This document shows, in pieces, positions 1 to 64,000 of a stretch of DNA of 64,000 nucleotides. The position numbers and the translations under genes were made by a program. Positions within the stretch are counted from its first letter, which is position 1, and each line of letters starts with the position of its first letter. The notes beneath the pieces are model-generated. The model worked only from the letters and a program-made list of their open reading frames with translations, searched no databases and was not told the DNA's origin. Source of the stretch: Bolinopsis microptera (lineage: Eukaryota; Ctenophora; Tentaculata; Lobata; Bolinopsidae); the NCBI RefSeq assembly GCF_026151205.1, contig NC_087074.1, forward strand, positions 12,815,182 through 12,879,181. Reading direction: 5' to 3'.

Positions 1-162
1 GTGGGTGTAGAGCCGCGCTTGACCATTTCTTGTAATGTGGAGAGAGATGAAGTGTACGTGGTACTGCGTTTAATTGAATCTGAGGGTGTGTCGGTCGTAT
101 CGTTCACTCAAATCATTAAAGTATCAAATATTAGATTCCAAACCGTATGTCGGCGTAATTAA
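1..162 (+). CDS. Possible 3' end of a gene entering from the left edge
   Basis: Frame 1 is open from the first base of the window for 53 codons and ends at TAA 160-162. The composition looks coding (alternating charged and hydrophobic residues, ending in CRRN). No domain is recognised. The stop is followed by a CT-rich tract ending in ctgtag, so this could also be an internal exon edge. The reading frame is seen directly; that it is a gene is inference from length and composition only. Confidence 0.3.
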   Translation: MGVEPRLTISCNVERDEVYVVLRLIESEGVSVVSFTQIIKVSNIRFQTVCRRN

Positions 163-221
163 CTCTCTCTCTCTCTCTTTCTCTGTAGTAGTGAAATACA
201 TTATTTCTATAGTATCAAGTA

Positions 222-341
222 TATAAATCAAGAGGCTTGCATATAATGAACATATTGACACGGGTGCAGAGTTGAGTCTGTACGGAACCTAGTAGTTTCA
301 GATCCTTGCTTAACTTGCCGTACAGCAAGGTCATCCACTAC
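222..341 (+). repeat. 118-bp direct repeat, copy 1
   Basis: This block begins ataaatcaagaggcttgcat and ends at ggtcatccactact. It recurs almost unchanged at 538-658, with differences such as gcttaac/gtttaac and gccgtac/gccctac. The unit contains no coding frame worth reporting. Confidence 0.85.
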
Positions 342-537
342 TTTAGCCCGGCGAGGCACATAACTCCCTCTACAACTCCATGACAAATGTTTCATATATA
401 CTAGCCGAGTTCACAAGTTATATCCTTGTGTTTGAGAAGAGCTCGTTAGAACTGCTTCCTTTCCCTTCAGTATCCCACAGTCTCTCGAGTTTCGTAACTG
501 CCAGAGAACTCTCTTAAACATTTACTAGACTCGGTGA

Positions 538-658
538 TTATAAATCAAGAGGCTTGCATATAATGAACATATTGACACGGGTGCAGAGTTGAGTCTGTAC
601 GGAACCTAGTAGTTTCAGATCCTTGTTTAACTTGCCCTACAGCAAGGTCATCCACTAC
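538..658 (+). repeat. 118-bp direct repeat, copy 2, abutting the foldback element
   Basis: This is the second copy of the block at 222-341. Its last bases (ccactac) run straight into the left terminus of the foldback element at 659. Confidence 0.85.
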
Positions 659-1860
659 TATATCCACCAGCGTGCGCTTTTTCGCATAGCGGGCTCTCAC
701 CAGCCCACTGTCAAAGGGCCCGATATCTCTACAGCCCGCAAATGATATAGCCCGCTAACAAGTTACATTTAATTTGACCAGTAGCAATATAGCCCGGAGT
801 TCTCTAAAATATTTTCACAGCACGGAGATATATATATATATTTTATTTTTGTGTCCGGTAGGGCTGCTCATGCAGCTCGTGAGCAGATGACATGATACAT
901 TGATTTATATCAAAGTTATTATAACACACTACATAATACACATCAGCACTATAATAATCCCTCTATTATTGATATTCATCGTCACTGACATTACATTCAT
1001 TATTCGCACGGCCCAGGAATGCAGTGCCAGTATGGATCTCTTATCTCCAGCCCCTATATACGACACAGCCCTTTATGATTGGCTTAAATTGAACAAGTGA
1101 CGTGTTACCATGGTTACAACAATTAGTGGCGACCTTTTCTAGAGTTGACTTTTATACAAGCTCCATTGTTTATTTATATTTATAAGATTATATATTAACT
1201 GTAAAACGCCCGCTGGTGGATATAATCCACATCACCTCGACCTGCGGGCGGAAAAATCGTATAGCACTCGGGCCCGATGGGCCCTCCGTGCTATACGAAA
1301 ATATGTCATCCTCGGGCTAGCGCCCTCGGGGACATGTGAAATATTGCACGCGCGTGCGCGTGCAATATTTTGTTCCGCCCGCGAGTCTCCGGTGATATAT
1401 ATATGTAACCATGGTAACACGTCACTTGTTCAATGTAAGCCAATCATAAAGGGCTGTGTCGTATATAGGGGCTGGAGATAAGAGATCCATACTGGCACTG
1501 CATTCCTGGGCCGTGCGAATAATGAATGTAATGCCAGTGACGATGAATATCAATAATAGAGGGATTGTTATAGTGCTGATGTGTATTATGTAGTGTGTTA
1601 TAATAACTTTGATATAAATCAATGTATCATGTCATCTGCTCACGAGCTGCATGAGCAGCCCTACCGGACACAAAAATAAAATATATATATCTCCGTGCTA
1701 TGAAAATATTTTAGAGAACTCCGGGCTATATTGCTACTGGTCAAATTAAATGTAACTTGTTAGCGGGCTATATCATTTGCGGGCTGTAGAGATATCGGGC
1801 CCTTTGACAGCGGGCTGGTGAGAGCCCGCTATGCGGAAAAGCGCACGCTGGTGGATATAT
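659..1860. mobile_element. 1.2-kb foldback DNA element with about 450-bp inverted arms
   Basis: The left arm (about 660-1113) is repeated as reverse complement at about 1404-1860 with few mismatches. The outer ends read TATATCCACCAGCG and its complement, with a possible TA target duplication. Each arm carries the same 66-codon frame (900-1100 plus, 1422-1622 minus), differing at three residues. This is most simply a by-product of the arm duplication, since no known domain is visible. The unpaired centre (1114-1403) holds GC-rich hairpins, described separately. No transposase is present, so the element would be non-autonomous. Confidence 0.8.
1242..1385. other. Three-hairpin, closed-stem structure at the centre of the foldback
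   Basis: An outer stem pairs CTGCGGGCGGAA (1242-1253) with TTCCGCCCGCGAG (1373-1385). Inside it three separate near-perfect hairpins follow one another: 1257-1299 (arms around CGTATAGCAC / GTGCTATACG), about 1303-1336 (ATGTC..CTCGGGC / GCCC.CGGGGACAT) and 1340-1369 (AATATTGCACGCG / CGTGCAATATT). As DNA or RNA this would fold as a multi-arm junction. Confidence 0.75.
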
Positions 1861-1910
1861 AGGCATGAGTTCATGAACCATGGCTGGTCCTTATCGGAAT
1901 GTTGATTTTC

Positions 1911-2183
1911 GAGTATCCATGGCTACTGCATACTGATTGAGTGATGTGTTGGCTGAAGTTTGGCTGAATTCGTCCTGTTTGCTGATGATACAAATATTTT
2001 TGTGATAGGTCGTTCAGCACAGGAAGCTTTTGAAAAATTTTTCAAAAGCTTCCTGTGCTGAACGACCTATCACAAAAATATTTGTATCATCAGCAAACAG
2101 GACGAATTCAGCCAAACAGGACGAATTCAGCCAAACTTCAGCCAACACATCACTCAATCAGTATGCAGTAGCCATGGATAGCT
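1911..2183. repeat. Spacer-free palindrome inside a LINE reverse transcriptase
   Basis: The 130-bp arm 1911-2040 is followed directly by its reverse complement. The junction is ttttgaaaaa|tttttcaaaa at 2040/2041. The right arm also carries a tandem copy of about 20 bp (ggacgaattcagccaaaca). The left arm contains coding sequence for the FADD catalytic motif of the surrounding RT, so the right arm is an inverted copy of that coding sequence. Confidence 0.9.
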
Positions 2184-2603
2184 TAAGCTAATCATGTAAT
2201 GAAACAAGTCAGTAACTATATGGAGTCTAATAAGTTACATATAAATGCAGGGAAAAGTTGTTATATGCATTTTCAGCCAGGTTTGTCAAGAGCAACACAG
2301 ACCTGTGCCAGAACACGGCCCTTTAACACCAACAGGAATCTAACGATTTCAATAGATGGCAAAAAGCTAGAAAAAGTTGAATGTACAAAGTTTCTTGGGG
2401 TGATAATAGACGCACAGCTATGTTGGGAACCACATCTTAATCATTTATCTTTAAAGCTGAACTCCAGTATTGTATCGATTAAGAGAATTTGCAAATTCAT
2501 TCCCAAATCTGAATATTTGAAACTATACAATGCTCTTTTTATGTCACATCTTAGCTATTGTATAAGTTGCTGGGGTGGGATCCCTAACAGAGGCACATAT
2601 TAG

Positions 2604-3797
2604 GTGCGGTAAAAAAATCGAAATTATGCGGTACCGCACCCGACTATAAAGGTAAAATATGCGGTAAGGTGCGATAAATTTTTACCAATTATGCGGCAAA
2701 TGTGCGACGATTTTTTCGAAATTTGTGCGGGAATTGTGCGGTTTTCTTTTGCATTTTCTCAAGGACTTTGGAAATTCTAAACGTATAACCGCCGCTCTTA
2801 TCAAAAATAGGTCTGTTTATGTGTTACTGAGGGTGTAGTTCTTTACTAAGACCATGATTGAACCTATATTGAGATTCAGTTATCTGAGAACAGTGACTTG
2901 ATCTGGTAGAGATCAGGAGACAGTTATTTGAAGACGCCTCTTGATAGAGTCGATCAGATCCCATGCGTGATCGCAAATATGTGACACGCTTGTTGGCATT
3001 AATCGTCAGTACTTGTAAACCATTTGATCCAAGATCCATTAAGCCCACTATGAAGCCAACGCTACAACGAATAGAGCTCATTACCCGATAAAAAGGGCTG
3101 CAGGTATGATCGAAGTACGGTAACGACGAGGGTTCCATAACGGCCTGGGTCACGGTCCCGAAAGGGCCTGGGTCACGGTCCCGAAAGGGCCTGGGTCACG
3201 GTCCCGAAAGGGCCTGGGTAACGGTCCCGAAATGTCCTGGGTCATGGTCCCGAAAGGGCCTGGGTCACGTGGTAACCGGGTCACGTGGCCTAGGCATGAG
3301 TTCCAAAAGGGCCTGGTCACGGTCCCGAAGGGCCTGGGTCAGGGTCGCCGAAAGGGCCTGGGTCACGTGGTGAACTGGGTCACGTGGCCTAGGTATGAGT
3401 TCCAAAAGGGCCTGTGGTCACGGTCCCGAATGGGCCTGGGTCAGGGTCCCGAAAGGGCCTGGGTCACGGTCCCCGAAAGGGCCTGGTCAGGGTCCGCGAA
3501 AGGGCTCTGGGTCACGTGGTAACTGGGTCACGTGGCCGTATGTATGGAGTTCGCAAAAGGGCCTGGGTCACGGTCCCGAAAGGGCCTGGAGTCACGGTCC
3601 TAAAAGGGCCTGAGTCACGGTCATAAAAGGGCCCGACTTTTAACTTATTTTGGTTTTTTACACTCAAAAATCTTAACGCGAAAAATTTCAAAATTATGGG
3701 CGAAATTACGTCGGAAAATGCGTAGATTATTGCGGAAATATGGGGCAGAAAAATTACAAAATGTGGCGGAGTGTGCGGAAAACACCATAATTCCCTA
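2604..3797. mobile_element. Insertion carrying a 24-bp minisatellite
   Basis: The flanks are the two halves of one RT coding sequence (up to GGIP.. before, LNKIF.. after), so 2604-3797 is an insertion. Its ends are rich in tgcggt/gtgcgg motifs (2604-2760 and 3700-3790). The middle is the tandem array listed separately. No protein-coding capacity beyond repeat-derived frames is seen. Confidence 0.65.
3141..3632 (+). repeat. 24-bp minisatellite (GGTCACGGTCCCGAAAGGGC family)
   Basis: Roughly 20 imperfect copies of a 24-bp unit follow one another. Three interspersed variants carry pairs of CACGTG boxes (near 3266/3284, 3364/3382 and 3512/3529). Several overlapping frames are open through the array only because of the repeat. 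Confidence 0.85.
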
Positions 3798-4344
3798 AAC
3801 ATAAGCTGAATAAAATCTTTGCAATTCAAAAACGATGTATAAGACTGCTATTTGGTAACATTACTAATTTTGATCATAAAGAATACTACTTAACCTGTGC
3901 ACGTTCAAGAACTTATAACGAACATATGGCTAGCAAGAACTACTATCTTGAACACACTAAACCGCTATTCACTGAGCAGAAAATTATACCTGGAGAATCT
4001 GCACATGTACCATACATTTATGGAACTATTCAAAATTCTTAAATTTGATGTCCCCCAGTCGATTAAAGATCTTTTCAGGTTCTGTCCTAGAAATGAAAAA
4101 CTTCGTCTGATTGTCCCATTACTGAGGTTAGATATCTCCCAACAGAACTTTTTGTACACCTCTACGAAAATTTGGAATGATCTCATCCCCTATGTATTCG
4201 AAATATGTGATGCTAATGAAGATGGGATAATAATCCCGGGTTCTTCCAAAAATTCAGACTTATCAGCCTCGTCAGGTATTATTAAATCTAACCTTAAAAA
4301 GCACTTGCTATCCCTCCAAAATCGAGGTGACCCTAATATATGGT

Positions 4345-5316
4345 AACTAATCTATATTATATCTCAAATTCTACATCCGGTACGGCTCTGCACACATGAT
4401 ATCTCTCTCTGCCATGAAACATGGCTAACCTTTCAAACTATGATTTAAAACATAAACCTAAACTAAAACTCAACTGGGCTCTCCTATGTCACCAAACTAG
4501 ACCAATAAGCAATTTTAGCTCAGATAATTATATTTTTCTATATTTGTATAATAAGTTTATTGACGTAGTGGATGGTTGAGGGGGTTTCAAGCACAGGTCA
4601 CTCTCAAATCCTAAAGATAAGCAGTGGCCTTCGGCACTTGAAACCTCTTCAAACCTCCCCTGATTTATTTATTATTGATATTGTTTGATTGTGCCGTAAA
4701 AATAAATATTTGTTTTATTAAAATATTTGTTTTATTTGTAACGGAAAAATTGGTTCGTTTTTATCTCTTTTATCTTTTTTTGTCTATTTGAAATGAAAAA
4801 TATCGGTACTTGGAATGTATCTAATTAGTAACTGTGTATGTTATTCCCGAGCTGTATTGATTGGGTATCTCTCAACAAGCAAGCTTGATACATCAACATG
4901 TTACTCAAATAATAGCACCTGATTACAGCACATGATAATAATTACTACAATTGAAATCGTGATTGTTCAGAACGACTTGTTCTACTGCAGCTGGACCAAT
5001 AATAACTGTCATCAGCTCTTCTTTGTTTGTCCCTGATAGTGATCACAACCCTTGGACTATTCCCACGATCCGAAGAAGAGCTGACAAGCAGTAAGCATTT
5101 GTCAAATTTAGAATTCTGGAAAAATGGTCCTATAAAAATCCAAACTGGTTCATCCCTCTGAATCAGAGTCATCACCAAATTGTTATCAGTGGCATTCATT
5201 TGACACGATTTGTAGTACCATCTGTGGTGGTACCATTTGAACATTGAATCATCAACACTACACCGTTTATATCTGTTTCACACAATTTTACAACTAATTT
5301 TCAATGAATAAACAAA
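4345..5316. other. Non-coding stretch
   Basis: AT-rich sequence after the LINE remnant. It contains ttatttattattg-like runs near 4660-4740, possibly the LINE 3' tail. No convincing exon is seen; open frames around 4945-5244 have no recognisable content. Confidence 0.4.
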
Positions 5317-5327
5317 AGTGCCATAAA

Positions 5328-5782
5328 CTTCGATTAGGGCGGCTTCAACGTCCGAACAAAGATAGTTTTTTTTTTCAAATCTGCCTATCCAGCATGAGTT
5401 TGTTACTCTCCTTGCTGTCGTCAAGCCCTGTGTCCTTCCGAAGGATGTCAATGTATGTGAGGTGTGGTCTTCCCCTTCGACGATGTCCTTGAAGGGGTTC
5501 CCAGAAGAGAAGTTGATGACTCAATCGTTCTTCATGTCTGGCTAAATGACCTGCGAGTCTCATCCTCCGTGCAGCTATCTTATCAGATGCTCTGATGAGG
5601 TGTCCATACACCTTGGCGTTAGTCTGCCGCTCTTTCCAGTCAATGTTAAGTGCCATCCTCAGCATTCTCGTATAACATCCATCAATACGTTTTGCGAGGG
5701 TCTGGCTGACAGTCCATGTTTCAGAGCCATATAGAAGGATGGACTCGACTGTAGCCAGGAACAGTCTTATCTTGACTGTGAC
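5328..5782 (-). pseudogene. 3' fragment of an RTE-type LINE (RT C-terminus)
   Basis: On the minus strand the sequence encodes the characteristic RTE/craTA-like C-terminus: LLYGSETWTVSQTL, RMLRMALNIDWKERQTN, then RRRGRPHLTYIDIL. The fragment is flanked by an 11-bp direct repeat AGTGCCATAAA (5317-5327 and 5783-5793) that looks like a target-site duplication. A T-run at 5365-5374 would be the A-rich tail of the minus-strand element. It is 5'-truncated, as is usual for LINE insertions. Confidence 0.8.
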
Positions 5783-5793
5783 AGTGCCATAAA

Positions 5794-6464
5794 ATATCGA
5801 TTAAATTAACAGATTGAGATGGCTGATGGGTGCGATTCTTGAATTGATTCTTAAATCGGTGTTGCTGTTAGTGAAGCATATTAATTTGAGGCTTGAGCAC
5901 AAATACAACAAATTCCAACGTTGAAATTGACCCTTTCCGACTATACAATATCAACTATATCATATATAAATCCAGTTACCGCAGTTAATTTATTTTTTTT
6001 ATTTTTCACATGGTCCATTAGCTAGCAGGTATAGTGATTTGCTGTAGTGGTCACCCGTTATAGTAGTACGACTTGCTATCTTATTTTCTGCGTAATTCAC
6101 CCCAGGCAGTAGATTTTATATGAACTTAACCACTTTACACTAGGACCCCCCCCCCCCCCCCCCCGGCAGTTGATTCCAACCTGATTACCTTACTCATTAA
6201 TACTAATATAATGACGGGATAAATTATGACCATAAAATTATTGATCCTTAAAAATATGGCGGGATGCCTAAAAAACTGCCACATTTTAACATCACTTTGG
6301 CTAATACAGACTAGTCCTAAACCTTACTTGTTAATATAATGGCGGTTACTGGTTAATATTATGACCGTTAAAAATACCGAATGTTTAAATGTTAAAATAT
6401 GGCGTGATACTGATAGCCCAAGAACCGCTAATTTGTATTTATAACTGTCGTCTTAAATAGTAGC
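5794..6464. other. Non-coding stretch with an 18-base C-run
   Basis: No gene is seen. A run of about 18 C at 6146-6164, followed by ggc, resembles the C-run/CCGGC ends of the TTAA palindromes at 27.5-28.2 kb and may be a remnant of one. Confidence 0.35.
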
Positions 6465-8445
6465 TACCTTATGAGACATATTTATGTTCGACATAATTCC
6501 GGTGACCTAAATGATTTAGGAACGAAGATATGGGAATTTTTTCCAAAAACCGCCAATCTCCTTCCCCAAATTAAATCATGGTATTTGGGGTTTTTTTTTC
6601 ATATCTTTATTTTTTACAAAAATGAAGTCTATAAATAAATAATATTTGAAAAAATTAAATACAAAAATCTTTTCTGATCAGCTGTTTCATCTTGTAAACA
6701 ATTTATCCGGTGCCTTTTTAATTTTTTAATCTTTTTAATTCAATTTAACTTATAATCCTCCAGAGGGTATAGGATATACCGAGAGTGATTGTTATCTTTC
6801 ACTACTCCCGAAATTTCACCACCGTGGCCAATATAGTAGTGACAGAGCTTGCTTATTTTTAATGGAACGTGTCCAAAATCATTTTTAAAGCAATTCATGA
6901 TCGAATACTAGTGTTCATTGTTTGTTTGGGGACCGGTTTTTGGTACCCGGCCAATGTTTACAAAATAAAATAATACATAACAATATAATTTTATTTAATA
7001 TGCGTGAATATGAAAATTGAAAATGTTGATTACGTCTATTCAATTTCATTAAAAACAAAAACAGAAACTTTAAAAATTAAAACTTGTATATCATGATTTA
7101 TTAACATAGTGACAAATGATTTGATTTGATACGACAGATGATCACACGCACTGTTTTATAAGCTACTTGTGTCAGATTACTGATTAGTGGGCAGTGCAGA
7201 GTCGATGGTATAGTACTCTGTATCAGTATAGTGCTCTTGATTGAGGTTAAAACAAAAAAGAATAACTGAGCCCATGTCTTATCAGCACCTGCTAGCGCTA
7301 TCTATATGATGCTATTAATATGACAGTGAATGGGCAGTGAAAAAAGTGGCATATGGTTGATAGTGACTAGTGTGCTAACCGTCTGGTTTTATTTATTCCT
7401 TAGTTTATTCTCGGTAGTTGATTTGTTGTGTGCCTGATCTTGTCGATTTACGTAGCCCGGGTAAATTATGTATAACAGAAAAGGTGGCCATTCTTCATCG
7501 TTTCCTGAGCTTTGTAGTTCTATCATTACACGCTTCGCTGATTTCTTATATATGCTTATTGAGAAAATGCTAGATGGGCAAGTTATGCGACTAATGTTGT
7601 GCTCGGTAATAGCTAATATAGGACCTTTATACAGAACACTAGCGCGTAGATCTGGTTGAGAGTACGTTGTTTGTTGTTGGCCAGTCGATATTGTCGTCAT
7701 AAGACGTGCCATACTTTCAACTTTGGTATATCGGGAGGAAATAAGTCTTTTATCGACGACGGCAGAAGGCCAGGCATGTAAGTTATCTTGTGCATCAGAG
7801 TCAGAGCATTTTTTATGATGACCCCGTGTACAGATAATATTTCGTACTCTTTAAACGTAGTTTTAGTATGATCCGGAAGCTTACCGTCCTTGTAATAGTA
7901 ATTCACGTAACCCGGCATAACTGCTCGTATTCCCTGCTTTTGTTTAGTGAACAGTGATTCAATATGGGTTTTTGCAGCAAAGCCCCAAACTAGTGAACAG
8001 AAATTTAAGTGAGATTGTACAAAACTTTGGAAGATCTGTAAGCGTGCTTTGATTGGTAATTTGCGTTTTATTTTGAACATAATACCTATAAACCGTGACA
8101 TTTTTGTTTTGACGGCTCGGATGTGGCTGGCCCATTTTAGTTTGTCGTCGACGATAACTCCTAAAAACCTGGCCTCCGTTTTGCGTTCTATAGGAGAGTT
8201 GTCGATACTTACTTGTAGAGACGATAGATCTACCCGTCTTTTTGAAAATACCATATTAATAGCAAGTCTTCTTCAGATTAAGAGCTAGGCCGTTCGAGTT
8301 AACCCATTTTATCAACACGTCAGTGAGGTGGTTTACTTTGGATATAATGTCTTGTACATTTGATCCGGTGATAATAATGTTGGCGTCGTCTGCGTATAAT
8401 ATAAATTTAGCTAGGTTACTGATTCCTGGTAAGTCATTGATATAT

Positions 8446-8522
8446 TTACTGGGCCGCGCTCAGCCTGTCATTCCGCCAAATCTTTATGTTAATGAACATA
8501 ATAGCCTGGGGTCCTCAGGTAA
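8446..8522. mobile_element. 77-bp hAT-like MITE inside the LINE RT
   Basis: Starts TTACTGGGCCGCGCTCAGCC and ends CTCAGGTAA. It is flanked by a perfect 8-bp duplication TGATATAT (8438-8445, 8523-8530), the duplication length typical of hAT elements. It interrupts RT codons between QGSILGP and YINDLPG. The 228-bp element at 15130-15357 shares both ends. Confidence 0.8.
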
Positions 8523-8652
8523 TGATATATATGACAACGAGCAGGGGCCTAATATGCTCCCTTGTGGAACACCGTATATCATAGATTCTAATGATGAATT
8601 GGAGCCGTTTAGGGAAACAAATTGACTGCGACCACTAAGGTATGACTCGAAC

Positions 8653-8750
8653 TTGTAGCGCGATGCACTACTGGGTCGCGCGCGCGCATCCAATAATGCT
8701 TCTCGCAACCACAAATCGGCGAGATGCGAAGGATTGACATCGTGAATCAA
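8653..8750. mobile_element. 98-bp small element inside the LINE RT
   Basis: Flanked by GACTCGAAC at 8644-8652 and 8751-8759, an 8- or 9-bp duplication. Starts TTGTAGCGCGATGC and ends CGTGAATCAA. An inverted relative lies at about 16458-16553. It splits RT codons just before FESYLSGRSQF. Confidence 0.75.
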
Positions 8751-9897
8751 GACTCGAACCATTTCAACGCAATGCCACAAATACCGTAATGCTCAAGTTT
8801 CCTGAGTAATGTCGCGTGATCTAGGACGTCAAATGCCTTGCTATAGTCTAAAAGTAATAAAAGTGCTATTTGGTTCTTATTTAGAGAATGCAGAATAGAG
8901 CTCTGAGCATTGAGAAGTGCGTGCTCACATGATCTTCCTAGTCGGAATCCTTACTGATTCTCGAATAGAGAGTTATTCTTGTCGAGAAATTCTAAAACGC
9001 GTCTGTGCATTAGTTTTTCATAAATTTTTGAGAACGAGCCCAGGAGCGAAATAGGTCTATAATTCGCTACGTCGAGTTTACAACCTCCTTTGTGTATATG
9101 TGTAACTTTTGCCGTTTTCAAAGCTTTAGGGAAAGCTCCCTCTACAAAAGATGTGTTAACTACTTTTGCTAAGGCGCCTAAAAAATTTTGGCATGTGCTG
9201 GCTATTTTCAAGGGCTCAATCTTTGAATCGAGAGTTGCCTTATTTTTTAGGCCAATAATAATTCTATGAATCTCGGTGGGCCCAGTAGGTTCTAGGTAGA
9301 TAGACGTTGGACATGACCCGGTCAGATACTCCTGGAACCCCCCAGGATCGAAGGTCTGTCGGGAACTGATGTGAGACTTGATGTTGGCTGCGATGCTGGA
9401 AAAGTAGCCATTGAACTTTTCAGCGACTGCCGAGTTAGTACTCAAGATCGTCCCGTCAGTATCCCTCAATCTGATTTGATCAGATCCCCGTCTTTTTCTG
9501 TTTAGCAGGCCGTTGATTATCTCTCATTGTTTTTTGGAACAGTCCTGATATTTTTCAAATTGTTTTTTGTAATACCGCTCCTTGGCAATGTTAACGTGTT
9601 TACTGCAAAATAGTTTCATTTTATCGTATGCAGCTATGTTTTCATCAGTAGGCTCTGTGATATTAAGATGGTATAATTGCTGTTTACATTAATTGTTTGA
9701 TGAACCATATTTATGACTTTCTACATTGATAAGTTGAGAGTAAATCGATAAAGTCATAATTAAGGAATATACGTGAAAACAATTTGATGAAAATAATGAT
9801 GGTGGCCTAAATAAAAATTATGGTAGTCCGATATGGTGTTTTTTTTTCCACAAAAAACCACCGACTTTCGTATCATTTTAATACGTCTCGTAAGGTA

Positions 9898-10850
9898 TAT
9901 GGAGATTTTTACGAAATTTTTACAAAATTTGTGCCAGCAGTCCAACTAAACATAACACTGTTAAACTTAAAACAGTTTTAACCAAAATTTCGTATAAATA
10001 CGAAATTTGGTTTGAAAAACCAAAAAATCGGCACGGTCAGGTGCCTAAGTAACCATGTCAAAATTAAGTAAGACTTAATCTGAGATTTTGCAGGGCGTCG
10101 CGTCTAGCATCTAGATGTTGACCAAATTCAAATTTGTAAAAAGTTTGTATTTTTGAAAAATAATTTTATAAAAACCCAATTTCGTGATTTAGTAATAGTA
10201 TTCTCTAATGTTGGGCCGGATTCTTTAGTATAGTGCTTAGAGTTAGAGTTAGGTTGTGGAGCTCAGTTCTGCTCCTAGAAGTAGATGTCTATATTGTGCA
10301 TTAGAGTAGTTTCAAATTTGAAAATTGCTTGGAAAGTTGCTTACAACTACGTGAAGACACGCTCAAATCAATGAAGAGTTGCTACAATTATAAAATCACT
10401 TAAAAATTAAATTGAAAATTGTTATTTTCACAATTTTTATCAACTTTTGCGCTTCCACTAAATCACTCACCTCAATTAAAAAAGGTTCTTAGGGTAGAAA
10501 TAACGTAGGGTAGAAATGATTTCCTGGGGCTGGAAAGTTATGGGCAAAAAACTATTTTGGTCACATTTTGGTCACGTTTTGGTCACGTTTTGAACACGAA
10601 TTCAATTGTTTACTTATAGGGCTTGGGTTAATGTTAGAGTTTTAGCTTCGGGGTTCCGTGTTTATTGGTTAGGGTTTATGTAAAACCGTTTTGTTCGGCT
10701 GCACAAAAAAATAAAAACTAAAGTCACGTCATGATTTTAAGACGGCGGAATTATATATTAGTAAAAGCCCAACTTTAGAGTTCTGTTTTGATTTAAGTCC
10801 TACTTGAAATCTTTAAATACTTTGCATGCTGAAAGTGAATAAACTATATA
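9898..10850. other. Non-coding AT-rich stretch
   Basis: No exon is seen. A short tandem (ggtcacgtttt) occurs near 10557-10590. Confidence 0.4.
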
Positions 10851-11423
10851 AAAAAAAAGGCAGTAAGTCCATTTTTCGAAATTTTGAGATATTGGTACCA
10901 AAATTTTCAGGATAGGAGAAGATTCTCTACATCATACATGACAACTTAATGCTTAATCACTTCACATAGCCATGTGTATACGGGTAGTCGTACTGCGTGA
11001 CGCGCTTGTTTCGCGCGCTACTGCAAGCGAGAGGGCTCTGGTTAGATCAACTTAATCACGTTATAAAATGATATTTTAGCTGTCACAAAAGGCAGTAGGT
11101 AAGTCATTTTAAAGATGAGAATTTATCACGTATTATTCCAAAATCTTCCCTGAGAAAAGGCAGTAAGTTCATTGACATTATAATTGTACATCCTGACCTT
11201 CTCTGAGGAATTTTTTCTGTTCCCCGAGATGTGAGAAAAGGCAGCAAGTCCTGACTATGACTTTATTTCAATTTGTCACACGTCAGAGATAAGGATGTTA
11301 CTGTAAGTCCAATGCGGATGGGAAAATAGTTTAGTTATTCTGGAGCTTCTTCTTTTGATTGGTCGGCGTCGACAGTAAGCCTTCCTTGCAGTGGCTTTCA
11401 CAACGCGTCCCCATGGTTAACGG

Positions 11424-11520
11424 GTGATACTCGTATAATATCTGTTCCATATCACATATATTAGGACCGTCGACGAGTCCAACTCGGCGCGCGTCCTGGT
11501 AGGTTGTAAACCTACAACCC
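11424..11520 (+). repeat. About 100-bp structured direct repeat, copy 1
   Basis: Ends in AGGACCG..CGAGTCCAACTCG..CGCGTCCTGG followed by a GTAGGTT/AACCTAC hairpin. The second copy is at 14374-14475, so the pair flanks the RT/RNase H LINE. The AGGAC/GTCCT, CGAGT/ACTCG and GTAGGTT/AACCTAC pairings suggest a small folded unit. Confidence 0.7.
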
Positions 11521-11534
11521 CAATCCCCGATCCC

Positions 11535-13911
11535 TTGAAGGCTGCAGGACCTGACACTCTAAAACCTATCATATTCCAGAAAGCCTGGACTCATATCAAA
11601 GACATAACAAAAAACATTATGACAAAAAACCATGAAACGCAACACATCCCAACTTTGTGGAGGGACTCTCTTGGAATCTTTCTCCCTAAGCCTGGAAAAA
11701 CCGACTACAACAAAGCTAAGTCATTTCGAACGATCACTCTTTCGCCTGTGATGTTAAAGTTGCAGGAGAAAGTGATCTTATGGCATATGCAACATGACCT
11801 CAACATAGCTAATGATATCAACAAACGACAATTCGGCTTTAAGAAGGGCTGCTCCACAGAAGCGGCACTTCATAAAGTTACTCACACCATTGAGCGCAGA
11901 ATAGCCAAGAAAGGATATGTCCTAGGTGTCTTTCTAGATATAGAGGGCGCCTTCGACAATGTCTCGTTCAAGGCTATCTCTGAAGCAGTCAAGGCTACGA
12001 AAGTGGACTTGGCTACAGCACAGTGGATCATCAACATGGTAACCAATCGATTCATCACACTAAATCATAAGGATAAGTCGAGAAGGGTACGGATCAGGCG
12101 AGGTTGCCCCTAAGGAGGCATTCTCTCTCCTTTTCTCTGGAACCTGGTAGTCGACGATCTCCTTTCCTTTACCGCAAAAGACATCCCGGGTTACCTGCAA
12201 GCCTTTGCAGATGATCTGTTGTCTCTAGCGGAAGGGGATGATTTAGACATCATCTGGGACCGAACATGCAAAACTATTAAAACGATAGAAAATTGGTGCA
12301 GAACCAAAGAGCTATCTATTAGCGCCCTTAAAACTCAGATAGTCATGTTTACCTGGAATAGTAAGTGGACTCTAAGACCTATAACAGTTGGCAACAACAT
12401 TATAGGTCTTTCCAAGTCTGCTAAATTTCTAGGAGTGACCTTGGACAGCAAACTCAACTTCAATGAACATATCATCAACACCACCAAAAAAGCCACGGCA
12501 TCCCTCATGCAATGTCGAAGAGCTGTCGGCCCCACATGGGGTATGAGCCCCAAAACATGCAAATGGATGTACACGGCTGTCATCCGTCCAATCCTATCCT
12601 ACTGCTGTAGTATATGGATCAGGGCCACTCAAACGGACTATAACGCGAAGAAACTCAAACGTGTTCAGGCATTGGCACTCAGAATGATGTCTGGTGCCAT
12701 GCCAAGCACACCTTTTATCGCATTGAATCACCTCACCGACACTTCTGACATCATACTGTTCCTGCAAGGTGAAGCAGCAAAGGGTGCGGCCAGGCTACAA
12801 GCTTATGGCAGCCTCACTCTTGAAACTATCGCCTTCAGGAAGGGAACTATCAAAAATCATACCACTTTCAACAAACAATTCATGGCAGACCTCATTATCC
12901 CACCTAGAGCAACAAGAGACCTGACAACACCAACCATGATGCTAGGACGGCACTTCACCGTCACAACTCCTGGAGCCGATACCACTGAATATAGAAATTC
13001 ACTTCAAAACACCATTGACAACATTACCAGTGAAACAATCACCTGCTACACTGACGGGTCACTCACAGACTCAGGATGCGGGGCTGGCTATATCATCACA
13101 ACTGACAACAATAACACCACCCTTGAAGAAAGATCATTCAAGCTCCCTGATTATTGCACTGTTTACCAAACAGAGCTCACCGCCATCATTGAAGCTTGCA
13201 AATATCTCTCTACCTATACCAACACACATATCATCATATGGTCTGACAGTCTCTCATCTATACAAGCTATCTCTGCGCTTTCAACGCGGAGTAGAACTAC
13301 AAGAGACTGTTACGACTCTCTTAATGCACTCGGATCCAACAACACGCTAGAGATACGATGGATTGCAGCACACATCGGATTGTGGGGGAACGAAAAAGCA
13401 GATGAGCTGGCCAAGCTTGGTACAACCAGTGAATCCACTTTAAAGTGTCCAATTCCACAATCCTACATCAAGCGTCAAATCGACAACAAAGTCAACAGAC
13501 TGAATCAGGAAACTTGGTTAACTGACGGTCCCAGACACACCAAACTGACACTCGGCCACAAGCATGTCAAAATCATCAAAAACCTCAACACTACACTCAG
13601 CAAAAACAGACAAGATTACAGAACTGCAGTTCACCTCATCACGGGTCACTGCGGCTTAAACAAACACCTTCACACCATTTGCAAATCAAACACCAGTGCT
13701 TGTCCTATGTGCGGCGACGGAGAGGAAACTGTCTCACACTTCCTTGGACAGTGTCCAGCTATTGCCCAAATTAGAGGTTAATATTTCCAGGACTACTACC
13801 TCTCTGTCAATGACATATTCGACAACCAACACATCACCACAATTGTCAATTTCGCAAACCGCACCAAACGCTTAATTGTGCCGGAAGAGCTGGATCAGAC
13901 CGGGGTGACTT
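11535..13911 (+). pseudogene. LINE reverse transcriptase with RNase H domain, two stop codons
   Basis: One long frame encodes RT (KAAGPDTLKP, FRTITLSPVMLKL, FLDIEGAFDNV with the motif-A Asp, GCP-stop-GGILSP, AFADDLLSL catalytic ADD near 12208, SAKFLGVTLDSKL). An RNase H domain follows with all acidic residues visible (CYTDGS, VYQTELTAI, IIWSDSLSS, EKADELAKL). A C-terminal zinc knuckle CPMC..H..C is at about 13700-13760. The frame is broken by TAA 12111-12113 (the family has Gln here, one base away) and by TAA 13779-13781, after which coding continues to 13911. The N-terminus and endonuclease are missing. The layout fits the I/R1/Loa group. It is young: only two in-frame stops in about 790 codons. 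Confidence 0.85.
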
Positions 13912-14373
13912 AAAGTATTATTTCATATGCTGTCTCGTCTCGTTTTACTTTTCCAAACCCAGCTGGCATTTAAGCGTATCATTTTGACTCATATATCATC
14001 TTACACCATCCTCCACCAATCCCTCTGATTTCACTTGATACATGTTTCGTATCCCAATATCGGCGGCGCGCGCTTCGCGCGCGAAAAGTGGCATGCAACG
14101 TATGTCAAGATTTCACCGGCAACCTTCCCCAAGGTTGCCACACCCCAGAGGTAGGCAGAGCATCTCAATGCTATCCTCTCGTGGGCTATCTTGGCCCAGC
14201 CTCTCTTAAAAAAATTTAAAAAAAAACCCAATCCCCATGGCCATTCTCCAACTCCTGCTGCTAGAGAGAGAGACTCCCAAGTTATATACCATAATTATAT
14301 CAATATCATACATAGATATCGACAACAGACTCCGAGAGTCTTGAAGTTCTTATTTGTTACCACCGCCCTTAAA

Positions 14374-14475
14374 TGGTGATATCCGTAAAATATTTGTTCC
14401 ATATATCAGGACCGTCGAGCGACGAGTCCAACTCGGCGCGCGTCCTGGTAGGTTATAAATATAAACCTACAACAC
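14374..14475 (+). repeat. About 100-bp structured direct repeat, copy 2
   Basis: Second copy of 11424-11520. It differs by short indels (gtcgagcgacgag for gtcgacgag; ttataaatataaacc for ttgtaaacc) that keep the pairing of the hairpin arms. Confidence 0.7.
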
Positions 14476-15129
14476 CGCCGCCCCGGCCCTGGTTCAAAAA
14501 TTATTCTGGAGCTATGGAGCTGAAACAAGTGGTTTTTATAGATCAGTGTTAGATTTATGCTTTTATATGTTATATAGCATTTTATAAACATGTTTGGCAC
14601 ATATGACAAAAAACTTATTTACGCATAAATGTCAAAATTAACCCCGTTTCGGTTTAAATGCAAGTAAAATTACCTAATAAAAAACTACGAACACGTTTGT
14701 CCCATTTTCTCAAAATGACTATCCAACATATTCAATATTGATGTATGCATGTATGCATGATGTGACTTACTGCCTTTTCTCAGGGAAAGGCAATTTACTA
14801 GCTGCACTGACTCAATTAAACACAACGAAGTCGAAATTGTTTGAAAAGTAAAATTTCGAAAACGCGATCATGAAATTTAAATAACGAATATAGTACGTAC
14901 GCGTACCCACTATCATTGACATTACATCCTAGCTCATCAATACACCATGTTGCATGTAAAACTAAATATAATTATAAATAAAAACTAATATATAATAAAG
15001 GGCCTTACAAGAATTTTTTACTCAATACGCTGGGCCGGAATTTGGCCTTTGCTTTATGAATTGTAAATATAACACTGCACTTTTCTAAATCTAAGTGCGC
15101 AACGGTATAATTTACGTGCGCGTGCAAAC

Positions 15130-15357
15130 TTACTGGGCCGCGCTCAGCCGGTCATTGCGCCGAATCTCTATTATGATTATGAACATAGCATAAATATAAT
15201 AGCTTGACGGATGTTACAGGTTACTCGTCTAAATTTCTTCGAAGTAGCGCCGCTTTTTTCTCGAAATGTGGCCCGATGCAGCAAGTGCTACGAAGTAGCG
15301 CGCGCCGGGCCAGATCATTAACAATGGTCAATATAATAGCCTGAGATCCCCAGGTAA
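15130..15357. mobile_element. 228-bp hAT-like MITE
   Basis: Begins TTACTGGGCCGCGCTCAGCC and ends CCCCAGGTAA. Flanks GTGCAAAC (15122-15129) and GTGCAAAT (15358-15365) are a 7/8-matching target duplication. It shares both ends with the 77-bp insertion at 8446-8522, which looks like an internal-deletion derivative. Confidence 0.75.
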
Positions 15358-15414
15358 GTGCAAATGTATTTTAATTTTGACTGTACATGAAGAATTTGAT
15401 TCAAGATGCGGATC

Positions 15415-15775
15415 CCAGGAAAAGTTACCGGTTGGTGGTGGTACTAGAGTTGGTTTAATTTAAACAGACGGCTCGACCTCGCGCGCAACAACAAGCATGA
15501 TTTGCACGCGTGGCGCATTCCAATGTTCAAGTAGCTACCACGTGACACAATTCAGCCAACCAGAGTACAGGAATCCGCAAAGTTAAAGTTGCAAACTTTT
15601 GAGTGGCCCGAAATGGGACTTTTCTTGAGATTTTGAGATAACTCAGCAATTACGTTGTCTTGAATTTTCCTCCTGGAGAGGTAACGTTACTTTTAAAAGG
15701 GGAACATGTTACAAAAAACCGAAAGTCTCTAACTCTTTTACTTTCAAAGTTAAGCCCCATCCGGTCAGGGTTTCT
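15415..15775 (+). repeat. 361-bp near-identical direct repeat, copy 1
   Basis: Begins CCCAGGAAAAGTTACCGG and ends GGGTTTCTGGG. I could find only one substitution (ccgaaag/ccggaag) against copy 2. The ends form a short imperfect inverted repeat (CCCAGgAAA / TTTCTGGG). Confidence 0.9.
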
Positions 15776-16090
15776 GGGTGCAGTTGACTGACGCCGATTA
15801 GGGTGTTTTGGCCGTTCTAACTTAAGACTTTTAAGAATTAAAGCAGCCGTATTGATCTTCCAAACCTACAACTTTCAAGGGCTAGAATCCGCTGTATTTT
15901 GCCGTTAAAAAGTTAAAACACAACTTGTACTGTTTTACTTCATGATTGGGGCCGTAATTCAAAAGCAAATTTGGCAAGAAGTGGTGCTCACGGTCTCACT
16001 TAACGTCACACAGACAGCCTGCAGGCATATGATCCGAATACGAAATATCCTTGTGTTCGGCATTTATTAGCCCTAATTGGTTACTTCGCA

Positions 16091-16455
16091 CCCAGGAAAA
16101 GTTACCGGTTGGTGGTGGTACTAGAGTTGGTTTAATTTAAACAGACGGCTCGACCTCGCGCGCAACAACAAGCATGATTTGCACGCGTGGCGCATTCCAA
16201 TGTTCAAGTAGCTACCACGTGACACAATTCAGCCAACCAGAGTACAGGAATCCGCAAAGTTAAAGTTGCAAACTTTTGAGTGGCCCGAAATGGGACTTTT
16301 CTTGAGATTTTGAGATAACTCAGCAATTACGTTGTCTTGAATTTTCCTCCTGGAGAGGTAACGTTACTTTTAAAAGGGGAACATGTTACAAAAAACCGGA
16401 AGTCTCTAACTCTTTTACTTTCAAAGTTAAGCCCCATCCGGTCAGGGTTTCTGGG
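16091..16455 (+). repeat. 361-bp near-identical direct repeat, copy 2
   Basis: Second copy, separated from the first by about 315 bp of non-coding sequence. The arrangement could be an LTR-like pair or two insertions of one MITE; no obvious primer-binding site follows copy 1. Confidence 0.9.
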
Positions 16456-16457
16456 AT

Positions 16458-16553
16458 GTCAATCTTTCGCATTTCGCCGATCATCAATCATGCTGTGGTT
16501 GCGAAAAGTATTATTAAATGCGCGGCGCAGCCCAGTAATGCATTGTATCGCGC
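16458..16553. mobile_element. Relative of the 98-bp element at 8.65 kb, inverted
   Basis: Reverse complement of 8653-8750 with substitutions and small indels: shared TGTCAATC.TTCGCAT, GTGGTTGCGA.AAG and GCGCTACA blocks. It abuts the end of the second 361-bp repeat. Confidence 0.6.
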
Positions 16554-18089
16554 GCTACAAATGAAGAATTTGCATGGTTAAAAGTGGTCATGAAATGATT
16601 GAACTGAGATACCCCGGTTAAAATTTGACAGTTTGAAAATAAAACAACATTAGGCAGGCCTGATGTTGGTCCACAAATTGAATTATGCCAAAATTCAAAA
16701 AAACATGATTTTAATTTTTTTGAATATTTTATAATAAAATTTCATGTTAGCAGGAAATTTTTTGCGTAAAGATAGTTATATAATAGTTATATGATAAACA
16801 AAAAACAGTCGGCTTAAAAAGCGGCCGCATAATATGGTTTAAAATTAAGCAAATTATTTTATATGTCTTTTTTCATACGTTGTATGACCCGCCGCGCACG
16901 AGTGCGCGGCTCCCCCGTATCGTAGAAACTCCACACCATAGTGAAACGACCGCGCGTGGGGGTCACGACGTGATACAATATTTCTTCGGGTCAAAATCAA
17001 AAAAGTTTTCAAATTTGGAATTTTGCGCGCACTCTATTTTGGATGACTTTTCATGAGCAATTTCTTTGCAACAAAGTCCAAATTAAATGTGTTTATACAA
17101 CTGTCATTTAAAAATTAAAACTAAAATTTCGGAGCGCCGCGCATATTTTCGCCAATTTACACCGTTGTATGAAAATCGAGCGCTGAATCAAATACTGCCA
17201 CATTTTCACAATTGATACTGAATTTTTTTGGTTTTTATCTAACATAGATATTTTAGATTGGATGGAGTAAGAGAAACAAAATTAACGAAGTGTGAAGTGG
17301 GTTGTGGTCATTTTGAAATATAATATAAATATAATATTGGATTATAATCGAAAAAAATTTAAAATATGAACTAAAGTTCATATTTTTAATTTTTTTCGAA
17401 GTTGATCTTTGCGAAATGCATGATTTTGTTCATTCAATATTGAATATAATAATTATCACTAAGCTTTTCTTTAAATCTTGAAAGTTGATCAGTAACTCCG
17501 ATATAACTCTTATTGTTGAAACCTTGACTGAATCATGAGTTTAATTTGGGATCATGTTTTTCATGCCTGCACCTCTGCTGGATTTGATTAAATAACAGAC
17601 TAAGCGAGTGCACTGACAGAGTCGAGTGCTCAATCACTCTGTCATATCACCCCAATCACCAATGAATTACTCATTACACTATTCACGAGATATTCAATAA
17701 AATAAGGTATTAATTCAAGCTTAGAGAAACAAATTTTCACATGATCTTCACTGTGGGATTGAGTTGGAGGCTGATATAAACTTGGTTACCTTTTTTGGAC
17801 ACCCTGTGATTATCCATCCATATTCCATAGAATATACTACAGATAGTGCCCAGATTAGATTTGTCTCTCGTTTACAGCACCTTTAAAATGTTCATCATAT
17901 AATTATGGTGTGGATCAGTATATTGCTGCATAAAATTTGACTTTATTTATTTATTCGTTATTCAATCCTCGTTAGAATTCAGAATTAATGTGATATTAAT
18001 AGCTAAGGATTCCGGAGCTTCCGGAATGCTGCTTCATAGCAGGAACTATTCATGTCCAGAAAACAGTACTTCAATTGAACAATTCCCTT
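16554..18089. other. Non-coding stretch
   Basis: AT-rich with islands of cgcgc (for example 16890-16960). No exon or RNA gene is recognised. Confidence 0.35.
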
Positions 18090-18165
18090 TTAAGGGGGCA
18101 GGGGGGGTCTTCATGGAAATGAAGGATATGTTCTAGGGATCATTTAGAAGAGAAAATATTAAAAT
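18090..18165. mobile_element. Internally deleted fragment of the TTAA palindrome family
   Basis: TTAAGGGGGCAGGGGGGGTC is followed directly by aggatatgttct.ggatca, two segments that lie about 270 bp apart in the left arm of the element at 27471. It is a short deletion derivative. Confidence 0.6.
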
Positions 18166-18434
18166 TTAACACTGAGAAAAACAAACTACCAGCTTTAGCT
18201 CTCAAAACTGAAATAAAACATAATCTAGTTTAGTAATTAATATAATATAAGAATAGAGCTTCTCCAAATCATATTGTGACAAATTGAATAAGTATGTCTT
18301 TAAACCAATTTTAAACATATCCACTGTATAAAAACATATTTAAGTGAGTACATTATCAAACTTAAGTAAATATTTTATTATTCTACCCATATTCTTCACA
18401 CTAACAATCAACAATTTTTAGGAATAGTAGGTGA

Positions 18435-21400
18435 ATGGGAACAGGTTCATCAAGTTTCCACTCAAGGGAAGTGTCTGTTTGCTTAGATGAAGACGTTTTC
18501 GGTAAAATAAACAATCAGCTACCAAATACTGCAGTTCCAATAGAAATCAAGCCTAAGAGGAGGCTTAATGGCGGCCAGCGACGAGTATCATTGCGTGGGG
18601 ACTCTGTGAACAAATCGTCCTCATTCTTCTCTAATGTGAGCTCCAACAAGAATGCAAATGGGAGCTTTGTTTCCTTTGTTTCTATCAATAAATCAGAATA
18701 CAAGAAACAGAATGAGAAACTGAAACATGAACTGAACGACATGAAAAGCAAAATGAGTTCACAAATTCAGACATTACTTTCATCAAATGTGGCTCTTAAA
18801 GATCAAAATGTCAAGCTTAAATCTGAAATCAATAACATAAAATCTTCTCGAAAAAAGATTCATAAAGAGCTTGTGTGCGCATTGGACGATCAACTTGCTA
18901 TGAAGGAAAATGTCCAACTCTATCAGCACAAAGTAAGTGTACTCAAAAATGTTATTTCTGTTCGGGGTAAAGATCTGAAGAGACCTGCATCATCGTCAAG
19001 TTATTCCCCATACTCAGTTGTCATCAGCAGTCAGATAGTTTCAACATTTCTTGAGTTTATGATATCCTTCTCTCAGCAACAAAACTATAAACTGAACTCC
19101 TTTTCGTCTGTTTCTATTTTTAAACGGAAGATCATAATATATGTGTGTGAAACACTGAACGAAACTGTTGCAACTAGTATTGTCAGCGAAATCCTCAGAC
19201 TATTTTCTTCGCTGATATCACATTTCATGCTCAGCAATATTTACCTTGTCACAAACTCTCTCACGGAACTAAAAGAATGCTGTGTCAACTGTGATGCCAT
19301 TATCATTGTCGACGAGTTGAACTGTATCTGTTCACTTGGAACAGAGGTTGTCACAGGAATACCTGTTCACCATCTCCAATTCTCAAGAACGAAAAGAATG
19401 TGCCCGCCAATCGAAGAGATAGGCCCATTGCTCACAAAATACAACATTAATGAACGAACTCTCTCGGTCGACGTCCAGCTTTTTGTTCTAACTTTCTGGG
19501 AGTGTGATGTTAACAGCTTTGCTCCCCTCGTATTCGATTACGCGTCATTCTTTTTATACTGTAATCAAGGATTTATCGCCAAAAAACTGTCGGCAGTGTC
19601 CTCCCAAACAGGAAATCGGTCATTCAGCGAATTTGATTTCTATGTAAAGCATATCAAGAAATCCCTTTATGTGTCATGTTCTAAGACAGACTCGTATGTT
19701 TTTATGGCACACTTGATGAAACTGTTTAGAGGGGAGCTGATTGTAACTTGTGAGGTGTTTGCCGACACCACGTTTGAGGACCTGACCCAAGCAATACTGG
19801 CCTCCTTGTTTTACCAAGTCGGGTTAGATCACAAGTTTGTTACTGTCAGCATTGAATCACTTTTTGATGTGATTGACTACCTGTCCCTGTATTTTAAAGT
19901 CATTATTGCCGTGTCGATCAGATCAAATGTTGTAACTCGGTGCTTGGAGAGGTTTCTACTGCCACAAAAGAGATCTCAGTCTGTTTGTGTTGTCTTTGGG
20001 ACTGCGGTATTTGGTCAAGTCATCAAGCTGTGTGAATCTGTTTATTTGTCAGAAAGTCACATACCAGCTCTCAAATTGAAGTCAAAAATGCGAACTCTGA
20101 GATCACTTGTCAGCCTTGTTGACTCAGAATTGGCAGGTTTTGCTAACACTTTTTCTCGCTTGCTAACAATTTTCAGATCAGGAGTCAGTGACAGCTGCTT
20201 GCTTAACCTCCTCAACATTCAGTAACAACATACTTCACATTGAAGAGGACACTTTTGAGTCTGAACATCATTTGTGAAGATATTGGACTGATAAAGTTGA
20301 CGCCGGAGATGACATCTCAAGAGGGTAACCTAACCCTCAAGAAACTTGTAACACAAAGTTTACAACACATAACACAGTGTCCTTGTAGTCATCTTCATCT
20401 CAGAGACTTACCAAACCTGTTGGAGATATCTCAAAGTCTTGAAGTTGCTCATGCTATCACCAGTAATCCGGAGGCCCTCGCATTTCATCTTTATCACAAC
20501 AGTCCCGCAATTTTGATGCAAAGTTTGAAGAATAGCGCTCAGCTTGATAATGCTTACTTGACAGAAGAATTTATCTGCTTGTACGGCAACTTCCCGTCCT
20601 CTGAACAGGTCCTGATCTATCGGATCGTTTCACAGTTGTTCTACTCTGAGAGAGCCCACTTTGAGTGTCGTTTGTTTGCGAAGATGGCGGAGGATCTTGA
20701 AGTTTACTTGGACATTGATCGGTGCTTTGCAAGCTACAGCGTCCAGGCAAAGCTTTGTGCAGAGAATCTTAAATTGTGTAAAGCTGAGTTACTTCTCCAC
20801 GAAACCTACTGCTATTCTTTACGAAGTAAGCAGATGAACGAAGCAGTTCAGATCCTTCTCCTACATTCTGGGGTTCTCAAAAGTTTGGACAGCACCAAAG
20901 CGTCTAAAAAGTGTTTTGATCGAGCTTGCGGCATCTTCCAGCACAAAACTGAACTGTCCGAAATTGAGCAAGTATTTGGTTATTGTACTTTGCTGAACAT
21001 CCTCAAAAAGTCTAAAATTATTGACTCTGTCTTCCAAAACCTGGTCTCCAAGCTTGGTAACCAGACGTCCTACCACATTGTGTGTATGGTTCTGATGTCC
21101 TACGCTTCCTTTCACGTCTCACAAGGGAAACTCAGCTGCGCAATCCCTCTGCTGGAGTATCTCAAGAACGCCCCCCGAATTCTTGTAGAACCTTATCGTA
21201 CAAAAACACTGAGAATGCTGGCTTTAGCATATCTTCAAGTAGATGACGCAGCTAAAGCTCTGGAGCTCTATAGAACTATTATCGGAAAGGAGATTAAATT
21301 TTCAAACCTCTCCGAGATAACTTATTTTCAGGATGTGTACAATTACTTGCTTGCTCTGGTTAGAAGAAGATTCTTTGGATCTGCCTACGATATTGTTAAA

Positions 21401-21541
21401 TCTCTTAATGAGAATCTTCCCAAGAATGTTACGAATGAGAGTCACAGAGTTAAGATTTTGAAGCTGTTGATGTATTTGAGAAGTGTGATCTCTAAGTGTA
21501 AGCCTAATAGTGGTCATTATCGAGCTGCAGTTTTCTTGTAG
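18435..21541 (+). CDS. Possible myristoylated coiled-coil/TPR protein, split by one frame break
   Basis: Part 1 is ATG 18435 to TAA 20225 (596 codons). It starts MGTGSSS, an N-myristoylation-like context (Gly2, Ser6). A charged coiled coil covers residues about 76-150, then a hydrophobic/alpha-beta region contains AIIIVDE at about 285. Part 2 is open from 20207 to TAG 21541 in the next frame and consists of helical TPR-like pairs (for example RMLALAYLQVDDAAKALELY). The two overlap by 20 bp with a one-base offset, so one missing base would fuse them into a protein of about 1,040 residues. The alternative is a dicistron with the second ATG at 20309. The start lies 13 nt after a 3' splice site (atttttag). 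No family is recognised; the layout resembles a STAND/TPR signalling protein but no P-loop is seen. Confidence 0.75.
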
Positions 21542-22019
21542 TATTTTGCATTCGAAGATGAATTTATTTTTTATTTCTATCTTATCATCCCAATTTCATT
21601 TTATTGAGGATTCAAGATAATTTTTAGGTTCAATAGTGTTTATTTATTCATTCATTCAACGGATGCAATTTATCAGAGTATCTAAGTGATCATGATCATA
21701 TAATTTGTCAATTTGTAAATATTGCTTTAAAAAGCTATTTGTATAATTCAAGTGAAAACTGTACTCTTATTAATTGTATTTCGATTTTTATTAAAAATTT
21801 TATAAATCATATATTCAATGATATGTTTCTCATTGCTTCAACGATATCAAAAATTCCAATTATTATCCAGCCATCGGTAAACTATACACTTCAATAATTT
21901 TCCAATTGTTATGTCCGAATTATCATAATAAACAATTCAGCAACATCTCCAAACATCATTAATTTATTGTCTAGAAAATTTCTTAGATGCTATGACGTGA
22001 TTTAAAAAGATCCGTGACG
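21542..22019. other. Intergenic spacer
   Basis: AT-rich, with AATAAA at about 21928 as a possible polyadenylation signal for the upstream gene, and tttcttag at 21979-21986 as a possible acceptor for the downstream gene. Confidence 0.4.
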
Positions 22020-23654
22020 ATGTCCAAGAAGTGTGGATCTAAAAGTGAGGAGTTGAGCGCTAAATTACGCGTAAAAGAGCTAGAGAAGGAAAATAATGTC
22101 TTGAAAAGCAGGTACGTTAAAAAAGATTAGCACGATAGCTTTTTAAATAGTATAATTTCTAAGAAGCTTCTAGAAGATTTTACCGCATTCCTCTTTGTTA
22201 GTGTAAATGAAGTTTATACAGTCCCTGTATATCACACTGTTCCAACTGTATACCGGTATCACCATGACAATTTAGCGAGTGCTAATAATCAGAAATTAAT
22301 TATGGACTGATAAGATCGCTCACAAATCATTCATATAAATGTATTATTATCATTCACTCCTCTGAATTATATTATGGTGTGATGATTTATTGACCCCCCC
22401 CCCCCCCCCCCCCCCCCGGCTCACGAATCCACCTTCCCCAGGCTTGATGAGCTGAGAAGAGCCAAGCTGCAGATGATCATCAAGAAAGAAGGGAAGACAG
22501 TTGCAAAAGGTCCTAACCTTGGCCGTAAAGCTAGCACCAGTGGTCCTATCATCGAGTCTGAGGATAGTCCCTCTCCTGAGGATACCGGAGATGTGGTTTA
22601 CAGAACAGGTGATCTTGTGATTTGTGTCAGAATTTTAACGGTCAGCGCTTTTAGTGTGACTGTTTGCTAGGGTCTAGACTTTTAAATTTTACTCTTAGTA
22701 GGATATGTTCAACAGAATCAGTGGTATCGTTTGAAATAATGACGACACATAATTAATCAGCTGCCTTGTCATAGAAAAGGTGTTTAATCAGAAGAGCACT
22801 CAGATTTCCGATAAAATTTGACTTTTTCGCATGCCCCTAATTATTATTTTGTCAAGTTCACTGTTCTGTTTTGTGTGTGACAGCTTGTCCAGAGAGTTGA
22901 ACCTTTATAAGTTGGCTTTCACGTGTGTTGAACGCGAACGAGCAGTCGACCTTTTAAACAGAGCGACCACTAGATCCTTTTAGATAATAGCTGTGGTTGA
23001 TGATTAAATTCACAGAGAGTGGCTTTATTATATTTCGTTCCTCGACCTTAACAGTTCTATCGGGATATAGTTTTAATTTTTGCAGATCCGAAGTTGGAGG
23101 AGGAGCTTGAAAAGTCCAAGCTGAAGGTATCCGATCTTGAAAGGAAGATAGAGGAGCTGAAAGAACAGCACAAAAATGAAATGTCTGGTGCTAAAGCTTC
23201 CATGCTAAACGACCTACGGACGCTCAGAGACGAACACATAGCTGAGCTACAGAAACTAGCGGAGGAATACAACATGGATTTGGACAAAAAACAGAATGTC
23301 ATCCAAAGTTTTAAGCAAAGCGTTATATCAGACTCTAATGCGAGCATGGATCAGTTTAAAGACATCATAGCAAAACTACGGGAAGAAAACACAGCCCTGA
23401 GAGAAGATAATCAAATGCAGGGAGTTCAGATGGTAAACCTGGAGATGAGGGTCAAGGAATCTCTAACGGAACTCTCAGAAAAGGAAGCAGCATGGTGCGA
23501 ACTTGAGGAAAAACTGAAGATACAGATCCAGAAAAGTTGGGGAGAGAAGTACCAAGCCTGGATGTTAGCGACCGAGAAGAAGATAGAAGAGTTGAGAAAG
23601 ACTAATGAGTTTTTGAAGACTGCACTAGAGAGGCAGCATGAAAGTGAGTTATAA
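22020..23654 (+). CDS. Three-exon coiled-coil protein
   Basis: Exons are 22020-22111, 22442-22608 and 23086-23654. The junctions keep frame (AG|gtacgt, cccag|G, ACAG|gtgatc, tgcag|AT). The protein starts MSKKCGSKSEELSAKL, has a Ser/Pro/Glu linker (ESEDSPSPEDTGD), then a long heptad-type coiled coil (KLEEELEKSKLKVSDLERK onward) to the end, about 277 residues. A strong donor (AAA|gtgagt at 23643/23644) precedes the stop TAA 23652, so the true gene may continue into exons I could not find. The MSKK..SK start and helical content loosely recall JAKMIP-like proteins, but this is not a secure match. A 22-base C-run lies just upstream of exon 2. Confidence 0.75.
22394..22417 (+). repeat. Poly-C tract in intron 1 of the coiled-coil gene
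   Basis: About 23 consecutive C followed by ggc, only 25 nt upstream of the exon-2 acceptor. It resembles the C-run ends of the TTAA elements. Confidence 0.7.
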
Positions 23655-25904
23655 TGAGAAGCGGTATCTCACGTAAATGCTTCGTGTTAGACGCATTTAC
23701 TGCATGGGTTTAATCACTAGAGCTCCGAATGAATTCTTCAGATAGGATGTGTGTAGGCCCGAAAATTTTCGCGGAATGCTTATTCTCTGGTGAAGAGAGA
23801 ATTAAAGAAATTCCGCGAGGACCTACGCGACCCTTTGATAACCGTCCTGTGACTCAAACAGTTTTTCTGACATTTACAACAGTTTTTCTTTTACTAACGC
23901 GAATTGTAATTTTTGATCAAGCATTGTTCAAAAGTATCAGACTATTTAGTATAGATAATGTATACAGTCTATTTACATAGTTTAAATTTAGTATTTAGAC
24001 TATGTCAATAGGTTTAAAAGATACACTGTGCCTTTGAAGATTTGAATCGTCCCGAATCATTCCTCACAGTACCTTAGTACAATAGTACCAGCACAACAAA
24101 GCATCTGAATTTACATATATTTGGTTAATTCCTGAGGTATTAACACTGTATACTTACTTTACTTTACTACAGGTTGTGGTATTTATTAAGTTGATGCCGA
24201 GTTTGTTGTTCGTCTGGCTCGGCTAATCAGTGTATCTGTAGATTCTGTTATATCTTCAAAGTATGTAATTCTTTAGCACAGTCACCGGTGTTTCTTGCAA
24301 TAATTAAAGCAATTGACCTGGATTTCCGCATGTACCCAATGTAGTTGTCACCCACTTCTGAAATATGATTTATAATTCAAATCTTATCGCTTTGTTGTAA
24401 TGCAAAAGCGATGCCTAAGTGGTCAAGGAAAGTCAAAATTTGATTTATTTTTAATATTATAGCCGAGGCTGTGACGTTAGTCCGTCTTCATAGGATAACT
24501 CGAAACGATCCCATTATTCTATCCCTTTATTAGGACAGGCAAAAGGAATGATTTGATGCCATTCTCATTAAAATGGCCCCAGGGGCTAGGATATTTGCAC
24601 TGGGAGTTCGCTCAGCTCAAAGGAATTATAAACGATTTATAATGCGTCTCCCTGATTTATTGTTTCCCCAAGGATCAGACATAATTTGCTGCTGCTGACG
24701 CAGAATATATTAATAAACCCAGCGGACGCTCCCTTGCTTGTCTCTTGTTGTTTTTTGTGTGAGCTACTTCTCTTAGCTCTTGCACAAACCACAAGCCACT
24801 ATTATAATGATATGTTGTCGGCAATCACTAAATGGCCTCTTAAATCTTTATTTCAAAAATACATCTGAGCCTCTAAATAGTCTGTAGTTCTTGTAATGTC
24901 GGTAACAGTTCCAACTATCATTGCTCTCGATTTGGTTAACGGTAAACTGTCCCTAGTTAAGACATCATTATCTTGATTCTCAGGTCAACGCAATCTAGTG
25001 ATAGGCGACTAGAAATAACCATACAACTACAGTGCAAATACCAAGAAAACACTCCCTGACTCCCTGCCACCTCTCTGGCCTTATATTATTATATTAACTT
25101 AACTTAAGTATCCCACGATCGTCAAAACCGCCACAATCCTCCTGGTGGCAATTGCCCATCAACTCAAACATTGGTGTTAAGTTTGTTAACTTCAACTGGA
25201 TAGTGATATGCTAGGAATGTATAAGGGTTGCGAGGAAAACAATGATACAAGTTCGGTAAGTGTCATTCTCCACCACTCTCTCCATCGCTGCTATTTGGCA
25301 TTGTCAACCGACAGTAACTTGGCTATTACACTTCTATGTTGTGGAACTGAAAATATTTTATCACATTCATTGATTTGTTACAGAGAATATGTTGTTAAAA
25401 TGATTAAATATTCGTTTAGAGTACCATACAGTGCAAAGCACTCGACAACGAATAGGAGTATCATATATACAATAAAATTATTAATTATCCTAAGACCTAA
25501 CGACGTTTCAACTTTCATTTGTTAAGATATTTATAATTATTTTCCGTAGCTTTGTTGAAGTTTCTTAAGTAGTCTGAATGAGCAATGATTAATATTCTAC
25601 GTTGAACTGCTCAGTTCCCAATAAGATAGTTGGCTAGAAGGTTTATTTGAGCTAAAGTTAAAAGTTAACATGTTCCGACCTGTTTGATATTATGTAGTTT
25701 AAAGGTTTTCCTAGTTTAGTAGTTTTGCTAAAACAGATTGTTAAGCCCGATTCCAGTGCTTGTTTTATATGGAAACCATTTAGTTGTGGCGGTTGCGGAT
25801 CGAATAAATTGTCATTTTCTATGGCTTGTTGCATAATGAAATATATTTCAAAAATTTCATTTTTCTATTTGAGAAGACCTTTCAAATTTGTGTCTCCGAA
25901 TCAA
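23655..25904. other. Gene-poor stretch
   Basis: Open frames of 60-105 codons occur but show no recognisable domain, and none has convincing splice sites. I see nothing functional here. Confidence 0.35.
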
Positions 25905-26615
25905 GTTATAGTGTCCGAGTTACAGTGTCCTAGTTACAGTGTCCTAGTAACAGTATCCTAGTTACAGTGTCCTAGTTACAGTGTCCTAGTTACAGTGTCC
26001 TAGTTACAGTGTCCTAGTTACAGTGTCCTAGTTACAGTGTCCAAGTTACAGTTTCCAAGTTACAGTATCCAAGTTACAGTGTTCAAGTTACAGTGTCCTT
26101 GTAACAGTATCCTAGTTACAGTGTCATAGTTACAGTGTCCAAGTTACAGTATCCTAGTTACAGTGTCCTAGTTACAGTGTCCTAGTTACAGTGTCCTAGT
26201 TACAGTGTCCAAGTTACAGTGTCCAAGTTACAGGGTCCTAGTTACAGTGTCATAGTTACAGTGTTCAAGTTACAGTGTCATAGTTACAGTATCCTAGTTA
26301 CAGTGTCATAGTTACAGTGTCCAAGTTACAGTGTCCAATTTACAGTGTCCAAGTTACAGGGTCCTAGTTACAGTGTCATAGTTACAGTGTTCAAGTTACA
26401 GTGTCCTTGTAACAGTATCCTAGTTACAGTGTCATAGTTACAGTGTCCAAGTTACAGTGTCCAAGTTACAGTATCCTAGTTACAGTGTCATAGTTACAGT
26501 GTCCAAGTTACAGTGTCCTAGTTACAGTGTCCTAGTTACACTTTACAGAATCCAAGTTACAGTGTCCAAGTTACAGTGTCCAAGTTACAGTGTCCAAGTT
26601 ACAGTGTCCAAGTAC
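25905..26615 (+). repeat. 14-bp minisatellite (GTCCTAGTTACAGT), about 50 copies
   Basis: Tandem copies of a 14-bp unit with variants tccaag, tcatag and atccta. Variant copies recur in blocks (tcatag..tccaag..), indicating higher-order duplication. Confidence 0.95.
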
Positions 26616-26654
26616 CAATATTTATATATGCTATGAAGTATGAGCGTGTCTTGA

Positions 26655-27160
26655 CATGTCAGGTTTGTGTACCTCAGCCGGCAGCAATATGTCAGGTTTG
26701 TGTACCGCAGCCGGCAGCAATATGTCAGGTTTGTGTACAGCCGGCAGCAATATGTCAGGTTTGTGTACCGCAGCCGGCAGCAATATGTAAGGTTTGTGTA
26801 CCGCAGCCGGCAGCAATATGTAAGGTTTGTGTACCGCAGCCGGCAGCAATATGTCAGGTTTGTGTACCGCAGCCGGCAGCAATATGTAAGGTTTGTGTAC
26901 CGCAGCCGGCAGCAATATGTAAGGTTTGTGTACCGCAGCCGGCAGCAATATGTCAGGTTTGTGTACCGCAGCCGGCAGCAATATGTCAGGTTTGTGTACC
27001 GCAGCCGGCAGCAATATGTAAGGTTTGTGTACCGCAGCCGGCAGCAATATGTCAGGTTTGTGTACCGCAGCCGGCAGCAATATGTAAGGTTTGTGTACCG
27101 CAGCCGGCAGCAATATGTCAGGTTTGTGTACCGCAGCCGGCAGCAATATGTCAGTACATG
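26655..27160 (+). repeat. 33-bp minisatellite, about 15 copies
   Basis: Unit gtttgtgtaccgcagccggc + agcaatatgtcag, with copies alternating between gtcag and gtaag. Because 33 is a multiple of three, frames stay open on both strands for about 500 bp (VCVPQPAAICQ on plus). One copy is shortened by 6 bp. Starts about 40 bp after the 14-bp array ends. Confidence 0.95.
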
Positions 27161-27470
27161 TAGGCGCTAACGGAGCGGCATGACATCTTGACAGCTATTA
27201 ATGATTAAACGGGCCGGGTGGATCTCGAGAGTTGAGAGTGTGCAGTTGTAATTGAAGTAGCGATCAAGTTGAGATTGTTGGTCACTAATATACGCTACCG
27301 TTTATAAATTATTTGTCACAAACATATGATATCGTTTATAGATTGTTTGTCACAAATTAAGTACACGCTATAGTTTGGCATGTCACTTACACACGCTATA
27401 GTTTACGATGGTTGCCCCGGCGCAAAACCAGCAGTTGTGAGGGACTTTATCATCCCTAATAGCCTAATTG

Positions 27471-28218
27471 TTAAGGGGGCCGGGGGGGGGGGGTCTTCAT
27501 CAAAATTCTCTCGAAATTGAGTTTATAGTTGTTTCTGATAGAGGGGAGTGATATCTATCAGCTGCTTTTGGTCCCATGGAAAAGTATTGTTCCTAGCCGA
27601 AATTATCGCCGGTCAAAGGTCAGCGCTTATAAATGTGTAATTCAGTAATTGTATTGCGCGAGCAATTTTCAATCGCGCGTTCTGAAAATCGAGTCTAAAA
27701 ATCTATCTTCTCCTACATTTTTTGAGCAATCACCCTCAAACTTTCAGGATATGTTCTTAGGATCAGTTAGAAGAGAACTCTAGAGCCAGAATTTGGAGAT
27801 AGGCCTTTAAAGATTTTTAATTCGATTTTGAAAATCTTGGACCTCTAAAAATCAAGGTCCAAGATTTTCAAAATCGAATTAAAAATATTTAAAGGCCTAT
27901 CTCAAAATTCTGGCTCTAGAGTTCTCTTCAAACTGATCCTAAGAACATATCCTGAAAGTTTTAGGGTGATCGCTCAAAAAATATAGGAGAAGATAGATTT
28001 TTAGACTCAATTTTCAGAATGCGCGATTGAAAATCGCTCGCGCAATACAATTACACATAAGCGCTGACCTTTGACCGGTGATAATTTCGGCTAGGAACAA
28101 TATTTTTCCATGGGATTAAAAGCAGCTGATAGATATCACTCCCCTCTATCAGAAACAACTATAAACTCGATTTCGAGAGAATTTTGATGAAGACCCCCCC
28201 CCCCCCCGGCCCCCTTAA
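27471..28218. mobile_element. 748-bp palindromic TTAA element
   Basis: Arms of about 365 bp are nearly perfect inverted copies around a short loop near 27835-27860 (ggacc..ggtcc). The outer ends are TTAAGGGGGCCGGGG and its complement. TTAA at both ends fits piggyBac-type target use. No transposase frame. Confidence 0.85.
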
Positions 28219-28327
28219 CAATGCATAATGATAACTACTTATCTGCCTGCCAGAGGGTGTGCCCCAGATAAGTGACTGAGTTGAGATAAAGAGATAAACA
28301 TTTAGCACATAATGCAGTCCCTATATA

Positions 28328-29097
28328 TACCTTACTCGGGATTATTACGACGGGTTTATTAACGACCGGTTAAAATATGGTTCGGGAAAAATATGGCGAA
28401 ATTGCTCAAAACCCACTACATTTTCCCGGTCGCCATTTTACCGGTGTCCAACCTTTCAATTTTAGATTCAAAAATTTTGTCTCAGATGTAAATTTCCTTA
28501 TTAGAGATAAGCAAGTTTAGAAATTTTCGCATTGCTAAAACTTGTGAAACAAGTCGAATTATCAATAATTGTTGAAAGTAGACAGAAATAATGACTCGTG
28601 CAGTGGTTAATCAAACTATACGGAAAATAATTTTCTTCGAAAGAATGCATCGTTCACATTGTTTAGAATTATGAATAAATGACTGATGATACTGATTCAT
28701 GTTATTGATAGTTTTAATTAATTCAAGTTTTAATTTAACTGTTACTTTTACTTTGAGTCCTATTTTTATGTAGAGATAGTCAATACCTAAGAAATTAAAA
28801 ATTGGCTATTTAAATCAACTTTGACAATAAGGTTATATGACAAGAATTGGGCAAAAAGGTGAATTTTTTGTAATTTTAGCCAAAAGAAGTCGAAAAACCT
28901 ACAACAAGTGTCCCAATAGTCTTCTTTAGTGAATATAAGACAACGATTAAAATATGAGCACCCATACCCCTTGGGAACCCTAAAAGCTGAGTCGGCGGGT
29001 TTATTAACGACCGGTGAAAATGTGGTTCGGGAAAAATATGGCGAAATTACCCTAAACCCGCCACTTTATCCCGGTCATAATAATCCCGAGTAAGGTA
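28328..29097. mobile_element. 770-bp TA-flanked MITE, TACCTTACTCGGG type
   Basis: Ends TACCTTACTCGGGATTATTA (left) and its complement taataatcccgagtaaggta (right), with TA on both sides. Subterminal blocks (aaaatatggcgaaatt.., cccggtc) are mirrored at the two ends. Same subfamily as 50353-51254. Confidence 0.85.
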
Positions 29098-29400
29098 GGT
29101 TAAACTATAATAGTCTTACAGTGGGAAACATACTGCACTCACCATATTTATTATTTACGTTGCTATTATGCCGTCTGTGAGATAAATTGTCGTAATTTAT
29201 GCGATCCCGCACGTTTCTGAATTTTAAAATTACACTTAAAAATATACGGTAAATTATGCCCGTGCCGTCTGGTGAAGACGTAAAAATTCAACCTATCAAT
29301 GTGATGATTTAACCTCTGACGAAAGAAATTTGAGAACAGGTCTGAAAATTGAGTAAGGTCTCGTCATTGATTTTCATGGTATTCTGAGTGTGTTAGCATG

Positions 29401-29475
29401 GGGGGGGGGGGGGGGGGGGGGCTGTGTATTTTGTGATGTAACCTAATGCCCTATTTTGCCCCCCCCCCCCCCCCC
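29401..29475. repeat. G20 and C16 runs 40 bp apart
   Basis: A run of about 20 G (29401-29420) and a run of about 16 C (29460-29475) could pair as a hairpin, or the G-run could form quadruplex. No TTAA is present at the ends. Confidence 0.8.
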
Positions 29476-31342
29476 TTTTGTCGTCAGTCACTGCTCCACA
29501 GGTGGTATCGCCATTACTTTCTCTTATTTCTTTGATTACAGCTCCATTATCTCTCTCTCTCTCTATAACTGGAGATTTCTTCTATCTCGCGTGTCTTATC
29601 ATGCGTCAAAGTAATTCTGAGGAACAAATGCTTCAGACTAACGGACTATTCATCTCATTTTTTCAGTCTCACAACATATTATAATGGACGATAATTAGGA
29701 ACCGAATAAGATTGACAGGTCGTTGTGAGGAGAAAGAGAGAGGAGGCAGTGCTATTATAATACCTCACAACATCCTGACTCCGAACCAACTCATTGTAAC
29801 ATTACCGATATAGAATTTCAAGCTAAATGAGCTGGCTATTGTGTAGCTGGCACCTGGGTCGTAGTCCGTTGTTATGGTGACCACATGATGCTGAGGCCAG
29901 CTTACGTCCTGCTGTTTGATCTGTCATTATTCGTGTATCCCGTTCTTGTTGTTTAACCTACTCCGTCCTTTCAAGGCTCTTATCCGTGGTACGCCACCGG
30001 GTTACCCAGTACCTTGTCCGCCACCGGGTTACCCAGTACCTTGTCCGCCACCGCCAACTTTTATTAGTTATTTTACTTAGTTGCTAGTCGTATATAATAA
30101 TTTCGTTATTATATACGTTCAAATACACATTTTGCTGTGCTTACGTTCGAATTTTTGAAAGAAGTCTGTTTGGTTTTAATTGTCCTCGTTTAGGCGAAGC
30201 GTAATAACAATCACTGACTGATGATCGTCACCTCATAGCTGTTTCAGATGTTTTGAACACGTGGTACATACCTGCGTCCTGCACATATGGTGCCGCTTTT
30301 CAGTGCAAATTGACCCAATATGTCAGTGTTTTGTTATGCATGTTTTGTATTTAATCACTGTTACATGGTTGGTTTTTTGGTTGATTGGTTTTAGTGCGCC
30401 CGCTCGCGCTCTTTAAGTTTAATGAGGTAACGTCCGCTGTTATGATTGCTTAACTAGCGTCGCTGTTCGGTAAGGTCACTAGGGTAAATGGTGGTTTTTA
30501 TTAGACTTTGTGGTGGTTCCTCTCATTTAATACTTGAGCCCATTGATTGGTTGGTGTATTTTATGGCAGTTCGATCACCCTGCAGCTGTAAAGTCATCTC
30601 CCCCTCTCTTCTGTTTACTAGAAGTGTCCTGATAATACTTATACCTCCTGAGAATACTAATACCTCTGTGCTTTTTGAAGGGGGAAATTTGCCTAATAAT
30701 TTCAAATAATATGTTTATTATCAATTACATATAATACAATTTATCTTCTTATGACGATTCCGCTATAATAATTTACCTAATGAATTTAAATCGTGTAAAA
30801 AATATTGTGAATTTTTCCCAAAATAAATTTTATCATGTACAGATGTATAAAAGTATTTTGTAAAGCCTTAAATTTCTTTTAGTTTTATAATCATATTAAT
30901 TTCCAAACATTAAAGCCTTTTCATTGTGACTCAAATTTCACAAGTATCACAGTTTATAGTTTACGTTCAAAATCTCACGAAATCTAAAATTAAACTCCCA
31001 CTTAACTAAACTCATCACACAATAAATGTGCTGGACTTGCTTGCGAGAGTTACCGGACAAAGCGCGAATACTAGTGCTTGTTATTTGCCTGTGTAGACAA
31101 GTGTATTGACTTGGTTACTTGAGTCAGACCTGGCAGACTTAGCAGACTCAGAGAGCAGCCAGACTGGGCAAACTGAAGGCAGACCCGTCAAACTGGGCAG
31201 GCTGGACAGATTAGAATAGACGAAGTCAAATGTTTTATTTGCGTCACTTCCGTTGACATTTATTTGAAAGGTTGCTCGGAAGTGAAGTTAGTATCCAGGT
31301 ATGTATACCTGTATAATATGAACTGTATACAGCTTATTGTCA
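29476..31342. other. Gene-poor stretch
   Basis: Contains a two-copy 27-bp repeat (gccaccgggttacccagtac.., 29994-30047). No supported exon or RNA gene. Confidence 0.35.
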
Positions 31343-31545
31343 TACATTAAAACCCCGATTTACCGCGCCCCAGTATCGCAAACCCCGATTAACCGCGGCC
31401 ATTTCTTTCTCCCGAAGACCTGAATGGAGCTTAACATTATATATTTAATGCGAACAACCAAAACCCCGAATTACCGGAAATCCCAATTTAACGCGGCTGT
31501 TTCCTTTCCTTCAAATTCTGCGGTAAATCGGTGGGTTTTACTGTA
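31343..31545. mobile_element. 203-bp pogo-like MITE
   Basis: Left end TACATTAAAACCCCGATTTA and right end, read in complement, TACAGTAAAACCCACCGATT. Both sit at TA. CAGTAAAACC-type inverted ends are characteristic of pogo/Tc1-related elements. Internal short repeats of ccccgatt.accgcg are also present. Confidence 0.65.
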
Positions 31546-31908
31546 CCCCACACATTTCTGACTACTCGATATTTTCCTGGGTATCTGCGTCATTATCGGG
31601 TAATCCTTAAATCAATGTCAAATTTCTCGAAACACGACCACACATCTCTGACCATTCGATATATTCCACACACAGAACCTGAACTGCATGCTATAAATTA
31701 AACCAGCAGTATTGACAGCTCTTAATTTGATTCTAACGTCAGTTGAGAACGCTCCCGATTTAAACGTTTGGGGGATTTTTCTGACAAATTTTATGTAGAA
31801 CCATGTAAATATACTATGATCATCGAACATAGTTTTAATATTTAAAAGCAATATAATATGAATATCGTATGGAGAGTATGGTATCGAAAATGGTTACCAA
31901 TTGACCTC

Positions 31909-32150
31909 AAATTGTCGTGATTTGTGATAAACTGAAGATGTTGCTACTAATTATAGCTGGTCTTCCTAAAAGTTAAACTTCCACAGTTCCACACCATACT
32001 TTAACATCGACGTCACAGTTGATTCTACGAATCCAGTTAAACTTTGTAGGGAAATTCATAACTTTTAACCCCAAAGACCGTCAGGGTTTTCCAGTCTAGT
32101 TTGAACAACTCCAATAACAGAACACGGTTCACGGCAAATCACGACAATTT
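31909..32150. mobile_element. 242-bp element with 16-bp inverted ends
   Basis: AAATTGTCGTGATTTG at 31909-31924 is exactly complementary to CAAATCACGACAATTT at 32135-32150. No coding content; likely a MITE of unknown family. Confidence 0.6.
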
Positions 32151-32406
32151 CACTATAATTTCTGACTTCGTGGACGCGGCGGTTGTTAACTCGATCTTGA
32201 CGCTAAATCCAGTCAAAGCAGATTTGCGTCTAAAGAGACTCCCATCATCCCGCTTGTAGTTTCAAGCGTTTTATTTGACATATTTTGTCAACTAACCTTT
32301 GCCTTGTAAATAAAATTATGCAATTGTAGTACAGTCTATATATAACTTCCAGTTCTATATGTTATTTTATTAGTTCTAACTCCTCGTTATATTTGTTAGC
32401 AAGGAG

Positions 32407-35400
32407 ATGTGCATCACCAGGCCTGATCGAGAGAACGGGTTAACCTGGCCCACCAACATCTTGCAGGTTAGTTAGCAGGTTAGGGCAGGTTAGTTAGGGC
32501 TATGTGTAGAGCCAGCTTCAAAGTTAACTATCTTTGATATCTTAAATCTTGATAATTTGTTGACTTTGCACATTTTTCAAATACTTAAAAAGTAATGACT
32601 CGCAAATATCATCCTTCGATTTCTTTCTATCGATTTTTGGGTATTACGAGCCCTTTGACACGGTCCATTACAGGTGTTGGCAGTGTTTATCCTGGTTACG
32701 TTCACTGTGGTTCACTTTGTCTTGGTACTACAATACACCTACGGAGTATTCTTCTATCTTATGATGATAGTATCCTTTGAATAATATGATAATATCAGAC
32801 ATAGTTTGTCTGCATATCTTTAAACCTTATGTGGATATCATAAAATATGATAAATTGATCCGCTAAAATATGTGGCATTTCTATTTCCTGGTATCCTGTA
32901 ATTGAGCCGGGATAGCTGATAAAAGTATCAAGTTGCATCATGTAAATTATCTGGCTTTAAGACCTTTTCATACCATTCAACCGTCAAGCTTATCCGTTAC
33001 CCAACCGTAGTAACCGTAGTAACCGTAGTAACCGTAGAAACCGTAGCAACCGTAGGTTCTGGAAATGGCAACTAGGTTCTCCATATTATTAGGAGATTAT
33101 TATCCTCTTGATCAGATACATTCCTGATTATTTTTGACAAAGTTTCAAACCACATAAACGCTGGGATTTTAGTTTATACTCATACAACGTACCTACTAAC
33201 TCATCAGTCATTTACGTTGCTTACTTCGTCTATCATAAATCATATCCATCCTTCAAGAAATAACATGCTGAGACAAAAATTTGATCGATAATTGGCACGA
33301 AATTTGATGTATTAAAGTTTTAAAGTGTTATAAAACTAGTGAGCAGTGTTGGATCGATATAATGCTACACGCTCTCCATACAAATCACACGCTCCTAATC
33401 TCGCATGCATGAGCAAATTTATATATGATAAACTCGATAGATTATCATAATATTCTAGCTAACTCCGGGTACCACGTGATTTAATTGTGCTCTAGACTAA
33501 TATTGATTGTAATGCTTATCGCTAAATGTAATGAGTACTTGCGAATGATAAGATGGCTTTGCGTGATGGTCCTTGGAATTTTAAGCAAGCGTGTTGCGAA
33601 ATCAGAAATGCGACTGTGAATTTCATCGATTAATGTAAAGATGATGATGAGCACGAGTTGACTGTGAATCATGTTAATTCATCAGGTGATGAGTGTGACC
33701 ATTGTCCATTTAAGACTGAAGTGTACCATAGATTAAATACATTATACAATATACATTATACAATATACAATATACATACACCGCACTCCCCTCCGTGTAC
33801 TAGTCCTCCACGCATTCTTATATCAGCATAAGTGCGGTGGGTGCGGAATCGCACTATTGACCTAATACCGCACTTTCTCGCACCATCGGCCGCTATTCGT
33901 TCTATAAGATTTGTGTACTTGGTGTACAATGAGACAATGAGATAGGATCGACACGCCCACAACAATAGTTAGGATCAAATGTTTTTCATGACGTAACATC
34001 GGAAAGAAGAATTAAAATCAGGAAGGAAAAACACATTACATAATAGAGACCAATTTTCTTCCCAAAAATATTCCCAGAAAGTTTATTATTCTTATTATCA
34101 GATGACACGTTGATACTTGATAATGCAGCGACGTTCAATATTATCGATATTTGATTTTTTTTAATAAAAGTGGGCGAATATTGGCAAATGAATAACCCGT
34201 CAAGCTGGAACGAAATCCATGGCCCTCAACAGATTGAAATTTAGTCACTTCAGTTTGGTCACGATTAGATAATGTAATTATATATTATAGTTAAAGTTAT
34301 ATAATATTACAGTTTGCAGGAATTTAAGCTTATACACACAATGTGTTAATGTTGGAATCTAATGTTGTAAAGTTGCAATATTCAATACTATACCTCAATT
34401 ATGCCCACAACCAGCTTATCTAGCCCCAGTTCTAGGTGTATAGTTTAAAACATCTTGAATTGTCAAGAAACTCGATGCAAGATATTAAGTATTAACGTTG
34501 TAAGTTATTTGTTATGTTAAACTAAACACTCGTGTAAGGCAACATTATGTACTACGCTGTTCAATATTCCAACCCGAACGTACCTAAAAGCTGGAAATTT
34601 AAAAAGGGGTTAAAAATAAGAATAATATTTTGTAGAGTTTAGCTTAAGTCAAACTGTTTGTCGCGTTACATTTTAGGTTATTTCCGCCAGACTTATAAAC
34701 ATTCCTTTACGTTGATAAAGCAGTATCTATCGAGTGAATCGACACTTTTATTACAAAATCACTAAACCGTTTTTTTCTAACCGTCTCGGCAAGGTTCTGT
34801 TAAAATATTCTTTGTGGGAACTATTTAAATTTAAAACTTGCAATTTGTTATAATAGTTAGTCTGCCAGAACTAGAAGGCAAATTTGACAAATGTGACAAA
34901 TGTGACAAATGTGACATTATAACTCTTTCTAATTTGTAGTTATACCGGTATCTGCCATAACTCTGTAAGGATTATGTCGGATTATGTCGGATTATGTCGG
35001 ATCATGTCGGATTATGTCGGAGGACCTTCATGCCGACAATCGGAATATAAACTGTTGGTATATTATGGCAGAACATTATGTTTCGTATTAAGATCATAAT
35101 TGATTTATTATGTCCGAATAAAATGTAATAAACCTCCCCGGGATACTTTTCTTGCTAAAGGAAGAGATGAGCTGACAGGAACTGACAGGAACTGACAGGA
35201 CCTGACAGGAACTGACAAGAACTGACAGGAACTGACAGGACCTGAAGGATATGTTATGTCTTGCATAACCTTGGCTTAAAAGTCAAAGATGATCAAATTC
35301 CTGAATTATTAGTATTATATATATGTACCTTAGTCCTCCATTCTGATATATTTTATTAACCTACACCAAGAACAAATCAGTGAACTGCAAGAAAGTTTTT

Positions 35401-38400
35401 ATAAAGTTCTCTTAAATTTCCGGGGGGTCTGATACCTACCAGCGACCGTTTTTCTAAAATTAATCTGTCTTTGGTGAATTAAGCTGTTGGCTACAAGTCC
35501 TCAAGGAGTTATGTTGTAGCGTAGGGCATCGTGGTCGATATAAAGATCATAATTAGTATACGCCCAACCTTAATCAACGCTTAAACCTCCTGATTTCCCT
35601 GCCAAAGGAGAATGTAAACTTACCCTGCGATGCAGTTCGAATATACTCCTCAAATATCAGAGCTTCTCGAATGAGAATTGATTTGATTTCTGTTTTGTCC
35701 ACAGAATGAAAGGTCAAATCTTTCAGTTGTCTAGAATTCAATTATGCAATATGCAATATTCAATAAATCACAACTTAATTTAATATTTTCACCTTTTTGA
35801 CCTGTTAAATGACATGTCAAGCAGCTCGAGAGCCACCAATCCCAAACCACCAGGTCAAGTTAATATTCGCGGTCAGAATGACAGCTACCTTCAACCAATC
35901 TATCAGCTCACAGCTGGAACGTGCCATCATACTCCAGCTACCTTCAACCAATCTATCAGCTCACAGCTGGAACATGCCATCATACTCCAGCTACCTTCAA
36001 CCAATCTATCAGCTCACAGCTGGAACGTGCCATCATACTTCAGCTACCTTCAACCAATATATCAGCTCACAGCTGGAACGTGCCATTAAATACTCCAGCT
36101 ACCTTCAACCAATCTATCAGCTCACAGCTGGAACGTGCCATCATACTCCAGCTACCTTCAACCAATCTATCAGCTCACAGCTGGAACGTGCCATCGTACT
36201 CCAGCTACCTTCAACCAATCTATCAGCTCACAGCTGGAACGTGCCATCATACTTCAGCTACCTTCAACCAATCTATCAGCTCACAGCTGGAACGTGCCAT
36301 CATACTCCAGCTACCTTCAACCAATCTATCAGCTCACAGCTGGAACGTGCCATCGTACTCCAGCTACCTTCAACCAATCTATCAGCTCACAGCTGGAACG
36401 TGCCATCATACGCCAGCTACCTTCGACCAATCTATCAGCTCACCGCTGGAACGTGCCATCATACTCCAGCTACCTTCAACCAATCTATCAGCTCACAGCT
36501 GGAACGTGCCATCATACTTCAGCTACCTTCAACCAATCTATCAGCTCACAGCTGGAACGTGCCATCATACTTCAGCTACCTTCAACCAATATATCAGCTC
36601 ACAGCTGGAACGTGCCATCATACTCCAGCTACCTTCAACCAATCTATCAGCTCACAGCTGGAACGTGCCATCGTACTCCAGCTACCTTCAACCAATCTAT
36701 CAGCTCACAGCTGGAACGTGCCATCATACTATACTACAGCTACCTTCAACCAATCTATCAGCTCACAGCTGGAACGTGCCATCATACTCCAGCTACCTTC
36801 AACCAATCTATCAGCTCACAGCTGGAACGTGCCATCATACTCCAGCTACCTTCAACCAATCTATCAGCTCACAGCTGGAACGTGCCATCATACTCCAGCT
36901 ACCTTCAACCAATCTATCAGCTCACAGCTGGAACTCTCCACCTTAGTGTGGTACCACTTTATTTTCGATATACAACTTTCTAGAGATGGACGCTCTCAAT
37001 CTTGAGATATATTACATATTATTAATATGGTGTATATTACATTATGCACATGGCCGTCATGTGGACATGACTCTGTATTATACCTGTTACTTGTATGCAA
37101 TATCCCTTCATTCACCAGGCATCTGAGAGTTTTATATTATAAACCAGTTTTAATGCAAGTTTAATGCTTGCACAATGCACGCGGGCGGCGACATACCAGA
37201 TTAATCGAGAACTTTTAGTTAGGATATCACTTAACTTGATTATTATTACTTTCCTTAACCAACAAAATCAGACATCGACAATATTCTGTGCAGCCACTGT
37301 CATCAGTAAAACGGTCTGCACTCTGTCCAATCCAGCTGACAGAAGTCTCATTAAAGATCCCAAATCAACTTACGGTAGGTCGGAGATTACAATAATTAAA
37401 AGTGCAGTAACGAATGATATTTTGTTAAATATAAGTGATGTTCTGAGTGATTTTTTCATAAAATAGACCTTTTTTCCCATAAGCTTGTACGTGATCTGGC
37501 CACATTTTTAGCGTCCGAATCATAAAGTTCGATATTAATGGGCACAAGCTGCGCTGTATCAATCTATGAACAGCATGCACACAGCTACGATGTACATGGA
37601 TGTCATATGTACTTTGTTCTTCAACCTGTGATACTGGTAACAGCATCAAAAACAATTGCTGTCACAGCTCGTACCAACATATTATTACAAAATAACATTT
37701 CAATATTCTGACAATGTTGGTCACACTTTACATGTGTCAAGATCATATTAAGTGAAGTGTTCATTTTTAAGTGGAAAGGGAGTAAAATCATGATTTTTGA
37801 ATTATTTAACAATTATTGTGCAGGTAAAGAGAAGCCGCTGTTTGACAGAGCAAAGCAAGGTCACGTGATTAACACGGACAACTACTGTCAGATTTGTACC
37901 ACAACAGTGTTAGTCAACATTTAATTGTGTGACGACCGTTTGTTTGGGGACCGGTTTTTGGTACACCGGCCAATGTTCACAAAATCATATGATACATAAC
38001 AATATAATTTTATTTAATATACGCACGAATACTGAATATGAGAATTGAAAATTATGATGTAACCTTTATCGTTATCGACCGTATTATTATATTATTATAT
38101 AATATAATATTCATGATATGAGTGTTGATATAAGTGTTGATTGAGAGCAACATATTTTGTCAGTATATTCTGAAAAATTGTAGAAGATTGTTGAAAATTG
38201 AAGAAGATTGTACTTCACAGTAATTCAAGTAAGATATGAGGATATGAGAGGTGACCACTAACTCATCTTTCAGAGACGTGTCCAGCAGACACTGTTCACA
38301 GTGCCAGAAGTGTATTCTGAGGTTTGACCACCACTGTGATTACATTAACAACTGTGTGGGTCGTCGGAACTACAAGTAAGTTAGCCAACATGTCAACGTG

Positions 38401-41400
38401 ATTAATTAATTAATTAATAATAGTATGTTAGGGTAGAGCGTTGAGAGTAATGTGGAATTATGTATGACTATATCATCAGTTGCATGCGATCTATTATTTT
38501 GCGGTGATAGAAATGAATTGTTGAAGAGCCTTCCTATACCGATCGAGTACCTCTGGAATGAAACATCTACATTATTAATGAAAATAGCAATACTGATAAC
38601 TACGATATGTTATCCCTGAACCAACACGATGGACATATTAGCGACAAGAGAAACTAAAGGTTATAAGTTTATAGTTACAATATTACCATCATATGGCTCT
38701 TACTTGACCACTTGCCTCTATAATATTTCAAATAATTAAAAAAGTCTCATATCTTTACGAGCTTGTAAATAAGTAAAACCAATAACGTTTATATCAATAT
38801 GATGGATATGTAGATTAAGATAGCAAACTATTCTTCCCATTGAATAAGCCTCTGATCATAGCTTCTGTTTTAGTGTTTAATTGTCGCTGACTTTGTTCCT
38901 TCAGTTGTCTCCATCTCTTTTCCCCTTTTTGATATCACCTTATTCACCAGCAGACATACGCTCATAATTGAAATCCAGAAATTCACAAAGCATCAGTTTC
39001 TTCGTCTTCTTGTTGTGGGTTCCAAAGACGATGACTCTGCCTGGTGTCAGCCAGCCTCCGACCCCACACATAGCATCACTCATACTACTTTTCACATTCA
39101 CCTCGTCACCAATGACGTAGTCCCTTCCAGCGTCCCGGTGTACTTTCGTAACTACAGCAACAGCTGCCGCTTTTTGTGAGTACAGAGCTCCTGGGTTTTC
39201 CCATACTCTATTTCGTCCCAGAGGTTTCTTCTTAGCGGGTTTTGAGTGCAAGACTTTTTGTATCCGCACTTCGATGATGCTCTCTTTTGGATCACGGTCA
39301 TACGGGTTACTTCCCATGTAGCAGGAGCAGGTAGCTCCTAACTGGAGTAAACACGCTAACAGTATCACTAGCTTCATCCTAGTAGTGATAAATTGTTAGT
39401 GGTAAACTGACAACTTCAAATCTGTACAAACATAGAATATATTATGTAGTGTTTAATTTGACTAGATAAAAAATCTGTATAAACCGTGATGTTATCATAG
39501 CATAGCATAATTTACACATTAAAAATAGAATATACAATATACAATGATGGTAAAAGTAGGAGTTTAAAACGTGGTAAATATAAAAGTTTTAGAAAATGAT
39601 AAACAATTTAGATGTATCAAAGGAAACTTGAAGAAGCAACAGAGGAATGTTAACCCAACCAAAGGAATTGAAGCTGGTTAAATTCCTAAACTCAAACCGA
39701 GTTAATTTTTTGATGATTTCATAAAGAGATAAGAAGATAATTTGATTTAGAAAATCGTTGCCTGCGTTGCTAGGAAAGGTTATCTTCCGGTAAACTTCAT
39801 CATCTCGTCCGTGTTAGATTTATTAGATTAACGATTAAGGGTGATCAGTTGAAATCAGTCCCGGATATACTTTTTATAAATTACCTGATGTTTCAACGGA
39901 AAAAATAGAGTTTTAAATATATGCCCAGATTTATTAGTGTTCAATAATGCACCATGTAATAATAAATGTCCTAGCCAACTAGAACTGTACCTCAATTTGT
40001 GTTGGTTCTTGTCTGTTACAAGCGAGATCTTACTTTTTGATTAGAGACTGGGTAAAGAATACAGATGCTCCCTCCAGAGGGTCTCTTATAAATCAAATAG
40101 ACCAGCTCAATAACCTTAACTGGTGCTCACTACCTGGTGCTCTCCGGTATATCCTGCGCGGCACGTGTTTCATTCATTTCATTATTTTTAACATCTCCAT
40201 CTGGTACACGTGATGAGCAATATGCTGTGATGAATGTCTGCGTGGGACGCTTACTTGGCTAGAAATTCTCAAATAAATGATAGCACCAACACGATACGCC
40301 TCCTCTGGGTGCCATGATTATTACTGTACTGTAATTTTCTGATTTGCTGTGCCAGCCGTTACCGCTGTAACTTAGCCAGACCGGGAGTATATCCTGGCGC
40401 GAGTCCAATCCGAGCATCTGTTTTAGTTTTAGGGTCGCCATGGAGGGGTGTTGATAAAGAGTACTTTTTCTCAAAGTAGCGCAAGACGTGGTATTGTTCT
40501 GTGCTCAATCCTTGCATTATAGCAACCTCATAGGTGTTAGCTCTTCAATAGAATGGGTGTCAAACCAGACAGTGATCATTGTTAGAGGGTTTAACCTACC
40601 AGCCTAGACATTCTTCCGCCTATAAGATTAGTTTGGTGTAATACGACCTCGTCTGATTTGATAATTGATTGCAACCGGTACAGGATGCCAACTAACCATT
40701 ATGATATTATAATATTAAGAATTACAGTCGGAGCATCTGTTGCTGGATCAGGCAAAAGTTTCCCAACCGTAACAAACACTTCTCTCAGGTACTACATAAC
40801 CTTACTGATGTCTGCCTCAATCTACAGTCTCATAGTTTTCACCAATATTCTCTACATCATTTACCACTTCTGCTTCATGGAGACGCAGTTCTTCAAAATT
40901 CTAGGTAAAATAAATATTGAATATTTTAACGTTCAGGGAGCTGATTGTGACAAATTGATTTAGGGTTTTCTCAAACAACTTGACAAGATGTCTAATTCTT
41001 TAATGTCAGTGCAATGGTTGATTTTGAAGTTATAGTCACATTAAAGCTATAAAGTTATTAAGCTATAAAGTTATTAATATGTATGAATATTGCGTTCAAT
41101 CATCAAATTTGAGATTCCCACCGACTCGTTAGTCACCTTTGACATAAAAATCAGATTTCTTTTTCGCCCTCTGAAGCATTTTGCTTCAACTATTTTAGGA
41201 CTCAAGAATTAAATAGGGGTATTTATCTTCCGTTTATGTCGAAAATATATATTACAAATTAAAATTGCTGATGCCAAAGCAATTCAATTTAAAATTTGAA
41301 TTTAATCGATTTTCGATTACAGTTGATATTGAAACTAATGTCAAAGAAGCTAATAGCGATCATGATATAGACTGTAAACAATGAATATTTTAATATTTAT

Positions 41401-42543
41401 TAAAAATGATATAAACTATGCACAAATGGATCAAATTCATTAAAAAAGAATTAAAAGTCATTTACAAATACAATTCTAATTCGATCTCCTGCACACGATA
41501 TATTGAGTATGTAGACCATTGCCTAACTTGTTCACACAGCCAAAAATCCTCATGAAGGCATCTTCATTATCGTATTACCAGGTTAAATCAAGTAACGAAA
41601 TTAACAAATAAAACGAAACCTTTGAAGAACCCTTACACTGCTGCAGCTGCAGAGATCATTATAGTAATGTTTTGAGTGGCAACGAACCGTAGCAACAAGA
41701 ATTGGATACTTTTTGGAACACGCGAAAATAATTATTAATATTAAAGTTTTCACTATCGCTTCGCAGTGTAACAAGACGCGCGCGCGCGAACCTACAATTT
41801 ATGAATTTAATGGTTAGCCGGTCACATACTGTGTAACACATGTGCAAACTAAAATTTGTAAAACTAAAACTTTGTCTTTAGTTCAGATCCGACATAATAT
41901 TATCTGACAACGTAGAAATAATGATCAGCTAAGATCTACAATAAACTCAGAAATTCTCAGGTCGTGACCATCCTACGATATTTGGTTACAAAGTCTCCAG
42001 TGCTACAATAATATCGCTTCTAGTCATCTTTTTAGTGCTAGCTGTTATTGCCTTCATCTGGTCTCAAATCTCTGCAGACTTCATCTTTATCTTATTTGGC
42101 ACGGCTGGACAACGTGGGATTATTATGTTAGACCCAAAGCTGAGCGGGAACAGCATTCCTATTGGAAATACGAGGTAAGTTAAATATATAAAATTGGACT
42201 GCAGTCGACACATCAATATTTTTCAAACAAACGTCCCTTACTGAATAGCTCCGTTCTCTCTAAACCGAAACCGCTCAGAATTTCTAAAAATAGCACTGGC
42301 TCGTAGAAAAAAAAGCAGAATGTGCACAGTCACAGTGCAGTGATCACCCCTAATCACTACCACTCAACTCAGGCGGAACGAGATGGTAGAGTAGAATTCT
42401 CGGTAACAGAGGTGTCAACCGCTCCCACTTCAACCACAGACCTCGAACTAAAGACCAACTCCGGGCGGAAACTGTCTGAGAAATTGTGCAAAGTTTTGCA
42501 GCCGGACAACAAAACAAGTCCGATGCCACCGCATACTGTCTAG
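32407..42543 (+). CDS. DHHC-type protein S-acyltransferase (ZDHHC1/11-like)
   Basis: Exons are 32407-32466, 32674-32769, 37272-37374, 37824-37908, 38274-38375, 40789-40904, 41961-42174 and a last exon from 42307. All junction phases agree. The product is a four-helix Golgi/ER-type palmitoyltransferase. TM1/TM2 are in exons 2-3, then NPADRSL (the DPAD-like motif before the zinc domain), the cysteine-rich domain [12 protein letters not shown] with the catalytic [17 protein letters not shown] intact, then TM3 and TM4. The start [13 protein letters not shown] resembles the NGW-x-WP-x-x-x-LQ start of ZDHHC1. In the last exon the frame reaches TGA at 42343 after a run of eight A; one more base would instead open a 78-codon hydrophilic tail to TAG 42543. 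The start is 7 nt after a 3' splice site. Intron 2 is U12-type. Confidence 0.9.
33003..33057 (+). repeat. Short tandem GTAGTAACC
   Basis: Five to six copies of a 9-bp unit inside the U12 intron. Confidence 0.7.
34968..35022 (+). repeat. Short tandem GGATTATGTC
   Basis: Five copies of a 10-bp unit. A second 10-bp tandem (aactgacagg, about eight copies) lies at 35173-35246. Confidence 0.8.
35882..36935 (+). repeat. 53-bp minisatellite, about 20 copies, in the U12 intron
   Basis: Unit ctaccttcaaccaatctatc + agctcacagctggaacgtgc + catcatactccag. Each copy contains CCAAT and the E-box CAGCTG. Since 53 is not a multiple of three, all three plus frames stay open across the array by cycling; these are not genes. 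One copy is extended (atactatactacag) at about 36728. Confidence 0.95.
37940..38075 (-). mobile_element. Solo LINE 3' end in zDHHC intron 4
   Basis: Matches the 3' UTR of the LINE at 6925 (tttggggaccggtttttggt, then ataacaatataattttattt). Flanked by the 7-bp duplication CGACCGT (37933-37939, 38076-38082). A strongly 5'-truncated insertion. Confidence 0.85.
38940..39377 (-). CDS. Secreted TIMP/netrin-like (NTR) domain protein
   Basis: A single-exon 145-residue frame. A signal peptide ([16 protein letters not shown]) is followed by a mature N-terminus CSC. In TIMPs, Cys1 at the free N-terminus coordinates the metalloproteinase zinc. Four cysteines remain in the mature chain (CxC, then AMCGVGG and LMLCEFLDF), the number needed for the two disulfides that tie the CxC to the body in TIMP N-domains. 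The GRVIVFG segment matches the YLIAG-type strand of the fold. There is no C-domain, so it is N-domain only. It lies antisense inside zDHHC intron 5, and its ATG is 1 nt after a 3' splice site (actag|g). Inhibitory activity is inferred, not shown. Confidence 0.85.
   Translation of the reverse strand: MKLVILLACLLQLGATCSCYMGSNPYDRDPKESIIEVRIQKVLHSKPAKKKPLGRNRVWENPGALYSQKAAAVAVVTKVHRDAGRDYVIGDEVNVKSSMSDAMCGVGGWLTPGRVIVFGTHNKKTKKLMLCEFLDFNYERMSAGE
39378..40788. other. Rest of zDHHC intron 5
   Basis: No exon is supported. A 71-codon minus frame at 40259-40474 has no recognisable domain. Confidence 0.4.
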
Positions 42544-43349
42544 TTTGCAACTATAATATACAACCAAACTAGGATTTTAATGAGTGTTTTGTTTCAGTTG
42601 TGTTAAATGATCATATTATGTTTTTTGTGGTTTTTCGGGTAAATCATGATACACTTTTAAGGTAATTTCGAAACTATACATATTTTTGATTATTATAGCT
42701 GGATATTAAACTATTATAATTATTAAAAACTGCAGTCGTACTTGACTCTCAATGAATTTCGAGCTAAAATTCCAGATTAGAATGATTATTATTAAATTTA
42801 GTTCCTGGTCTTAATTCGTCTGATGCCTAAAGCTTTGAAATTAGAACTTGAACCATTAAGGGGGGGGGGGGGGGGTTCACCCTGATTTTTTTGTGAAACT
42901 TGGTTTCGAGATAGCAGTTGACCAACAAACTAGGACCAGTGACCGAACTTTTGAGGGGGTCCCGGACCCTAACCGCGAAACGGTGCCCGCGGGGCAGCCA
43001 CGCCCATATTTGGTCCAAATTAGGCCCAATTTAGCCAAATACCCTGAACATGCCCAAAATCCAGATTTTAGGTGCTCTACTTGTAGCTAGTGGTTCCCTG
43101 AACTCGTATATGAATTTTCATCAAGATTGGACAAAAAATGAATGAGTTATGAGCAAAAAACCATATGACCATATTTGGGCATACGCACCAAATTTGATCG
43201 ATTTTGGCCCATAAATTGGGCCAAATTAGCTGTCTTTCCGAAAAGGTATAACAAATTTAGTACTGTGAAAATTCTCACAGTCTCTAGAAAACAATGGTAC
43301 AAAAAATTTTAAAATCCGAGCAAGTTTATTTATATCGTGCACCCCCTAG

Positions 43350-43858
43350 TACCTTACAAGACATATTTATAACGTACGAAATGTGGCGGTTTTCCGAAAA
43401 TTTCGCCATATTTTCGGACCGCCAAAATTTCGGTCGTCGTAATAGAATCCGTCGCATTATCTTTTAGCTTATTTCAATGACTGTGCCTTCACTGCTTTAT
43501 TTTGTTTCTAAAAAGTAATATCAAGTAAAATAAATAAATAAATTCTGGCATCTTGGGACAAATTATTACCACACCAATGACGAATTGAATGTCAAGCAAT
43601 ACAGTTTAAATTTGCATTAAAATACATGTATGTGCTAACATGAAAGTCTTACAGTCTTAATACAGACTAAGTTTGAACATGATTTTACCGAATTTCAGAA
43701 ATTTCCTTACTGCTTACTGTCACAAAAATGATAAAAAATACCCTTATTTTCTGTGACGTCCGAAATTTGACGGTTTTTGTTCAATTTCGCCATATTTTCG
43801 GACCGCCAAAATTTCGGTCGTCGCAAATTGGTCCGCCACAAAAAAGTCTTGTAAGGTA
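43350..43858. mobile_element. 509-bp TA-flanked MITE, TACCTTACAAGAC type
   Basis: Ends TACCTTACAAGACATATTTA and aaaaaagtcttgtaaggta. Inner blocks (ccatattttcggaccgccaa + aatttcggtcgtcg) occur twice, near each end. It lies inside the left arm of the TTAA foldback. Confidence 0.85.
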
Positions 43859-44076
43859 GATGGTCTCCGGATAAGGTTATGGAACTGCAAACCGGGGAAA
43901 TATCCGGAGAAAAATCAGTAGACGATCTCCGTCTAATAATTTGGCATAATATCCGCTATGGAACTGGGGGGTCACGCCGTAGAGTCTTACGCCGTAAAGT
44001 CCCGGACCCGTATAAATATAATGACCGTTGTAATGACCGCTGTAATGACCGCCAGTCTAACTTTAATTCTTTTCAG

Positions 44077-44234
44077 GTGTCACTGCATCTGGACCGACTA
44101 TAGCAAGCGACGGCATTGCTGCAACCCTTACTTGCAGCCTGTCGGATGTCAGTGCCAGTATGAAGTTAGCCATGACTTCTGGAGCAGTCAAGTGGAAGGG
44201 TGGTGATATAAGCGGCGACTCATTCATTTTTTGA
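44077..44234 (+). pseudogene. Ig-like exon fragment captured in the foldback element
   Basis: After a good acceptor (attcttttcag) the frame reads GPTIASDGIAATLTCSLSDV, then about 11 residues, AVKWKGGD and a stop in the foldback sequence. The TLTC..(about 18)..KW spacing resembles the first cysteine and core Trp of an Ig-like domain. It is surrounded by transposon sequence, so it looks like a host exon copied into the element. The Ig assignment rests on this spacing only. Confidence 0.4.
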
Positions 44235-45341
44235 TTGGACAAAAAATGAATGAGTTATGAGCAAAAAACCATATGACCATATTTGGGCATACGCACCAAA
44301 TTTGATCGATTTTGGCCCATAAATTGGTCAAATATCAATATTTTTGAATAAAACCAACTTTATATGGAAGGTAAGCCTATACTACACATTATCTATGATT
44401 ATCAGCTCTGTATCTACCTAACAGTGGATTCTGTATTCAAATAATCGCAAAAAATGAACAAAATTGCCCATATCTCAGTTCGCGATATTTGCAAAACTGA
44501 CTTCGCTCAAAACAATAGAACTCAATAGGGTTTCAATATTTTTTCATGAAATTTTCAGAATCAACGTAGAATTGTCTCATGACCTTAAGTTTTGGGACAG
44601 AATTTTGAGTTAGGCCTTTAAAAAAATTTGGCGGCCAAATTCCAAAATTTGCACTGCTAAATTTAGAATTTGGCCGCCAAATTTTTTTAAAGGCCTAACT
44701 CAAAATTCTGTCCCAAAACTTAAGGTCATGAGACAATTCTACGTTGATACTGAAAATTTCATGAAAAAATATTGAAACCCTATTGAGTTCTATTGTTTTG
44801 AGCGAAGTCAGTTTTGCAAATATCGCGAACTGAGATATGGGCAATTTTGTTCATTTTTTGCGATTATTTGAACACAGAATCCACAGTTAGGTAGATACAG
44901 AGCTGATAATCATAGATAATGTGTAGTATAGGCTTACCTTTCATATAAAGTTGGTTTTATTCAAAAATATTGATATTTGACCAATTTATGGGCCAAAATC
45001 GATCAAATTTGGTGCGTATGCCCAAATATGGTCATATGGTTTTTTGCTCATAACTCATTCATTTTTTGTCCAATCTTGATGAAAATTCATATACGAGTTC
45101 AGGAAACCACTAGCTACAAGTAGAGCACCTAAAATCTGGATTTTGGGCATGTTCAGGGTATTTGGCTAAATTGGGCCTAATTTGGACCAAATATGGGCGT
45201 GGCTGCCCCGCGGGCACCGTTTGGCGGTTAGGGTCCGGGACCCCCTCAAAAGTTTGGTCACTGGTCCTAGTTTGTTGGTCAACTGCTATCTCGAAACCAA
45301 GTTTCACAAAAAAATCAGGGTGAACCCCCCCCCCCCCTTAA

Positions 45342-46632
45342 GTATAGTGATCTTTTTAAATCTTCCGCTGACATATTTTGGGAAAGTAAACTGTAAATCT
45401 TTTAAAGGATATATTAAACGATACTCATCCCAAAGTCTCACTCTCCATAATTATACTGCAATCTAAATCAAAATGAATGCATATTTAACTTATTGCACCT
45501 TCGTCACTGGTCTTAAGTGACACTTCAGCTTCTTCCTCGCTCAAATACTCTATCCTGCCGAGGGGTTATATCGCGTGCGTCATTTTGAAACAGATAACTC
45601 TGCCTTATTTCATAATTATTTACCAAGAGAGGGATGGTTAGGCGGTTTTGTAAGCTCACTAACGTGTAGCTCAAGTGGTGACTCTTATTGTCTGGAATGT
45701 TTGTGACGTCACAAGTTTGTCTGCTTTAGATTGACGCACGGGTGACGCTTTCTATTGGAGAGATTGTGGTTTTATTGGGAAGAGTTCTCACCAAAGCACC
45801 ACAAGGCATATTAACAGAATTTTACCAAGATATGAAATGAGGACGTTTTGATTTCTCAAATATGAGTGATATGACACTTAATTTGAGTGAGTGAAGTTTA
45901 AGAGCCTTACAGTAAGAGCCTTAGGGCTTAGCCCCTTACATCGCTTAAAGAGTGAAGTCTTCGTCAGTTCATAAAATAATACATTTTTTTTTTCAAACTC
46001 GTTAGTTTTGCATAAGTTAAAATGGGCGATGATATATCATTTATTTTACAGTTTCATTATTCACAAATATGTATGTATTTGTAATTAATTGTTTTCTGAT
46101 CAAATATGTGTTTCAGATCAAATATGTTTTGCTGGCAAATAAACATATTGCCAAAATTAACAATCACACAGTAGTGATTTTCAAAGCCAAGAAAATCATC
46201 ATATTATACCAAATATATCCAATCTCGATATCGTCTCGGAATTAAATACTTCTCATTGGTGTCACTGTGCAATCTTATAATTACGAGAAGGGTTCTGGTC
46301 CCATACAATCAGCACGAATAACAGAAATATCAAACTTTTATTATTCTTAAAAGGAGAAACACCTTTTCCATTAGATATCAGTTCAACACTTTTAAACAAG
46401 ATATCCACAAAAAAACAATCCTCTAGATATTTTAGGTGTATAAGCTGACATGTTTTTAATTGCTTGGGTTGCTCAAGCTACGTTGCTGCTACGCTAATGG
46501 GTGGTGTTTAATTCACCATAATTCACTGAAGCTAAACTATAGCTTGGATTATGATTTTAATCGTCTTCTGTTCACAACAGTTCAGATTTAGTCATCAATA
46601 AAAGGCTGCTCTCCGTAAATGAAAAGTAACTT
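45342..46632. other. Intergenic stretch between foldback and minus-strand gene
   Basis: AT-rich; no exon or RNA gene is recognised. Confidence 0.4.
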
Positions 46633-49600
46633 CTAGACTGGCGAGGAGGCATTTGAGAGTGCTGTCTCTGTGAGAATCTTTGCTGTTTTAGCAATTTCAC
46701 TGTCACTATTGTCAACTTCTACCACTTCTGTTTCCTGGAGATAAGAAAAGTTACTTTTATGGAAAATCTTAAATTTCGTAGTTTGAGAGTTGAAACCACT
46801 CGAAAGAATTTTTCAACTTAACAACTTTATTTTTGATTCAATTGGATTTACTCGGATCAGCTTAAATTAAACTTTTACCTTTTCTGGTATCTCAGAATAG
46901 AACCTGTCTAGACCCTGCTAAATATCCTCCACTCCATTATTATAAGATTATAGCATGATTTTAAAACTTCATTATAATTCTAAAGGTCACCTGTTCCTTT
47001 GGTGTTGCTGCAGCGTTTTTGATGACAGAATCTGTTAGTTCCCTGGCAAGTTCTGATAGCTGTTCATTTACCAAATCCTCTGGGGTAGGTGCCATGTCTG
47101 GAGTGGATTCCCTGTCTGGAGTGGATCGGAGTTTAGGTGACTTGGGTCCTTCTTCGCTATGTGCAGCTGAAATGGTTTAAGTTGTAAACAAAAAATACTA
47201 AATTAGGTGAACAGTAGCTGGTATATTTTACCGGTACATGGAATCAAAACGACCAGCTAGTATATGTTTATAATCACTGTACATAATACCGATACCATGT
47301 ACATAATACCAATAATGAAATGACTTAAAAACAACATACTGGAGAGAACTTTGTGGTAAAGGGCCTTAGCGTCCTCGTCAAGTTCACTCTCAGCAGTGCT
47401 GAGATCCTCCGACAGGATCAGTTTGTCATCAGGGTGGCACGCCAGAGCATCTTCCGGACTTTGCTTATCGTAGTACACAACTTCAGGAGACGACTTGAAC
47501 TTTACCTCCTTTGAATCGGGCTTCTCTGAACTGAGATTCGGCAGGTAATAAGTGAAGTAATGATTGCGTGCGAGGGTGGTTCTGTGTGCTTCATTGATAT
47601 TTTGGAAAGATCCAAGGTTTTGAGGTGTTATCGGCTTAATGCTCATGAAGACCTTTTCGGCTTATTTAGAGATGAAAATGAAAGCGGATAAAACATTAGA
47701 TGTCGCTTTAAGAATGAAGATTTTAATGATATTTATCCATCCTATCCTTATTTCCTAATATACCTACGCCATTGTTTAGAACAGAAGAAAGCTCTGTGCT
47801 TTTGACGCCGCTGTTATCTGCTTTCCTATACCAAAAATTTAAAGCATACACGTTATGCAAAATTCTAAAAGTATAACCTAATTTAAACCAAAGATTAATG
47901 CCCGTATCGTGGTTAACAAACACTAAGTTGATAAAGTGACTTTTTTCTTGGAGCCAAAGAGATCGCAGCGACAGTTAAATCGAATTGAAATAAGAGGACT
48001 CTAAATATCATGCACCTGTCAGTTCCGTTAAATTGAACATTTTCATGTGACACAAAATATATATTATAATACGTATATAGTCATTTGAGTAAGCAAAATA
48101 TGCAATACGATGAAGAGCGATCAAATCCAATATTCTGGAGCAAAACGCAGAGAGGAGCTCTTAAACGATTAAGAGTAAATCGATTATGCCAGAAAGATAG
48201 CTGGATCGTTAAGCGGCTGGCAACTAAGTCAAGTTCTCATATTCAATATTTAAGTATATTATATAAGTTTAGTAAATAATTGTGCGAAGGGCTTAACCTC
48301 TTACTCGTTTTTACCACGAGTTCAAAGCCTGTAATCGTAACAAATAACGATAAAACTCTCGAGTTAAATGTCTTGTGAAACCCAAGGTTAAATGCCTCCT
48401 GTGACGCACTTTAAAGGATCATTTAATGCTCTGCACGACCTTTTTGAGTTAAACAATGAGATGCGGGCAAAAGACACGTCAAGTGGTAGAGGAAGTTAAA
48501 TCAGCTAACTTCCTTTAAGAACAATATATATGAGTGCAGATGAATAATTAATATTATGTGTTTATGGTTTAGCTCTACAAAACGTCAACGAAGATTGTTA
48601 ATGTTATTGTGACATCGATGGATATTCGGAAATGATTATGAAACTGCAATGCTGCAATGCACTCTACGAATGAAATAATTTTATAGCTGTGCAGTGCATG
48701 CGTGATGCGGTCAAGTTTATTTATTTATATTCGGATGACACTGCGAAGTTTCACTTCACCAGAAGTAAGCTAATATAGACTTAATTTCTCAGATAAATCG
48801 AATTAATTTTAATGAAATAGCCCCAATTAAAGAAAATTGAACCTGGAAGTAGTTCAAGTAAACTAGGGTTGGTACAGAACACTGTGACTGAACTGTATGC
48901 ACTTTGAAGTTTGAGGAGCAACAGCTCTCAGCGATAAGTCAATGAAAAGAGGATCTGCACACAATAATCATGGTACAATTACATGAACTTGTTCGAAGAA
49001 ACAATTACAGTTAAATGAAAAAAGAAGTAAAATACATGCCACATATAAAGCTGAGAAAAGTTTAATGGTTTGCAACTATCGTCATCATGCTCAAATTGTT
49101 TGGGTGATCACCGCGCTAATTGCTGTAACCCATAAATAGCATGATTGAAAACCCTATTTTAAATCTACATTAGCAGCTGGTATTAACAGCTGAATTAACA
49201 TTCTAAAGACTCTATCCGATGATTTTTTCCTGATCACCAATCTCCCAAAAATCAAACAGTTTGGATCTCGAAAGTTTAATGTACAGCATGCGCAATGATA
49301 TGGACTTACTCGTCAGTCTCGGCCTCCAGATCTAAAGTTTGGAACACATTGTTGACCAGGTTAAAGGCAGCAGTCTGGAACAACTCTGGCTGCTGTTCAG
49401 TGTGTTCACCGTCCGAGTCTATAAGTTCCTCAAGTTCCGGCTCTGCTGTGTCCTCTGCCACGACTGAGACAACAGTCTCTGCTCCTGGTGTTTCGGCCTC
49501 TGGAGCTGGTGCTGGTTCCTCGATATTTGCTTCTGGTGCTGGTTCAACAACTTCTGAAGATAGAACGGTCATTTCCACAAAGATCTGGTAATCTTATAAT

Positions 49601-52600
49601 CGTTAGAATAACTCGATACAATTACATATCTATACTTTGGTGATAACATCTCTTTTAGGCTGCTATACTTTCGAATTTCCCACTCATAATACAAAATCCA
49701 AAATCATTTACCTGCAGCTGGCTCAGGGGCCTCCTTAAACTCAACAAGAGTTTCAGCTTCGACAATCTCAAACTTGGGAGTTACAGAAGGATGTGATGGT
49801 ATGAGTTCAGTCTGTGAGTTAACAATCAATACATTAGGATCTGAATCTCCTTCCAAAACAAGGCACTCCTCTTCCTCTTTCTCAACAGGTGCTTCCAATT
49901 CAATCTCTTCTTCAGATTCTTCTTGGATCGCACTCGGTATTGGGTCTACTTCATCTTCCCCAGCCTCTTCAGGGATATCCTCCTGTGCGTAATAGCAGGG
50001 ATTACAAGTTGCAAGTATGTCAAACAAATTTCTCATCTTTCTACCAAATTATACGAATGTCTTCGACCGGACATATAGCATGACCTATATAATTATACCC
50101 TGTATTATAAAGATATGAGTCCTTGTACAACAGCGATTAAGGTCACAGTAAAACTCTCAAAGACAATACCTCTGGTTTAATCTCAACAGAAATTCCAGGG
50201 TCCTCCTCATCGGGAATCAGCTGTGCTAAGGACTGGTTCTCACTGGGCACATATGTCATCGACAATTGAGATTCTGTCTCTTCAAGACCCTCAGCAGATT
50301 CGTCCTGTGGTATCTTGATTTAGTTTCACGATTTTTCAATGATATCTGAGTATACCTTACTCGGGAATATTATAGCGGGTTAATTTATGACTGGGAAAAT
50401 AAATAACCGGGAAAAATATGGCGGAATTTCCCAAAACCCGCCAAATTATCCCGGTCATGTATTTACCGGTGGCCGACCGTTCAAGTTTTTTTTCAGAGGT
50501 CAACAAATTTTCAACCGAAATTTCTGTTTTTGTTACTTGTTAAAGAAGTTATTTCAATTTACAGTTACTGATATTACTCAGAAATAGAAAAAAAGACACG
50601 TCTATGGCGGCCGAGATTGCTCTTTAGTATTTAAAGGAAAATAAATCTATAGCAATAATAAGTCAAATCTTCATTAAAGCGTATTCTCATTCTCATTATC
50701 GCTAATGTCCCCTCCATTATCATTATTGATATCCCCCTGCTGCTGACCGTCAAATTCGAAGTTGTATTGTTGTCTTAACAAGACTTTCATTTTGTCCGCT
50801 AATGGGGCTACTGCTCTGAAGGTCAGCCGGAGCTTAATTTCCTGCCCACCGCTTGGTATTGGGGAACGTCTTGGCTTTGCATCTTCAACTGCTCCAGTAA
50901 TCAATCCACCGTGGACCATGAAATAGTGGCACAGTTTACTCACTTCATGGGCAAGAAAAGTGAGAATCACGGTCCACCCTGAAATCTGATTTCCATAACC
51001 AAATTGTGATTTTTATAACGAAATTATGGTAGCAACCGCCAATAAAGTTACAGCCCTCCATCCACTGCTTCAAAAGTCTTCTCTAGCACATATGAGACTT
51101 CAGGTAAAATATGATGATCACCACCCCCTTGGAACCCCATAATCTGAGTCGGCGGGTTTTTTTATGACTGGTAAAATTTTTGACCGGGAAAAATATGGCG
51201 GAATCTTCCAAAACCCACCACTTTATCCCGGTTATAATAATCCCGAGTAAGGTAGCACTTAGCAGGATAGTTTAAGCTCGAGCTGTTCAGCATTTTTACG
51301 CTCATGATATGATAAATTTACTTAGAGCCGACTGGAAATCTGGTCCCGTGATGCATCCAGGATAATAACAAACGGGCTTACCAGTTTAGGAGAAGTTGGA
51401 GTGGGAGGAAGATCCATTTCATCGAAAGCACCAATTGTTTCCTCCCTCTGATCCTGTCCGGAGTGAACACTCTTTCTAACTCGGACTGACATAGGTTTAG
51501 GAGCAGAACCTGTGAGGTATCAGGGTCAGGAAGTGCTAGTGCCAAGTTGTTAACCGGTGGGACGGATTAAATACACATGATTTCATAATTCCTCGTTTTA
51601 GTCGCTGATAAACAGTGCCGTTATAATTAACATAATTAAGATTAATAAGATTATGGCATTTTTCCATGTCTGTTCTAGATTTTACCTGGTTGAGTGGGTA
51701 GAGATCGTTTTGATCCAGCTGATCTGTTTGCTAAATCCATCCTGACTCTTTGGCCGTACTCCTTGCGAGCTCATGTCTAATCTTACATCCGACTTGGCTT
51801 CTGCCTGCCTTTTGGTCACCAATCGCTGGTAGTGGTTCATCCGCGGTCTGCTATAACGGTAATTGGTAAATTGGTTGTCGACCTCAAAATTTTAACAGTG
51901 CGTAATTTGTATGGTTCTAGAACCTGCCCGTTCCAATTTCAACGTTTAAACTTCTGTTTACAGATCATAAATTACCTTTATCTTTCTTCCCGACTGTTGT
52001 TTTCGTTCAACTTTTCTCTGCATTTTCTTTTTATCACCACGCATGAACACTTGATAAGCATCAATAAGTCGCTCAAACTCACGTTCCTTTGACACGACTC
52101 CCTCTAGCCCGGTACCGTAGCGCTGGATCAGGCTCTCCAGGCATCTCTGAAACAAGAATGCACATGATTATGCCGGAAATCTGCAATGAGGCTGAATCAA
52201 CAAAAGTCAAGTGCCTTAAATTCTTTGTAACGTAAGACTGGATTGTGATATGCTCCACTATCCAGAAAATATATCAAAGGGTTTATAAGGTCTACGATCG
52301 AGTGCATTGCATGAAATGTTGAGAGCAAAACCCTAATTCTCAGGGTAGTTTTAAGGTTTGATTCTCATGAGTAGACCATAAAAATGTATGCCTTCCGTCA
52401 ACATATAAATAATGCTAAGATCACCCTACAAAATATAAAGCTACGGATTCAGGAATCAGGACCATCGACCTATTAAAGAAAAATTTAGCAAATTTGCGGT
52501 TTCGGGGTCGTACAGATTCTCGATGACAGCAATGAGCCCTAATATGATTTTGAATTAAAGTTCCGTTAGGATTTTGGGAAAACTAAGGTTTGAGAACTAT

Positions 52601-54478
52601 TTCTCACCTGGTTGGAAGCAGCCTGCTCTGGAGGAATGTTGGCCATGGTCTGTTCCTTTTTCAGTTTCTGTATCATGTACTGACCCAGCATTCTCTGTTG
52701 TTGTGTATCTCTGAGGGGAATTAACCGTGAGACCTTGTTGACCAATAGTGGAACTATTTGGGATTGGCGGTGGAGATCTCCGATAATAATATTAAAGGGC
52801 CTAGCGGTATTTCTACTTGAACTGGAAACGATAATGATTGGATTGATTTTTAACTGTATTTTGATTGGCTAAACTTTTCTAAAAACCGCCAATTCTAAAT
52901 GGATGCACTACAGTTATGTGGAGCCGCCGCGTGACTACAGTATTGCCACGGTTCTATGATCAGGTACATTTATAGACTTTCCGCTATTCTAAGATGTGTT
53001 GACATTATAAACCTCATTATCAGCGACAAGTGTTGTAAGTTTATGCCCTAAACCAGTAAATATGCTAAATATGTGACATATCCCATTCTTGCCAGGTTGC
53101 TAGCTTAAATCATACCTGATCGACTCGTTGATATGGTTCATCAGGGCCTCCCAGTTTGTTTTCGAATCTGCTTTAGCGACCTCCATTGCAATGCCACAAC
53201 TAGCTCGTTCAACTGAATAAAACGTGTCACGAGGCAGTTGCTTGGGAATTAGTGACGTCACGACACTACTTGATGACGTCATTTTGTGAGCTTTTGAACC
53301 CACATAACACCAAACCACCTCGCCTGGCACATTTCGTCTGTTTTGTACTAGATATGCTACGTTAGACTTTTGTAACAATTTGATTTACTACTATTTGATA
53401 AAATGTTTCTTTTAAAGTTGCAGACATTTAAACCAAATTGATAATATAAAATGTTAATGCTTTAAAAGTTAAAGTAAACGATACTAACTGGGAACGAGTC
53501 GGGCGCCAGGTCTCTTGCTGGGTTTAGGGCCGCCTCGAGACGACTTCACTACACTCGGACTCCTTCCCTGAAAATCCTGGGGTTGACTTTTTAGAACCTT
53601 TATTTAACTATAGCTTTGTTCGTTTAAATCTTCGCACATTTAATATCACACGATGGCCGGACCGCAAACAGTAGATGAGGCCCAATTCAAAATACTCATT
53701 GTACCAATTGAAGTTGAAATTCACGCTTGAATGCTTCGGTCGTAAACAATTAGGTATCCAAGGAGTCATTTTACACTTATCACCGGTGCTAAATCGCTTG
53801 ACTATAACAATTCAACGATCCTATCACTTCACTAAATCATTCAGACAATTGCTGCTATATAACATGCACCAGCTGATTCAATCATGTTCATGATTGATAT
53901 CTGGTGGGCATGATCAGAGAGCTAGAAGTTTCTCTATTCCAAATTTACCAGTTCATTTTGGGCCAGCTCACTATAGTACGCGAATCCGTATGTATTTGCA
54001 GCTTGAGCTTCTCGAACTTTCTTTATAACCCTGTATGTATCGTTTGGCCTCAACTTGGGCCATTGCCAAGTCATACTCCGTTCAGCCTCCAGAGGTTCAG
54101 CTTCATCTTTCTTTTCCGGCTCTTGTCGGGGAATATCAGGAAGAGGCGTTGTTTGCACACCTCGATCCACTAGAGGCTGTGACTCGACAGGGTGAAGATC
54201 GGATTCGGTGATCGGCTCAAATTGATCGAAAATTCTGCAATTAGTTGGTGGTATAATTTTGGTTTCGAGACAATAATTGACTACAACGTTGGTGTTTAAG
54301 TAAGCTCTTTAAATAGCAAATTAAGGCATTATCAAACGCAGATTTTCGAAATCGTGTATTTTTCACACCTAATCCGATGTTTTTCTCTGAAGCTCAGGTC
54401 CTCTCTAGGTGTCTCCAGGAGGTCAGGTATGGACCTGTAGACTGGAGTCTGGTATTGACCGTAGATTCCTCCAGACAT
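46633..54478 (-). CDS. 14-exon acidic protein with possible kinase-anchoring helix
   Basis: Exons in order (minus): 54478-54369, 54234-53949, 53567-53489, 53347-53116, 52710-52608, 52146-51976, 51847-51686, 51509-51382, 50304-50170, 49982-49712, 49553-49310, 47641-47340, 47166-46991, 46734-46633. Every junction is GT-AG and in phase except exon 7, which is one base short (162 nt where 163 is needed). The product is about 833 residues. It starts MSGGIYGQYQTPVYRS, has a basic helical middle (exons 4-6) and a Glu/Asp/Pro-rich second half. The second-last exon contains VNEQLSELARELTDSVIKNA, an amphipathic pattern like the RII-binding helix of A-kinase anchoring proteins. No family is recognised; a ciliary or sperm-tail role is possible but unproven. 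The ATG lies 1 nt after tatcag. Confidence 0.8.
50353..51254. mobile_element. 902-bp TA-flanked MITE in intron 8 of the 14-exon gene
   Basis: Ends TACCTTACTCGGGAATATTA and ttataataatcccgagtaaggta with TA on both sides; same subfamily as 28328-29097. It carries a 99-codon minus-strand frame (50674-50970). Confidence 0.85.
50674..50970 (-). CDS. Unidentified frame inside a MITE
   Basis: An open frame of 99 codons with a balanced, protein-like composition (LTFLAHEVSKLCHYFMVHGG, then KLRLTFRAVAPLADKM, and an Asn/Asp-rich end GDINNDNGGDISDNENE). It is preceded by a 3' splice-like tttcag. It is not in phase with the host gene's exons 8 and 9 and is skipped there. It could be a captured host exon or part of the element's own gene; I recognise no domain. 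Confidence 0.4.
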   Translation of the reverse strand: MILTFLAHEVSKLCHYFMVHGGLITGAVEDAKPRRSPIPSGGQEIKLRLTFRAVAPLADKMKVLLRQQYNFEFDGQQQGDINNDNGGDISDNENENTL

Positions 54479-55498
54479 TCTGATATGATAGCGTGGACTA
54501 CTGTTCAGTAGCTTTTTAAAACCTTACTGTTATGCCTCTCAGTCAGATAATGTAAGAAAGAATCCAAATATAGGCACAAGGAAAATTATGGGCATAAGTT
54601 CAAGTTCACGGAAAGTACTTAATGATTTTCGTGAAATCATAAAAAGCTATAGCAAATGAGCCCTAAATTGTTTCTCCGACTCTTTTCCATAGTAACAAGC
54701 AATGTAAAACGATATCAATCAATATCTTGCATGCGAAGGATTTAAACAACTATAAGGCACGATGGGAATTCGAATTAACTGTGCATATTAAGGCTTGAAC
54801 CAACCCATTAAACGGTCAATCGAAAGGGGGTCAGGGGAAACAATAGAATGGAATTGGCAACAGAAATAAAATCCAAATCGGAAATCTACAACGAGCTGCA
54901 TTCAGCATTTCTAAAAGAGTTGTTCAGCTGTAGTTTCTTGAATCTTGACAAGCATTGTTTTTATGTGTAACAAATCACGTGTCATGGTCAGCATGCTATG
55001 ATATTTGTGCTGAGTTACGATTCACGATTCTGAAAAACTCCGTGAAATCATGACGTTAGCCGAGCATTGGACACACCTTTATCAATCATAATATTAGAAT
55101 GTTGCCCAAGTAAACTTTATCTAAGATGAGGGTATGAAATAATGAAAAGGCAGTTACATTTTTCTGCTTTAATAGAACAAATGAAATCATCCAACAATGC
55201 TCTATAGGCTATAATGCTAGAAATGTCGTGAATACATATCACCAAGCTAAATAGACCACAACAATTAAAAACTGTACAAGAGCAAACGAATCGCAAAATT
55301 CTGAAATACACCTCGCAGAAGCGCCGGGAATATTTTCGCTCGCATCCACTATCCAGATCTACATGAACTGAAGTTTTAACTGCAGAGGCACTCACACATT
55401 TGTCAAATTGTATCCGATATTTGTGACGAATGTTTATTGTTTAAATTTTAATAAGTAGATACTGACTAAAATGTAGAATAAGATGTATTGATTCTAAC

Positions 55499-58400
55499 CT
55501 GTGTTACGACGGGCCATGCTGAGATCTTGTAACAGGCTGTTCTGCTGGGTCTGTCGTACAGCTTCGGGAGGGTACCTGCAAATACATAAATAATAAGATA
55601 GGGGTATTGTTAAATTTAGTAGAATGGTTGGGAGAAACTAGAGTGAAACTAAGAACCGACCGAAATAGCATTTTTCAAATCTGATCGGAGAAGTTTAATA
55701 CTCCAATATGTTGTCTCGATTTGTCGGCTATATGAAGGGTCGAAGTTTATAAAGTTATAAAGGGTGCCTGATGCCATGATATAGTGATATCGGGTCTTGG
55801 AGAGTTTTGATCGTGTAGTATTCAGAACACCCCTGACCTTTATAATTCCTGTATCTAACATCAAAGCTACCTTTTTCGATAATTTTAGCTGACCCATGTG
55901 GTAGAGTAAAGAGTTAGGTGGCACTGAGGCACCTTAGTGCCACCTGAGGTGAAATGAAATTGGGCGACTTGGACGTGAGTCCCCATTGAAAATTAATTAC
56001 AACGATTTCTTGGAATTTGGAGTGGCTGTAAAGAAATTTACAAAATATCGAAAAATATAACCGTTTGCCATTAAAATTTAAAGTGAAACAACTGATTCGG
56101 TGTATTCATCAGGTATAGTATGCAATTGGCCTTGGGTCGTATTTCTTAGATGTAATGCTGAACCTAAAGTAATCACTCGAATTTTAAACCGAAGTTAACC
56201 CAAATTTCGGTCGATTCCTAGCTCGAACTAAACTACAATCAATTTGACTAGTTTCATGTCAGTGATGAGAGCTTTATTGTGTCAAATATCCTCTCACAGT
56301 ATCAAGTACCTTACGAGAAATATTTATGTTCGACATAATTCCGGTGACCTAAATGATTTGGAACGAAAATATGGGGTTTTTTCCGAAGACCGCCACCCTT
56401 CGTACCCCAAATTAAATCATGGTATTTGGGGATTTTTTATCTCATCATTTTACAAAAATGAAACCCAATATTTGAGAAAATTAAATACAAAGAACTTCTC
56501 TGGTCAGCTGTTTCATCTTGTAAACAATTTCTCCGGAGCCTTTGAAATATTTTTTGTGTTTGTTACTGCTCCCAAAATTTCACCACCGTGGCCAATATAG
56601 TAGTGACAGAGCTTGCTTACTTTTAATCATAATGGAACGTGTCCATAATCATTTTTAAAGCAATTCATGATCGAACACTAGTGTTCATTTGTTTGATGAA
56701 TCATATTTATAACTTACTATATTGATAGTAAATCAATAAAGTCATAATTTAGGAAAAAAGTCCGAAAATATGATGTTTTTTTCGAAAAAAACACCGACTT
56801 TCCTACCATTTAAATATGTCTCGTAAGGTATGCGTTTTTTTATCAATAGCCCTTAAGAATATAAAAGCAAACTAGCTGCTGAGCCACAATATACTAGCAT
56901 ATTACCATAGTCAGAAATAGCCAATGAGGATAGAACACATAAACTGACGGAAATTAACTGCAAGTGCATGGCAGATCACAAATTTGTATACAAAAATGTG
57001 TTCAGATTGAAACTTGACTTTTATTGCTCAACATGTAGATCTGATTTTGTGACAGAAAACTTGTTTTTTACCTATTACTTGGGTATTTGGAGGTGTCTCA
57101 TTGAAGCTAAGATGCCCGATACCAAGCTTGTAGTACTGCAATAACACGTGATCCTGGGACTCAGGACACTGTACGACCGCCATCAATTAATCAGCTGCAG
57201 CATGCAGCCTCAGCAGTCTTACATCTATCAAAGAGTTGAGGAAAATAAAGAAGGTTTAAGAATGCGAGGAAATATTATTTTTATACTCACAAGTGGTGGA
57301 AATGTGGACCGGACTAAGAGTCATCACGAAACCAAATTCTGCAGCCTTGCTCGGCGATTACACACAAAAAACATGGATACACTAATACTAAAACGTATGT
57401 TATAACGGCTTTATAGAAATAATGGGGGGCTACAATAAGTCATTCAGCCTATAATCTCCCCTCGTACCGCGTACGTGAAATTCGAACGCCCCGGGTCCCC
57501 CTTGATGCACATTACGGTTTAGGGTTTCAGTATTCTCGGTATTTTGGGGAAGGTAAGTCATTGACTTCATATGATCATCCGGGCGTTTCTAATTAGCGAA
57601 TGATTGTTTCCTTGGTAACCTGTATCTGTTGCTATAGCGACAAGAACAAAATAACAATAGTATGTGACATTTTTTGAATTTGAGGCTTAAAAAGACGGAT
57701 TCTTGGAATTAAGATCCTGATCTATTTATCACTCTTAATTGAATAATTGGGCAACGAGCATTATCCACTGCATGCTGCAGGTCTAAAATATACTTGACAA
57801 ATTGACAAATATATAACTTGAATGACTATTATCTTTCATCCGGATCAGAAAATTTACCGTGGTTTGGGGGAGGGGACTAAAGATAAGTGACAGACGACAA
57901 ATACACAGGTGCTGAGAGATGAGAAATAAGTAAAAATTAGACATAAATGGCTCTCAGGAGCTGATGATGAGTGAAGTGTTAAACGGTGGGTTAACACCTG
58001 GGTAACCAGTTACTGTTAGAGCTAGCCACGTCCACTGCAATCTTCATGAATCAAGAACTAGCGTGCAAAGCTCAGTACTTGACTCTGTGAACAGTCGCGT
58101 TATCGTTTAACCCACAATCTCGAGAGAACCCGAGTCATTGAGTCAGTGCCAAGCCCGATATATCATATAAAGCTGCCGTTTAACTTGTAAGTAGAGATTG
58201 TAGGATCGTGTGACTGGTTTAAAAGACCTATAAATGAGTGATTACAGAACGGATTATGATACTGGTTATGAGTTATGACTTCTTAAGTAAGTTCACTAAC
58301 TGTAACCCGTCTGTGTAACGTAACGGTGAATACTATCCGACGCGTCTGACGACATAAATGTTATGACCAGGTCAAAGTTGCTTATAGATCTGGGAAATCT

Positions 58401-60848
58401 TAAACTTGGTGACCTCAAGACATCAAATTGTGTCAGTGTAATAAAACACAGCACCGACAGACCATAAGATACCGCACCATAATCCTCAAATTTTAATTAT
58501 GAAATTGGGCGATCGGTGATCAGTGATCTGGATCACAGTTTATTTTCATCATTGATCTCACGGTGATCCAAGTTATTATCTGGTGGAATCAGATTCAGTC
58601 ATTGTCATGTCGATTTATTCAGAATTGGCGATTCGCTCTCATTTAATCATTTGCTTTTCGCCATCAGTTGAACTTGAAGTTTTGCTAAAGAATAAGTTTG
58701 CTTAATAACCCAATCCCTTACCTGTAATTACCTGTAATTAACTGTAATTTGGTAAATTGCAGAGCGGTTTCAACTTTCAAAATTTATATGATGGATCTGC
58801 CGTCTACTTAAGAAATCGAGTGGAGATTGAATTAGTTTCCAGTACGGATCTTCGGTACGGATTTAAATTTATAACTGGTATCATAAATCATAATGTTATA
58901 CTTTTATGGTAAAATTCTGAACAAATTTTTTTTAAATGGAACCTTTTACTCTACCACTTCTTTGCAGCTTACTGTGACCTGCCTCCATGATAACCTATTT
59001 ATTAATTGTGCTTGTTACACCAACAGCCTGGTATAAGCATACATGGGCATTGGGCATCATAACTTGTTGCGTAAATCTTAACACAACCTAGCGAACAAAA
59101 CAAATTTCGGACATGGCAGACTGGGGTGCTCATCATAACAATGGTAGCTAGGCCTAGAGTAGCTCGGATAGTTCAAGGAGTTCCTAAATCTTTAAATCCT
59201 ACCTTTGTGAGCAATATAGACGAGATGTTCACTGAGTTAAGTAAAATCTGGCATCTCTTTGAAGGAGATGACGTATAATTGGAGAGAATGGAAGAATTTT
59301 GGGCTTAATCATGCTATTAACAGGTGATTAAGGTGCCGTGCCTAATGGTTAATACTAAGCTTAATCTTCACTAATAAACTTACCGGCGAGAACAAAATCA
59401 AAAATTATTGCTTTTCAGGCCCCACATGCTTTTACACCTAATATACTTAGCCTGAAACTGAAACCCTTATTCACACAGTTTGAATCAAACTAACAGGTCT
59501 GAATTCTCACGTAACTAAGGTTTCATTATGTTGTAACTTGTAAACTAAACTTTTATGAAATAACAAAAATTGAACTTTTCCTCAACAGGTGCTATTCTAG
59601 TAAACACGTGTTTTGACACAGCGAATAGGGCTCTGACTATGACTACACCATTCTCGGCAGCATGTTAACAAGGTTTTTAATCTTCTACCTCCCTCCAACT
59701 TCACGTCAATATCGACTCATCGCAACTTCGGCTTTAATGTTCGTTCAGATGAAGAGCTCACATTGCTTCGAACTAAAAACTTCAACATAGTTTGGTTGTC
59801 AAGTTGGCTTATGACCTTGAAAAATCGCATAGCCAAGTCCTTAGTTAATTACACTAGTTTTGTTGCAGTAGAAGGATTGATATGCAAACATTTTAGATCT
59901 ATAGGCTTCTGCACCTGACTTCTCTCGTCTGGAGAAGGACTTGGCTGAATAGGGACCATCAAGGTCCAAGGAGGACTGGGGGCAGTCTCTAAAGTTTGTG
60001 CTAATTTTAGACAGCACCTGCGGTTGTTGTTGCTATCTAAACGGTGTAAGGATTATAATAAAACAGCTCCGCACGTGTTGCATATAATATGGGTCACATA
60101 TTCATGATCGAGCAATAATGTCTTAATGCCATTGTCATTTGGCATATGTGCAGTTTTTTTGCTGAAGGTATTCGTGACTCATGCAGTTCAGACTTGCGGT
60201 AACCGTTCTCCAGGGTCCGGGTATTTCATCGTTTCAGGAATGCGTTAGTGCTAAAACTGCCGCACTCCACGATTACAAAATATTAGCAGATTTCTACACC
60301 AGCGTGTGTTTTATTACTTGGTGCTAAACGGCAAGGTAAGCGCCCATGCTGCTTCGTAATTATTTCAATAGTTTCATTTACTGTCTTGTTCTGGGAACCC
60401 TCCATGAAGGTCGCCATATTTCTATATTTTTATAAAATAATTGTCGTAAGGTGAGCACGGTCGTATAACCACCGTCGTTTATTTTGGCTATTATTGTAAA
60501 TATTATTGACATGGACACTTTTGTTGTAGTTAGTGACATTTGGTATTTCATTGAAAATTCAGCTTTCATTTAGAAATATTCGGATAAAACGTATTTGCTA
60601 AATGAAATTTTTCGGTTATGCTCACTTTTTAGTAGTTTGACCACTAATGATTGATTTGAGTAATTTACGTCACAACCTTAATTAAGAATAATATGGCAAA
60701 AGTTTCGTACGATACAAATTCTTACCAATGCCAACATCGGTGCCCAATACCCATGACAATAAAATGATTGCACTAATGAATCCACTCAGAAGCACTATCA
60801 ATCTAATTTGTCGAAATTGGATCCTATCACCTATTGCTCCATTGTAAC
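55499..60848 (-). CDS. Scattered candidate exons of an unidentified gene
   Basis: Four minus-strand segments have splice-site pairs and open frames: 60848-60726 (RQIRLIVLLSGFISAIILLS, one membrane helix; donor G|gtaaga), 60017-59915 (FRDCPQSSLDLDGPYSAKSF), 57135-57072 (KLGIGHLSFNETPPNTQV) and 55575-55499. The last two join in phase and continue to a stop near 55464; the first two do not join each other directly, so exons are missing or some calls are wrong. In another frame 55575-55499 reads EAVRQTQQNSLLQDLSMARR. The 5' end would lie beyond 60.85 kb, opposite the GPCR. Function unknown. Confidence 0.3.
56307..56830. mobile_element. 524-bp TA-flanked MITE, TACCTTACGAGA type
   Basis: Ends TACCTTACGAGAAATATTTA and aatatgtctcgtaaggta. 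This is the uninterrupted relative of the split element at 6465-9897. Confidence 0.85.
57136..59914. other. Gene-poor stretch
   Basis: No supported exon. A short tandem of acctgtaatt lies at 58722-58748. Confidence 0.35.
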
Positions 60849-61156
60849 CTACAGTGTTGTGAAGAGACAAATGGTATCATTTTATTAAGGATGACAGCAG
60901 AGCGCATAAATTCCATGGTTCAATAAATTAGCGGCGACAATGGAATCCACTAGAAGAAGAATCCACTAGAAGTATAAAATGGTGTCAATGACAACATTAT
61001 TTGTACCCCTAGCTTCCTGACTAGATTGACTGGATCTCTTATAACCCTAGAAAGATTTTTATTTGCTAGCTCATCCTTTTGTAGTCTCCTTTTCTTTTGA
61101 AGAACATTGAACTTTTGAATTAAGTTAAACTAAAATTCGATACTTTTTAGGTGAAG

Positions 61157-62190
61157 ATGTCAGAAGTTGCAGAACGAGCAATCCTCTGCTTTGTTTCCTA
61201 CTTCATCGTTATCATCGGAAGCATCTCCAACCTAATATCCCTTTCCTACTTCATCCGTCAAACCAAGAGAAGTCCCTCAACCTTCATCTTCATCACTAAC
61301 AATGCGTTAGATCTCATAGTCTGCATCACTCTAACCCCTGTTTTACTCTCAACCACTGCTGGAGGAGCAGCTTTACTCTTTCACTTTCAGTGGTTCTGCA
61401 CTTTCTGGAACTTCTTCTATGCGTTTGCTCTGAGAATGTCGATGTTTGTCATGGCTGTGTTGTGTGTCACCAGGACCCTCTCGCTGGTGAAGCCGCTCTA
61501 TGGTGTTAGAATCTGGCACCTTGTGGTATGTCTTGTGGTTTATTTTATATTTCTTGTGGTTTCCCGCGTGGTTGTCGTGGAGAGGGTGGTTTACGATGCT
61601 GGTCACATGTTTTGTGTTGCCAAATATAACGCTCACTTCGCTGCAAACTGTACCACAATTCTGACAGACGTCAGCAAGATCTTGGTTCCCATTGTTCCGA
61701 GCATAGCTGGATGCATCATTACAATTTGTTATTTGAGGAGCTCAAGACGGATCAAAGGGGCTCAAGGAACAACTCAAAGACACAACAAACACGATGCCAT
61801 AGTTACGGTAGTAATCCTTACTATTCTGTTCTTGATAGTGACAATGCCGCATTTCGTGCTGCTGATTTTCCAAGTGATTTGTAATTTGTCGAATGAAAAA
61901 GTTTGTGTTAGCCTCCCCACCCAGTTTCTACACCACCTGTTCTGCTTCTACGTCCCCACCCTGAACTCTGCTTGTAACCCCTTAGTGTACCTTATCGCAT
62001 CAAAAAGTTGAGAACGTATTCGCTACAAATTCTAACTTGTGGTATGAAGGGCGGAGATAGGGTAAAACCATCGGAATATGATAGCAGAATAGTTCATGTT
62101 AGATCACCCTTACGGGCAGCAACCGGAAATATATCCCCTTATTGCAATATGGAAACCCCGGCAATCTGCAAGATAAATGACATACAATAA
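61157..62190 (+). CDS. Rhodopsin-like (class A) GPCR, one frame break in helix 8
   Basis: A single-exon seven-helix receptor. TM1 carries GSISNLIS, TM2 has NNALDLIVC, and TM3 ends in CVTRTLSLVKPLYG, where the usual DRY is TRT. Extracellular cysteines FCTFW (start of TM3) and HMFCVAKYN (second loop) could form the standard disulfide. TM7 ends CNPLVYLI (NPxxY present). At 61990-61996 the frame runs SKS-stop; one extra base in the AAAAA run would continue into KKLRTYSLQ, a typical basic helix 8, and on to TAA 62190. Without it the receptor ends right after TM7 (TGA 62011). The start ATG is 6 nt after tttttag. The ligand is unknown. Confidence 0.88.
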
Positions 62191-62996
<806 letters not shown>

Positions 62997-64000
62997 AAAT
63001 CCAACAGTTACCTCAGGTGGAGCTTCGTAGTGAGTAGAGGATAAAGTCGAGGGTGAATATTGGCACGGGAGTGCATGTCAGTGCGACTGTTAAATCAATG
63101 TTTTAAGTTACAACTGCATAGTTGAATTTGACTTCTACTTGCAACCAAAAATGGCATTATAGTTAAACTGACTATTTAGTGTGGGTATTTAGTGTGACTT
63201 TTGACGTTTGTTTTTTCAACAATTGGTCAAACCACCGCTAGATAAAAATGATCAGTCTCGACTTATAAACTATAAAGCATTGATGCTATTAAGTTCAAAT
63301 GGCAGAATGTCAATACATATTAAAATCACCACTATATACCCAAATAATTGTAGATAGTTTAATCTTGCTGTGCAGCTGATAAGACACTTGCACAAGTAAA
63401 TTACTAATTATATAGTTAAGTAATTTTAAACATGTTAAGTAGTTAACATTCTAAGGTTTACACTGCTGATTAATAGAATATCTCCATTAAGCGAAACCGA
63501 TGGTAACACAGTAATTAACAGAATCCTAAATAATGAATCACCGGCGAGAATGGTGAGAGGTTACAGTAATTGAAACATGTAAGGAATAAGGATCTAGCGG
63601 TTATTGAAACATATAAATTGAAAGCATAGGTGTAGCTTTAGATATCGAAGTTAAATATCACTGCGCGAATAAATGCAGGTGGTCTTGTAAGAGGTATTCG
63701 ATTTCTGATCGCAACGATCCAAGTGCTTAAAAAGCTGTCACTAACCAGTAAAGCAGTAACCTGCCAGTAACCTGCCACAGCTTATCGAGCTAACAGTAAG
63801 CAGCACTAAGTGCTTGAAATGATGGTGATCCCCTTTGTCTATCATGAACAAAGGTAGATCACCAAGAAAGGCTTGAGATACTAAGATAGAGGACTATAAA
63901 GAGAGTACCACCAGTACTTAGCTCGAGGCGAGCAACACCTGACCAACACTGCAAGAGACAAGAGAACGGCTCAAGCTCTGCTTATAATATCAGCTGAGCT
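62997..64000. other. Gene-poor right edge
   Basis: No supported exon. An imperfect inverted pair (tgatccccttt.gtctatcatg / aacaaaggtagatcacc, 63826-63861) is the only structure noted. Confidence 0.35.

Follow-up and report, generated by a model that had tools for sequence, protein, structure and literature searches.

Four apparent frame breaks in a 64-kb window of the Bolinopsis microptera genome: assembly error, mutation or gene model?

The window and its features

The window, meaning the whole 64-kb stretch of DNA analysed here, corresponds to C3:12815182-12879181 in an assembly of 264,652,675 bases and 232 contigs, in which the 13 large contigs together hold 258,070,895 bases (97.5%), with the largest reaching 26.2 Mb and an N50 of 20.8 Mb. 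For Bolinopsis microptera, Table 1 of PMC11797021 gives 265 Mb, 13 chromosomes, a largest chromosome of 26.2 Mb, an N50 of 20.8 Mb, a GC content of 38.5% and 346 scaffolds, and the assembly of this species as described in PMC10232365 was produced with wtdbg followed by Pilon polishing with Illumina reads, 97.23% of its bases being placed in 13 scaffolds.

Only 28 frames of at least 100 codons are present in the window. A 53-base tandem repeat of approximately 20 copies at 35882-36934 is open in all three forward frames, 53 not being divisible by three; Pfam gives a CRPV_capsid hit on it (E 3.9e-9), which seems to be an artefact of the repetition. A 33-base tandem repeat of approximately 15 copies (26656-27154), open on both strands, is adjoined by an array of approximately 51 copies of a 14-base unit (25904-26613). 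At 11439-13781 on the forward strand lies a LINE-like frame with reverse transcriptase and RNase H, which is interrupted by an in-frame stop at 12111-12113 without a change of frame. On the reverse strand, a small secreted-looking frame with cysteines (38940-39395), reminiscent of TIMP/NTR proteins, gave nothing over the cut-off in Pfam.

Four genes of the window, referred to here as sites 1 to 4 in order of position, had been proposed in a sequence-only reading to lack exactly one base each, as a consequence of residual deletions in the assembly, and to be probably intact in the animal. Sites 1, 2 and 4 lie on the forward strand and site 3 on the reverse strand. In what follows, a break is assigned to the missing-one class when one additional base restores the frame, a class that lumps the loss of one base with the presence of two surplus bases.

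Sites 1 and 4: two single-base breaks

The gene at site 1 consists of two long frames that abut, an upstream one of 596 codons (18435-20225, +) and a downstream one of 444 codons (20207-21541, +), whose offset is of the missing-one class. As the frame-zone test shows, the change may lie anywhere within the 21 bases at 20205-20225, and the break previously placed at 20207-20225 is borne out; the longest A-run in this stretch is of two bases, and it holds no homopolymer. This is the single lesion of a gene that is otherwise open and in which no introns are apparent from the sequence. A search of the genome found no second copy, the sole match being the window's own.

The first approximately 176 residues of the site 1 protein matched human NPHP3 in blastp with an E value of 2e-6, in a search against this one human sequence, and its N-terminus appears to resemble nephrocystin-3. 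The likeness to NPHP3 would comprise an N-terminal motif and a coiled coil; the two differ in that the remainder of the site 1 protein has no significant match to this NPHP3 sequence, Pfam or PDB, and in that the site 1 gene has no visible intron. For the TPR region that nephrocystin-3 carries at its C-terminus, the Pfam search of the protein returned only TPR_14 (E 0.02), which is under its cut-off.

Removal of an 86-base GT...AG stretch at 20137-20222 (+) as an intron would bring the two frames together. The translated stretch, however, aligns with the NPHP3 sequence at a level equalled by 9 of 2000 shuffles, and against the same sequence the unspliced form of the gene performs better than the spliced one (shuffles as good in 12 of 1000 and 58 of 1000 cases, respectively). 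The intron was set low for these reasons, and we consider with moderate confidence that the stretch is probably coding.

The gene at site 4 encodes a rhodopsin-like receptor in a frame of 286 residues (61151-62011, +), which matches Pfam 7tm_1 with 54.8 bits against a cut-off of 30.5 (E 1.3e-14). Like the Pfam 7tm_1 receptors elsewhere in this genome, it carries the seven-helix profile across the whole frame; unlike them, it continues as assembled for just four residues beyond profile column 319 before reaching a stop, whereas 84 of the 87 sibling loci examined reach that column and each of these runs on for at least 12 further residues. When scored against a profile made from no more than 31 sibling loci, one receptor being included twice, the frame as assembled yielded 194.0 bits, which rose to 209.0 bits (a gain of 15) when the frame beginning at 62008 (62008-62190, +) was joined after an X. 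Appending the other two frames gave 194.4 and 193.6 bits, a gain of approximately zero; the first join made had scored 204.2 bits, a score equalled by one of 200 shuffled tails. Because of this gain in the profile score and of the tail lengths of the siblings, the frame from 62008 is very probably the true continuation of the receptor. A codon score trained on receptors was dropped as a test of frame, as it separated the frames mainly by their stop codons.

The change of frame at site 4 can be placed anywhere in the 36 bases at 61976-62011, a zone that includes an A5 run at 62002-62006. The break itself is real, but this run lies ten bases from 61992-61996, where the A5 had been placed previously. 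As at site 1, the gene is otherwise open and carries this lesion only, and no second copy able to replace it was found in the genome search.

Two sites that can be read without a lesion

At site 2, a penultimate exon with hydrophobic segments (41960-42174, +) is followed by a GT...AG intron at 42175-42306, which makes an A8 run (42307-42314) the first bases of the following exon; from this run a frame of 78 codons extends to its stop (42307-42543, +). When the exons are joined at 42306, an early stop is encountered, and joins at 42315 or 42318 halt at the identical place. With acceptors ending at 42329 or 42335, the long frame is reached and followed to its end with nothing missing, although both of these acceptors sit behind nearer AGs and look weak by eye. 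A short natural tail can be taken as a third reading in which no lesion is needed. The A8 run on which the proposed break was based is therefore present, but the mismatch arises only with the acceptor at 42306, 42315 or 42318, and there is no firm case for a broken gene; the site is best treated as an uncertainty of the gene model, for which the splice readings suggest several lesion-free solutions. Neither Pfam (nothing over the cut-off) nor PDB (no credible relative) assigned the protein to a family, the genome search for relatives of the exon returned the window's own copy only, and a class C receptor would be a guess. Just past the gene, two near-identical frames of approximately 75 codons are found on opposite strands approximately 2 kb apart (42860-43090, +, and 45110-45337, -), and these are probably two inverted copies of one mobile element.

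The gene at site 3 is likewise dependent on how it is spliced. With the donor chosen in the sequence-only reading, the frames required at the two ends of exon f (51850-51686, -) disagree, and the exon is opened by an unknown base inserted at any of 42 positions (51772-51731); 43 removals of two bases open it equally. With a donor that starts the intron at 51961 (GATCT|GTAAAC), the preceding exon e (51962-52146, -) and exon f are open throughout, ending three codons into the next exon, and another reading has a single in-frame stop with the frame unchanged. The 42 possible points of insertion make the position 51760-51770 and its short A-run an arbitrary choice, and the claim that the site is cured by one more A does not hold, other insertions doing equally well. 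The break at this site hinges on the gene model and, judged from the frame tests, is best treated as an uncertainty of that model, a lesion-free splice reading being available. The site 3 gene has no credible relative in PDB and nothing over the cut-off in Pfam.

Frame breaks elsewhere in the genome and the cause of those in the window

The frequency of such breaks was estimated from two gene families. The receptor survey returned at least 136 matches including the window's own; 87 of the other 135 listed, short-looking ones included, were read frame by frame, and the other 48 were judged from their table rows only. Among the receptors read, clean frame breaks were found in L025 and L037 (missing-one class) and in L036 (surplus-one class), with L034 standing outside this count, and in-frame stops were found in L035, L041 and L042. 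The break of L025 lies ahead of its A5 run, whereas that of L037 may lie inside an A5. Compared with its neighbour L009, to which it is 91% identical, L036 has four gaps that amount to a net eight bases lost; its break looks natural in this alignment, which implies that real decay occurs in this genome. The kinase survey also returned at least 136 matches, and 92 of 136 rows were used, 44 weaker, short or tandem ones being left out. In these 92, the domain is spanned in one frame by 69 (one with a stop) and is partial in 23, eight of which were inspected: L096 and L097 proved whole, L098, L100, L102 and L103 look split by introns or stops, and L099 and L101 are frame-broken, their mutual alignment showing one extra base in L099 and five extra bases elsewhere in L101. 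HSP70 was set aside as a control, since few of its copies are unsplit.

Of the 227 genes surveyed outside the window in the receptor and kinase families, at least 5 are thus frame-broken as assembled, three in the missing-one and two in the surplus-one class, which corresponds to approximately one frame break per 44 kb if 1.0 and 0.92 kb are assumed per gene, the survey being a lower bound. At this rate, two firm breaks in the 5.2-9 kb of coding DNA have a probability of 0.006-0.018, and four a probability of less than 1e-4, values that overstate the surprise because the window was noticed for its breaks. Four real breaks in the window would still be many, despite this selection and the lower-bound rate.

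The shared sign of the four breaks had been put forward as an argument for a single cause, on the grounds that all need one extra base and never two and that independent decay would give mixed signs. All four do fall into the missing-one class when read in that way, but the class includes two surplus bases, and the chance that four of four breaks fall into the same class is 0.125 if both signs are equally likely and 0.25 under a deletion bias of 0.7, a share of natural indels that is an assumed figure. On these values the agreement in sign was rejected as proof of one cause, and the argument does not hold for the five broken genes elsewhere, which show both classes. The further statement that two of the breaks lie in A-runs concerns the A8 at site 2, where the break itself is doubtful, and the A5 at site 4, which falls within the 36-base zone of that site but elsewhere than was given.

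On balance, we favour a reading in which sites 1 and 4 carry real single-base breaks that are likeliest to be residual deletions in the consensus, and in which sites 2 and 3 reflect uncertainty of the gene model. One-base consensus deletions of a long-read assembly would have survived short-read polishing at sites 1 and 4, and the two genes would probably be intact in the animal. We infer that the cause at these two sites lies in the assembly rather than in biology, because a single lesion interrupts each gene, whose frame is otherwise open, because the genome search found no further copy of the gene at site 1, and because the assembly was made with wtdbg and Pilon. At sites 1 and 4 the original proposal of residual deletions in probably intact genes is the best fit; at sites 2 and 3 the lesion-free readings put its premise of a broken gene in doubt. 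According to PMC12007338, on bacterial nanopore assemblies, false deletions make up the majority of indel errors and are commonest after 4-5 equal bases and after A and T runs. Like the gene-fragmenting errors described there, sites 1 and 4 lack one base of an otherwise open gene, and site 4 also has an A5 run; the comparison differs in that those errors are from bacterial nanopore data, that site 1 has no homopolymer, and that the consensus alone was read here. Counting against an assembly error are this missing homopolymer at site 1, the position of sites 1, 2 and 4 on a chromosome-scale contig polished with Illumina reads, the frame- and stop-broken relatives elsewhere, and the excess of the two firm breaks over the genome-wide rate.

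The strongest alternative, which we regard as unlikely though with some weight behind it, is that sites 1 and 4 carry genuine mutations, either young pseudogenes or null alleles in the individual sequenced. Both families surveyed, receptors and kinases, do contain frame- or stop-broken members, and an unplaced contig of 35.8 kb, C68, aligns at 96% identity with two stretches of C3, approximately 2.0 and 0.7 kb long, at 15.52 Mb. These surround a kinase gene (L094, L095), and the two sequences differ there by several multi-base indels and at least once by a single base within an A-run. Judged from this similarity, C68 may represent the other haplotype or a duplicate of recent origin; in the former case natural indel alleles would be common, and the breaks of sites 1 and 4 could belong among them as true null alleles. 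Set against this are the presence of one lesion only in each gene and the failure of the genome search to find a replacement copy of either.

That all four breaks are residual one-base deletions, as was first proposed, is improbable: the missing-one class throughout, under the gene models of that proposal, and the A-runs at sites 2 (A8) and 4 (A5) speak for it, but sites 2 and 3 can both be read without a lesion, the position of site 3 floats over 42 bases, and four breaks in 5-9 kb would be expected with p <1e-4 at the rate elsewhere, albeit for a window picked for its breaks. Recoding at the A-run of site 2, by programmed -1 frameshifting or by slippage, is highly improbable, since the in-frame A AAA AAA heptamer that the site carries when spliced at 42306 is followed by RNA that folds no better than shuffles (z 0.18, 107 of 200 as good, pseudoknots being outside this test), and programmed frameshifting was rejected at sites 1, 3 and 4, whose breaks have no in-frame slippery heptamer. 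A ribosomal or transcriptional slippage on the A8 that gives one membrane protein two C-terminal tails is just as improbable; if it were true, the tail in the normal frame would be short and that in the shifted frame long, with up to 78 codons.

The finding favoured here, of residual consensus deletions at sites 1 and 4 and uncertain gene models at sites 2 and 3, is overall an ordinary one. It matters for counting genes in this comb-jelly assembly, where caution is due: with at least 5 of 227 surveyed genes frame-broken as assembled, an apparent gene loss needs a check of the reads before the gene is called lost.
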